Assembly: GCA_963969365.1 (NCBI GenBank)
Contig: OZ017752.1
Coordinates: 2,170,001-2,234,000, forward strand
DNA length: 64,000 nt
DNA from: Asterochloris sp. CNOR1
Lineage: Eukaryota; Chlorophyta; Trebouxiophyceae; Trebouxiales; Trebouxiaceae
Reading direction: 5' to 3'
Notes under the pieces: model-generated
Databases searched by the model: none
The model's input: only the letters and a program-made list of their open reading frames with translations
Told to the model about the DNA's origin: nothing
Program-made: the position numbers and the translations under genes
Shown here: piece after piece, positions 1-64,000 of the stretch
Layout: each line of letters starts with the position of its first letter
Numbering within the stretch: the first letter of the stretch is position 1

Positions 1-433
1 CTGGCAAGCAGGGCAGACTGAGAACAGCATCAGCGTTGCTGCCACAGCAGCATGCCCTGCAGTTGCTGCCATCAGCACCGTTGCTCATGATGAGACAGCA
101 GGGCGCATTCTGCTCACCACTGCCAGGTCCTTGCCCTCGAGGGACACCAGCAGGCGCACTGTCTCTCCATCTTCTAAGAAAGCTTTCACATCAGCCCTGC
201 ACAGATCAGCCAACCAGGAATCAGTGCACCTGCCCACAGCACATGCAGGTGGCATGAACTGGACAGCGAATGGCATGCCTGGCTCTGCCAGCCACTTACT
301 GTGCCTCAGAGGCCAGCACGCGCTGCCAGGCATCATCCTTCACTCTCAGGGAGGAGCAGATGCGGTCGCAGAGCCAGGGGAGCCTGGTGTCAGGCCCAGC
401 CGGGGCTTTGCCCCCTCCGGCCTCGTCCCCCAT
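1..433 (-). CDS. Probable axonemal dynein heavy chain, N-terminal end (partial)
   Basis: The start codon is the ATG at 433-431. Exon 1 runs 433-300 and reads MGDEAGGGKAPAG, then a segment containing RLPWLCDRICSSLRVK. It ends at a GTAAGT donor. Exon 2 starts at 196 after GTGCAG, keeps the frame and reads QADVKAFLEDGETVRLLV, then LEGKDLAV, with a GTGAGC donor near 118. The rest lies beyond the left edge. The pattern of a charged start, a W/L-rich helix, then xFLxDGxxxxLLVxxxGKDL resembles the extreme N-terminus of axonemal dynein heavy-chain tails, which bind intermediate and light chains. Only about 70 residues are visible and no motor domain is present, so this is a family-level guess. Translation factor IF3 was considered, but the N-terminal part does not fit. 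The complete start codon and clean splice phase make a real gene likely. Confidence 0.45.
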
Positions 434-746
434 GCCTCAGCTCCAATGAGCGGGTGCTTGCTCAGGAGTCACGGTGTGATACCACAACGCAGGCCAATAC
501 CCAATAAACTGGACCGTGCTGGCAGGCAGTGCTATGCTGAGTGACTGGCGCTGTCCCCGGGCGAGCACTCAATTTTTTCAGGACCCAGACCTGCCGCTGA
601 GCACTTCTCAAGTAATTGAATTTTTCTTATATGATGTGGCAATGCCAAAATGAATGAAAGGTTCATGAAAGCATTAAATGGCAGAGAGAGGGGTTAACAT
701 GCATTCTTGGGGCCCAGCACAGGGAGGGGCAAGCGTTGGCAAAGAA
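434..746. other. Intergenic gap between RNR1 stop and dynein-like start
   Basis: The gap should hold the 3' UTR of the ribonucleotide reductase gene and the promoter of the dynein-like gene, both on the minus strand. A notably A/T-rich patch lies at about 570-640, including CATATAAG on the minus strand near 633-626, which is TATA-like and about 190 nt upstream of the ATG at 433. No coding exon was seen. Confidence 0.4.
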
Positions 747-3700
747 TCACGAGCCGCACATCAGGCAGGCATCCTTATTCTCTAGGCTACAGACCATGGC
801 GGCCAGCTGGCGCTCAGTCTCCATATCTGGGTCTGACATGACTGCCTTGGTCACAGCAGCCTTGGCAGAAGCTGAGTCTCTAGGAGTGGCGGGCGGCACG
901 TCCTGCTGCACATTTGCGCTCTGCTCCTGCACAGGCAGGCAGCATCTGGTCATGTGACCCTTGACACAGTGTCAGCAGACAATGCAGGCAAAGTGGTGCT
1001 CAGTCCAGCTGTACGCAGCTGCAGCAGGCAATGCCAGCCACATGAAGGTGCAAGCAACAGCAAGTAGAGGCGCTCACCTGCCAAGCTTGTGAAGCAAGGG
1101 AGGCAACATTGAGCAGGCAGGCACAATCACATGCAATTTACCTGAAACACAGTTGTAACAGGCAACAACAGGCACAAGCATGAGCAGCACTCGTTGCACC
1201 CTCACCTTCAGCTCCTTGCCCACCTCCGATGCAGCCGCCAGCTTGGCAGTCCTGGCAGCCTTGTTCTTTGCCAGCGCCTGCTGGTCCACCGTGAATTTGA
1301 TGGCGTCAGCAGCTGCACGTGTGCGCAGGTAGTACATGCCTGTTTTCAGGCCAGCCTGCAGGCAACTGTCTGGTTGTTGGCTACTTGTCAAGGACTAGGT
1401 GCTGCAGAGGCAGCTCTGCAGGCTGGATGAGCACAGGCACACAGCAGCAGGCACAGGGTCACTACTTATTGAAGCAGTGCAACAAATAGATAGACAGCGA
1501 CTGGTATGATGAGTTGCGTGCTGGCACGGTGTACAACACAGTAGGAGTCATGTAAGTTTCTGCAACCGAGCACAGCATAGGCAGGCAGAAGCAGGTGAGA
1601 TGGTAATCCACACAGAGGCACAACATGGCACAGGCAGGGACACAGGAGCCTGCATCAGGGTTGCACTGTATCACACAGCACCGACAGGCAGCAGCAGGGC
1701 TGCACACCTTCCACCCGTAAAAGTGCAGGGAGGTGAGCTTCCCAAAGTTGGGATCGCTCATGTGCACGTTGAACGACTGGCTCTGGTCAATGTAAGCTCC
1801 CCGGTCGGCCGCCATGTCCACCAGCACGCGCTGTTTGATCTCCCACACTGTCTTGTACAGCGCCTTCAAGTTGTCAGGAATGTCCAGGTCCTGCACGATC
1901 AAAGTCTGGGTCTTAAGGGTGGTTAGACTCTACTTAAATTGGCTGACTCAGTGCTGCAGGGTCTGCGCTCCTCACCTGTGCATGATACCGGTAGCAATTG
2001 CAGACCATGCAGGCACGGGGTTATGCAGAGGAGTCAGGCAGCAGAGTCCTGTGGTCGTGCATGAGCAGCCTGGGCTTGCATCTGTAACAGTGAAGCGCCA
2101 AACTGACCAACATGCACACCGCTCTGGGGCAACTGCCTATGTCATGACATAGCCTTGAGTAACATTGAAATGCATGGTTTTGCAGCATGGCACTGCTCCA
2201 AGCCACCTGCACGCTGACATGTCACAGCAATCTTGGGGGCCCCTGTGCATCTTCACATGCGCCAAGCAGTGACACTGCGCTCTTGCCCCACCTGCACACT
2301 GCCATTGGCTGCCACCAGCTCGTTCTTGAGGTCTGGGGACCACAGCCCAAGTGCCGTCAGGTCCATCAGCAGGTGCTGATTGACAACTGTGAATTCCCCG
2401 CTTAGCACGCGCCGCACATAGATATTGCTGGTGTATGGCTCAAAGCACTCATTGTTTCCAAGAATCTGCAGGGGCAGGCAAAGCTCAGCAGCGATGACAT
2501 GTGAGTATCCCAGAGGGCCACCGCGTCAGCTTGTGGCAGCCAACAGACTGCCCTGCTGAGTAGTGTCATCCCAAACCAGCCACATACCGTGCAACATACC
2601 ACAAAGCATTTCATGGCCAAGGCATGTTGGGTATGGCAAAACAAGGTGCACAAAGTGATGCAGCCCAGTGCTCAGCCTGATCAGGGCACCTGCTTGCTCC
2701 CTTGGAATGGTGCTTTGCTGATGCGAGCAAACATGTGTGCGGCATGCGCCCACCTGGGAGGTGGAGGCTGTGGGCATGGGTGCAACCAGCAGAGAATTGC
2801 GCACACCGTGCTGCGCAATGTCCGCCCGCAGCCGAACCCAGTCCCAGCGGTCAGAGGCGGGCTTCACACCCCACATGTCTGGCTGCAGGATGCCCCTGCT
2901 CACAGGGCTGCCCTCATAGCTTGAGTAGGGGCCTGGAGGTCAGAGGTCTGGGGTGAGGCAGTGCAAAGTACTTAGCAGCACATGCAGTGATCTGAGACCA
3001 ATGAGCTGTGCCAGGTCAAATCCCTTGCATGTTCAACTCTGCTGGCAACTGGTAACAGCCTCAGCTGTGCAGCCACCTGAGCCACTGCAGTCTCAGAAAG
3101 GCTCTAGAAACAATTGCACTCACAAAGAGTCACTGCTGCAATGATGGACAACTACCCACCTTCCTCCTGCGCCAGCTCGCAGGAAATCTTGAGGGCTGTG
3201 TAGTAGATGCACTCAAAGATCTCCTTGTTTAGCTGGGTGGCCTGGGGGCTGTCAAAGGGCATGCCCAGAATGATGAAGGTGTCTGCAAGACCCTGCAGGC
3301 AGGAGCAGATTGGCAGCGTTGAGGCTAAGCCTGATGCCACAAGTTCAGAGCGGCAGCCCTGCAGCTGGCCCGTTCATTTCAGGGATGTGTTACCTGAGAG
3401 TCTGCGCAGTTTTCAAAGCTCGCTAAGCAGCCTTGCGCTGGCAGGCAGGCATTATGCTGCGCTGCTTGAAGTGAGCAGGCCAGCTTGCCTGCACTCCAAT
3501 GCCAATGGGCCTGTGGCGCATGTTGGACCTCTGTGCAGTGTCCACGGGATAGAAGTTGATGTCGATGATGCGGTTCAGGTTCCTGGTCACCTGGGCTGTC
3601 ACCTTGGCCAGACGATCGAAATCAAAAAACCTGCAGGCATAGCACTACTGGCCGACCTGGCAGAGGGAGCTGCAGCAGCGGACAGATAAGCTGCACCTGA

Positions 3701-6700
3701 ACATCACAGGTGGTCAAGATTGTGGCTCACCTCTGACCAGCATTTAGGCTCCCTGTTGTCTTGACAACCTTGCCAGTGGTTCCCCGCTCCTTCACAAACC
3801 TGAAGCGCAGCAGGGCAGTGCTTGAGAGACAGCAGGGAGCAAGAGACTAGCAGGTCGGCAGTTCCAGGGGCAATCCACAAGCATGACAACAGGCGCATCA
3901 CAAGCATAGCATCAAGCATCTGCACCCCAGCAGGCTCACCTCGGCAGAGCGATTGATGCCAGATTACACACTGCAGACTCCTCTGGGCTACTGTACTCGA
4001 TGATTTCTGTGCAGAGGTTGCTGCACTTGATGGTTCCTAGGTTCTGCTGGTTGGACTTGCGATTGCAGGTATCCTTGTACAGCATGTAAGGGTTGCCGGT
4101 TTCCACCTGTAGCCAGTGCAACAGAGATGCAGAACACCAGCAGCACGGAGTGGCAGATAGGTGCTCAGCTGCATGTGGCAGGCAGCTGACCTGGATCAAG
4201 TCGCAGAGACACGATGACTAGGCAGGTGAATAGCCACATGGGGCGGTAGGGGCCAGCGCATTGAAGGCTGCTGGTGCCTGTGAAACGCTGCACATGCAGG
4301 CAGTGATGACAGGGGAGCAGACAGGTGTCTCTGACAGCAGCACAAAATGGCAACACAGGTGAAGCGTTGCACCTCAACATTCAAGTAAAGGTTCACCCCA
4401 GGGGTGCCGCAGGCTGTACTGCTCGATTTGCTGGCCAGGCAACACTGCGGCTGACCTGCAGCAGGGTGCCCTGCAGCAAACTGCCCACCTGTGCCTCCAG
4501 GATGGCAAACCAGAGCTGCTGGGCCTTGATCACCCGTTTGGTCCGCCCCTCCCTCTCATACTTCACATACAATGTCTCAAAGGCGTCACCCCAGCAGTCA
4601 GCCAGTCCTGGGGCCTCGTTGGGGCAGAAGAGGCTCCATTCTGCATGGCAGCTTGGACGCTCAGTGGCAGCGTGCCTATGAGCAAGGAGTGGCAGCGTGC
4701 GTGCAATGAGTGACAGCAAGGTGCATGGAGCAAGCATGGTGGGCCATCAACTTTGCTTACGTACCTGCATTGGCCTCCACCCTCTGCATGAACAGGTCGT
4801 TTACCCAGAGGCCATAGAAAAGATCCCTGGCCCGCACCTGCAGAACCACAGCAATGCTTGCTCACCAGGCATTCTGCTGCATCCAGCACCACACGACATA
4901 CGCCAGGCAAGGCAATGTGCAGCGCTGATCGACTCAACAGGCAAGCAGGCGGAAGCAGCTGCCTGCTGGAGTGTGAGTTCACGCAGAACAGAAGTATCTG
5001 AGTTGGCTGAGCAGACGTTTAGCCAGGTGCTGCCTCTGCATGCCCCAACAATGAGTGCATGCTGCAATGTGGGTCTGCTCAGCAGGCCCACAGTGCAGCG
5101 AAGCAGGGCAATCAAGGGCATGCTGCCTCAGCAGAGCTAAGTAGGCTTGCATGGTAGCATGCCACTGTAAGCTGTGCAGGCCCCACCTCCTCTTTGCCAT
5201 GGTTCTTGCGCAGGTCCAGCCACTCAAAGATGTCGCTGTGCCACGGCTCTAGGTAGATAGCAAAGGCACCCTTGCGCTTGCCGCCACCCTGGTCCACATA
5301 CCTGGACCAGGCATGCCAAATGCTGGCTGTGCATGCCAGCTGTGCAGCTCTGTGGTGCGCGAGCACTCAAGTACTGGCAGGCTGCTTGACTTCAAGGTTG
5401 GGCCTCATGTCAGGTAGCAAGGCGGGGTTCCTACCTCAATTTCTGCATCCGCGGACCTGGCCAAGACACATGCACAGGCGAGTCAAGCCCTGCAGGATTC
5501 AACAGGCACAGCAGCACAGGGTGTGGTCTCACCTTGCTGTGTCATTGAAGACTCGCAACATGGGCACAATGCCATTGGAGTTGCCATTGGTGCCCCTGAT
5601 GTAGCTCCCTGTGGCCCTGATGTTGTGCATGGACAGACCAATCCCACCAGCACTCTTGGAGATGCACGCACACTCCTTCAGAGTGTCATAGATCCCCTGT
5701 AGGAACATTGCAGCCTGTTTGTGTGGAACCATGCTGTTGTGGGGAAAGTCCATGCAGCATTCCTGCAGGAGCATGGTGCTACTTTGTGCTACTGCAGGCT
5801 CTGACGGCCTGGTCCATGTAGCTTTCCAAAGCACTTGGGATCCTCCACAAGATCGGTAAACCACCTGCGCATCACCGACTGGGTGCAGCCTCTCTCACCT
5901 CAATGCTGTCCCCCTTCATACAGATGAGGAAGCAGCTGCTCAGCTGGGGCCGCGGCGTGCCAGCATTGAACAAAGTGGGGGATGCATGAGTGAACCATCG
6001 CTCGCTGAGCAGGTGATATGTTCGGAGCACGCTCTGCAGGGAGGCACAGGTGCTTGTGACAACAGCACCCTATATTCTCACAAGCAGTCACACAGGAGAG
6101 ACAGACTTGAAAGGGGCAGATCTTGACCATGCTGTGCAGGCGAAAGGGGCGTGAAGGGCAGCCCTGGACCAGGTGCACAAATTGAGAAGTGCCAAGCGAT
6201 AAGAGGTGCTGTCCTATGCACGGCGACATTTGGCTGGAGGCAAGGCATCAGAGAAGACATCGAGGCTGCATGTGGCCTGGCAAGCCAGAGCACCCCAAGG
6301 CACACAGTTGTGACCAGCTGCTATAGCATCTGAGTACCTTTTTTATCTAGCACCAGAGGAGCACCATGAGCTCATATGATGTGCTCAGCTGCATGAAGCT
6401 TATGACGACTGCATGCTGAGGGGTCAACAGTGGCAGCCCACCTCAATGTCCTCCTTGTGTATGCCCACGCTGACCCTCATCAGCATGTGCTGGGGGCGCT
6501 CCACCACCTTCCCGTTGATTCGCAGCAGGTAGGATCGCTCCAAGGTCTGCAGCAGTCAGCCACTCCATATGTCATGCTTACAAGCGGCTTACGGTGCATG
6601 GTAGACATGAAGGCATTTACCTGCTACAGAGACTGAAATAGCTAAAGATGCTGTGCTTGCCACACAGGCAGCTCATCATGGCAGCAAAGCCTACCAGACA

Positions 6701-8257
6701 CATACGTTTCTGCCTCAGTCCATGGCTGGCAGGGAGCTGTCAATCCTCAGGGTTTCTTGTGCAGTCCTCCCCTCCACAATCAGGGAGGGGACCCGTCAGC
6801 CACATGGCAGTTGTTCAAGCTTACCTTGAAACCGAAGTAGTCGTAGTCAAAGTCCCTGTCATAGATGATCTCACTGTCTAGCCTCTCAGAATTCTGCAGG
6901 CCGCACACACAGTGTATGGGGTCCATGCTTTGTGATCACAGAGCCCCTCTGCCAGGGAGAGGCTTGTCCTTCAGATTGTGCAGGTCACTGCCAAAAGGCG
7001 GAATGCAGCACAGGCCGCAAGTGTACGCCCAGCTGCCTGTGAAGCAAGATCACGTGTCAAGAGCCTCATGTCTTCTCAAGACATCAGTCAGTCTGCCAGG
7101 AGAGTCTGCAGGCTGTGCAGGCAAGGGCACAAATCATGACCCATCAAGCAGCAACAGCAGCTCACTGCCTGGATGATATCATACACATCATCAGCAATGA
7201 GCGGTGCAGGCTCTCCATTCTTAGGGTTGACATGGCTGTGCATGATGCGCACGCTGCGTGGACATGGAATTCATCATCAGCGGTGATAACGGGCCTATGT
7301 TGGGCTCTTTGAATAAGGCTCGAGATGCAGCTGACACAAGCAGGGCTGGACTGAACAACACACTCACGTTTCACTGAAAGACTTGAGGGTGTTCTTGTGC
7401 AGGTTGGAGACGGCTATCCTGGCTGCCAACTGCAACGTAGAACAGAATGTCAAGCATCAAATGGCCCAAGTCCTTGATGTCAAGATGCAGCTGTGAGCCC
7501 TTCTGCACCTGGCAGCAGCACTGGCAGTTGGCCCAGGTGCAGCCTGGGCATCTAGGCGCTGTGTGATCTGTGGGAAACTCAAGCTGGCTCTGCGTGCCAG
7601 TCACCAAGACCTGCCCAAGCAACATTCATTTAGCCAATCAGCATCTATCAAGGCAGCCATGTGAACACTCACCAGGGCATAGTCGGGGTGGGTGGCGGTC
7701 ATGGAGGCTGCAGTTTCAGCGGCCAGCTCATCAAGCTCGCTAGTGGTCACCCCCTTGTACACACCCACTGTTACCTTCTGTGCCACTGTAACCTGCAGGA
7801 GGAGGGAACCACATGTTGGGCGGCTGCTAAGACCATTCTCCGTGGGATGCTGCTGCACCATGTGCTGCATCTTGTACCTGCTGTGCCATGCTGGGCCTTG
7901 TGGGCCAGACCTGTCAAGGCATGAGCCACCAAGTGCATGACATGAGCGGGTGGCGGCAAGAGTTGACTGCCTGCATAGGCCTTGCTGGCACGCAAGATGC
8001 ACAAGGGCATACGATGGCACGCAAGACAAGCCCATGAGCACATGAATGCGCGGCAGCATAGCATGGACCCAACCTCACCGGGTCACAGAAGTCTGGATTC
8101 AAGCCATAAGAGAGCTTGGTTATCCGGGCTGTGATCTTATCAAACTGAACCTGCAGCACAGGCCTCCAGACTGCATATGTTTCTTCGCGGGCTGCTTGTC
8201 CAAGCAGCAGCTCATGCCTGCCTTTTCAGATCTGCCATCTCTTTTCAGGACAAACAT
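747..8257 (-). CDS. RNR1: Ribonucleoside-diphosphate reductase large subunit (class Ia, R1)
   Basis: It reduces ribonucleoside diphosphates to deoxyribonucleotides, pairing with a diferric R2 subunit in the cytosol. Exon 1 (8257-8222) encodes [12 protein letters not shown]. Exon 2 starts at 8150 with [13 protein letters not shown]; together they make the N-terminal ATP cone. Later exons carry the redox cysteine ([14 protein letters not shown], about 5940-5900), [20 protein letters not shown] (about 5660), the active-site NLCTEI and the partner cysteine in AVCNLAS (about 4030-3960). The last exon (953-747) ends in ACLMCGS, the C-terminal swinging Cys-x2-Cys pair. All parts of a full-length eukaryotic R1 are therefore present. 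The first intron is only 71 nt and uses a GC donor (AAG|GCAGGC). RNR genes are normally induced at S phase; no convincing element was seen here. The upstream neighbour, also on the minus strand, is ARMC6. Confidence 0.97.
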
Positions 8258-8588
8258 CTTTGAGGCGCGCCGGCTGCACCTCAGACGTCGCCTGAAAATG
8301 CTACGAAAAAGATTGACTTTGACTTCTGGCTGTGGGAGCCTCTCAGGCCACTGGCAGGTATGAGGAGGGCGCCTCTGGGGGCCTGAAGTCAGGCCTTGAC
8401 ACTTAGCTTGCAATACATGCCATGCCAGTGCTGCGCTCCCTGCAACCCCAGGCATTTGGGCCCAGATGCTGGTACGGTCACGCAAGCAGGCATTACATGA
8501 TGAAGCCAGTCAAGTTCAAGAAGGCAGCATGTCAGCCCAGCTACATTCGGCTGTCCAGGAAGGCATGAGAGGCACATGTGGTCAGCCG
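8258..8588. other. Gap: RNR1 promoter and ARMC6 3' UTR
   Basis: 331 bp separate the RNR1 start from the ARMC6 stop, both on the minus strand. A GC-rich GGCGCGCC lies directly upstream of the RNR1 ATG and a GACGTC palindrome near 8287. A poly(A)-type TGTAA for ARMC6 sits at 8497-8493. No exon was seen. Confidence 0.4.
8493..8497 (-). terminator. Candidate poly(A) signal TGTAA for ARMC6
   Basis: TGTAA on the minus strand, about 92 nt after the ARMC6 stop codon. TGTAA is the usual green-algal polyadenylation signal. Confidence 0.4.
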
Positions 8589-11559
8589 TCATGCAATCTG
8601 ATAGTCCTCTAAGCCCAAATCGCGAAGAGCCCCGCTGCCCACGTCCCCGCACGCTTGTGGGTACGTCCGCATGGCCTTGCGCAAAAGCTCCTCGGCACCC
8701 TTTTCCAGCAGCCCAGCACGCAGCTGGGTGCTGCGGGCGACGACATTCCTCAAGGCCATGCATGCCTGGCGGTGAACCCACTGCCACTCAGGCGTTGGCT
8801 TTGAGCTGTCCACAAGGGACAGCACCTGCATCCGTGTGCAGCTGGCTCAGTTGATGTACTAAGGCTGCCATGCTTTCGTGTAAGGGGCAGCCGCCCTACT
8901 GGCCCTTGCACTTGTCCAGCTCAAGTGATGCTGCAGGGCAGATGAGCACGGCCACGCCGACAATGCACAGCTCACCTCAAGCACAGTGTCCCCACACCCA
9001 CACTCTACTGCCTTTTCAGCGGCAGAAGGGCTGCGCAGCAGCAGGGCCGTCAGCAGGCCCAGCGCCTGCTCCAGGGTGCCTGCCTTCTCCAAGTGGGCGT
9101 GGACAACCGTCTGAAGGATATTCAGGGCACCGCGCTCCACCAGCTCAGTCCTGATGCTGTCACTGTTGGCCAGCTGCCGCAGCAGAGCACAGCAGGCCTT
9201 GCAGACAGCAGGGTAGCTCAGGTACTTCTGGGGCATCTGCAGCCAAAAAAAGCGCCAAAACGGTTTGAGGGCCACTTGCAGAGAGCAGATGCTGATGCCA
9301 AAAGGCAGTCCTTGCCCCGCTTGTGCACAGAGATGCACAGACAGCACAGGCAGGTGGACACAAGTCTTGGGTCTGCACGCAAGATGACAAAAGATGCATC
9401 TGTCAAGCACTGCAGCCTCAATGTGTGCGTGTCCTGCCAAGCAATGGAGAGGGGCTATATAAAACACGGCGCCGCAGGGGCAGGAATAGGGCAAAGCGTA
9501 CAAAAGCCACCGCTGGGCTGGCATTTAGTGAGGCAAGTTGGAGGGCACAACCCCTGTGCTGTCGTTTTGCCAATTGTTGAAGCAGAACACACACCGGCAA
9601 GGTGATGTCAAGGGCTCCGGCGTCAGCCAGCTCCTTGCAGATGTCATCATTGACAGCCAGCTTTTTTATGGCCATGCAGATATCTGCTATCAATCCTGGC
9701 ACTGCCTGCTCGTCAGCTGTGGGCAGCAGCTGCAACAGCGTCAGGTGGCCCCCAGCCTTGGACAGCATCCTTGCATTCTGGAAGCACCTACAGTGAAGCT
9801 TAGCATAACTTGAGATGCTGTGTCTGCACTGTATAGCAGGCAGCCTACACATACCCTGGTTGTCATGGCCAGCCTCCAGACCCACAAGCAACAGCAAGAT
9901 GTGCAGACTGCACAGCAATAGCCTGACGTGCCTCCCATGGAACAGCAATGGCAGGCCTCAGGTGAGCAAGCAGCAGGCACATTCAGAAATTTGTGCACAG
10001 GAGCCTGGTCAAGGCCTTGTTCATAGCCATTGCACACGGCACCCAACCCCTCACTCAGCAAGCAGACAACCGCGTTTCAGGACAGACCCAGTTCATACCT
10101 TGATGCTGGCGGTCGGGGGTCATCAGCAGTGGTGACGCTGCGTACCAGAGCACAGACCGCCCGTACTGCACCTGCATCTGGCGTCTGCCTGAGAGACGCC
10201 ACCAGCATGCTGCAGCTGCCACTGTCAACTGCACTGCACTTGTTCTCCTCATGCTTGGTGCAAGCTGCAGCCAAGGTCGCTGCTGCTGCTTTCACCAGAG
10301 ACGGTTGGCCTGCAGCGGCAGCACATGTGGTGTGTCGGCATGGTCCCTGTGATGTGTAGCCAGCCTCAAGGCGGTCCAGCTGCTCCTGAGCCCAGCAAGT
10401 GGCTGCCCAGGCTCCAGCAGGGAGCTTCGGTCTGCAGGCAGCTGCAGAGGCTGCCATGTTTTGCAATCCATTCATCACATAAAAAAAAAGTGCTGCCACA
10501 ACTCACTGCTGCTGGCGGGGAGCAGTGCAGCCACCTTCCTGACCCCATCGGCTGCAAAAAATGCCTGCCTGGCGCCCTCCCTGGCCACCTCAAGCGCCCT
10601 GGAGGCCCCTGGCGATGGACTGCTGCCCAGGAGAGCTTGCATCAGCTGCAGGCCCTCCTCAGGCTGGCAGCCCTTGATGCTGACTGCATGGAGCACTGAT
10701 GCCACAGCATCGCTCTCAATCGCAGCTGCATGCAGGACAGAGCAGCCTCAGATGAGCTTCATGTGGTCACCCACCCCCGCACTGTGGGTGTGTTAGCTTG
10801 GGGTGTGCCTTATGTGTGATGCCCAGCAAGGCATCTTGCACGGCACAGCATGTACAGGCATGCAGGCACCATGCCTCGCAGCCTGTGTCTACGAGGATGG
10901 GTAAGGACGGGAACATGTTTGCTCACCTTTCAGCAGCGCTGGGAGGTCCTCCTCAGGCTGCAGAGCCTCTGCGAGCTGCTGCAGAGCAGTGTGCAGCCCA
11001 GCGCCATGCTGGCCAGCCCCTTGCACCGCCGCCTTGAGGAAGGCTGCAGCGCTGCTGGCTTTCTCTCTGCAGACAGAGTGTGGATGCACTTCGCTGCCCT
11101 GCTGGACGACAAGCGATCAGCCACAAGGAGCAGCCTTTGTCAAGCAAATGCGCAGTCTCACGTGATGGCATCCTGGGCTGCTGCGCCAGTTGTGTTGATG
11201 CCACTGATGTCAAGTCCCTGCACGGAGCTGTTCTGGCTGCTCATGTTGCCATCTGTGCATGTTGAATGGCAGCAGGGGAGAGCTACGCCACCTGCAGCTT
11301 TAGCTCCTCAAGGGCATTGGACACTGCCTCCTCACACTGCACACACACAGGCAACGTCAGTGCTGGTGTCCTCAGAGTTCAGATGATTTCAGGAGCACTT
11401 AAGCTGCGCACCTCCATGTCGAACTCATCAATATTTTCCTGGACTGCTGCATCAAACTGATCCTGCACCACAAGCACCTGCCATCAAGCTTGCTACTGTC
11501 AATCAGGTCCCTCGCCTGGCAGGGGCTCTTGCCTGGCCGGCCAGCCGTGGTACTCCCAT
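8589..11559 (-). CDS. ARMC6: Armadillo-repeat protein of the ARMC6 family
   Basis: The protein matches ARMC6 along its length. The N-terminus reads DQFDAAVQENIDEFDMEV and then EEAVSNALEELKLQ. The middle exons carry armadillo helices such as CKELADAGALDI and RTELVERGALNILQTVV. The C-terminus contains WVHRQACMALRNVVARS followed by a GAEELLRKA helix and ALRDLGLEDY. ARMC6 is conserved across eukaryotes and its biochemical role is poorly known, so none is claimed. The start is inferred: an ATG at 11559-11557 gives MGVPRLAGQ, a consensus GC donor (CAG|GCAAGA) and a 70-nt intron, joining in phase to exon 2 at 11462. A start at about 11644 (MATSPV) with a GT donor is the alternative. Its start faces that of the sterol reductase 97 bp away. 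Confidence 0.9.
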
Positions 11560-11656
11560 TGAGTTGACTCAAGATCAAAAATAAGTCAGGGAGGGAAGGG
11601 CTGAAGAGCTGCAGCTGGTCAAAGGTTAGGATCCCAAAACCACAGGACTTGTCGCC
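11560..11656. promoter_or_regulatory. Bidirectional promoter region, ARMC6 / sterol reductase
   Basis: These 97 bp lie between the inferred ARMC6 start (minus) and the sterol delta-7 reductase start (plus). Both promoters and 5' UTRs must fit here or overlap the genes. A TTGACTCAA palindrome-like site lies at about 11563-11571. No TATA box was recognised. Confidence 0.5.
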
Positions 11657-14089
11657 ATGGTGACCACTCGACGGCAGTCTGCCGTGCATCAGCCTGGATC
11701 CCAGATCAGTGGCAGCCCGTTGGAAGCCGGCTTGGAGCAGGTCAAGTCCTGGTCGGAGACTGCAGGAACAGGAGACAGGCATGGCGCCTGGGGGCTGAGT
11801 GGCCCAGCTGGTGCTATTGTGGCTGCCTCTGGCGCAGTGGTGTTGATGGTTGGATGCCCAGCCTTTGCTGTGCTCATGTGAGATCCACAGACTCCTGAGT
11901 GGCCCAGCAATGAGTATTGCACCTGTAGCCTGTGCCTATCGACATACTCTTCCACTGCACCGCAGGTGGTTTGCTCTCACCAAGCTAGACGGTGCCTTTC
12001 TGCCATTATACTACTACTTCAAGGCTCAAGGTGTCCAGGGAGTCTGGCTAGCATGGCCAAGGCCATCATTGGAGGCCTGTGCCATCCTAGCTGCCTTTGG
12101 CACCTTTGAGGCTGCTCTGCAACTGCTGCTGCCTGGCAAAACGGTCAAGGGGCCTGTCACACCCAATGGCAATGTGCCAATCTACAAGGTGAGACATAGA
12201 GCTCCAGCAGCACAGCCTGCCTGCATTGCTGTTCAGTGTCAGCAGATAAACACCTGACTGGACAACATCCGCCCATTGCAAGCTATGACCCTGGAGGCAG
12301 CTAACAACAGCTCACGTTTGTTTGCAGGCCAATGGCGTGCAGGCTTATGTGACCACCCTTGTGGTTCTAGTGGGAGGCTGGCAGTAAGAGACTTGCTCAT
12401 GGAAATGCCATGTAGCCTGTGTGCTGCTTGCCTGTGCCTCTGTCATGCAGCACACATGTGGCATGCCCAGGGCAGCATTCAGCACCCCTTAGACTACCTG
12501 TCTGGCTGCAGACTTCGGTTGTTCAACCCAGCCAGGGTTTATGACCTGTTTGGGGAGATGCTGTCAGCCCTCAACATCTTCAGCCTGTTCCTCTGCCTGT
12601 TCCTCTATCTCAAGGGGAAGTGGGCGCCCTCCAGCTCCGACTCAGGCACCACTGGCAGCCTCATCTATGATTTTTTCTGGGGTGAGATGCCTGTACGGTG
12701 CCTCAAGATGACCTGTAGCTGTTTGACTACATGCACATGATGTGCATCTAGCCAAATATCGCTGCTTGGGTCCCAGCTTCTGCCTCCTGTTCTCCATGCT
12801 TGACAACAGCAGGCAATGCTGTAGATGGTCCTGCTGCACTTGCATCTCCTGTGCTCCGAGTTTCTCAGCCTGGGCCTGCCCATGATGCAGGCATGGAGCT
12901 GTACCCCCGCATTGGCAAGCGCTTTGACATCAAGACATGGACCAACTGCCGTATGGGCATGATGGGCTGGGCTGTGCTCATCATCTGCTTTGCCATCAAG
13001 CAATACGACCAGCTGGGCCACGTCAGCCATGGCCTGGCCGTGTCTATGCTGCTCATGCAGCTCTACATCTTCAAATTTTTCCTGTGAGTGCAGTGCTGTT
13101 GCGAGGGTGCCAGGGAACTGTTTGTATTCAGAATCAAGCAGCCTGATGGGTCCTGCATGTGCTCATTGTTGTTGGCCCCAAGAAGGGGGCAGTGCAGGGC
13201 TCAGCACATCATCAAGGAAGGCAGTCCCGCAATTTTGGCGCATCCTGCTTTGTGCCCTTTGTCTCGGAGACAAATCTGTATGCAGACCAGTCAGCACCAG
13301 TCCCCTGCCCTCCAGGTGGGAGGCAGGCTACTGGCACACCATGGACATTGCCCATGACCGCGCAGGCTACTACCTGTGCTGGGGCTGTCTGAACTGGGTC
13401 CCTGCCATCTACACCTCACCAGTGCTGTTCCTCACAGAGCACCAGGTTGACACCCTGAGCTTCACACAGGCAGCTGCCATTGCAGTAGCAGGGGCAGCCT
13501 GTGTTTGGATCAACTATGACTCTGACAAGCAAAAGCAGGTGAGGTTCTGCACTGATGGCAGGGCTAGCTGCTCAAGGTTTGTATTCATGACCGGTAGGGA
13601 GAGCTGGCTGCTGCAGCTGCATACCTGAGCGCGGTTGCAGTCAAGATGCCTTTTTGTGCAGGTGTTCCGTGCAACCAATGGCCAGAAGCCTCTGATTGGT
13701 GGGAAGCCACCTCTGAAGATCAAGGCACAGTACACCACCGGCGATGGGGAGACCAAGACCTCTCTTCTGTTGATCTCAGGTGTGCCCTGACTGCAGCAGT
13801 GCTCTCCTGTTGCCATTAATACAAGACCCCCTAAGCAATGCTGCTTCCTGCTGCAGGCTGGTGGGGCCTGTCACGACACTTCCACTATCTGCCTGAGATT
13901 CTTGCCTCAGCCTTCTGGTGCCTTCCTGTCTTGAACACGCCCATCCCATGGTTCTACGTGGTGTACCTGACCCTGCTGCTGACTGACAGAGCGTTCAGAG
14001 ATGAGGCCAGGTGTGCCTCTAAGTATGGCAAGTATTGGAAGCAATACTGCGAGGTAGTCCCATACAGAATGATCCCCCTTCTATTCTAG
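11657..14089 (+). CDS. DHCR7: Sterol delta-7 reductase (7-dehydrocholesterol reductase / DWF5 type)
   Basis: An ER-membrane enzyme that uses NADPH to reduce the C7-C8 double bond of delta-5,7 sterols. Eight exons: 11657-11877, 11966-12188, 12328-12383, 12512-12681, 12891-13083, 13316-13538, 13662-13779 and 13857-14089. They sum to 1437 nt (478 aa) and all use GT-AG. Signatures in order: LQLLLPGKTVKGP, FNPARVYDLFGE, APSSSDSG, GMELYPRIGKRFDIKTWTNC, DIAHDRAGYYLCWGC, YTSP, SGWWGLSRHFHYLPEI and the C-terminal RCASKYGKYWKQYC. Several hydrophobic membrane spans are evident. The delta-14 reductase/FACKEL sister family was considered, but the HDRAGYYLCWGCL block and C-terminus are of DWF5 type. The first exon is less conserved; its ATG is chosen because it is the first in a frame that splices cleanly through a split Met codon. 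PAA1 follows 231 bp downstream on the same strand. Confidence 0.96.
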
Positions 14090-14320
14090 CTGCAGCTCTG
14101 GCATCCTGAACATGACATGGTTTCCTTTCGGGGACGTAAAACCTGAGAGCAAACCTCATGCGAGCCCGAATTCCTGATCTGCCACCATCAGCGAGCTGCA
14201 GATGCTGTACGATCAGTGACATCTGCACAGAGTAAGTCACCTCACCTGCAAGCTCGTTCACAGATCAGAAGCTTCTCCCACTGCTGGGATCAATCACCTG
14301 CCTCCCAGTGTGGGAGCAAG

Positions 14321-15880
14321 ATGTCGAGAGGGAGCAGTGGGTATGACAGGCACATTACAATCTTTAGTCCAGAGGGGCGTCTCTATCAAGTCGGTGAGCC
14401 TTGCTTGCTGCGCTCCAGGTGTGCATGGCCACACAAGGTGGTTGCAGTCTGCTGTTTGAGCACTTGTGAGCTGCTTTCTGCTGCAGAGTATGCCTTCAAG
14501 GCAGTCAAGGCAGCAGGCATCACCAGCATAGCAGTGCGTGGCAAAGACTCTGTGGTCTTTGTCACACAGAAGAAAGTACCGGTGAGCCACGCTGCTGAGA
14601 TGCAGAGCGCTTGCTATGATCATTGTATGCACTTCAAACAACATGGGCTCTGCAGGACAAGCTTGTGGACCCCACTAGCATTACCCACATGTTCAAGGTG
14701 CGGGCTGGCTTGCCTGCCACACACCTGCTGGCTGACATGCACAGCACTTCTTGGCATTGTCATGTCTTTTCCAGGCCTGACAGCGTAGCCTGTCTTTGCG
14801 CAGGTTACAAGGTACCTGGGCATGCTGGTGACGGGGCAGCTGGGTAAGGCAGACTTGCTTGTGTGCCTTTGGCCAGGCATGTGTGCATCATGTCCTTGTG
14901 CTTTGTAATCCTCATGCTCGCAGCCTCATCCCTGGTGCAGCTGATGCTCGGAGCATCGTTCAGAAGGCGCGGAGCGAGGCAGCTGAGTTCCGCTTCAAGT
15001 ACGGCTATGAGATGCCAGTCGACTTCCTGGCCAAGGTGCTGGCTGACCAGGCGCAGGTTTACACACAGGTCAGCTGACACCTGGGTGCTGAGGAGCATGA
15101 GGAGAGCCTGCCGGCTGATCGCATGAGCAGGTTGCTTTCTGACATTGTTGAGCCCAGTTATGACCACCCCGTAGAGGTACAGCAGCCTTGCTGCTGTTGG
15201 GTGGCAACCTTCAGAAACCTCACGCCATGCCGACACCCTGCCGGGTGTTGGGGACTGCACACAGCTAGAGCTGATCTGCCTGCAGCCGGCAAGGGCAACT
15301 TTGACTGTGCTGCCTGCAGCACGCATACATGCGGCCACTGGGGGTGATCTCCATCATCATCGGCATTGATGAGGAGCGGGGGCCTCAGCTGTTCAAGGTG
15401 GATCCAGCAGGCTACTATGTAGGCTACAAGGTGGGCAGTGCAGTAGGCCTAACTGCAGTCGCTGCTCTGCAGGCTCATGCCCCAGGCTTGGCTTTGCATG
15501 CATTATGGTCTGTGGCCTGTTAAGGCAGGACAAGGGCATGGGATGTCTGGCTGGTGGCTGCTGTGCTGATTGCTTTTATACTGTACATCCAATGTGTCGT
15601 GGGCTCAGCAGAGTGGTGGGGCATGCAGGCCACCAGTGCTGGGCAGAAGGATCAGGAGGCAGAAAACTTTTTGGAAAAGAAGTTCAAAAACAATCCTCAG
15701 TATAGCTTCGATGAGGCCGTGCAGCTTGCCATTTCGGCGCTGCAAAATGTCATCTCAGGTGACTTCAGGCCTGCTGAGATTGAAGTGGGTGTTGTGCAAA
15801 ATGATGCCACAAGGGCATTCAGGATGCTGGCAGACACAGAAGTTGAGGAGCATCTGACAGCCATTGCTGAGCGCGACTAG
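14321..15880 (+). CDS. PAA1: 20S proteasome subunit alpha type-6 (alpha1)
   Basis: A structural subunit of the outer alpha ring of the 20S core, which gates substrate entry in cytosol and nucleus. Seven exons: 14321-14393, 14487-14581, 14656-14697, 14804-14843, 14941-15068, 15320-15430 and 15629-15880. They total 741 nt, giving 246 aa, the family's usual length. The start [20 protein letters not shown] is the conserved alpha-subunit N-terminal segment. It is followed by [79 protein letters not shown] and the end [13 protein letters not shown]. Exons 3 and 4 are very short (42 and 40 nt). All introns are GT-AG. The gene converges on citrate synthase about 200 bp downstream. Confidence 0.98.
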
Positions 15881-15957
15881 TTGAACATGTGCTGGGATGT
15901 CCGTTTTGAGCGCTGTGCTCTGCCTCATGTTTGAGACCCTGCTGAAACTCTTTGTCT

Positions 15958-15962
15958 TTACA
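15958..15962 (-). terminator. Candidate poly(A) signal TGTAA for citrate synthase
   Basis: TGTAA on the minus strand about 120 nt past the citrate synthase stop, inside the short convergent gap with PAA1. The two 3' UTRs probably overlap. Confidence 0.4.
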
Positions 15963-16082
15963 AAGATGGTGAGACAGCAGAATACTTCAGGCTTTCACTC
16001 TCAAGGTTGGGACTACTGTTCGCGAATGTGCACAGCAGTGTTGCAGCTGCAGGGTTCATTGCAGATATGTTTTAGGGGTGCA

Positions 16083-19000
16083 TCATGCTGCCTTTGCGGC
16101 CACATTGGCCTTCTTTTCTAGTGCCTCAATGGTGAAAGACTTTGGCCGCTCAATGGGCAGCCCCAGAGCCCGCGACCACACACCCTGCACACATGAGCAC
16201 GACATCCAGTTGGGAGCGTCCACAGGGAAGCGGGCGTCACGCTGAGCTGGCAGGGCTCAGGCACTCACCTGGGACAGCACTCCCATTGCCCTCGACACGC
16301 CAAACAGGACAGTGTAGAAGTTCTGCTCTGTGATGCCGTAGTATTGCAACAGCACGCCACTGTGTGCATCCACATTAGGCCAAGGGTTTTTCACCTGCAG
16401 CCAGCAGCAAGGGTCCATGATAGCTGATAAACAATGCAGTTGCCCAGCTGCAACAGGTGCTGAGCCTGGGTGCCTGCGAGGGCTCAGCACAAGTGCGACA
16501 TCACACCAGACATGGGGCCACACAAGCAGCCATAGCACAATCCACCCACCTTGCCAGTCTCTGTCAGCACACCAGGCACCACCTCAAAGAGCTTGCTGAC
16601 CAGCTTGAACATGGGGTCATCTGGCAGGTGTTTCAGGGCAAATTCCCGCTGCAACACAGGCGGCACAACTCAGTTCGCCTGGCGGAGGAGCTCACATGCG
16701 GCAGAACAGCCTTGGGTGGGGAAGTTGCAGGCTCAGCACCGAAGTGCAGCAGATCAAACGGGGGCTGATTGCAGCAGACCAGCCTTGCAGTTGTACTCGC
16801 TGCTGCACCCACCTGGCATGTATAGCGGGGGTCGGTCTTCCGCAGCACTGCATGTCCGTAGCCGGGCACCACCTTGCCAGACTTGAGCGTGGCCCACACA
16901 AAATCCTTTGTCTGCTCCACAGTGGGGTCATCCCCAAGCTACAGCAGGTGTACTCACAGGCTTGGGCTGCAGCCCTGGATGTTGCGCAGCCTGCCTGAGC
17001 TGTGCTCCAGCTCTGGTGGATCGATACACCATAGCGTGCTGACAACCACCCAGCAAGCAGAGTGTCTGAGGGAGACTCCAGAGCACAGAAGGCCTGCTAT
17101 GAGCTGCAGGGAGCATCGAGCATGACACATCAACTTCGGCAGTCACCAGGGACTGTGGCGCATCTGCATCAGCCGGCAGAGCCCCCAGTCCCTTGCGCAC
17201 CTGCTTTTTGACGTCAAAGAGCCACCCCAGCACTTCCTGGTTGGCCAGGCCGTGCAGGGGCCCAGCCAGGCCGTTCAGCCCAGCCGACAGGGAAAAGTAG
17301 GGGTCTGACAGGGCGCTGCCCACCAGGTGGGTCGCATGGGCGCTCACATTCCCGCCCTGCAGGACATCAGGCAGCGCTGCGATCACAGATGCAGAGCCAT
17401 TGCTGGGGTTGCAGGTCTTCTGTGGCCGACCATAGAGCTGGCTGAAAGGGGCAGCAAGGCCGGCACCTATCAAGAAGGAGTGGTGCGCCGCAGCAGGCCA
17501 TGCAGGAGCAGTCCAGGCAGCAGTGCATGGGGGTTCCGTGCTGGCCCGCCTCACCTCGTGGTCAGTGTGGATGGTCTGGTACAAGCGCATCAGCTCCTGG
17601 GTGCCCTCGTCATCATAGCCTGCAGGGAACAGACACAAGGGTCTCACTGCAGCGCACTGGCCACCAGCAACTGCGCAGTGAGGCAGTGAGAGCAGGTGCT
17701 TGCAAGGATGTCCCAGGTGCCCTGGCTGCTGAACATAGTCCCGATTTTGCCCGGCTGCCAAGGGGGTGCTAGACAGGAGCAACTGCCTGCTTGGGGTGAG
17801 CACGGTGGAAGCAGACAGGGTGGCCACAGCTATGTGGACAGCCTGCCTCAGCGTATGCCCCCAATCACGTGCTGCTTCCCCTGAGCACAACACAGGAGCC
17901 CCAGCGGTGCACTGCTCTAGAGGCAGCCTCAGCCATCATGCGCATCTTATTGGCAGCCCGCAGGGCGGTCAGGTGCTGTCTGTCAGTGCTGGGTACGAGG
18001 ACAGCAGCATGCCCAAGGCAGCCGCTTGCCCTGCCGCACCCATCATGTGCGCCAAGTTGGCAGCCCAGTCCAGCTTGGGATCAGCTGAGATGGTCTTTCC
18101 TCCCTTGTAGGTGTTGGTGTATATCAGAGCGGCAATGCCTGGCAGCTTAGCGATCAGGTCCAGGCTGTCCTCATACACTGGCTCCCAGAACTTGGTCTTG
18201 GCAATGCCCTCTGAGTAGGCCCGCGCAAAATGGCTGCTAGGCTGCACACATGCCAGGGGTCTGAGTAGTGAGTCAGCGGTCATACTGCAGAGACATGCCC
18301 ATGCAAAGCGCCAGCCTGTCAGAGAGACTGCGCGGTGCAGCCCTCAGTACATTTGGTGGTCATGCAGCAGGGGCCCTGTCTGCATGCCAGTCAGGCACCC
18401 TGTCCGCCACGCAACACAGTCTGGCAGCACACAGCAGATGCATGTAGGCAGCTCAGCTGATGTGCTGCAGACCAGGCATTGAGCTCCTGGCCTGCCAGTG
18501 TTGGACCAGTTGCAGGCCGGTGCAGACCTGTGGCCCCTCCCCTACCTGCAGGGCCAGCACTGCCTGGGACAGCTGGGTCATGGGATGTGTATCCTTGGGC
18601 ATGGCTGCCAGCACCTTGGCTACCTGGGGCGGCAGCTGGGACCGCGCCTGCAGCTCCTTGGTCACCGAGACAACCTGCTCCTGGGTGGGCACCTGTGCGC
18701 AGATGGATGGTCTGGGTGATGCGGGCAGGTGGACCACAACAAAAGCAGCCTGCTCTCAGATGGGCAGCTGTGCACAGTGTGTTGAGTCAGCGCAGCAACC
18801 AGCATGCAGAATCACATGCCACAGAAGCTTTTGCTTGCTCCAGGATGTCACTGCCTGCAACTGCCAGGCTCCCACACGCTTCCAACTGCCCTTCAGCAAG
18901 CAGGCTGGCTGACGGACAGACCTCTCTGCAGCTGGGCAGGGCAGCTTACCTCGCCCGTGAGCAGCAACCACAGCAGACCCTCTGGCAGCGGCTCGCCCTT

Positions 19001-19970
19001 AGGCTTGGCAGCTGGCAGCTTGGCCTGCAGCACAGCAAGGACAGGGCACACTCGCCACGCGTTGGAGTAGGCCGTTCAAGTCAGGTAGGCCACTATGCAC
19101 AAGCTCGAGGCTCAAGGTCTGCAGAGATGTGGGTGCTGCTCTCAGCAGATTTGCCTGGATGTGATTGGGTAAGGCCAGGCAGACACATTGGAAGGAGCGG
19201 TGCCACCTTCGCTGCTTTGCAGGGAATGCAGCAGGCAAGCAACTTACCTGCAGCTCTGGGATGCTGAAGCCACGGAAGCGGATGCCCTCCTCTGGGTCCA
19301 GCAGGGAGGTGTCCCACAGCATGCCCTGCAGCATTCACGCCACTGATCAACCCATCCTCCCCAGCATTGCCAGTGATTGCAAGACAGCCCTTTGTTGTCT
19401 TTGAACATCTCTGAACGTGATGCGGTGCTCTTCTTCAGGCCACAATAACCTGCAGAAATTATGGGGAAAGCCCTGGCTTGCCTGCATTGTCAGCAGGACT
19501 GCAACACTGCATTCAATCAGCAGCGCACAACATGCTCTCTTGGGTAGCTTTCAATGGCCACTCACAGGGATGCCGCGCATGCCACCGATGCACATGTCCA
19601 TAGTGACCTTGCCCAGCTCCATGCTGCCATGTTGCTTCTTTAGGGCTTTCACGCGCTCCTACATGGCAGCCATGCCTGTTACCAAAGCGCATCAGACCTT
19701 GCTGTCACAGTCTGCATGCACAGCCTGTGCAATCAGGGCAGCGCTGATGAGGCAGACTTCCTGAGATGATGACAAATCACAATTGAAAGCCAGGAACCTG
19801 CTAACAATGCCAGGTCAGGGATCCGATGGCCCCACCTGCGTCTCTGGGATCTTCTCACGCAGCTTGGACTTCAGGTCACTGCCTGTTGACAATGCCCGTG
19901 AGCCCTGGGCAATGGCATCGCTGAGGGCACTTTTGCTGAAGCCACGCAGCATCAACATCGAGCGCATCAT
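16083..19970 (-). CDS. CIT1: Citrate synthase, mitochondrial
   Basis: It condenses oxaloacetate and acetyl-CoA to citrate in the mitochondrial TCA cycle. The start at 19970 gives [20 protein letters not shown], a basic Ser-rich presequence. It continues through [20 protein letters not shown] and, in the next exon, [18 protein letters not shown]. Further exons read [20 protein letters not shown] and [15 protein letters not shown]. The three catalytic residues sit in conserved contexts: His in [15 protein letters not shown] (about 17260-17220), His in [16 protein letters not shown] (about 16870-16820) and Asp in [14 protein letters not shown] (about 16385-16345). The C-terminus [19 protein letters not shown] ends near 16083 with no peroxisomal tripeptide, so the mitochondrial isoform is favoured over the glyoxysomal one. 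It is flanked by PAA1 (convergent) and urea carboxylase (tandem). Confidence 0.97.
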
Positions 19971-20363
19971 GGTGTCTGAAGGGCCTCAGGCCAACAAACT
20001 CCAGAGGACTCTGAATGCGGCCCAAGTCTTCTCTTGAACCACGCTGCTTACACGAATGTCAAGCTGCAATCTTCAGATATGTTTGAGACACTGAGAAGCA
20101 GCAAGGATCAGTGGCGCAGCTTTGACTATGGCTGCCAACTCAAAAATGTGGAAGACAGGGAGACGGCTGGTTCTGACCATGGACATGGGAAACTGGCAAG
20201 TCACTGACATTTGCTGCTTTGCCATGAGGCAAGAAGAGGGGGCTCAGCTTTCGCTAATGATGGTTCAGTCTGAGACAGAGGAAGGGGTCAAGCTATGCAT
20301 GCGGGCACTGACCTTGCAAGCATGCTCACTGATAAAAGCGGGTAACGTCACTAGCGCTCTGCA
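19971..20363. other. Gap: citrate synthase promoter and urea carboxylase 3' UTR
   Basis: 393 bp between two minus-strand genes. No convincing exon, TATA box or repeat was seen. It should hold the urea carboxylase 3' UTR and the citrate synthase promoter. Confidence 0.4.
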
Positions 20364-23300
20364 TCACGAGTCTGCCAGGTGCAGCAAGGTCTGCCCCTGC
20401 TCTACCATGTCGCCCTGGCGCACCACGATCTCCCATACCTTGCCCTTCCTGGGCGCCACAACAGGGAATTCCATCTTCATGGCCTCCAGCACCACCAGGG
20501 TCTGGCCCTCCTTGACTGTGTCCCCAACCTGCACCTTGAAGTCCCAGACGTTGGCCGTGAAGGGGGAGGGTACTTCCAAGCCAGCAGCAGCGCCGTTGGG
20601 GGCGCTGCTGTCCATTGCTCCTGTGGTGTTGGGTCCCTGCACACCAAATGAACACCCTCTAGCCTGCCACCTTCATGTGCTAGATGGCTCAGGACTGGGC
20701 CCCAAAGTGCCTGCGCCACCATGCATGGCATCACCAGCATCCAACTCTTTAAGCAGCAGCAGAGCCCCAGCTGCCCCGGTGGTCAAGGCTGTCTCCTTCG
20801 GCTTTTTGGCTGTGTACCATGCAGCCCTTGCAACATGGTGCAGGTTGCTTGCATGCATTCACAGGTGAACAGGATGCCCACCTTGCCCTTGGCCTCAGCA
20901 GCCTTAATCCGCTCCAGGCTCTCAGTGTCCAGCTTGACCTGCTCAGCCACTGCTGTTTTCTGGACCGCCCTCAGCTGGGCCACCTCGTCCTTGGTGCTTT
21001 CCACAAGGGCATTGTACTCCCTGTCACATCAGGGAGTGAAGCTGAGCTGATAGGTGAGCATGGACACTTACATCAGAGTGTGGTCATGCACCGGCAGCGG
21101 CAGGCCACACTGAGCCAGCTCTTGGAAGGTGCATGCCTGGCACTGATAACAGCAAGCCAGGCCTGCCAATTGGCTACAGCACTTGAAACTCATGCAGGGC
21201 CTTTGGCACGGGTACCATCCTGCTGAATGCAAGCAAAACTGCTGCGCAGTCACAGTGTAACTCACACAGGGGCCCGCAGCTGCTTAGACATGCCGTCAGT
21301 CCCCGCAGGCATGCATGCAACACCGTGTCCACTGTGCAGGCTCACTTCATGCTGAAGCTGGTCTCCTCAATCTTTATGGGAATGAGGCCATTTGCAAAGC
21401 CCTTGCGCTGGCGGTCAAGCTCCTCCTCGGTAACCTCAAAAAATTTGATCTGCGCATTAAAGAGGGAGCTGAGCACTGCTTGTGAGCAGCCTGGTGGCAC
21501 GAGACAGAGATCAAAATTTCTGCTGGCATCAGGCCTGCTATCAGTTTTCCAGCATTTTTCAGGTGCACACCTCAGCAGTGACACAACGAAATATCTCATT
21601 ACTGATCAGTGGGGTGCAGCAAATGAGCTACGCAAACCCAGCACCATCTGCACCATGCAAGCAAACCAGAGGCTGTGTGAACCTGCAGACATCAGTGAAG
21701 AGCCTGGCCAAGGCTTCTTCCTGTGCAGGAATGCAGCCCGGCCGGGGCATGTTATGCCCATATTGGGCCGGGAGGGAGATGCGCCCGCGAGTGCAGTTTT
21801 GCTGCAGGCCATGATACTGGGCGATCAGGGCACACTGCTGCTGCTTGGTCACACACTGCCCCGCCTGGTCAAAGATGCGTAGCAGCCAGGGCGCGTCGGG
21901 CGTGAAGGGGGCCACGCGGCCCCAGGTGTTCCATATGGGCAGGGTGCGCCCCACCAACTGGTACCCGCCCGGAGAATCCATAGGGTAGATGCAGAGGTAA
22001 GCACCGCCAAGGCCGACTGTGCCCTCCTGGGTGAAGGTGCGAGCGGGGTTGTATTTAGGCACCACCAGGCGGTGCCTGCAAGGGGAAAGTTGGCGAGGGG
22101 TCTGGTGAGAGGTATGCAACGCCAAGGTGTGACAGGTGCATGCAAGGAACAATACAGCAGTCATGGGGCTGCCTGCTGCCGGTTGAACGATGCTGAAAGC
22201 TGAATATCCAGCATAGCATCTTCTTGCGCTCACGTGAGTGCACTCTGACGCTCAGCTCCTGTGAAAGCAACAGCTTAGCTGTGCTACCTGCACTGCTCTG
22301 TGGCTAGGTGGGACATCAGCAGCTGAGCAGTTCCTTACCTGGGGTCAACAGGCACTGCGCATGGGGCTCCCAAATATACGTCCCCCAAGCCTAGCACGCT
22401 GTAGGCTGCCTCAAACAGCACCTGGCGCACTTCATCCGCGCCACCTGCACAGAAGCCGGACTGAGTGTTGATGGATTACACATATGAATGCGCCATCTGC
22501 AACACACGACAGCGAGCTGTTCACTGAAGGGAAGCAGGCAGCAAATGGACGAGGAGCGCCTGCACACGGTCAATTCCTAACAGGATCACTGCCTGAATGG
22601 GCCAGACACTGCATGCTCGCAACAAGGCATTGCGCCTGCTGAGGTAGGCAGCACGCTGCCTGAGCCATGCACTGCCTGCTTCAGGGTGGCTCAACAATGT
22701 CTCTGACCTGCAAAGAGACTGTTGGCTGTGAGCACATGATGCCTCCTCACCCTTTAGGCCGTTGTTGGCGGCCACGAAGTCCACATTGCTGGGCAGGTAG
22801 GGAGCCTCGGGGCGGACACTCTTCATGTAGCGCTGAATGGCCCCCTTCACACCGCGCTCATCGAATGCCATAGGCAGGTGCAGCACCCGGATGGGCAGTG
22901 TGACATCACTGGCCTGCAGGTCCAAGGGGGATGTGGAGCACTGCATGCAGTTTGGGCCCCATGTAGCAGCAGATCAGGCTGCCTTGGAGCACCAGTGCAG
23001 AGCTGGCAGTGTAGATCCTGAGCACTCAGTGCCAGCAGCATGCAGCTTGTGCAGCAGATGACCTTGACTGGTACGCAGCTGGCATGGCAGCGGCTGCAAC
23101 AGCTGCCGCTGGGCAGCATGTAGCCTGTGCAACACCTGGCTGGGCCGGCAGAGTGCACAGAGGGACCTGCCTCAAACAGCAGCAGCAGAGCAGTGGCGCA
23201 CCTTGGGCAGATGCTTCTCGGCCTCCAACATCAGCTCCAGCAGCTTGGAGGGCGGCAGCTCACGCAGGTCATACTCAACCATGCAGCTGCGCACTCCTGG

Positions 23301-26300
23301 GCAGGTCTCCACCAGGCCTTTGACCTTCTGCAGGCATTACAGACTAAGCTTCATTTTGTCAGCTTTTTGACCCTTTGGGTTGACACCAGCCCCTCACCTT
23401 CTGTAGGCTGTAGGCCTCTCCCTGGGACCTTCAGAAAACACATTCAGCAGGCTGCAGTATGAGCTCTGAAGGCCTTTGGGCATCCAGCCAGGCGTGTATC
23501 CCAGGGGCCTCTCACAGCACCAAAAGGGCCAGCAAACTTTGAAAGGGGACTCCATGTTTGCTTGGCTTGCCTTTGATGAGCTACAGAGTTGTAATGTCAT
23601 CACTCGCCTACAGACATGTCATCATGCAGGCTCGAGGGTCACACGTGCTTCACACACTTACCTGCTTGGCCAGCCAGACCTCCAGCTCATACACACGCAC
23701 CCTCAGATTCAGGTCCAGCTCCATGGGCCCATATTCCACCTGGATGTACCTGCAGGCACATCAAATGCCCTCATAACACAAGCCCACTGAGCAAGGCGAT
23801 GAGAGGGTGGGTAGGCGCATCTAGCTTGCACACCACACCTACAGACCGCTGCTCTGTACGCTCGACACATCCTTGAGCTGCCTGGTCACCTTACTTCCAG
23901 ACTGCAGCTGCTACAGGCAACACCCAATGCAGCGCTACTTCTGCCCTGCGGCAGACGCTGGCTGTTAGCACACACCTGTCTCCTGCCAGGCGGTACTGAG
24001 CCCCTGGGTGGTCCCCTGAGGCAGGGATCTCTGCCAGCACAGCCGAAGTCTTGGGCATTTTGGGGATGGCCAGCTGCTCCATGAAGCTCTGCAGCGCATT
24101 GTCCAGATGGGAGGCATCCTTGGCTCCCGCGCTGGTGGCCTGCTGCTGCAGCAGAGCCATCATCTGGTCTGTGTGCAGAACTGCCTTGTAAGCCTCCTCT
24201 GCAGCATGGCATGGCGGGGCTCAGCGCCTGTGACCATGGGGCGGGAAGCCAAAGTGTCAGGCGCCTGCAGGTCATGCCTCTGCCTCAGCATTCGCATGGA
24301 CACAGGCAGCCACAGCAGCACCACATGTGCCTGCAGACCTGTGCCTGGTAGGTTTGTGCCCCTGGGCTGTGTTCTCTGTGCGAAAAAGGCGCTGCAGCAC
24401 TGCAGGGCAGTACCTCGCCATAGCACAGGGGCCTTGACTTTCGATGCAGCTGGAGCGACCGTTGTCTTCAAAAACAAACATCAGTCCGCAGAGGCTGTGC
24501 TCACTCACCCAGGGTGAGCTGCTTGAATGTGACCTTGTCATTGGGGCTGACCTGCCCCAATTTCCAAAGGTCTGTGCTGGGGATGGTGGCTGGGCACACG
24601 AAGCCGCCCAGGCTGGGGCCGTCGCAGGTCAGCACAATGGGCATATCGCCTGCACATGAAGCACAGAGGATGCTCAGTGCGTGGGTGCTGGCATTCTCAG
24701 TGGGCAATCAGGCCTGGGGAGATCAATGAGCACTGCAGCCCCTGCTTGCTTGGGGTGCACTACGCATCTCGAGCCCAGCCGACCAGCATGTTGCAGCATG
24801 ACGATCAGCGCTGGCAGCAAGGGCACCTGGCACGCAGCACAGCTGGGCAGGCTCTTAGGCAAAGCCTCACCTGTGAAGTTGACTGTTCCCAGGGCATAGA
24901 CGTGGTCGTGTACATTGGAAGGGTGGGAACCACCCTCACCGCCATTTGGGCGGGCAAATTGGGGCTTGGGGCCCTGAAGCCTGATGCCCAGCTCATTCCT
25001 GCATGGCACAGGATGCTCCTCAAGGAGGGGGGTGCCTGTTGCCGAGAGAGGCTTTGGCCCATCGTCTGCTCCACGTTGGGAAGCCCTGCTCTGACAGCAC
25101 TGGCAGTCTGTCTGTCTGCAGGGCTCACAACAGAGCAGGGCTGGCTGCAGTGCCACAGGGCAGTGGCTGGATGCCCTGTAGAGACTCACGAATTGTAGTG
25201 CACAGAGTAGGTGGCTGAGTAGAAGGTCTTCATGTCCTCCTCCGTGAAGTAGTCAGGCTCAGCATTGGGCCCTGGCAGCACCCTCACCCGCCACATGCCA
25301 GAAGCATCTGCAGGCAGGCACAGAGCACCCTGTTGGCTGCGCAGCGTGCTCACCAACCAGGCGGCCACCAGCGCACCACATGTGCCAGGGCTTCTGGCCT
25401 GGTGTGCTTAGGAGCTGGGTCAGGGTCATGACTGGGAGGATGCCTGAAGTTGCGGCTTGCTGCTTGACTACTCCACAGTGATGCCGCTACTAACAGTGCA
25501 CAACTCAAGGCAGGCAGCTGAGAAGCCTGCCATACGGCACAGGCAGCACCTTGACGACACTCAGGGCTGACCTCTGTATGATGGCAGCCAGGGGTCAGGG
25601 ACGGAGAGGTCTGCCGTGATGGCCCCTGTATCAACCGGGGCCAGCGGCAGCACATCCCCAGCCACCAGCTTGCGCCCCTGCAAGAATGCATACGCAACTG
25701 TCTGCCTGGTACACGCAGGCCCCTGCTGAGACCATGACAAGAGCCAGAGGCAGACTCCCACTGTCATGAGCCGCCTGATGGTAGTGTGCTAAGACAAGCA
25801 TGGCAGCTGCAGCACCAGAAGGCAGACCACTTGCCTGCAGGCCGCCCATTTTGCCAGATGGGAAGGTGGCCCGGCTGCCCAAGTACTCAGGCACATCAAT
25901 GCCGCCCGAGACAGCCAGGTATGCCCGGGAGCCACCCTTGCCAGCATTCTGCACAATTGGGTCAGAGACTCAGCACATCATTATTGGGCGGCACAGTCTG
26001 GTGGACTCTTGAGTTCAGCCGTGCGGCATTGTGCTGCTTAAGGAGAGTTCACAGTGCTGTGGTGAGCCAGCTGTTCCAGATCGATTCTCAGCGAGGTCTG
26101 CATCTATTGAAAGACTTCTGCTGTGATTGAGGGTGCACACACATGGTAGCCTTGAGGGCTGGCAGGTGCAGCCACAGTGGCCACTGAAGATAGATGTCTG
26201 CAGTCAGAATGTGCCTCACCGCCTTGATGGACAGCGTGCTGCCCTGCTTGACCCTCAGGCTCTTCCAGGGCGCCACAGGGGTGCCGTCAAGGTCAGCCTC

Positions 26301-29300
26301 AAAGAGGGCCCCTGTCAGGGCCACCACTGCATCGGTGTGGAACTTGAGGCTGGGCCCTGTAGCAACATGTGTAGGGACAGGTCATTGCGACAGTCAGCTC
26401 TGTGTGGATCGTAAGGGACGGCACTGCAGCGCTACATGCAGAAGGATTCAAGCACAAAATCACAGCTGTGAACACACAGCCCCCTGCTGTGTACCAAACA
26501 AGGTGTCCTGATCCCACAGCTGCCATTCTGGGGGCTTGAGTGCACCAAACGCCTGCTCATCCACTACTGGCCAGCCACCACTGCAGGCAGGCGCCAGGTG
26601 GTGCAGCGTCACACAGGGCGCGCCTTGCAGCGTGATCTGGAGGCCGGCAGCCTTGCTGTCATTCCCGACCAGGGCATTGGCCAGCCTAAAGGCAAGGGCG
26701 TCCATGGGGCCAGACGGGGGAACACCGATGTGCCACAGGCCCACGCGCCCCGGCCAGTCCTGCACAGTGGTGTTGATGCCGGGGCTGATGATCTCAATGC
26801 CATGAGGTGCAAAGTGCAGGCCCTCCAGGAACTTGGTGGTGGTTGCGCCTGCAGAGCACAGCAGCCCCAGCTTGTCACTGGTATGACGATGCTTGGCTAC
26901 TACGCGCGTCCATGCAGCGCGCATGCTGCCCTCAAGACGTGGGCAGCCAAAGCAGCACACGCCCAGCAAAGTGGAGACACAGCAGCACACCAAGCAAGTG
27001 CAGCCCTGCATACCCACCAGCTGCAAATCGCTGGTCTGCAGCTACAGCTGCCAGGTACTCCAGATTTGTGGGGATGCCTTGCACCTGCACAAAGTCAAAC
27101 AAAGTGAATGTAAAAACTGCGGGGTCATCAGCAGAGCCGCCCATGCGTCACCAAGCCCCACTCTGCATGGGCTCTGCTGCAGGTGTGTGCAGCAGGGGAT
27201 GACGCAAGGCAGCACAAGCTTTAGTCATGGCAGATCCTGAGAGCACATGTCACCTTAGTCTCAGCCAAGGCTGCCTGCAGCTTAGCAATGGCAGTTGGCC
27301 TTGACTCTGCGTAGACCATCAGCTTGGCTATCAGGGAGTCGTAGTGCGGCGTGACAGTGGTGCCAGTCTGCACCCAGGTGTCCACCCGCACCTCTGCACA
27401 GCAGGCATGGTGCTGTCAGCAGGCCTGCCTGTACTGCATGCAGCTCGCAGCGCACACTGCCTCAGAGCACAGCGCATGCTCGCTCGATGTGATGCAGCAG
27501 AGGTATGGACAGGGCTGGGGCGCTCCTCCCGGACCCGGGGGGGGTGCTGTAGCCTCTGCACTGCCAAGACAGCCTGGCTGGAGGGACACACTGCCCATCA
27601 CTGCAGAGCTGGATATAGCTTGAGCAAAGGTGCGAGTATGTGCTCACCTGTCTTTGTGGGCCATGAGACCAGCCCTAGGGTGCCTGCTGACGGCCGGTAG
27701 TCATGGAAAGGGTCCTCTGCATTGATCCGCACCTCAAAGGCGTGCCCAGTCGTTTTGGGGACAAACCCTTCCAGCTTCGGCTTCTACAGGCAGGGGGCCG
27801 TCCATAGGTGTGACAGCTGGCTGTACTGGACATCTAGCTGGCTGGCTGGAGGCAGTGCAGTCATGCTGAATGGGAAGCAGGGACCCAGCATGCCGAGCTT
27901 GTGTGGTTCAGCTCAGGCACCAGTATGGCTCCAGGCATGAAGGCAGGAGCAGCCAGCAGAAAGGAGCTTACACATGAGCAACAACTACCTGAAGGCCAGG
28001 TACTTGCAGTTGCAGCTGCCAGTTGACCAGGTCCACGCCATGCACACTCTCTGTGATGCCGTGCTCTACCTGCACACGACAGCGTCTTGTCTCTCAGGAC
28101 GAGTGGGGCGCCCACCTCTGCGCCGCTGGCCGTCATGACAGTGCCAGAATGGCCAGCAGGGCCCAGGCACGTCATGTGCCAGTTTCAAGCTGTTTAGGGG
28201 AGTGGTCGTCAAGTGGTGCTGGCAGCTGCTGGAGCCGTATCTCTCAGCTTAGCCAAGAGTCTCCAAGGTCGCAGCAAACAACACCTGACCTGCAACTCTT
28301 CATCATTATCATGGCACAGCGGCATTCTTGAGCAGGAGATGCTAGGGGATGACCCTGCCTCGACCTTTGCCCATAGCCCACAATCTATGCAGTGAGGACC
28401 TAAACTCACCTGCAGACGTGTGTTGACCTCCAGGAAGTAGAATTTGGCTGTGTCATCATCCACCAGGAATTCCACAGTGCCTGCAGAGCGGTACTTGGCA
28501 GCGGCCCCAAGGCGCAGGGCAGCCTCCTTCAGCTCAGTCCTCAGCTTCTCATCTGCAGCACACCGAGAAGGCATCAGTGCACCCAACACAGCTGGCCAGT
28601 GGCCCAAGCAGGGGCATGTCTTTTGTCACAATTGACACAACAAAGTTTGCCAAACAACACAAATCTTGAGTTCGCATGTGCTTAGCAGGTCTCACAGACA
28701 GCCAATGAATCGTGATCAAGTGGTGCAACGTGCCCATGCCAATGCGTGCCCTGTACTCACAGAAGTAGCGGCCCTGCACAGCAGGCCACCCGTGTTCACC
28801 GCCAGAGGGCCACAGCTCCACAGCAGGCAGCACCCATTGAAGCTACATCAGGAAGCCTGTGCCAGCTGGGCTTACCTGCCACCCCCTGCCTTGCAGATGC
28901 TGCTGTCTATGCATGCCAGCAGCTGGGCCATTAGGGGCAGCAGGCTGCAATCAGCATGACCACACCAGGCAGCAAGCAGGTATGGCTAGTTGGGGGTTGC
29001 AACCAGGTTGATGAGTCTGCCAGGAAATGTACACCCAGTACTAACCTACAAAGGGGGAGGGCGTCTCCTCCAAGATCTTCTGGTGGCGGCGCTGTATTGA
29101 ACACTCCCGCTCCCCAAAGGTGACGATGTGCCCTTCGCCATCCCCAAAGATCTGGACCTCGATGTGGCGTGCGTGCTCCACGTACTTCTCTACAAACACG
29201 CCTGCATCCCCAAAGTTGGCCTGGCACTGCCTGCAGGGGCACCCGGGCAAGGCGGCTGCTTGTGTTGCAAGGTTGGCACTGTTCAGCTGGGCTCAAGCGC

Positions 29301-30427
29301 ATGAGGTGACCCTGCCAGTCTCACCTGCCCGCTGTCTCAAAGTTCTTGTGCACATCTTCAAGGTTGTGGCAGGTATAGATCCCAATACCGCCACCGCCAC
29401 CTGTTGCTTTCAGCAACACTGGGAAGCCAACCTGCACACAGTGGCAACCCTGCTCTGAACTGCAAGTGATGGGCATCCTGACCCTACCCGCTCACTGTCT
29501 GCCCTGCCACTGCAAGCCATCTGCCTCACGCAGCAAGCCTCCAGGACCCTGCTTTGGAGGTGTATGGCTGGCTCACTGGTGGCTGCATGTCAATGTGCAA
29601 CCTCTCAGCCAACTCCGAGCACCAGGCCCTCACCTTCTCAGCACAGGCAGCTGCCTCCTCGACTGAGGACAACAGGCTGCTCCCAGAGAGCACAGGGCAG
29701 CCAGCCTTCTCTGCAAATTCACGGGCTGTGTGCTTGCGGCTGAACATGCGCATGGTTGCTGCGCAAGGGCCCAGGAAGGCAATGCCTGCCTGCTCACAGG
29801 CGTCCACAAATTCAGCGTTCTCGCTGAGAAAGCCATAGCCAGGGTGGACCGCCACAGCCCTGCAGACATCCGTGCAGGAACCACTTTAGGAAAGGTGATG
29901 GCAAAGCAACCCTCCAGGGAGCTGGGCACGGCATGTGTAGCAATGCAGACAGCCGCAGGAGATGGTCACATTTTGCAAGAGGCCATCTGAAGGCCAAGCA
30001 GGCTACTCGAAAAGAGTCATGGACCATGTGGGCCCATATGACACATTCAGTGAAAATTGGAGGGGACACAAGGGCGTACCCTGTTGACTTGATGGCCTCC
30101 ATCAGCTTGGCAGTGTTAGTGTACTCCCGTGGTGAGGCTCCCAGACAGACAGCCTCGTCTGCGTCGTGCACATGGGAGCTGAGGGCGTCTGGCTCAGTGA
30201 ACACGGCCACTGCATCCAGCCCCAGACTGTGTGCGCTGCGGATCACCCTGCTGGCAATTTCCCCTCTGTTTGCAATAAGAATGCGATCCCTCTTTGAATG
30301 GCCTGTGGGGGCAGAGGATTCTGTGAGGGGCAGAAATTCAACCGGGGCGAGCCCTGCTGCTGGAAGTCCCGAAGGCCCTCTAACGTGCCAATAAAGCCTT
30401 ATGTTGGCTTGGAGGCTTACCGTTCAT
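20364..30427 (-). CDS. Urea carboxylase, biotin-dependent, stand-alone
   Basis: It carboxylates urea to allophanate using ATP and bicarbonate, the first step of the ATP-urea amidolyase route; a separate allophanate hydrolase is expected elsewhere. Order: biotin carboxylase domain ([19 protein letters not shown] near 30290; [22 protein letters not shown] of the ATP grasp near 29400; [30 protein letters not shown] near 28440-28050). Next is an AHS2/KipA-like domain ([39 protein letters not shown]). Then comes an AHS1/KipI-like domain ([20 protein letters not shown], then [19 protein letters not shown] near 21970). Last is a biotinyl domain with VLEAMKMEF (near 20480) and the end LLHLADS. The first coding exon is tiny: ATGAACG at 30427-30421, spliced to [14 protein letters not shown]. 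No hydrolase domain follows. MnmE ends only 145 bp upstream. Confidence 0.96.
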
Positions 30428-30571
30428 GCTTTGACCTCCTTTGACCCCCAAGGCGCACAGCACACGTTGGACTCAATTCAGGAGTGGCCTTAGACTCGCC
30501 AGAGCAGCAATACAGGCGCTCGAACGTTGGGACCTGCAAGTTAGGTCAAGTCAACAGGTGATCGTGATTGA

Positions 30572-33500
30572 CTACTTGCCCACACAAAAATCCTGGAAAA
30601 TCTTGTCAAGTACGTCTTCTGTGCCAATGACTCCGGTGACACGTCCCAGTGCTCTTGCAGCTGTTCTTAGCTCCTCTGCTGCAACGTCCAGCTCCATGTG
30701 GACATCAACATATTGCTGCAGTGCCTCGACAGCCTCATGTACATGCTCTCTGTGTCGTGCCCTGCACCATCATCACCACCTGACCACACTGCACCGGCGA
30801 CAGACAAGCTGAAGCATCATGCCACAGACCTGGACATGACAGCTCCACACTCTCCTTTGCCTTGCTCCACCAGCTGCCTCACTGCCTGCTGCAGTGAAGC
30901 TTCAAACGCTTGCAGCCCGCTTCCTGTCAGGCAGCTACACATGAGGACTGCCTCTTTGGGGGCGCCCTGTGATGCAGCAGCATCGCCTTCCAGCCAGTCT
31001 GCCTTGTTTCGTAGCCATATGGTTGGCTTGCCCGCCGCAGCTGCCAGCCACTGCTGCAGCCCTTGCAGGCCTGGGCTGCCTGCAGGCCCTGGGTCTTGCA
31101 GCAGCTGATTGTCGGCTGTCTGAGGCTCCAGGTGTCCTGGTGATGAAGCACCTGGCCTGGAGAGGACTGGGTGCTGCACCGCCTCCTGATGGCCAGCACC
31201 TGCGCCAGAAGGCTCTGGTGCTCTTTCAGAGCCATTCTCATGAGCAGCCCATGCCATGCCCTCCATGCCAGCACCCTCTGATGTCTCAGCAGTACTGCCA
31301 GGTGTTGAGCTGATTGCCGCTGCCTGAGGTGCAGCTGCCGAGGCCAGCACCGCCTGACTTTGGCGGGCCTCGTGCTGAGCCCTGACGGCGGCTGTGCTGG
31401 CATCAGCTGCCTGCCGCTGTGCCTCTGTGACAATGACAACAATGTCTGCTGCCTGCGCTGTTTGCTGGGTGATCTCTATGCCCTCCGCCTCAATCAGGTC
31501 AGCTGTCTCCCTGAGGCCAGCGGTATCTGTGATCACCACCTGCATGAAGAGGCTGCCAAAGTAGGGACAGACTAGGAGCTGAAACGTATGCTTGCCACAC
31601 ACAGGCCAGAAGACAGCCATTTCATGCATCACAAGGCTCAGGCAAGTCTTGCGGAAGGCTGTGAAGTGCAGGGGCTCCAAATCACCTTATAGCCGCCCAG
31701 GTCCAGGCTGACTTCAATGGCGTCCCTGGTCGTGCCAGGCGTTGCTGACACGATGGCTGCCTTCCTGCCTGCAAGGTGGTTCAGCAGGCTGCTCTTACCA
31801 ACATTGGGAGGGCCCACAATGGCCACCTTGGCACCGCTGCGAACGATATCACCTCTGGACCCTGCATGCATCTGTGGCACCTTGACAAGGGGTAGCGCTC
31901 TGGCATCACACCTGGACCCACAGGAACTCAGAGCTCACTTTCATAAACGCTGCAGCCTGGCAGCTTATGTGGCCCTGTAGCCTCCCCTAGCAACTTCTGC
32001 AGCAGCACCCCCATTGCAACATCAGCCGCACAGTTAATCATGCAGCTGGTGGCGGCCTAGACTGGCCCCAACAGACCTCAACTCCCACCAGATGGTGCAT
32101 CAGCTCAGCCTGCAGCATCTGCACTCAGAAGACCACAGCAGCCGCAGACAAGCCCAGCACAGATCCGGCGCCAGATGTGCCCCACCCGCACCTGCCGCCA
32201 GATGGCGCTGAAGCTCAGTCTGAAGGGCCACCACCCGCGGCAGCACCTCCGAAGCCACGTCATCTGCCAGCTGCTCATCCTCTCCAAAATCAATCACTGC
32301 CTCTACATGTGACAGGCAGGACAGCAGGGCAGCTCGCCATGCTTCGTACTGCCTCCTGGGCACGCCGCTGCTCTGCTGCAGCGCCTGCAGCGAAGATAGG
32401 GTTGGGTGAGGATCAAGGTGGACAGACCTTGATTTGCTGCAGCACTTAATGTGCAAGCAGAACACTAGCGCTTACTGCTTTACTGCAGCAGATAGAAATT
32501 GGTAAGCTTTTTGAGACAGACATGCAGGCGTCCACGTATATGCCAGCACTGGCTACAGCAGAGCTGAATGGGCATTGACTAGAACGTTCAGGCGCCTGGA
32601 CTTGATCAACATGTGTGACGATGTTTCCTGATCAAGACTGCGCTGCTTTTATATGCAGAGATATGCAGCGGTTGGTCCTTATGGTAAACATATCATGTGC
32701 CTTGTTGGTCACCTGAATGCGCTGTGCTTCAGTCTCTGCAGAGAGCAGGTCTGCCAGCCCTTCAGCCTCAGTGAGGTCCAGCTTGCCCTCCTCAAATGCC
32801 CTGCGAGTGAACTCGCCTGCAGTCAAAGCATGACACAATCTTGCACATACAGAGGCTGCATTGTCTGTGCCTGCACAATGTGTCACATTTCCCGCCTAGA
32901 TCCAAAGCCCAAGCAATGCGTACCCTGCTCTGCCAGCCTGACTCTAGGAAGGAGACGCGCTGCATCCAAAACTGCCCTGACCACTGCCGGGCCGCCATGC
33001 ACATGCAGCTCCACAACATCCTCGCCTGCAGCAGGGGAACGGCTGTGTCCATGCCAATATACATGTTGCAATACATATCCAGTGCTGTGCTGGAGCATGC
33101 ACTTACCTGTGAAGCTGGATGGGCTTGGAAAACGCAGCACCAGTGCTCTATCCAGCAGCTGCTGTGTCTGAGGGTGCACAAGGGCAGCCAGAGTCTGCAG
33201 TCAGCGTACTGCATGCTGAGTGACGGTCGCGGGGGCACACCAGACAGTGCTGACTAGGATCTGGCTGCATGTAAGCAAGGCAACTTACAGCATGTCGTGG
33301 GGCTGGCAGGGGACGTCCACGACGTGAGATCGAGGTCAGCACTTGATCTGCGCTGGAGCGCAGCACAGTGGGTGTGACATGACATGTGGATGCTTGACAG
33401 GGCTGCTATGCGGTTACATCACAAGGTACCTGCCAGGGGTCCAGACACGCGGATCACAGACACGCCACAGCGGCCAGAACCTGAGCTCAAAGCCACAATG

Positions 33501-33667
33501 GTGTCCCTGGAGTTGTCGATTCTCTGGATGTCAGGGAGCCATTTCTGTGAAGCTGCACAGACCACATGGAGGGAAGCTCGGCCGCGAGCATAGACGATCA
33601 AAGGCTTCAGCCCTGAAGTTTGGCGACTGAGAAAGCAGCAACGCTGCCTCAACAGCGTCGAAACCAT
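30572..33667 (-). CDS. MSS1: tRNA uridine-5-carboxymethylaminomethyl modification GTPase MnmE, organellar
   Basis: With MnmG it modifies wobble uridines of organellar tRNAs. The start at 33667 gives [20 protein letters not shown], a basic Ser/Thr-rich targeting peptide; an in-frame ATG at 33700 is an alternative. Order: folate-binding N-domain ([60 protein letters not shown]), helical domain ([16 protein letters not shown]), then the G domain: G1 GPPNVGKSS (about 31810), G2 PGTTRD, G3 DTAGLRET (about 31520), G4 NKAD (about 31005). The C-terminus IFQDFCVGK carries the catalytic-type cysteine of the FCIGK motif. Between G3 and G4 lies a low-complexity Ala/Gln/Ser-rich insertion of roughly 120-130 residues absent from typical MnmE. 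It shares an 81-bp divergent intergenic region with HisG. Confidence 0.96.
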
Positions 33668-33748
33668 TTTTTGTTCATGAGATTGTTGCGCTACCAACAC
33701 CCAAGCCTACCTGAGCGTTGAACACATCCTGCAGGGCGGCAGACCGCC
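33668..33748. promoter_or_regulatory. Bidirectional promoter region, MnmE / HisG
   Basis: 81 bp separate the two chosen start codons; with the alternative MnmE ATG at 33700 only 48 bp remain. No TATA box is evident. The 5' UTRs must be very short or overlap. Confidence 0.5.
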
Positions 33749-36635
33749 ATGATGCTGTCCAAGTATCTCCCTGGCAAACAGGTCCTTCCATGTGGACAGA
33801 TCTCTGCAGCGGGTCTTGCCGGGGGCCAGCTTGGCCCCATGTGCCAGCAGCCAGAGGTACAGACAGCATGGCAAACCGGCTGCAAACGCCGCAGGCTATG
33901 CCTGCAAGCCAGTTTATCTCAGCGAGGTGCTGAGACAGGTGAGATGCCAATGTGGACGGTTCTACACTGCAGATCCAGTGCATGCGGCGTGCTGACTATG
34001 TCTTGTCTCCTCCACAGCGCCTTCAGAAAGGATTGCAGTGGAACGGGAAACTCTAAGGATGGCGCTGCCCAGCAAAGGCAGGATGGCAGAAGATACCCTG
34101 CAGCTGCTCAAGGTGCGCATGTCGCACAGCCTGCAATACAACTTCTCTGCCAGCAGGCAGTCTCGCTGGCAGCCTGGGCTACCATCACAGCCTTCTCCTT
34201 TGCTTGCAGGACTGCCAGCTATCTGTGTATAAGCCCAATCCCAGACAGTACATTGCAACCATCAGCCAGGTCAGCGTCGGCTCGCTGAAGCTTGCCATCT
34301 GTGCGGAGGCGCAGAAATTGCATCATGGTCCAAGTTGAGCATACCTGTTGCCCCACTCCCCTGCCCATACATGCATTGCATGCCCCGGGTGCTGGCTGCT
34401 GCTCTGACAGCACCCTCAGCTGAGAGGCGCGCATCACTTGCAGACCTGTGCTGCCTCACATTGCAGATGCCCCAGCTTGAGGTCTGGTTCCAGCGCGCCT
34501 CAGATGTGGTGCGCAAGCTGTCCTATGGCGACGTGGACCTGGGCATTGTGGGCTTTGACATGTTCAGCGAGCTGTCCAACGACGACCCCGACCTGCTGGT
34601 AGTGCACGACGCCCTAGATTTTGGGCACTGCCACCTTGGCCTGGGGGTGCCCATGGGCGGCAGGTGAGGTGAAGGGAACATGTCCTTGGCTGCTGGCAAC
34701 TATGGCCAGTTTGGCCTTGGGGTTGACACGTCAGAGGGTTGCTGTTTCACTTGGGCGTGAAGGCCCCCAGCTCCACTGAAGGCTGTGCAGACAGCTCCCA
34801 CTGGTGGTGCATGATGCCCCCAATTTTGGGCATCACCACCTCGGCCTTGGGTGTGCCTATGGACAGCAGGTCCGCAGCAAGGACCACAAGCTCATTGTCT
34901 GCTTCGATCTCTGCTGCTCAAAAGCTGACCGGGCGTTGCTGTGCACCTGGTGGACGAGGGTGCAGGCCTTCACAGCAAATGCTGTGCTGTGTCCAGGAGG
35001 CCTGGCGCCTTCCAGCAGGTGATGGTTGTCGCCCAGGCCTTCCATGAGCGTGCCTGCATGCAGGCTACTGCAGGAGGATCCAGTCCCTGCTGCTTCCTGC
35101 AGGTTCACAAACATCAACAGCCTGGAGGACCTAAAGGCCATGTCCGACTGGACCGAGACCAGCCCCCTGCGCGTAGTCACAGGGTACCAAAACATTGCGC
35201 GAAAGTTCTTCAGCAAGCACGGCTTCGAGCACGTTGTGCTGCTCAGCGCAGACGGTGCTCTCGAGGCTGCACCACTCATGGGCTCCGCCGACATCATTCT
35301 GGACCTCGTCAGCACAGGCAAGCTTGGCCATAGCTGCATGATGTTGCATTCTGCACAAGCTGGCCTTGGTGGTGCCAGGCACTAACTCCAAGCCAGATCT
35401 GCAGCCTGAACGCCTCAGTGCACAGGGTCCCAGCCTCATTGCGCAGGCAGTTTCGCGCAGACAGGACTGGCCGCCTGCCTGCGCTGCTAAAACAGCTGTC
35501 ATAGCCACAGGAGGACCTGCAGGGGCTCACTCTTTGCAAAACTGCACATCTGAACAAGCCTGCCTGCACATCTGACTGCAGAGCAGCCACTCAATCTGTG
35601 ATGTTGCTGCAGGCGTCACGCTGCGGGAGAACAACCTGAAGCAGCTGGAGGGCGGCCTTATAATGAAGAGCGAGGGTGTGCTGGTAGCCTCCAAGAGGGC
35701 CCTGGAGACGCGGCCAGGCCTGCTGGAGGTGGTCCATGAGCTCATAGAGCGTTTTGAGGCGCACCTCACAGCCGAAGACTTTTACTCAGTCACAGCCAAC
35801 ATGGTGAGAGCTTAAAGATGATGTGGCGCACTGTTCGATGACACACCTGTCCCAAGCAATGGGGCTGCGCAGCAGCAGGAGGTCCTGCAAGCGTACCCAG
35901 GCCAGGTCAGGCTGGCAGCTTGATATCTCCTGACTCATTGCGTCAGAGGCGTTTGTTCTGCAAAGCCAAAGCCGTCCTTTCTGGGCTGATCTGCTGTGGC
36001 TGCCCCAGAGAAGACCAATTTCAACCAGGGGAGCTTCAGCCCAGAAGAGATCGCTGCCGGGCAGGCACCAAGTGGTTGCTCTGTGTGCCCCTTTGACGTC
36101 CTATTGACATTTTGTTTGCGCCGCCCTGGTGTGTTGGCTGACACCCATATGTATGATCAAAATGGTCCTGCAGCGTGGCTCCAGCCCGGAGGATGTGGCC
36201 ACCAAGCTGCTACAGCAACCAGGGCTGCAGGGCCTGGCAGGCCCCACCATCAGCCCTGTCTTCACGATGGCGGATGGCAAGGCAGAGGCCCAGCCCAGCT
36301 ACTTTGCCTGTGTCATCTGTGTGGAGAAGAAAAAGCTGTACAGCTCAGTCAAGGAGATCAGACAGGTGGGCCTGGGCTGATGTGCAGCGTACCAACTGAA
36401 GCACGGCAGATATTGACATGGAGAACCCCCTTCGTGGAGCAGGGAGCCTCCTTTGATGTCTGTGCTGTTGTGACGATGGCAACTGCAACTCATATTGGCC
36501 ATTGTCTGTCTATGAAGGTCTGTGTGCTTGCTGCAGGTTGGAGGCACGGGGGTGCTGGTCTCACCCATGACGTACATCTTTGACGCGGAGCCAGCACGGT
36601 GGCGCAAGCTGCTGGACACACTGGGCCAAAATTAA
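33749..36635 (+). CDS. HISN1: ATP phosphoribosyltransferase, plastid (histidine step 1)
   Basis: It joins ATP and PRPP in the first, feedback-inhibited step of histidine synthesis. Eight exons: 33749-33938, 34018-34112, 34210-34269, 34467-34663, 35103-35317, 35613-35803, 36174-36365 and 36537-36635. They total 1239 nt (412 aa). Exon 1 ([20 protein letters not shown]...) looks like a transit peptide. Then follow [34 protein letters not shown] (substrate-binding lobe), [36 protein letters not shown] (PRPP loop) and a C-terminal regulatory region ending [20 protein letters not shown]. This is the long, regulated form of the enzyme. Intron 5 uses a GC donor (ACAG|GCAAGC). Introns 4 and 6 contain decayed copies of adjoining exon edges. 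It faces MnmE and converges on the kinesin gene. Confidence 0.97.
34801..34871 (+). repeat. Decayed copy of HisG exon 4 end inside intron 4
   Basis: About 71 nt resemble 34596-34665, the last coding bases of exon 4 plus the donor, at roughly three-quarters identity by eye. The exon reads [17 protein letters not shown]; the copy reads [17 protein letters not shown] and then loses the exon's frame. It ends in AGCAG|GT, so the donor is still recognisable. A weaker second echo may lie at about 34690-34730. Confidence 0.85.
36021..36062 (+). repeat. Decayed copy of HisG exon 7 start inside intron 6
   Basis: This stretch reads [11 protein letters not shown] where exon 7 (acceptor at 36172-36173) reads [10 protein letters not shown]. 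The nucleotide match covers about 40 nt at moderate identity. A shorter look-alike of the same acceptor, GGTCCTGCAAGCGTACCC, sits near 35881. Neither is needed for the HisG reading frame. Confidence 0.6.
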
Positions 36636-36934
36636 GATTGCAACCTCTCCGGGGCCCCCCTCATGTTGCTTTATAAAACGTTCATCAGGAGCATTTGTGC
36701 AGGCAGCCCAAGTTGCGCAGCCATGTGATATAGGCTGCATAGCTTGCCTGGCTGTCAAGTCATGAAGCTCTGAAGTCATCACGGTGAGGCCACTGCTGAA
36801 GTTTGTTTCATGTAATATTGCTGACTGTCACATGTGCTGCTCTGTGTCACATTTAAAGTTGGTAGTCGCAGAGGTTAATGTCGACCCTGTACGCACTGAT
36901 GGTCCCTGGTGTGCAAACTGCTACTAGCAGGTCA
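36636..36934. other. Convergent 3' gap, HisG / kinesin
   Basis: 299 bp between the two stop codons. It holds both 3' UTRs; a plus-strand TGTAA lies at 36811-36815. No exon was seen. Confidence 0.5.
36811..36815 (+). terminator. Candidate poly(A) signal TGTAA for HisG
   Basis: TGTAA about 176 nt after the HisG stop codon. Confidence 0.4.
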
Positions 36935-39900
36935 TCAACTGGCAAGTTGCAGCTGATTGACCCTGTGCACCTGTTTGGCTGTCAGGCTGTTGCCCTTGCT
37001 GCCCATGACAAAAATGAGGGAGCCCTTGTCCAGCGTCTTGGTGTCTGCAACCCTGAGGGCCCTAGCTGCTGGCGAATCCAATCCCAGCCGCTTCTTGGGT
37101 GAGGACGGCTTGGTGGCAGGGCGACGACCTCTCTCAGGGCTGCCCACAGAGATGTTGGTGTTGCTGGTGCCATACAAGATGGGCAGGCTGCCAGTGCTGT
37201 TGCTGGTGGGCAAGTGCTGCATCGAATTGATAGTGCTGGCCTGTGATGAGGTGAGGGCCAGGGTGGGCAGCGAGGAAGCAAGCTGGGGGTTGGGCCGAAT
37301 CAGTGACGAACGCCCCCATCCAGACTGCAACGAGCTTACTGGCGTGCTGCCTGTGCTGGGAGCAGGCTCTGGCGGCTGCAGAGCGGCTGCCTCTGGACTA
37401 GGGAATGCAGACACAGACCTAGCATCCGGGATGGTCAGGGTCTGCAGCAGGCCGAAGAGGAGGTTCCTCAGCAGTGGCTGGCACACACAAGTCGTGCATC
37501 CTGTGCAGCTAACTTGGATTGCTCTGGGCTCTGCGTCATATGGTGCTGTGCACCTGGACGGCATCCCTGCTTGCATCCTCCCAAACAGAACCATGTCCAC
37601 CAGAAGCCAGGAACATACCTGTGCTGGCCTCCCGAAGCGCGTGCTGCCGCTGCTGACCACCATCATTGAGCCTGGCTCCTGAGCAGGCACCGGGCTACCA
37701 AGCGCTGCAACGCTGTCTGACGGCTGCAAGCTCCCAGCTGGCAGCGCTGCAGCCTGCTGCAGGTGCTCCTGCCGAGCTCGGCTGGCCTCCGCATGTGCCT
37801 GGCTGGCAATGGCCGCCTGCAGCTTGAGCCTGGAGGCTCTCTCTGCAGCCAGGTCCTCCCTCGCCAGTAAGAGCTCTGCCTTCAGGTGGTTCAGCTCTGC
37901 CCGCTGCTGTGCAACAGCTGCGGCTGCCTGCAGTGACACAGGCAGCAGTCTTGGTGCATGTCACGTCATGTGAGGACTGCACGCCAGCGTAGGCAGGGTA
38001 GGCAGGGCAGTCATGAGGGCAGCCACCTCACTGGGAGCAGCCACCTCAGGGTTTGCAGGAGTCACGTTGCTTCAGACCAGCCAGATTGATGTGCCTGCCT
38101 GCTGGTGCACTGAGGCGCCCACCTGCAGGGCTGTGTCGCTGGTGGCTGGCCGGCTCACTGCCCCAGCACCATCCTCAGGCGGGGCAGGCGCCGCCATCAC
38201 AGGATTGCTTGTCCCTGGACGGCTGTAGCCCCCAGAGGTGCGCATCAGGCCAGCATACTTGGCCAGCAGCTCAGTCAACCTGCAACGCATGCAGTAGCAT
38301 AGGTAAGCTAGGTCTGCAGGCCCCCATGCAGCATAGCAGGTGCTTTGAGACTGGAGTTGCACTGACTCGACCTGAGTGTGTGCAGCTGTCCCTTGATGGA
38401 CTGGTGTTCCTGCCAGCTTTCTCTGCACCCGTGCTGGAGCACCGTGAGGTGCAGACCCCGCCTTCTCAGCGCTCTCGTGATAGTTCAGGAATGTGAGGAG
38501 GAGTGCACCCTGCCACGTGAATTTCAGCGCAGAACAACACCTGTACTCAGCTCTCTGCACAGGGACACCCTAGCCCACCTCCTGATCTCTGAATTCTTCA
38601 GCTCCAGTTCCTGCTTTAGGTCAGTCTTGAGGTTGACTGTCACCCTGTTAGTGATGTTGCGGGCCCTGTCTGCAAACTTGAGGGTGTTGCAGGTCTCCTC
38701 AAAGGCCAGGATGGAGGGGGAGATGGTGGCAATAATCATGGTGTTGCAGTTACCCCCCAGGGAGTCTTGCAAGAGGTGGGTGAGCTTAGAATCCCTGCAC
38801 ACAGGGGTTTGAAAAGAATTGCAGCCTGCTGGGGAGCATGAGGTGGCAGAGGGAGATCACAACCTGCCAAGGGCTTGTAGCATCGGCATGACGCCAGACG
38901 CAATGTCGATGGGCTGCGCAGCTGCCAGAGCCAGCGCAGCAACACCGTCTCAGCAGCAAAAGGACATGCGTACCAAGAAGGAACTTGCTGGGGCTCCAAG
39001 GAGGTTGCCTTACCCTCACAACAAGCACCAGCCCATAGTCTGTGCCTCTAGCTGCAGTCTTTGCATAGGTAGCCGCTTGCCCAGTGGGGACATGGGGCAG
39101 CGCCCATTCCCTCAAGTGGGCCACCCCTCATGCCGGCAAAGGACAAAGCATCCAGAAGCGCCTCAGGCTTGCTTGTGGGGAATCTAAATCCTATTGCTTT
39201 CCGGTCAGTCGTCTGGGCACTGCCACTCAAGCCCACCTGTAGGGGATGTGGCTGCGCCCTTCCTCTGTTAGGCAGGCCACCACAGTGATCAGCGTGGACA
39301 GCGACTGGTTGATGGAGGTCAGCTCATTGACCCGCACATTGCTCATCTCCACATGGGCGCTCCAGCGCTCGCTGCCCGCCAGGTCCACAAAGTTAAGCTT
39401 GGAGCGCAGGATCCCGCCGGGCATGCGCTGCTCCAACACCAACTACAGAAGGAGCAGCATCGTAGTACACACTTATGTGCAGGGAGGCATATGGACGGGT
39501 CTGGCACACACAGCCACACAAACAAGGGGCCCAGGTGGGGGAGAGGGCGCTTCATGAGGACCGGCTGCTTCAGAACATCATGATGAAGCTAGCAGATGGC
39601 AGCATCAGCAGACAGTATCAGCATGCAAGCATCAGGGACCTGAGACATGGTGCCCCCACTTGCAGGATGCCACCATAGCAGCTGCTGTGCTGGGTCTGGT
39701 TCAGGAGTCATTGCCCAGGCCACCAGCATAAACAGACCAGCATCATGCTGAGCACCCAAGACCCGCCTGCAGAATGGTGTGGGAGCGGCTGCTGTGCTGG
39801 TTCATCTCTGTGTGGCGCACCGCCCGGTGCTGGTTGCCCTTCTTCAGCAAGCCCAGCGACTGCTCCACGCTTCGCACCTTGACCGCCAGTGCCCCCGGCA

Positions 39901-41374
39901 CCACTGTGCCGAAGGGGCCCCTGTCCTTCACCTCCAGGCCTGCCTTGCGTTTCCGCATGTCCTGCACATCAGCTTGCTGCGTCAGTTGGTCTCTGGACAA
40001 GCTATCGAACGAGAGGCCACAAACGGACCGCCAGTTTTGCACAACTGCACGCCCTGGCCCCAGGTGGTGACCGGCCGACAGGTCTGTCCTGCAGGCTGGT
40101 GGGCGGATGCGCCTTTAAGCAGGAGCAGGCAGATGGGCTCCCTGAATGCCGAAGCAGGGCAGCAAATGCATGCAGCTGCATGGCCTGTCACAAGATTGCA
40201 TCCTCAGCCAGGCACAGGGTGTCTGCAGGCGCACAGGTCTGCCCAGCGGGTAGCCTTGCTGATGTGTAGCAGGTCCATGCAGGAAGCCATCACGCAAAGA
40301 CGGCAAGCCCAAGCAAAGGAGCTCCAGCCTGTCTGCCTGTGTGAGCTGGTGTGCACACCTGGGGATCCAGGCGGGCACTGGACTTGTAGGGCTGCAGCAG
40401 GTCATGGATGCGCTCATTGTAGATCTCCATGTAGGACAACGTGATGCGCGTGTTGAGGGCATCCCCATCGCTGGCAGCTGCCGACTCCGCGAAGAGCTCC
40501 GCCAGCGCACGCGGAATGAGCCCTGCTGAGGGCGTCTCTCCAATCTCTGCAGGCCAGGACCAGACAGGGATGCATGTGCAGGCAATAGTAGGATTCACTG
40601 GTGTTTACTTGCTCTCGTAGAGCGGGCCTTGCCAGCAGGCATGTGTGTCAGGGCAGCACTCTTTGGCTCACAAAGGCCATGGGCCTGAGGTGCCATATGA
40701 GGCGCATTGCAGCACTCGTTTGCGCCATATAAATGGTCTGAGCACCAAGCCGGTGTGAAACGTAGCCTGGCAAATTATAAGAGCCGACCTTGCTCATAAT
40801 CCCCCAGCATGGTGAATGTCTTGCCACTGCCTGTGGCTCCACTGCAGGCAGACAAAGCATGGCTCATAATGTAGCACATCTAGGTGCAGCACATCTAGGT
40901 GCCTGCTGGACTGGTCGCTGGCTAGGGCAACAAGGCAGCCTGAGTGGAGCCTTACTAGGCTAGAACGGCGCTGTTGTACCCCTTCAGCACTGTCTGCACG
41001 CACCCTGCAGCGCAGATGAGTCGCGTAAGAGAACGCCTGGCCGGAGAGCAGAGAGCAGCAGAAGCAGCGGCACTATTGCCTCTGGCCAGATCAAACACGT
41101 CCTCCTGGGACGCATCCTGCCCCAGCACGTGATCGAAGTCTGACTCCAGGTTGACATTGTCTTTCATCACACGGATGTATCGCTCCTGCAGGGCATCGCA
41201 GCAGAACAGCTAAGCGGCAGCAGGCAGGAAGTGCATATCATGCGCATATAATTGGCCAGGAAGCTGCAGCTATGCACTCACCTCCATGATGGACACTGCC
41301 TCTGCGACGCTGACGTCCACCTCTCTGGGCAGCAATGGCCGCACTCGTACCACAGCAGAGATGCGTGACGCCAT
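36935..41374 (-). CDS. Kinesin with N-terminal motor, subfamily unassigned
   Basis: A plus-end-type ATPase motor by architecture. The start at 41374 gives [18 protein letters not shown], the first motor strand. Then [20 protein letters not shown], the P-loop [15 protein letters not shown] (Tyr codon split by an intron near 40967/40842), [13 protein letters not shown], switch [12 protein letters not shown] (about 39790), switch [12 protein letters not shown] (about 39370), [24 protein letters not shown] and [18 protein letters not shown]-like neck entry. The tail has a predicted coiled coil ([20 protein letters not shown], about 37900) and a Ser/Pro-rich end with [13 protein letters not shown], stopping near 36935. 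The motor alone does not fix the subfamily. It is head to head with CEP104, whose product caps ciliary and microtubule plus ends, so a ciliary or tip-directed role is an inference. One intron after DLARG could use either a GC or a GT donor in the same phase. Confidence 0.93.
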
Positions 41375-41710
41375 GCTGCCCTTTCCCAATTGGACTGTGG
41401 GAAGGCAGCCTGCAGCAAACAGCACCTGCTCAGACAGGTTGCTGAAGAGCACATGCAATGCAGGTCACCACCCACCTTGGATTTGACAACCAAATCAAGT
41501 TGGCAGACAGGTCTAGGATGACAGCATAGGAGCAGCCTGCCTGGACTCTAGCCAGCAGTGGCCACCTGACGCCCACCGCTGCCAACATCACAACGCGCAT
41601 CTGGGCACTCTCCTCTGCGTTTTGGGTGCAACAGCACTCTGTTGCAGAGCATGTTGCTCTGAGTTCACGATCATTGTAGCATCAGCAATCCTGACACTGC
41701 TCTGGCCGAA
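41375..41710. promoter_or_regulatory. Bidirectional promoter region, kinesin / CEP104
   Basis: 336 bp between the kinesin ATG (41374, minus) and the CEP104 ATG (41711, plus). A CCAATTGG palindrome lies at about 41385-41392, close to the kinesin start. No coding exon was recognised inside. Confidence 0.5.
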
Positions 41711-44700
41711 ATGGCAGGAAAGCTAAGATTCACCGTTCATTCATGCAGCGGAGAGGCGAGCAATGCTCCTGCAAACTCTCATGTTTAGCATGCTGGGTCA
41801 ACAGGAGGCTAACTTGCACCTGTGCAGGATCCAGACTACCCCGCAAGGGAGCTGCTTTTTCACAGTCCCCAAACACGGGGATGGCAATGTCCCAGGCATG
41901 CAGCTGAAAGGCGCTGCAATCACCCACCCCACACAAGCACGACAGGTCTCCCTGTCCCTGCAGGTTCTCCAGATTTCCACAAGAGATTGTGCTGCGGCTG
42001 GAGGAGCCGTCAAAGGTCCACCAGATCCAGATTCTGTCACATGAATACAAGGTGAAGGCCAGGCGGCACTTTGCGATGGCAGCAGGCAGATGACTTGATG
42101 GCACAGCAGGCCTTGAGGGGCGTCACTATTCTTTGAAATCAGGCAGAGCCCTGGAGGACACAGCCATTGGCGTATTGCCATTGAGGCGGCGCTCGTGCAG
42201 CCCCACGGAGCTTCACTGCTACCTGCAGATGCTCCTAAGGCGCAGCCTCTCCCCTCCGCCAGGCTCATGGCCACTTGCAGATTGCCAGAAGGTAGCCCAG
42301 TGAGACTTCTCAGGTGCCGCCCCCTGCCCCTGCAGATTGCCACGAAGGTGGAGCTCTATGTGGGCAACCTGCCACCAGGGAGCAAGGACCCCGAGCAATG
42401 TATCATGAAGAGGCTGGGGTACCTCTCCTTTGACAACAACGAGCGCAGCGGGCACCAGGCGAGAGAGCTGAAGAGCGTGCATGTCAGCACGCCAGCCTTC
42501 CTGCTCAAGCTGGTGGTGCAGCGCTGCCACACCAACCGTCTGAACATCTACAACCAGGTGCCAACCAACCCAGGGCTGCTTCACCCTTTGCTGTTTTAAG
42601 GACGGAGCAGCACATCATCACAACAAGCCGCTTGCTGCCCATGTCAACCAGCTGCCGTGGCGCCACTGCCACAAGCAGCAGATGGCACATGCAGGACTTT
42701 CAGCCGCGATAGGGCACTGTGCACTGTTGCAGAGACATCTGCAGGCTGCAACTGTAAAGCAGCAGGGATGAACAGCTGCTTTCACTGCACAATAGCGTGC
42801 TAGCAGAAGCTGTGGGCTATGCAAGCCACATGCATTGCAGTCCGTAACCCCTCCTCTGGCACTGCGCGGGCTCATGCTGCCTGGGCGCGCCTGCGCAGGT
42901 GGGCATTGTGGCCATGAACCTGATTGGCGAGGCGCTGCCCCCTGAGAGTCAGGCCATCCCGCCCTCCTTTGTCAGCAACCACTACCAGCCAGACCGGCCA
43001 CCACCTAATGCAGGTGGGCACCTGCTGCCCGTACATTGCCCTGAGCTAGTGCCTTGCAGGCTGCACCAGGCAGTTGCTGGTTGCCTTGCTGGCACTGGCA
43101 GCCAAACGGTTTGTTTTCTTGCGACAACATGCAGCACTGCGCAGGACACGGCAGAGCTGGGTACAGAGGCGACGGCCAGACACGCAGGCCTGTCAGCAGC
43201 AGCATACTGCAGGCTGCAGACTTGCTCAAGTGGGCCCTGCCACTCTGACGGCAGACCTGTCGCTGTGATATCATGCTGTCTGCTCAGATGACTATGCCTG
43301 GCTGGGGCGCCTGCAGGCGCGATGGCAGACCTGTCGCTTGACATCCAGGTGGACCCCCAGACGGCAGCTAAGATTCGGGAGGTCAATGCAAAGAAGGAGG
43401 CGGCTGTGGCTCATGAGGACTATGATGAGGCCAAGCGCCTCAAGGGAGTCATTGAGCGCCTCAGGGTGGTCGGGCAGAAGGCAGGTGTTGTGTGTGCTGG
43501 CCCCCTAGCACAGCACTGACCCCCTTAGGGTGGTGGGGTAGGAGTCAGGTTTGTGAGATAACACTGCCTGTGGGCCAATGAGTGCTTTGTCTGGCGGGGC
43601 AGAGGGTCCCCTCTCTGCCCGCTGGTCTCAGGGTGTCCCAAACATGAGAGCCTCAGGGTGGTTGGGCAGAGGATAGGCTTGTTGCGCCTCAGGACCTTGG
43701 TTGGACAAGGGTCAGGTTGGGCCTGGCTGATAAATTGCTTGCTGATTCAACAGCAGGGACCTTGGCACCTCATGCCTGCAGCCCAGCTCAATGCAGCTCT
43801 GCAAAGGCCAGATGTAGAAAAGAAAAGTCTAGAGGTGTTGATGAGCTAGTCACAGCCTGACCAGTTTGGTAATGGCGGAGCTCAGCCCAGGGAAGTAACT
43901 CTGATGGCAGCCTGCACCTGCAGGTTGCCCAGCTGGAGGCTCGTAAGAAGGGTGCAGTGGAACGCGAGGATTATGACATGGCCAAGGTGCTGAAGAAGGA
44001 GATCGATGTGCTCAGGGCGGCTGGAGAGACCGCGGCCGCCCTGGAGCCTGCCCAGCCTCAGTGAGTGCCTGGTGCTCAGCTTCTGCGTGTGCTGCAGGCC
44101 ATGTCCAGGCCTAACACAAACTGGCTTCATTCTGAGTGGTGACGTGACTCAGCGAGGGCCTGGCTTTTAGCTGCTGCAGAGCTAGTGAGCTGCTTGTCGA
44201 GCTGTCTGCTGCGCTGAAGCTGGCCACCCCTCTTGGTGTCAGCACTTCTCTGCTGCCTGCAAGAAAGTGCTTGGTGCGACCAGGCTGCTTGTCTGCAGGC
44301 TGCTTGGCAGCATTGATGCTGTGCTGAGACAGATGCATACAGACCAATGCCAAGACAAGACATTGCAAGACTTACTTGAGCTTCTAGCTGACGGGCAGGG
44401 CTGCTGCCGCCAGCAGCCAGTCATCTCTGGTCTGCCTGCAGATCTGGCGGGACACCTGATGCAGAAGAGATCTTGGGACGTGTCATGAGCCGGAGAGCCA
44501 GCAATGCAGCTGCCGGCCCCTCGGCGTCAGCACTTGCTGGGGCCAGCTCTGTTGCCAGCAGCGGCGGGTCAGGGGTGCCAGCGTATTTGGCAGCAGCTGC
44601 GTCTCAGCAGGACCCTGCCATGGCAGCTCCATCACCAGGTAGTGGGTTGCTGATACTTGCATGCCTGCCCCGCAGGTTGCAGGGCATCACTGAGCGTGCA

Positions 44701-47700
44701 CAGCCTCCTGCCCATGCTGCATGTGCTGCTGGATGACCTGGGCAGATCTGCGCACACATTGCACATCTCGCCGCTTACAGCAGGCTAGCCATGCATGGTA
44801 GCTTGAGGCTGCCACCTGTGCTGCAGCCCCGCCGCTGCAACATCAGAATTCCTACATGGCTTACGACGACCGTCCTGCCAAGGCTAGGGGGTCTTACACT
44901 GGCAACGAGGATGAGCCAGCCATCATGGCAGCTGCAATTCCCCCCAAGGCAGCCCCAAGCAATGCTGGGAGCACAGACGGAGGTCAGCCACGCCCGCCAC
45001 ACCTGCTGGAGGAAGCACAAGTGTGCACTGCAGCTCCATGGGTGCACGACATGCACACCTCATGAGGGTAGTCTTAGTATGGCACCTCTGCGAGAAGTTC
45101 ACTGCATGGTATCACATCAGCCAAAATTCAATCTGCATCCACGGCAAGCTGAACAGATATTGTGCTGTGAAGGGCCGGCGCCCGAGGGATTTCCCCCTGA
45201 CCTACCAGCGCCTGAGGCCCTCACGCCTGCAGATGCCAACGAAACGGAGCCACTGATGCCGCTGGTGAGCACCTTGAGCTGCGAGCTGCTGCCAAATGCT
45301 GGAGGAAGAGCGACAAGCACAGAGACGAAGACCTGGGCGTTCCTGCTGCAAGTGGACCGTGCTCTCCCTCCTGCAGATGAAGAAGTCTGCTGGGTCCAAA
45401 GTCTGAGCCTCTTTGACCACATGACATCTCCAACTCTGTTGCCTGACCCTTACGCTGCTGCCTGCAAGTTGGGCAGTCTGCCCAGGCCGCGCTGCAGGCC
45501 CTTCGAACCCACATGACAGCACTGCTGAGACACGACCGGTAATCTGATTGCCAGTAAGGCAGGCGACCTTACGCTGTACCTTTACACTGCAGTTTGGGGA
45601 GTACACAGTGCGGGCACTTTACAGCCGGGTGTGGCAGCTCAGGGAGGGAGCCCTGCAGCGCGTGGAGCGTGTGCTGCGCAGCGGGGGAGCAGAGGACAGT
45701 CAGCGGGAGATGTTCAGGGCGCTGTCACGTGCCCTGCTGCGGGGCACGCAGGACAAGGTTGCCAACGTGTTCCACGCGGCCCTGCAGGTGTGCCCTGCCT
45801 GCGTGGCTGTTGTCGGTGGGAGTGGCCTGCTGCCAGGAGCTGTGGCTGTGCATGCAGTAGATGCCAAGCAGCGATGGGCCTGCTGCAATGGAAGAGCACA
45901 CTGGCTGACCAGATGCAAAAGTGGAGCATGCTGATGGGCAGGCTTGCACTGAGCCAGTGTCTGCTTGAGCATGGCCTAAGTGGTGCAGTGTGTAGGCGGC
46001 ACGGTCACTGCTGCCACAATGCAGTTTGCTTATTCGCATGCTTCTCAGAGACACTTGTAGTACTCGATTCTATGGCCCATAGATATGCTGGGACTGGCCT
46101 TGGCTTCCAGCTACGGTCCCACTGCATCAGCTGTGGTTGCCTGCAGGTGGCGCGGACGTTGATTGACACGACAGGCTCTGCAGCGGGCCCCAGAGAGGTG
46201 GCTGCCTTTGTGACGGAGCTGGCCCCTGTGCTGGTGGACAAGGCGGGCGACAACAACACTCGTGTGCGCGACTCTGCCAGCGAGCTGCTGCTGTGGGTAG
46301 CCAAGCGCAAGGATGCAGGCCTGGCAGGGATGACTGGTGGGTTGAAAGCATGGACGTCAGCTGCTGCCCATGAGACGACCACTCCGCTTCTCTTCTATGG
46401 CGCTGCACAGCAGAATGCCTTGGCACAGGCTTCCAAGTGGAATTGTACTGCGTGGCACTTGCCTAGACATACAGTAGGGGGTAAGTCCAGGTCAGGTTTT
46501 GTACATAATTCATGCATGCTGCTGACTGATGTCGGCAGCAGACCGCCAGATCTAGTTCACGCCTTCAGGACACCACCGCCCATAGCTGCATCGTCTGGGT
46601 GATTCAGTGCCAAGCAGAACTTGCTGGGCCCCTCCTACATGGGGTCTCTCCTACCTAGGGTCTTGCTCAGCAATGACGCGCAGTGCCCTGCAGGCGGCAC
46701 TGCCAACGTTGTTATGTGCAAGCTTGACTGGCGGCATCAGCTCGCCTGGGGCCTGATGTGCCTCTCCTGACGTGCAGGCATCTTTGTGAAGCCTGTCAAG
46801 AACCAGAGCGCATGGCGGCCAGTGCTGGCGCGCCTGCAGCTGCTGCAGGAGCTCATACCCCAGTTTGATGTGGCGCGGGGCGGAGCCCCAGAGGGCTTCC
46901 AGCTGGAGCCACTGATGCGCTTCATTGGGCAGGCGTTCACCAGCGCCAATGCTGAGGTGCGTGGGCACATAGCATGAGGCAGGACTGGCCTCATGCCCAG
47001 GCATGGGGCTGGCGTGCACCAGCGCGCCAAAGCTGGATTGCATGACAAGGGCGCATCCTCAAAGGCTGACAACAGCCTCCAGCAGCCTGCCGCATCAACT
47101 GCTGGCTGAGTGCCTGCTGTCTTCCTGATGCAAGCCTTTACAAGCACCCATGCTGAAGCTCTGGAGCAGAGCAGCCAGACATGTCCTGGATGGCCTCACC
47201 CATGTGTAAGGCCAGGCAGGGCACCCACCTACCTTCCTAAGCGATGCAGCATGTTGTAGCACTGTGCCGGAGGCACATGCCCTGAGTTCACATTTCCTGT
47301 TGAAAAGGTGCGAGCGCTGGCGGTCAAGGTGTACATGCTGGTGTACGGGCGGGTGGGCAGCGCCGCACAGAAGCACCTGCCAGAGGACCTGAACCCCAAG
47401 ATTCGGGAGCAACTGCAGGTGCAGTCTCGTAGTCCTGCCATCTGTCAGTCGCAATGCAGGGCAAGGCAGGCTGTTGGCCACTTGTGCTTGGCCTGCCTTG
47501 TTTCTGTATGTTGCCTGTAAGCACGGCGAGACAGCTGCGTAGCCATGAGTTGATCTTGCTCCACTATCTGTCTGCCCCTCTCCTTGCCCCTTCTTGAACA
47601 GCCCACCCAGGGCAACTCGCGGGCTGACTGCCGCATCTCATCTTTGCCGACCAACTGAGAAGCGCTGCTGTGGTGCGAGCTGCAGGCGGAGATGGGTGGC

Positions 47701-49404
47701 GATGCAGCCTCTGCACCCCCGGCTGTGCAGCCCGCGCAGCCAGCGCCTGCAGCCAAGCCAGCGCGGCAGCAGCAGCAGAGGGCACCTCCCGCAGCAGACA
47801 GCCGACCGGCTGCTCCTGCAGCTGCGCCTGCTGCAGCCACCCATAAGATGCACCACTCCCCGGTGCACCACCCTGGGCACGGACACGCGCCCCAGCAGAC
47901 CCCTGCAGGCAAGCCGTGGCACATATTTGTGCAGGTTGGCCACCTTAGTATCTTGGTGTGGCCTGCAGACACTGCTCTGCTGCTGCCTGGCCGACACGAC
48001 TGCTGCGCAGGCTGCCGAAGGGCTGATGCTGGGTTGGCAGCTAAGCTGGCTGCCTTTTAGGCACGCATGATACAGCTGATGCAAGCACACGCAATGTATT
48101 TTTTCATTTGCAGACCCTGGGCCTGCCAGTAAGGCCCTGCTGCCCCAGAACATCTGCTCCCCAAGCTCATGCATGCACATGTTGAGCGCTCTGCTGCTGT
48201 CGTGCAGATGCCGGCCTAGCCAGCCAGGACCTTGCTTGAATGTGTGTGAGCAGCCTGGGTGTGGCTTGCAGGAGTCCTGTGCAGCCACCACCAAAGTGAA
48301 CCCCTGCTGGCCACCCTGCCCCCCAAGCAGGCTGCGCTTGTCGACTGCTGATGCTGGCCCAAGTAGATGCAGCTGCTGCTGCCCTGCAGACCCTGGGCCC
48401 ATCAATGAGGACCCTGCCCCTTACGAGGCCGAGCTCCAAGCCCGGGAGGCCACCTTCGGCCCCAGCCACCCTGACGTGGCTGAGTCTCTGAGCAACCTGG
48501 CCATCCTGTACAACCAGAGGGGGGACTATGCCAAAGCGCAGCCCCTGTATGAGCGTGCCCTGGCCATATGGGAGAAGACGCAGGGGCCAGACAACCCAGA
48601 CGTGGCCCACACGCTGACCGACCTGGCCGTGCTGCACCTGGAGCAGGTGAGCAGCACAGGCAGCTGGGCAGTGGGCGGCTGCATGCGGCCTGCCCCTGGT
48701 GGCACCTGGCTGTGCTGCCTCTGGAGCAGGTGAGGGTCACAGGGCTGCTGGTGGCCCCACAAAGCTGGCACATGGCTGTTCTGGGAACGGCGCGCAATCT
48801 GGCGCACACGCTGAGGACCCCTGGCGTGCTGCAGCACTTAGAGCAAGGGGGCGGCACAGGATGCTTGGCAATGGGGTTTTATGCAAATCTCCTCTGGCTG
48901 CGCGCCGCGTGCAGCAGGCACAAGGCAGCCAGCCTGGTTGGTGCTGGCCTCCTTGTGCAAGTTGCGCATCTGGCACGGTGATGTATCTTGGCCGTGCGGC
49001 ATGTGGAGCAGGTGAGTGGTATTGTAACCCCTTGAGAAGACCTGTATGCATACAAGCTACTGTGTTCAGCATGTCCTTATGTTTTGGAGTTGAGTGGCAC
49101 AGGCTCTGGCAGCTTGCTAGAATGGGACACATGACATCAGTAGCAACCAGTCCGGACGCACATGGCTTGAACTGCAGCATGCAGGGCCGTTCAGGATGGC
49201 TTGGCTGCAAGACTTGCTCAGCAAGCGTGCAAGCTGCAGCATCTGACGCAGAGAAGGACATGGCGTGTGTGCCTGATGCAGGGGCGTGACGACGTCGGCA
49301 GGCCCCTCCTTGAGCGTGCGCTGAGGATACAGGAGGCAGCCCTGGGCCCTAATCACCCAGACGTGGTGGCCATCAGAGATGTTTTGAATAGCGAAGATGA
49401 ATGA
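41711..49404 (+). CDS. CEP104: CEP104/FAP256-like ciliary tip protein with C-terminal TPRs
   Basis: CEP104 (Chlamydomonas FAP256) caps ciliary and microtubule plus ends. Seventeen exons sum to 2550 nt (849 aa) in frame. Exon 1 (41711-41755, MAGKLRFTVHSCSGE) and exons 2-5 form the N-terminal jelly-roll domain: DPDYPARELLFHSPQTRGW, PQEIVLRLEEPSKVHQIQIL, KVELYVGNLPPG, KRLGYLSFDNNERSGHQARE. Exons 6-7 hold two UVR-like helices (EAAVAHEDYDEAKRLK and GAVEREDYDMAKVLKK). Exons 8-10 are a Ser/Ala/Pro-rich linker. Exons 11-14 (45593-47418) match the TOG domain (FGEYTVRALYSRVWQLREGA; DNNTRVRDSASELLLWVAKR). After an Ala/Pro/Gln-rich exon (47686-47908), exons 16-17 (48390-48646, 49282-49404) encode kinesin-light-chain-like TPRs (NLAILYNQRGDYAKAQPLYE; RPLLERALRIQEAALGPNHP), where animal CEP104 has zinc fingers. 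Introns 1, 2, 6 and 15 are GC-AG. The TPRs could instead be a separate gene opening near 48173. Confidence 0.9.
43249..43275 (+). repeat. Decayed copy of CEP104 exon 6 start
   Basis: GGCAGACCTGTCGCT occurs here and again at 43325-43339 just inside exon 6, with further partial matches on both sides. The intronic copy lies about 75 nt upstream of the true one. Confidence 0.6.
43521..43721 (+). repeat. Degenerate tandem copies of CEP104 exon 6 end plus donor
   Basis: The exon 6 end and donor (about 43454-43495, CGCCTCAGGGTGGTCGGGCA then GAAGGCAGGTGTTG) is echoed in the intron at about 43521-43556, 43645-43684 and 43684-43721. The best copy contains CCTCAGGGTGGTTGGGCAGA. Spacing is irregular, so these are not a fresh minisatellite. 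Confidence 0.75.
47006..47164 (+). repeat. Two decayed copies of CEP104 exon 13 end
   Basis: Exon 13 ends GCAGGCGTTCACCAGCGCCA then ATGCTGAG|GTGCG (46930-46961). Similar runs occur in the following intron at about 47006-47045 (GGCGTGCACCAGCGC...AAAGCTGG) and 47121-47164 (GCAAGCCTTTACAAGCACCC then ATGCTGAAGCTC). Confidence 0.7.
48111..48147 (+). repeat. Decayed copy of the first TPR exon start
   Basis: The true acceptor and exon start at 48387 read CAGACCCTGGGCCCATCAAT. The intronic run at 48111 reads CAGACCCTGGGCCTGCCAGT, and both continue to a CCCTGCY-GCCCC-like stretch. The copy keeps a usable-looking acceptor after a T-rich tract. Confidence 0.75.
48699..49019 (+). repeat. Several decayed copies of TPR exon end plus splice donor
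   Basis: Exon 16 ends GCCGTGCTGCACCTGGAGCAG|GTGAGC (48646). Copies lie in the next intron at about 48699-48743 (TGTGCTGCCTCTGGAGCAG|GTGAGG), 48768-48792 (partial), 48800-48860 (CGCACACGCTGAGGACCCCT through TTAGAGCA, donor lost) and 48965-49019 (GCGGCATGTGGAGCAG|GTGAGT). Two copies keep intact GTGAG donors. Confidence 0.85.
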
Positions 49405-49551
49405 CTGCCCCTGCTCAATCCCCCTCAGTACAGTCGTGACAAGTAGTGGTAACAGCTTTGCTGGTAATCGTCGCTTCTCTATCATTGCATAGCAGCGGTG
49501 GCGGTCAAGTGCACACTCAGTTCACTGTTGGGCTGTGCTGTGGCGGAGTGC

Positions 49552-51814
49552 CTACTGCGCCTTCACTGATGTCTGTGTTTGCCTCAGGTCCCTGATAGGC
49601 CTGATGGTCTTGATTGCTGGCGGTGTGCTGGTGTCAACCTTTGCATGGATCTTCCTGGGGTCGGTAAACTTGCTGAGCTTGAAAGTTTCCAGGGCAGGGC
49701 GCCTGACAGGCGCCTGGTGCTCCCCACTGCCTGCGCTACTGACCGCATTCCTGTGGGTGCTGTGCCCCAGGGCTGCCCTGGTCAATCGTGGAGGAATGTA
49801 GTGGGCTGCAGAGAGGCATGAGAGAAGGTCCTCAGTTTGTCCAGAGGCACTCAAGTTGCCTTTGTGAGCTGGCCAATCAGCAAAGGCGAGGGTCACCTCC
49901 GCGGCTGAACTCCTGCGCCCGCGCATCATTCATCTGCATCCACTGCCTGCAGCAGATGTGGGCGCTGTGATGTCACTTGCAGCATGTTTTTTATCAAGGC
50001 ACAGGATGTGGCAGAACCAGTGCAACGCTCACCAGCCGTAGGCCCCCTGAATCAGGTGCTTCATCACAGGATTCTCCAGCCTGCAGTTTGCAGCAGAGGC
50101 TGTGTTGGCTAGCCGCAGCGGCTCAGTAGCAAAAGCACTCACAGATAGCAGGATACTTTGACTGTGAGCTCAACTCTGGGGCAACTTGCTGTGCATGGGG
50201 CCAGCACTGCATGCGATGGCCTGCTCAAAGTCACTCTACCATGCAGTAGCATTCAGCAGAAGGATGATGGGCCAGCATCAAGCTCCGCTGAGATGTAAAG
50301 ATAGCCACAAAACAGCTCACCCTGCCACCCGGATCTCCTCCATGGATTTGTAAGTGGAGGGCTTGCCATAGGTGAAGTCAGCCTGCCTGTCAGAGGGCAG
50401 CTTGGGCGCCGATACATGCGAGGCTGCAAGGCCGACGCGCTGGGACACAGGGTGGCTCTGGCGGAATGTGTGCTGCTGGTGGGACTTGGTCAGTCCACTG
50501 CGTTTCAGCACGGGGCAGAGTGTCACTGGCAGCCCAGGTACTGCAGACACACGGCCACCAAGGCAGACTTGGTACTGCTCTGATAGGCTGACGTGCTGTC
50601 CCTGAGCCTTGAGGGCTGCATTGGAGGTGTGTGCAGCTTGATGCCCTTGGCTGCTGGCTGCATCCTCTGCCCAGCGCACTGGGCAAATCTGCCACCACCT
50701 GGAAGGTGGGCATGCTAAATGCTGCAGTTGCAGCTGCACAGCTGATTCTGACTGGTGGTGTTGTGGCTGGGCTACCTGCGCTGCCCCTCACCTCAGCGCC
50801 GCCTTCTTGTTCATTGCCATGAAGTCCGGCCCAGGCTGAGCAAAGGGGTTTGACCTGTGCTCCTTCCAGATGCCAATCACTGCAGCACAAGGCAACAGCT
50901 CATGAGTGGCCTGGCAGCAGCACAGCAGGTTGCTGAATGGAGCACAGGGCAGCAAGTCCCATGAGCAGACAGAAGACCACCCTGCTGGCATGCACGCAAT
51001 TGGAGCAGGCTGAGCATGAACAGCACTCAAAACAGAATGCATTGGCTAGCACTGGACCCTACCAACTGCGGGATGTGTGCAGGCTGTCTGCAGACAGGCA
51101 GCCAGCCATTGACTGCAGCACGTTTCTGTCCTTGTGAACTTACATCAGATGAAGCACCTTCCCAGTCACAGTTGAGGCAGCCGACAATGCAGAATTTGCC
51201 ACAGCACGATATTCACCAGCAAGAGGGCAGCAAGTCAAGCATTTGCCAGCCTGAACAGAGCATACACCTGCCGCAGCAGGCTTGCTTGTGAAGAGCTGCC
51301 AAATGGCACAGCTGGGAATGCCAGCGAGTCAGGTAAAAGGGCAGTACCTTCCCGAGCGCCCTCCGGGTCCTGGGGCCTGCTGGCTCCAAACACCTTGTCC
51401 TCAGGGGGCGTGGCAAAGGTGGTTCTTTTTATCTTCCCAGAGTCCACGTGTTGAATGAGCACATTCGTGTTCATGCTGGCCCGGCTTTTGCCGAACCAGG
51501 GCTCCTCTGTGCCTGCAGGCAGATGTGTGGGGCTTCGGGGATGTTCGGATTCATCTGAAGAACTTCTGATGCAGGAGTGAGGCGCCAAAAGACAGGGAGA
51601 CCAGCATAGGGGAAGCTGACCTGCAAAGGGTGGATTGCTGCATGCCTTCAAGTGAACCAATGTCATCTTGATTCCTGAAAGGCTGCAGGCCAACTGTTCC
51701 AGCAGGCAGATGAAGCTGATGATCAAAGACTGCAAATCAGAGCAACGGCATGTCTGTCATGACCTAAGGTACTCACCTGCCCGCTCAACCAGGTTCCCCT
51801 TCCGTCCACCCCAT
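49552..51814 (-). CDS. CFAP77: CFAP77-like axonemal microtubule protein
   Basis: CFAP77 is an axonemal doublet-microtubule protein. Exon 1 is short: ATG at 51814 to 51790 gives MGWTEGEP, joining in phase to exon 2 (51512-51348): GTEEPWFGKSRASMNTNVLI, then KRTTFATPPEDKVFGA and DPEGARE. Exon 3 (50879-50792) reads VIGIWKEHRSNPFAQPGPDF then MAMNKKAALR, which parallels the conserved xHWNVFKxxxxxxxxxxxYIAMNRGAVKAG block of human CFAP77. A further exon has ADFTYGKPSTYKSMEEIRVA, followed by LENPVMKHLIQGAYGW and QWMQMNDARAQEFSRG. The last exon, FKLSKFTDPRKIHAKVDT, stops at 49552. The region 50790-50450 and the last two junctions are not resolved, and a stop at 50029 is possible if one intron is retained. 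Its start codon lies 21 bp from that of the CCDC13-like gene. Confidence 0.68.
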
Positions 51815-51835
51815 TGAACTCACTATCTTCACGCC
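51815..51835. promoter_or_regulatory. 21-bp head-to-head intergenic space, CFAP77 / CCDC13
   Basis: Only 21 bp lie between the ATG of the CFAP77-like gene (51814, minus) and that of the CCDC13-like gene (51836, plus). Promoter elements and transcription starts must lie within the opposing gene, so the 5' UTRs are expected to overlap antisense. Confidence 0.55.
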
Positions 51836-54023
51836 ATGACCGAGCCTGAGGCTCCTGCGGAAAGTACTTCTGCACCTCTCACCGAAGCCGTGACTCTACC
51901 GAAGGATCCAACACCAGCATTATCAACGCCAGCCAGCACTGATGCGCCCCCTGCTGTCAGCGACAAGCCAGTGGCCGCAGTGCTTGACCTGCAGCTTGTT
52001 CCCCAGCTGGTATGTGCAGCACTGCCTTGTCAGGCACTTGGTAACATGCAGCATTGCTGATGGTCCTTTGCGGCTCTGCAGAGGGAGGAACAGCTGAAAA
52101 ACGAGCGTCTGGAGGCAGCACTGCAGCAGAAGCAGCATGAGGTGGACTCCCTAAGGTGCGACATGTCCTTGTTTCCACTCTTCTTGTGCACTGCACAAGC
52201 CTGTGAGCTGGCCTCTGAACATAATTCTGCTGCAGGGAGATTGCAGATGCAGCAGTAGGCCTCAAAGCCCAGGACACTGAGACCAACAGGATCATTGAGC
52301 TCTCTAAACGCAACAGGGGTCTTAATCTGATGCTGGAGCGCGAGAAGCAGAAGGCTGCTGGCCTGGCTGCAGAGCTGCAGAAGGTCCAGCTCCTGGACGG
52401 CGTGCCTGCTGCTGGCACAGACCCCAAGGTCAGTGTCCTGCATGCTATCAGCTGGTGCTACTTGGTGGTGTTCACAGCTTCTGCTCAGTTCAACGCCTGC
52501 TGTGCCCCCCTTTGTGGGCACTTCTACCCACAGCAGCAGATTTCAGGCCTCACAGATCACTGGCTGGTGGATGCTTTCTGCTTGCTCAGCTCCCCAAGAA
52601 ATGCTGGCTGGTTGTGCAGAGCCCAGAGGCGGCCTGCAGGGCAGCTGTGGAGAAGGCAGCTGCAGCTGCAGAGGCGGCGCAGAAGGAGTGTGTCAGCTGG
52701 AAGCACAAGCACGAGGCTGCTCTGGAGCGCACCAACCAGCTGGAGGTCAAGGTGGGTGGGCCTGAAGCATGGCTGGCACTGAGGACCCCAACAAACAGCA
52801 GCAGCCAGAACAGAGCATATTAGTCGGTGGACAGCCCATTGCATGCAAAGTCGAGGGCAGAATGTGTGGGGTGCAGTCTGCAGGGAGCCCCTGAAGCACC
52901 CTACACTGTGAGGACCCTGCCCCGCAGCTGCATCAGCTCAGGGCTGAGCGAGACAACCTCAAGTTTCTGGCAGATTTACCTGTGAAGCTCCGGCTTGCAG
53001 CTGTCCCAGCTGAGGGCTGAGCGGGACAAGCTGGAGAGGGCGCTCGTGCGCGAGGTGGGCAGCGATGTGCCGATGGCCAAGCTGCTGGCGGATGAGGGAG
53101 GGGACTGGCGCGGGCGGGCGCAGCAGATTGGGCTCCTGCGGGACAAAGTCAGGGAGCTGCAGGAGTCGCAGGTGCAGAGGGCTGCCATGTCGAGGGTGCT
53201 GCGTACCTGAGTCAGCGAGGCTGCTGCATCCTCTACCAACCTCAGCAGGCAGAACATAACGCCTGCTGGGCTTGGTAGTGGATGCAGCAGCAAGGCTACA
53301 CTGTTGCGCAGTCCTGGTGCGTGCAGCCCAGCGGCATCATGGGCACCCTTGCAGCTTGACAGGCGTGGTTACTGTGCAGCCCTGTCAAGCTCTGCAAGAC
53401 CACCCAGCCTTGCAGCCAGTGACATGCAGTCTTTGATGTCAAGCAAGTTTGCCTCTCTGCTTGCAGGGGTTGGCTGCTGTCACAGTCAACTCGCGATACA
53501 ACCGGGAACACCAGAGAAATATTGACTCCATCAAGGCAGACCGCATGAAAGAGCTGGAGCGGCTCAGAGCTGAGCTGGAGAGCTCGTCTGCCAAGCAGGC
53601 TGCCCTACAGGCAAAGCTGGATGGCACGGTTGCAAGAAAGACAATCGTGGAAGGCGAGGTGAGAACCATGCCCGCAGTTGTTGCACGCTTGGTGCTGTGC
53701 TGCTGTTTGCTTAGATGGAGCATTCGATGCTCACACAATATCTGCATGTGTGATTGCTGCAGGTGAAGAGCTTAAAGGAGAAGATGGGCATTCTGCTTGA
53801 TAAGGCAGCCACAGATGACAAGCTAGTGGCAGCCTTGCAGTCTGAGATTGCAGCCCTTCGAAAGTCTCTCAGGGAGGCAGGGTCTGCAGAAGACTTTTCC
53901 ACCATGCAGCGGCAGATTGAGAGCCTGAAAGGCAAGTATGCAGAGCAGGTCGAGATGATCTCGCAGCAAGAATCACTGATTGCATCTCTGCAAGGCGTCA
54001 CCCCAGCAGGGCTTCAGCAGTGA
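51836..54023 (+). CDS. CCDC13: CCDC13-like coiled-coil protein
   Basis: Human CCDC13 is a centriolar-satellite protein needed for ciliogenesis. Seven exons: 51836-52009, 52082-52155, 52236-52428, 52620-52751, 53001-53171, 53467-53658 and 53763-54023. They total 1197 nt (398 aa) and all use GT-AG. After a Thr/Ala/Pro-rich disordered start (MTEPEAPAESTSAPLTEA) the protein is almost all coiled coil. Three blocks match CCDC13: RIIELSKRNRGLNLMLERE; REVGSDVPMAKLL followed by WRGRAQQIGLLRDKVRELQ; and VKSLKEKMGILLDKAATDDK. It is shorter than human CCDC13 and lacks its long C-terminal part. Exon 5 has an upstream near-duplicate (52924-52962). It faces CFAP77 and converges on bS18m. The subfamily call rests on the WRGRAQQI block and its neighbours. 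Confidence 0.75.
52924..52962 (+). repeat. Near-duplicate of CCDC13 exon 5 start, decoy or alternative exon
   Basis: GCAGCTGCATCAGCTCAGGG here parallels GCAGCTGTCCCAGCTGAGGG at 52997, and the match runs about 39 nt. The copy reads LHQLRAERDNLKF where exon 5 reads LSQLRAERDKLER. It keeps an acceptor and the frame at first, then runs KFLADLPVKLRL without an obvious donor, so it may be a decayed exon copy. Confidence 0.8.
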
Positions 54024-54271
54024 CCATGAGCCAGCCACCTCAGCCAGTCTGACCAAAACCAGCTTTAAACTGACAAACACACTAGTTGTGGTGAAGTGCT
54101 TTACTCATGGAGCAGTCTCCTAGAGAAGGCCTTGAGCAGCATGACTTGTCTTCCATCCTGAATGCTGCTATCGATGCTTGATGTGCTGCTGCTGCTGGAA
54201 TCTACAGAGGAGCGGTGCTTGGGCATCTCCAGCATTAGCTGCTGTGCACCTGGGCCACTGGCATATTATGT

Positions 54272-57206
54272 CTAGCGTGGGCTGTAGCCTGTGGACCGTG
54301 GCCGAGGCTTCTCGTAAAAGGATGCCTCATCATTGTCCTCATCATTATTCTGCAAGATGGGGAATACTGGTGTTTGGCACAGTGCTGGCCTGCCAGCAGC
54401 GTCAAAAGACATCCTTCTGTGCTTGAGGATGACAAGCTGTGCTCTGGAGCCGAAACAACTGCTCAGCCACTCCTGCAGCAGGCTCTTCCGGGGAGATGCG
54501 GCATACGCAACATTGCAGAGGGTTGCCACCCCAAGTGCTGACATGCTGCCCCATCTTGTCGACGCACACTTCTCACAGATGCCACAGCAATCAGAGCGCA
54601 CGAGGGGCACCTGTCAAAGCTTGTATGCACAGCACATGTGCAGCGCATGACCGGGCTGGAGTCCTGCTTGGGCAGTTGATCTGCAAAATCACTAATGACT
54701 GTCAATCGTGTGAACATACACAGCAACATACCTCTCAGCTGCGCTTCTGGTCAAAGACACACAGCATGTCATGAGCATGAGAGGAGGGGCTGCACTCAGG
54801 TCGCTAAGGCAGTTTAAATGCCCGTTGCATCCGCTGTTTGCCAACACCCACCTCCCAGCTGCGCTTGCGACCAAAGAGGCGCAGGACATCACTGGGCCGC
54901 CGGAACTCCTCGCGCCGGTCCAGCGGTGGCAGCAGTGCCATCTGGCGTGCCGTCTTGATCTGGCGCATCAGGTGGCGGTGCACATGCTGCTTGAGACCGG
55001 TACGCCGCCGAGGCTGCAGCTGCCCCGTGCGTGTCACAAACTGGTCCAGGAAGCGGAGGTTGCGGAAGTCGGCCTGGCGCCGCACCTACACGGCAGGGGG
55101 GCGGTGGTGGGGTGAGGGGCAGCTGTTTGCTGCTGGACCTTTAGGCTCAGCAGTGCAGCTGACAAGTTTGGTGGCTGCTGATTATCTCTGTAGCTAGTTT
55201 CTGGCCTGCAAGGCACTGGCGCAATAGATGACGGTATGCGCTCGTCCAGCAAGCGCTGCTTGAAAAGCTGGAGTGGCAGTGATTGTGACAGGGTGATGAA
55301 TCAGCTGGCCCTGGCGGCATTTGCTCAAATGCCAGATGGCGGGGATTCAGGTGTGCTCCAGCGCTGAGCTGGGGCGGAATGCATTAGTACTACTGGCTGG
55401 GGCAGGCTGAAGGCCGCCGCCTTAAATTTCTTGATGGGCTCTGGCAGCTGGGTGTCTGCAGGACTCCTGCTACCAGTGCAACTCAGAAGCAAGCACTGCA
55501 GCCTCCAAGAGGGGGCAATGTCTTACCTCGGCATTTGTCAGCCGCACCACCTGGTCCCTCTGCTGCTGCTGGGCAATTCTGCGGTCCTTGTAGCTGGGCT
55601 GGGGCTGCACCAGGTCCTGCAGCACCAGAGGCAGATGGGTGTTCATACAATGTGGTTCTAGAGCAGCTCAGAAGCTGTGCCTTTTCGGGGCTGGGACCTC
55701 AGAGTGTGCAACAGTCAGGTAGGAGGCACGACAAAGGTGGCACAACATGAACCAGCATTGGAGCAGGGCCACTGCAGACCCAGTGCTATGCTGATGCTTG
55801 CGAGGCTTGCTCAAGTGCATTGTCCTGTGATTCTGCAGCAGGCTCACCTCTGCTCTGTAGATGGCGCCTGCCTGAAAGTCCCGGGTGGGGTTGACCCGCG
55901 GCCCAGGCAGCTGCTGCCGTCCCAGGTCCAGGCCCAACTCCTGCTGGAGAAGGGAAGGCTCCTGAGCACCCAGCTCTGCACACAGCAGAGCAGCAGCAGG
56001 TCGGCAAGGCCTGGCCGCATGTGCCACCATGTCCACCTTTGCCCAGCCCTTGGCCCCTGCCACTGTACTTGCTGCCTGCCAGGGGCAGCTCGAGCTGTCT
56101 GCATCAGGTAGCACTGCCCAATGTGCAAGCCCCTGCCGCCTGCCTAGGGGCAGGCTGTGCAGGCAGAAGGCAGGCCTCAAGTGGCGCCAACCTGAACATC
56201 AGCCAACTGTCCTGCATGACAGGTTCCCCTGAACAGCAGGGCGTGTCCATGCACCTGCGGCCCAGCAGCCCAACATCGTCGCTATATAGCTGAGGACCCT
56301 CTGCCAGGGCAAAAAATGGCCACAGCCTGCGGTGTTGCTTCCGAACCCACCTGAGTAGCCTGAGATCATGTGAGGCCCGTCCTCCTCCCGTCTGCTTGGC
56401 GCCAGTGTGGCCTGGCCCTCTCCCCCACCCTCGCTTGGAGCATCTGCCTCTTGCGCCTGCTGCTCCAGGCGCTCACGCACCCAGGCGGTGAAGAGCAGCA
56501 CCTCGTCCTCCTCAGCAAGATCCTGGCTGTCAGAGTCTGTGGCTGGCTCCTCAGGGTCCCCTGCCGCAGTCGCAGCCTCTGGCGGCCCATCCGACGGCGA
56601 GTCTGCCTCACGCTGCTGTGCAACTTCAGTCGCTGCACTCAGGGGAAGCTGGGCCTGGCTGGCAGGACCACCCTGGGCCTGTGCCTGGTTGCCAGCAGTA
56701 CTGCCTACAGCAGGCAGCCGCCCAGCAGCAGGAGCAGACGGGCCCTCTGCTCCTGATGCTCTCTGTGCTGGCCCAGCAGCGGCCCTCCCCGCCCTGAGTC
56801 TTCTGCTGTCTGCTGGCTCAGCAGCACCAGCGGTGGTTTCCCTCGATGGCAGGCCAGGCAGCTCAGGCTCCAGCTCAGCTGCGAAGGGTGCGGCGGCCTC
56901 GTTGTATGCAGGATCTGCTGAGCTTTGGTGCTGTCCTACGTCTATGGGGAGCTCAGCACTGTCAGGCAAACGTTTCTCCTGTGCGGCCTCGTCGAAGGTC
57001 ATCTGCCTGCCATCTGCGACCTGCCTGATGGCATCAGTGACTGCAGCATAAGGGCAGGTATGTGGCGATGCCTGCTCTGATGACTTAGGTTGATGTAGCG
57101 CAGCAATGGCGCAGAGGTGCAGCTCAGGCTCTACACAGCTTGCCTGACAGCCTGTCATCCATCCATTGCCGCCACCCCTTGCCACCCTTGTCGTCGCGGC
57201 CTGCAT
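54272..57206 (-). CDS. Mitochondrial small-subunit ribosomal protein bS18m, long N-terminal extension
   Basis: It belongs to the 30S platform and contacts bS6 and the mRNA exit region. The bS18 core lies in one exon (about 55085-54860): RRQADFRNLRFLDQFV, QPRRRTGLKQHVHRHLMRQI and KTARQMALLP. The ADFRN...RRRTG pattern is of plant mitochondrial bS18 type. Upstream exons read ELGAQEPSLLQQELGLDLGR, PGPRVNPTRDFQAGAIYRAE and DLVQPQPSYKDRRIAQQQQR. The N-terminal part (57206 to about 56350) is unusual: over 250 residues rich in Ala, Glu, Gln and Ser, acidic and low in complexity, with an LLFTAWVRERLEQQAQEAD helix. The first residues (MQAATTRVARGGGNGW) could be a presequence. The last exon after SWE gives NNDEDNDEASFYEKPRPRST and stops at 54272. 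An intron in the first ORF is possible but not required. Confidence 0.86.
54727..54770 (-). repeat. Decayed copy of bS18m exon end plus donor
   Basis: On the minus strand the core exon ends GGTCGCAAGCGCAGCTGGGAG|GTGGGTG (near 54855). 120 bp downstream in the intron the run TTTGACCAGAAGCGCAGCTG then AGAG|GTATGTTG repeats it. About 44 nt align. Confidence 0.75.
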
Positions 57207-58212
57207 TGTAAATGGTCAAGTTGGACAGCTTATGGGCACAGAGCAAAGTACTGAACCCTGATCTGCACCTGCAGCACCGTAGCAGCGCTCCAGACTGATC
57301 GCCATCTGAGGCAGGACATGATGCAGGGCAGTCACTCTGTACGAGCTGGCTGTACTTCGTATCAGGGAGCTGAGCATTCAGACAGAGTAATAGCTGCAGA
57401 CAAATGGATCAACAATTCATGACCTAAAGTTGCATGCCTATGTCGCAAAGCCGCTCAATCAGGTGCAGTCTGCCATGACAAAACCCTCAATCTCAGAAAA
57501 GAGACTGTTTCCACCAGTCAAGCAGTTTTTAGTGGCCGACAGCCTTGTCACCTGGCAGGTGCTCCACACAATGGACATCTCAGGCGCTTCCTGGTGCGTC
57601 TTGGCCAAAATTGGATTGAGTAGGCCGGCAGCAGATGCGCTCTGGTCATGCCCTTGGACCCAGATCCCTGGGTGCAATCTGGAGCTGGCAGCACTTGAGC
57701 AGCTCACCAGCCCATCGCCAGGGTGTTCTGCAGATTTCAGCTCTGACCTTCTTGATGCTCATGCACAAGCTGGTTTGCCAAATGCAGGAGGCCATCACTG
57801 TTTGTCTGCCAGCATTCCTCCAGCCACATGTGCACTGGCACATCAGGGGCGCGCAGTCTGCATCAGTCCTTATCACCTGCCTGGCAAGCGCAAGGCACTC
57901 CTGCTGACCGAGCACATTGAGACCTCCAAGTGGCCAACTGGTCTGTTCCCTCCAGAGCAGGGTCAATGTATGCCGGGCCTGTCGCCTCCTGCAGCTGTGC
58001 AAGACCACAATGTCATCACAGACTCAGACCTTGCCATCCCAACTCTTTGCAGTGCTGACAAATCTCCCTGCTGACACATTTTCTTGCAGGCGGCATCATA
58101 CCTGCATCTAGACGGGTCTCCTTTCATTACATGCCACATGCTTGGCAGAGCAAAGCAGGCTGACCTTACATGTTCAGCCAGTCCAGCCGAAATTTCAGAA
58201 GGTGAGAAGGGG
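57207..58212. other. 1-kb gap: dynein 3' UTR and bS18m promoter; unassigned plus-strand ORF
   Basis: An open frame of 214 codons runs 57430-58074 on the plus strand (start MHAYVAKPLNQVQSAM). It has no recognisable domain, its composition is like chance ORFs of this base composition, and its codon pattern is unremarkable. The most economical view is 3' UTR of the dynein gene plus the bS18m promoter. A minus-strand TGTAA near 58170 supports transcript ending here. Confidence 0.35.
58166..58170 (-). terminator. Candidate poly(A) signal TGTAA for the dynein heavy chain
   Basis: TGTAA on the minus strand about 43 nt after the dynein stop codon. Confidence 0.4.
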
Positions 58213-61200
58213 CTAGAATGCCAGACTGGTGAACAGGGCAACGCCCCTGTCGACCCAATGCCCCTCAGACACGGCAGATGGCAGGTCAATGAACAGCACA
58301 AAATTGGTCGAGTGACCTGTTGTGGACAGGGTGCCTGCCCTTGTCAGGGTTTTGTACACTGGGCAGCTGTAGAAGGTGTGCTGGGGAGGCTTGCGATGCT
58401 GCACGGGCTTCATCCAGATGATGGGCATCTCAGTGAACAGCTCCTTGGGCTGTGACTCTGCCAGCATATGGGTGGAGCCATCCCATCGTGCGCCCTCCAT
58501 AAACAAGCCCTGCAACGGCAGTAGGCTTAGCTTTAAACAGCCTTGCAGGCAGGCAGCGTGTGGCAACGAGGCCTCAACCTGCCTGCAGCCCCTGCAGGGG
58601 CATTGCTATCGGATGTAGCTGTGTGAGTGGGCAGCCATTCAGCAAAGGCCGTGATATGGCTGGCTGCAGCACTTACCTTGATGTAGCATCCGTCATCTGG
58701 GCCGCTGCCGAGGTCATTTGCTGTCAGGGAGTCCATGACCTTGAAGTCAAAGCTCACTGTGTCTATGGGGAAGGTGTATTTCCTGGCAAAGTTCTGGATG
58801 GTCCCTGCAGCAGGAACGTCCAAGGGCTTGCAGTTGTTGTGCGTTGTAGGGTACTCTGCAGAGCATTTCCCAACGTGAGAAGTGGCGGCGTCACAAGGAG
58901 TATTTAGCCAGGCACGAGGGGAGCCTGACCTCTGCAGATGGCCTCTTGACTTCCTCGGCCTCATTCTTAACCCCAACAGCATCAGCCCAGCTGAAGTGTG
59001 CTTATGCATGCACCAGGATGTGCAGATCCAGTCAGACGTGTGGCCTGACCTGTGAGGAAGGCCTGGGGAAAGAAGAAGCCGCTGATCCAGTACACTGGGG
59101 GAGTACCCTGCTCTGCCCAGGTTCTGATGAAGTCTAATCGCTCCATAAGGTCAGTCACCCAGCTGCTGAGCGGCTTCAGGCTGGGGTACGCTTTGGCAGC
59201 CCACATATCTGGCACCTGCACAGGTGCACTCAGCAGCAGGTCGAAGCGCAGACAGACATGGCAGGCAATAGACTGGGCGGGATGTCTTGATTGCTGTGCA
59301 TCAGCGCCACCTGGGCAGGTTATAAAGCCACATGCTCATGCATCTGCAGAGCAGCCATATGCAGCACCAACCTGCAGTCCCAACAGCACTGCAGGCAGTT
59401 CCATGGAAGCCCTTAAATTGCACATCTGCAGGCACAAGGCTACAAGCGCTCTACCAGTGCTGCCCCACCTGGTTGTCGAACATGCTGTTGGCCACGCCCT
59501 CTAGGGAGGGCGACATTACTACCAGACCCTTGAGGGCCTTGAGCATGTCCACCAGGCTGCTGGCCACCACCGCCAGCACGCCATTATAGCGGATGCACTC
59601 CTGCAGCAGGCCTTCAGGTCAAGCCTACAGGCACACTGTGCCTCTTGCAAGCACCGGCTGGCACCGGGCAGCAGGCCAGCTTGGTATTGGGAGCAGCAAT
59701 GGCAGCATGCTTGAAAGCTTGGTGTGAGATGTTTTGAGTTGCTGACCTGCACCAGGACTGTGTTCATGGACTCCCTGTAGGTGGTGGGGTATGCCCTGGA
59801 CAGCTCTTCAACATCGAACTGAGCGGGGATCTGCAGTGCAAGGAACTCACTTGCACTGCACCAAGCCAGCATTCTCCGAGACAGCAGGGCTGACCAGCCC
59901 ACGCGCCAGCCAGAGAACCCTGGCGCTGCTTGCTGCTGTGCTTTGCATATCCTTACATTGGGCAGTTAGCGGCACACAAGGGCAGCCTTGATCTCTCACG
60001 TGCTGAAAGCAGCTATTGGGACCCGACAACACCTTCTCTGCTCTTGCTCTCTACAGTGGAGCTGTGGATAACTCCTTGCTGACGCCAGCAGTCAGCTCCA
60101 TGAAGTGCACAAGCACCACAACCAGTCTCACAGCACCCCTGTCCTGTTCAGAGCAGCATTCCAGGCCCCACCTTGCTGCTGATGTCCTCACACAGCTGGG
60201 CAATGGCCTCCTCCCGGCTGACGCCAGCCCCGGCAGACACCCGCGGCTGCAGCGCCAGCAGGGTGCTGAACATCTCATACGTGTCGTTCTGGTCACAAGT
60301 GATGTCTGCATTCTCGTGCAGCCCAAAGATCTCCGGCTTGGGCTGCACAGGGTATGCCTTTATGTTGTCTAGGTACTCCTTCACTGTCTCACAGTCCAGA
60401 CTCTTGTACAGCCCTGCATAGCACAGACAGAGGTCACTCAGAAGAGCAGCACAGTGCAGCTGTGTGCCAGGCAGCTTCTGAGCATTCAAGATTGCAGCAA
60501 GCATGTTTTAGGCCTTGTGCAGCTGTGTGCCAGGCAGCTTCTGAGCACTGAAGATTGCAGGCAGCATGACTCATGCTGCAAACAGGCGCCCAAAGCAAGT
60601 CCCTGCCAGTGCCAGCTTAACAGGCTGCATCCCAGGTGGCCAACTCAGCATGAACAGGTGTGGCAGGTCACTACCCCAGCCAAGCGCTCTCACTGCTACT
60701 CAGCCCACCTGAGGGGGAAAAGCTGTAAGTTGTATCCAGTACGTTGGGCCCCACAAAGCCATTGACCAGATTGCTGATCAGGCGGCGGTCCTTGTCGTCT
60801 GTGACGCGACCGCCATAGTTGATCTCTGTGAACAGGAAGCGCAGCACACGGAAAGGGACCTGCAGATGGACAGCAGAGGTAAGCATGCAGGAGGGAGCTG
60901 AGGGAAAGTGCCTCTGCTAACTCAGTCAGGGCCCAATGCTGTCAGCAGTGCAAAGAAGCGGGTCAGTAGCCTCACAAGGGCAGAAGGCCACCCGCTCAGG
61001 GCCAAGTCTGGTTTTCAACAGGTCTGCATGGCAGAAGCAGCTCTGCTCTGCCTGGTTGCAGACCAGGCTTGAAATTGCTCACCTGCTCATATTCATTCAG
61101 AAACATTTTCATCTGGGTCAGAGAGACTTGCAGGTCGCCGTCTGTAAAGTCGTACCTGCAGGGGCATTTCTCAAGGGTGAGACCCATGGCTCAGGTAGAG

Positions 61201-64000
61201 CTGACACTGGGAAAGCTTGTGAAGGTGGTGCAGACCCATGCACCACAATGTGATAGCGCAGGTGGTTTGCCTGTCAGCCTTGAGGATCAATCAACCTGCT
61301 CTGTGTGAGCGATAACAAAGCACAGGGCCAGCCTGTGTTGTTGTGACTGAGCAGCGCACCTGATGTTCCACCCCAGTGGCCCAAACTTTCGCCTGTCCTG
61401 CACCACTGCATGGAACAGGCACATCCCAAACATGAGGCGCCGCCACTCTGAGGGCTTGCCACTCTCGTGCAGATAGGCGTCACTCATGCGTGTGTAGGTG
61501 CGCAGCAGGTTGGCCTTCAGACCCTGCACAATGAAGGAGTGAGCATTGACATGATGCCCAGACTAATGCTGCCTGCAAGGCTGCATGTTCAATCTTGCAA
61601 TCAGCTCTGCACAGCGGCCCACCTTAGGGGGTTCCAGCGTCATTTTGACGCCGGCCTGCAGCACAGCTGTGGGGAAGCCAGGGCTGGGCATGCTCGTCAG
61701 CCACAGCCGGAAGTCCTTGTGCACTGTGTCGGGATTGATGCCCTCCACAATGCGCTCCAGGGTGGGCATCCAACTGACGGCCAGGTGACAGTTCTGCAGG
61801 CACACCCACTGCCCTCGCTCCATGCCTGCCTCCAGCACCCGCTCAGCCTGCAGGGGCAGTGCACGAGGGCTCGAGAGGGGCGCTGTTGTTGCAGCAGCCT
61901 GCCAAGAAATGTCCATCATTTCAACAATGAAGTGGGCAGCATGGCGATGTCTGTGGACATGCCTTCCGAGGCGAACACCACCTTGAGTCGCCGCGGGCAG
62001 CAGTAGTGCCGCCTGCCCTGACTCAGCAAGGCAGGACGCCATTGAGGCAGGAAAGCAGCAAGTAGCCTGCCCCAGAACTTAATACAGTCACATCAAAGCT
62101 GCCTCACCTTGGGTCCCTGCCCTTGTCCGAGAGACACCTTCTCAAACTTCTTAGAGAACTTCATGTCATCAGCCAGCTTGAGCAGGTCTGCCATGGGGTC
62201 TGCCCCGGGCGACAGCACAAAGATGAGGGGGATGGCACTGCTGCTGTCCCTGAAGGCTGAGGCCAGCTCAAATGGCGGGGGCTCGATGAACTGAGGCCCC
62301 AGCTGCTCAGCAATGAAGCGCTGGCAGCCCAGGAAGACCTGCAGACAGGAGGCTCGTTCCAGGCAGACAGCATCCGCGGTTGTTAGGCTTTGCGCAGGAC
62401 AGGTGCCAGGCAGAGAGGAACTCATTCCAGGCATGCACCTGACATAAAAAATCGCTCTAGACCGTGGCCTGCCATGGGAGAACACTGCCTGTGCAGGCCA
62501 GCAGCGCAGTAAGGTCACCTTGTCAGGCCTCAGGCATCTCAGGAACAACAGCTTCTGAAAGCTGCTGAGACGAGACTCCCAGTCGCCAGGCAGCTGAAAC
62601 TCATGCGCATCGTTGCTGTCAAAAATGACCTTGTATTCATCCACATGAGCTGAGACATGCTCTGAGAAGCCCTGCAGCAGAGCACCTGGGGGCTGTCAGC
62701 CATGGTTCGTCAGTACATTGAACAGCGCCGAGGGCCACACAAAGCCACAAACAAAGCAGCACGGGGACACATCCAGCAGCTGGTCCGCTGAGCAGCCCTT
62801 CAACAGTGCCTGTGGTTTGAGCACTGCTGCGTTTTCACTGCTGCTGCTCACAAGCCTACCTGGAATGAAGGCAGCACAGACAGATTCTGCAGCTCAAGCC
62901 ATGCCTTCTCCGTCAGCCAAGTCGGATCAGGGTTGGGAGCTGCGAAGACTGCAGTCGCTCCAGCGAGCAGGAAGCGCCACTCAGCTGCACAGCAGGCAAG
63001 GTGCACAGTGGAGGGAGGAAGGCAGTCACAGTCCCCACATACGGCTTGCTCTCAAGGCCTCCAGTGCAGGAAGCAGGATGCTGCTGATGTCCATGAGTGC
63101 GCACCCGCTGCTAGGTGCAAGTAGGCATTTTAGGCCACAGCAACACCTCAAGCTGGCAAGTGGAGGACGTCAGGCCACTGTTGGCTCACATGGATCAATG
63201 AGCTTCCTGTTCTGCAAGATCTTGATGGTCAGAAGAAAGCAGAACATGAGCTTGTGCTTCTCAAACAGACTCCGGCAGATGTTGACAAACAGGGCGTAGG
63301 TAAAAGCCTCGTTCAGGGTGCGCCCCCGCTCTGCAACAGAGTCTGCCTGCAGCACAAGACGGTTGGGGCTTACTGATGTGCACTGCATGGCTTCATGCCT
63401 CACACGTGCAGCATATGTTGCAGGTGCCCAAAGATGCGCTGCGCCTGCCAAGCCTGTGTGCCAGCAAGCAGAGGCCACATCTGATCCCTAGTAGAGACAA
63501 CGTCAGCCTGCCCAGAGCCCCCAGCCAATGCAGGAACTCTGCAAGCTCTCATTTCAGCCCCTGGCCGCACAAACAGCCCATCGAAGACCGCCGTCTGTAA
63601 CACACACCCCTCTGCACAAGCAAAGTGCGCAACTAGAGCAGACTATGAGCACACTCACCCCAGGGGTGCCAGCCACTGTCCGCAGAAACAAGCCAATGAA
63701 CCAAGCCAGGCTGTACTGGTACATGGGGTCCACAGCCGCCAGGTCAGAGATACAGAAGAACAGCAGGCTGGCTCGCACAGCCACGCGGCGGTACTGCTCG
63801 CGAGTTACATCAATTTCTCGCTCAGTGCGCTCAGCCTCCTCCACCTTGCCAGCAATCTCATTGCTAGTGACCTGCAGTGGGGCATTTTGACAGTGGAGTG
63901 GGGCTTAAAAAGGGCCGCCCAGAGGCACCAGGCCTGGTGCCCCTTAGAGGAGGGCCTTCAAGCGGCCGCTTGCACAGCTTCAGGGTCCTGCAGCAATTTG
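58213..64000 (-). CDS. Axonemal inner-arm dynein heavy chain, C-terminal part (partial)
   Basis: A force-generating AAA+ motor of the ciliary axoneme. Only the 3' part is present; the gene continues past the right edge. Order from 63900 down: helix after the stalk region ([20 protein letters not shown], then [16 protein letters not shown]), [23 protein letters not shown]5-AAA6 parts ([80 protein letters not shown]), [60 protein letters not shown], and the C-terminal barrel ([40 protein letters not shown]). It ends [12 protein letters not shown] at 58213. The [11 protein letters not shown] wording and the end fit the single-headed DNAH3/7/12 group. The P-loop AAA modules 1-4 lie outside the window. 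Confidence 0.95.
60454..60560. repeat. Direct tandem repeat in a dynein intron, 63-bp spacing
   Basis: Two near-identical 44-nt runs start at 60454 and 60517. Both begin GTGCAGCTGTGTGCCAGGCA and continue GCTTCTGAGCA, then AAGATTGCAG after three variable bases. The low divergence points to a recent duplication. Confidence 0.9.

Follow-up and report, generated by a model that had tools for sequence, protein, structure and literature searches.

Exon-edge copies in the window

The window, that is, the whole 64-kb stretch of DNA analysed, contains HisG, CEP104, a CCDC13-like gene and bS18m among its genes. Pfam matches of the window gene models include those to kinesin (9e-81), CEP104 (1e-47) and S18 (3e-14); CCDC13 is the name given in the initial annotation, and Pfam yielded weak coiled-coil matches only. 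In these genes, the initial annotation described nine cases, found by eye, in which sequence spanning an exon-intron junction recurs in the adjacent intron. The copies, several of their sources and further pairs recovered in the window are listed below, with positions counted from the first letter of the window.

34592-34680, + strand: end of HisG exon 4 and start of intron 4, source of a copy (blastn against 34797-34886)
34797-34886, + strand: decayed copy of the HisG exon 4 end within intron 4, AG-GT retained (blastn; shuffles, p = 0.0005)
43247-43292, + strand: copy of the CEP104 exon start 43321-43365, in the upstream intron (intron 5) (own-intron shuffles, p = 0.0005; alignment)
43450-43488, + strand: end of the CEP104 exon 43317-43484, source of two copies in the next intron (intron 6) (blastn, shuffles)
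43514-43552, + strand: first copy of the CEP104 exon end 43450-43488, 77% identity (blastn, E = 0.003)
43645-43677, + strand: second copy of the CEP104 exon end 43450-43488, 85% identity (blastn, E = 0.001; shuffles, p = 0.0005)
46990-47035, + strand: copy of the CEP104 exon end 46912-46954 (intron 13) (shuffles, p = 0.0005; absent from the 107 blastn events)
48114-48146, + strand: copy of the CEP104 exon start 48390-48420, in the upstream intron (intron 15) (shuffles, p = 0.0035)
48603-48675, + strand: end of the CEP104 TPR exon and start of the next intron (intron 16), source of three copies (blastn, shuffles)
48704-48743, + strand: copy 1 of the CEP104 TPR exon end, 85% identity, donor retained (blastn, alignment)
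48800-48875, + strand: copy 2 of the CEP104 TPR exon end, 72% identity (blastn, shuffles)
48987-49016, + strand: copy 3 of the CEP104 TPR exon end, 87% identity, donor retained (blastn, alignment)
52924-52963, + strand: copy of the CCDC13-like exon start 52997-53036, acceptor retained (blastn, 80%, E = 2e-4; shuffles, p = 0.0005)
54726-54771, - strand: copy of the bS18m exon end 54846-54891, in the downstream intron (blastn, 72%, E = 0.004; shuffles, p = 0.0005)
32076-32126, - strand: copy of the exon end 32186-32236, beyond the span of the initial annotation (blastn, 69%, E = 0.006)
60454-60576, - strand: young intron-only tandem duplication without a junction, shift 63 bp, 87% identity (blastn)
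39655-39803, - strand: old intron-intron pair without a junction, shift 107, 71% identity (blastn, E = 0.04)
42062-42164, + strand: old intron-intron pair without a junction, shift 57, 70% identity (blastn, E = 0.02)

Eight of the nine cases seen by eye exceed 2000 dinucleotide-preserving shuffles of the same intron. The p value is 0.0005 for HisG intron 4, CEP104 introns 5, 6 and 13, CCDC13 intron 4 and bS18m, 0.0010 for CEP104 intron 16 and 0.0035 for CEP104 intron 15. The ninth, HisG intron 6, is at chance: no copy rises above shuffles of its own intron (p = 0.27), and three other choices of edge give p = 0.67, 0.43 and 0.21. A tenth intron added to these nine, which follows the CEP104 exon ending at 47418, shows no excess over shuffles (p = 0.70). 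With blastn, two copies are recovered in CEP104 intron 6 and three in intron 16. Related to the CEP104 copy at 48114-48146 is the match of 48165-48235 with 48347-48417 (blastn, E = 2e-4). The nine cases were chosen by eye, and the independent test is the 314-kb sample described below.

The clearest of the nine is the HisG pair 34592-34680 and 34797-34886, which shares 73% identity over 90 positions (E = 1e-10). The position of the HisG exon 4 end is confirmed by the spliced protein, which aligns without gaps over 231 residues to the solved ATP phosphoribosyltransferase 6czl. This alignment runs straight across the copy-bearing intron and places the copy outside the protein. To obtain the spliced protein, two weak predicted exons were removed by hand, one of them covering the copy (called by the gene finder as a weak exon at 34791-35018), and a GC donor was used.

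Sequence sample, gene models and tests

The sample consists of 314 kb from three contigs, namely the 64-kb window (contig C7), 200 kb of C1 and 50 kb of C12, out of an assembly of 56.4 Mb in 21 contigs. Gene models were made with a purpose-built gene finder that was trained on the same 314 kb without external annotation and that returned 755 exons and 666 introns. In these models the median exon is 131 bp and the median intron 221 bp, and the splice consensus is CAG/GTGAG at donors and CTGCAG/G at acceptors, where TGCAG is common. The models are good wherever they were checked (kinesin, CEP104, S18 and HisG).

In the edge test, 50 bp of exon edge were compared with the adjacent intron at a threshold of p ≤ 0.01. 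Exons shorter than 40 bp or with an exon score below 8 were left out, so that 542 exon ends and 595 exon starts of the 666 introns were kept. The far-edge control draws on exons of at least 100 bp only, and the centre control on exons of at least 150 bp only. For the test at matched distance, real junctions needed exons of 50 bp and introns of 120 bp, and pseudo-junctions needed introns, exons or intergenic stretches of 200 bp.

A separate set of events was taken from a blastn self-comparison of the 314 kb, as direct pairs at 20-420 bp with E ≤ 0.05 (n = 107). BLAST suppresses matches near the self diagonal; the event set holds no shift below 40 bp, and short units are thus not represented. 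The 107 events are partly dependent on each other, several of them lying in multi-copy clusters such as C1 1,122-1,127 kb and CEP104, and p values that treat clustered events as independent are therefore too small. The simulation of decay assumes uniform ages, indels at 0.1 of substitutions and third codon positions at 0.6.

Edge and strand specificity

Across the sample, 68 of 1137 tests yield a same-strand match between an exon edge and its adjacent intron (40/542 ends and 28/595 starts). The reverse-complement control gives 17/1137 (11/542 ends, 6/595 starts), the far edge of the same exon 5/863 (3/413 and 2/450) and the exon centre 3/532 (2/252 and 1/280). Shuffles of each edge's own intron agree, the true intron having the top score of 101 for 39/473 ends and 29/507 starts. 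Edges are in excess over both exon centres and shuffled introns, an outcome that favours the observation of the initial annotation in a test close to the one it had proposed. The pattern is real and general in the sampled sequence, and is not confined to the window.

The distances at which repeats occur point the same way. Relative to background, direct exact 10-mers are enriched by a factor of about 3 to 6 for distances of 61-150 bp and of 1.1 for 301-400 bp; inverted 10-mers stay within 0.7-1.5 of background whatever the distance. With blastn, pairs closer than 400 bp comprise 131 direct matches against 0 inverted matches with separate arms at E ≤ 0.1, and 202 against 18 at E ≤ 1. These figures exclude hairpin matches (88 at E ≤ 0.1, 3 at E ≤ 1e-5), in which a stretch pairs with itself in reverse complement and every pair appears twice. 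Like small tandem duplications, the copies are thus direct and short-range, not inverted.

Anatomy and decay of the copies

Among the 107 events, 74 pair an exon with an intron, 26 are intron-intron, 6 are exon-exon and 1 is mixed; one of the 74 rests on an exon that scores below 8. Because the gene finder took the HisG copy for an exon, this event entered the anatomy counts as exon-intron with the copy as its exon; relabelling it leaves the class counts at 74, 26, 6 and 1 and shifts the codon counts slightly. As counted before the relabelling, the aligned exon part stops more than 8 bp short of the far exon end in 72/74 exon-intron events, and the match continues for at least 8 bp from intron to intron in 42/74. 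The unaligned bases between the two copies are 94% intronic (9,431/9,980, all 107 events), as expected where the rest of the unit is intron that has decayed on both sides. The unit thus resembles an ordinary segment comprising both exon and intron, the intronic portion of which has decayed in both copies. A head-to-tail arrangement can be seen directly in 24 of the 107 events (18 of the 38 with E ≤ 1e-5), those whose aligned length reaches 0.7 of the shift or more; for the others it is inferred.

Mismatches are spread over all exon codon positions (277/1092, 225/1095 and 336/1099 for positions 1, 2 and 3), with positions 1 and 2 differing somewhat (0.254 vs 0.205). Shifts of the ungapped events fall evenly on the three remainders modulo 3 (14:15:17), without frame preference. 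Stops make up 11 of 1027 codons in the copies, a slight shortage against the 1.8% expected under neutrality. The copies look nearly neutral in their decay and face a constrained exon. The decoy splice sites noted in the initial annotation are present: counted before the HisG relabelling, the donor GT is retained in 19/40 copies and the acceptor AG in 23/28, against a simulated retention of about 0.65 (p = 0.03 and 0.07). Selection on these decoy sites was considered and set aside, the retention signal being weak, mixed across donors and acceptors, and too weak to support such a claim.

Placement of the duplicated units

The initial annotation regarded the junction itself as the unit that is copied. 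Matched-distance tests at p ≤ 0.01 do not support this part of its reading, as intron-only pseudo-junctions are also in excess, with 94 hits in 2051 overlapping tests (50/1010 in the following and 44/1041 in the preceding intron). The corresponding figures are 42/447 for exon ends, 24/475 for exon starts, 13/414 for exon-exon and 9/362 for intergenic comparisons. Relative to the intron-only rate, exon ends are about twice as high and exon starts no higher. The exon-end excess may be explained by slower decay of the exon side.

That exon edges recur and exon centres do not follows from contiguity, since a contiguous head-to-tail duplicate reaches the intron only by way of the exon edge. When units of observed size are placed at random on the gene models, the ratio of exon-intron to intron-intron events is 1.49 before decay. 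Exon-intron pairs remain recognisable for longer than intron-intron pairs of equal age because the exon partner decays slowly, and after simulated mutation and detection the ratio becomes 2.21:1. The observed 74:26 is compatible with this expectation (p = 0.28).

Origin of the copies

Short head-to-tail duplications that fall at random along genes, some of them across splice sites, very probably account for the copies. Units of roughly 60-300 bp would land anywhere in a gene, all of them head-to-tail at birth. Where a unit crosses a donor, exon-intron would become exon-intron-exon'-intron', and splicing at the first donor would strand the second piece of exon within the intron. A unit that crosses an acceptor would present the mirror case, in which the last acceptor wins. 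The protein would be unchanged provided that the outer splice site is used without a harmful interval, so that the insertion would be nearly neutral and the intron would lengthen. From then on, the stranded copy and its splice site would decay about neutrally, opposite an exon partner held by constraint. As for the chemistry, staggered double-strand breaks that are filled in and then joined end to end are the most likely source. The pattern fits short tandem duplications of an ordinary kind; the initial annotation knew of no named process with exactly this form, but the need for a new one is not supported. Its proposal that introns grow by duplications straddling splice sites survives in part: direct duplicates, decoy sites and longer introns agree with it, while the junction as the unit is not supported.

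A process directed by the junction, in which splice sites or spliced RNA templates drive the copying of exon edges into introns, would give exon ends the advantage that they show over intron-only controls (42/447 vs 94/2051 at p ≤ 0.01), an advantage that grows at scores of at least 110 (exon ends 14/447, starts 8/475, intron-only 14/2051). Such an excess is also predicted by slower decay on the exon side, however, and the 74:26 split is compatible with random placement followed by decay. Intron-only pairs are common, and in 42 events the homology extends 8 bp or more into the intron, sequence that a spliced-RNA template would not contain, which leaves this process very unlikely. We consider it just as improbable that the copies are decayed whole-exon (tandem exon) duplications or alternative exons. 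The weak exon call on the HisG copy and the repeats that some of the genes encode (TPR in CEP104) would suit such an origin, but nearly all alignments stop before the far exon end although the exon is the best-conserved part, the HisG protein aligns gapless to 6czl without the copy, and the shifts have no frame preference. Alternative or mutually exclusive exons in particular are unlikely, as neither frame nor coding constraint is kept and mismatches extend over all codon positions.

The birth of introns by tandem duplication of an AGGT-containing exon segment (the Rogers model) likewise puts copies of both flanking exon edges into an intron, and it is described for other eukaryotes in passages of PMC4974935 and PMC2891723. 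One short intron of the sample, C1 1,124,311-1,124,446, lies wholly within an array of 80% identity with a shift of 113 bp. The model predicts, however, that the sequence before the donor resembles, in register, that before the acceptor, and at least 18 of 32 positions agree upstream in 0/666 introns and in the downstream arms in 1/666 (permutation mean 0.32 in both tests); the arms of the C1 intron itself agree at 11 and 16 of 32. The copies are mostly located at a distance from the opposite end of the intron. In-register intron birth is contradicted for the sampled introns as a set (n = 666), and we rate this origin lower again than the two preceding ones. Least credible of all is that the matches reflect chance, a CTGCAG background of low complexity or cryptic simplicity produced by slippage. 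Acceptors often carry TGCAG, HisG intron 6 is at chance level, and direct 10-mers are also five-fold enriched at 11-40 bp, where slippage would act. Against this, the reverse-strand, far-edge and centre controls are near expectation, own-intron shuffles keep the excess, and the repeat distances dip at 41-60 bp before rising to a hump of their own at 61-150 bp. The generic CTGCAG-rich background that the initial annotation had raised against its own reading is thus opposed by both controls and shuffles. Chance and background are refuted for the set as a whole, and single weak events may be chance. A dispersed or introner-like element is not indicated either, since direct and inverted matches beyond 1 kb are about equal within the 314 kb (485 vs 477 at E ≤ 0.1); at E ≤ 1e-5, matches at this range number 8 direct and 2 inverted.

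Age spectrum and distribution of events

Under random short duplication at a constant rate, the simulation predicts that about a third of the detected pairs should retain an identity of at least 85%, and 10/100 do so. By class, such pairs make up 5/74 exon-intron events (p = 3e-7) and 5/26 intron-intron events (p = 0.05), where both p values assume independence and the simulated rates. Identity above 90% is found in 3/107 events only. C1 1,112,562-1,112,729 is an example of a young pair. In the same sequence, arrays reported by TRF at a match of at least 90% have units below 30 bp in 27 of 28 cases. Loss of young copies cannot cause their scarcity, because at steady state the number of copies per unit of age cannot rise with age. 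Either the past rate was higher, or fixation was easier, or young copies have been collapsed in the assembly. It is conceivable, though on balance doubtful, that many introns in the lineage were lengthened more or less simultaneously, in a past wave of tandem duplication within genes (units of 60-300 bp) that then nearly stopped. If such a wave did occur, exon edges would allow this episode of intron growth to be dated, whereas comparison of introns with each other would largely miss it.

Events are unevenly distributed, with 34 in the 50 kb of C12, 58 in the 200 kb of C1 and 15 in the window, all of the latter beyond its first 32 kb. No event is wholly contained in intergenic or UTR sequence (34 kb), for which the expectation is about 7. 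Per intron bp, the events are modestly overdispersed (chi2/df 1.69, against a simulated mean of 1.0 and a simulated maximum of 2.68). Their rate shows weak Spearman correlations with GC3 (0.27), intron length (0.26) and intron number (0.33), none of which offers a compelling explanation at the gene level.

Relation to known duplications and introns

Small tandem duplications in mouse and human cells arise, according to passages of PMC8355091, from fill-in by Pol alpha-primase at breaks with 3' protrusions, followed by end joining. For rice, a review that summarises Vaughn and Bennetzen 2014 presents insertions of 10-1000 bp that include tandem duplications from asymmetric nicks (PMC7407515). 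Like these duplications, the copies described here are direct and short-range, and tens to hundreds of bases long. They differ in being mostly fossils of 60-80% identity, many of which cross splice junctions, and the chemistry proposed for them is inferred.

Tandem duplication has also been presented as a source of new introns, in passages on a potato RdRp gene (PMC4974935, which cites Gao and Lynch 2009 on intron gain by this route) and on Drosophila cases (PMC2891723). As in gain by AGGT duplication, exon and splice-site sequence is duplicated here, an exon-like remnant lies in the intron and the protein is unchanged; in contrast to it, the introns that carry copies here already existed, and no in-register new intron occurs among the 666 tested. 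A further case in the potato paper comes close to the present pattern: there, an intron underwent an internal tandem duplication of 83 bp without any change in gene structure (PMC4974935).

Two other systems share outward features with these introns. Tandem exon duplication and mutually exclusive exons also place exon-derived sequence in neighbouring introns, but the copies here are partial, decaying and without frame preference. Introner elements give numerous introns of a single algal genome the same kind of sequence mark, and a mark likewise recurs in many introns here, although its copies are local. Among the open-licence matches listed, no genome-wide class of decayed, junction-crossing duplicates within introns is described, which is weak evidence of absence.

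Consequences for introns and annotation

A recognisable event is present in 73 of the 666 introns, about one in nine, and 8,123 of 164,741 intron bases, about 5%, lie within recognised events. Both figures are probably lower bounds. Introns that bear events have a median length of 373 bp (n = 73) against 203 bp for the others (n = 593), a difference that alone is no proof of growth because longer introns offer more room for events. The conserved exon partner makes old intron growth visible, as it reveals duplications too old to be detected by comparing intron with intron. The stranded copies are, moreover, natural decoy splice sites of known origin, which could be used to probe how strictly the first donor or the last acceptor is chosen. 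For annotators they carry a warning, the HisG copy having been mistaken for an exon by the gene finder.

Gene models

The stranded copy in HisG, a decayed duplicate of an exon edge lying within the adjacent intron, is contained in 228 bp of open sequence that carries both splice signals (window 34791-35018); the gene finder trained on our 314-kb sample predicted this stretch as an exon. The copy is dispensable for the HisG protein. The end of HisG exon 5 was also wrongly placed by the gene finder, which accepts GT donors only. A GC donor, AGCACAG|GCAAGC, appears to close this exon (window 35300-35335).

The CEP104 model may represent one gene or two:

Window 41458-49404: CEP104 model, with a TOG domain followed by a TPR region at its end (Pfam TPR_12, 1e-35)

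Distribution and age of the duplicates

Among the 107 direct duplicate pairs, none joined one intergenic sequence to another across the 34 kb between gene models in the 314-kb sample, against approximately 7 expected from the intron rate; an intergenic test of lesser strength gave 9/362. Density was 0.68 pairs per kb in C12 (L025-L029), 0.29 in C1 (L005-L024) and 0.23 in the window, where positions 1-32000 held no pair.

In this sample, only 10 of the 100 exon-intron and intron-intron pairs reach at least 85% identity, compared with about one third expected at a constant rate. Young duplicates are scarce across the window and L005-L029 together.

An intron inside a repeat, a repeat cluster and inverted repeats

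Two features of C1 (L017) involve direct repeats:

C1 1,124,311-1,124,446: short predicted intron, entirely within a direct repeat (shift, the distance between copies, 113 bp; 80%)
C1 1,122,000-1,127,000: cluster of overlapping direct repeats, with shifts near 86-113, 186 and 299 bp

The repeat around the short intron extends into the exons on both sides. This intron is out of register, but comes closer than any other in the sample to one born by duplication. The cluster spans exons and introns alike and may represent genes with repeat-encoding exons.

Three hairpins (inverted repeats) were found in the window, with self-complementarity of 81-86%:

Window 12722-12756: within a predicted intron
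Window 53220-53291: within a predicted intron
Window 56724-56760: within a predicted exon
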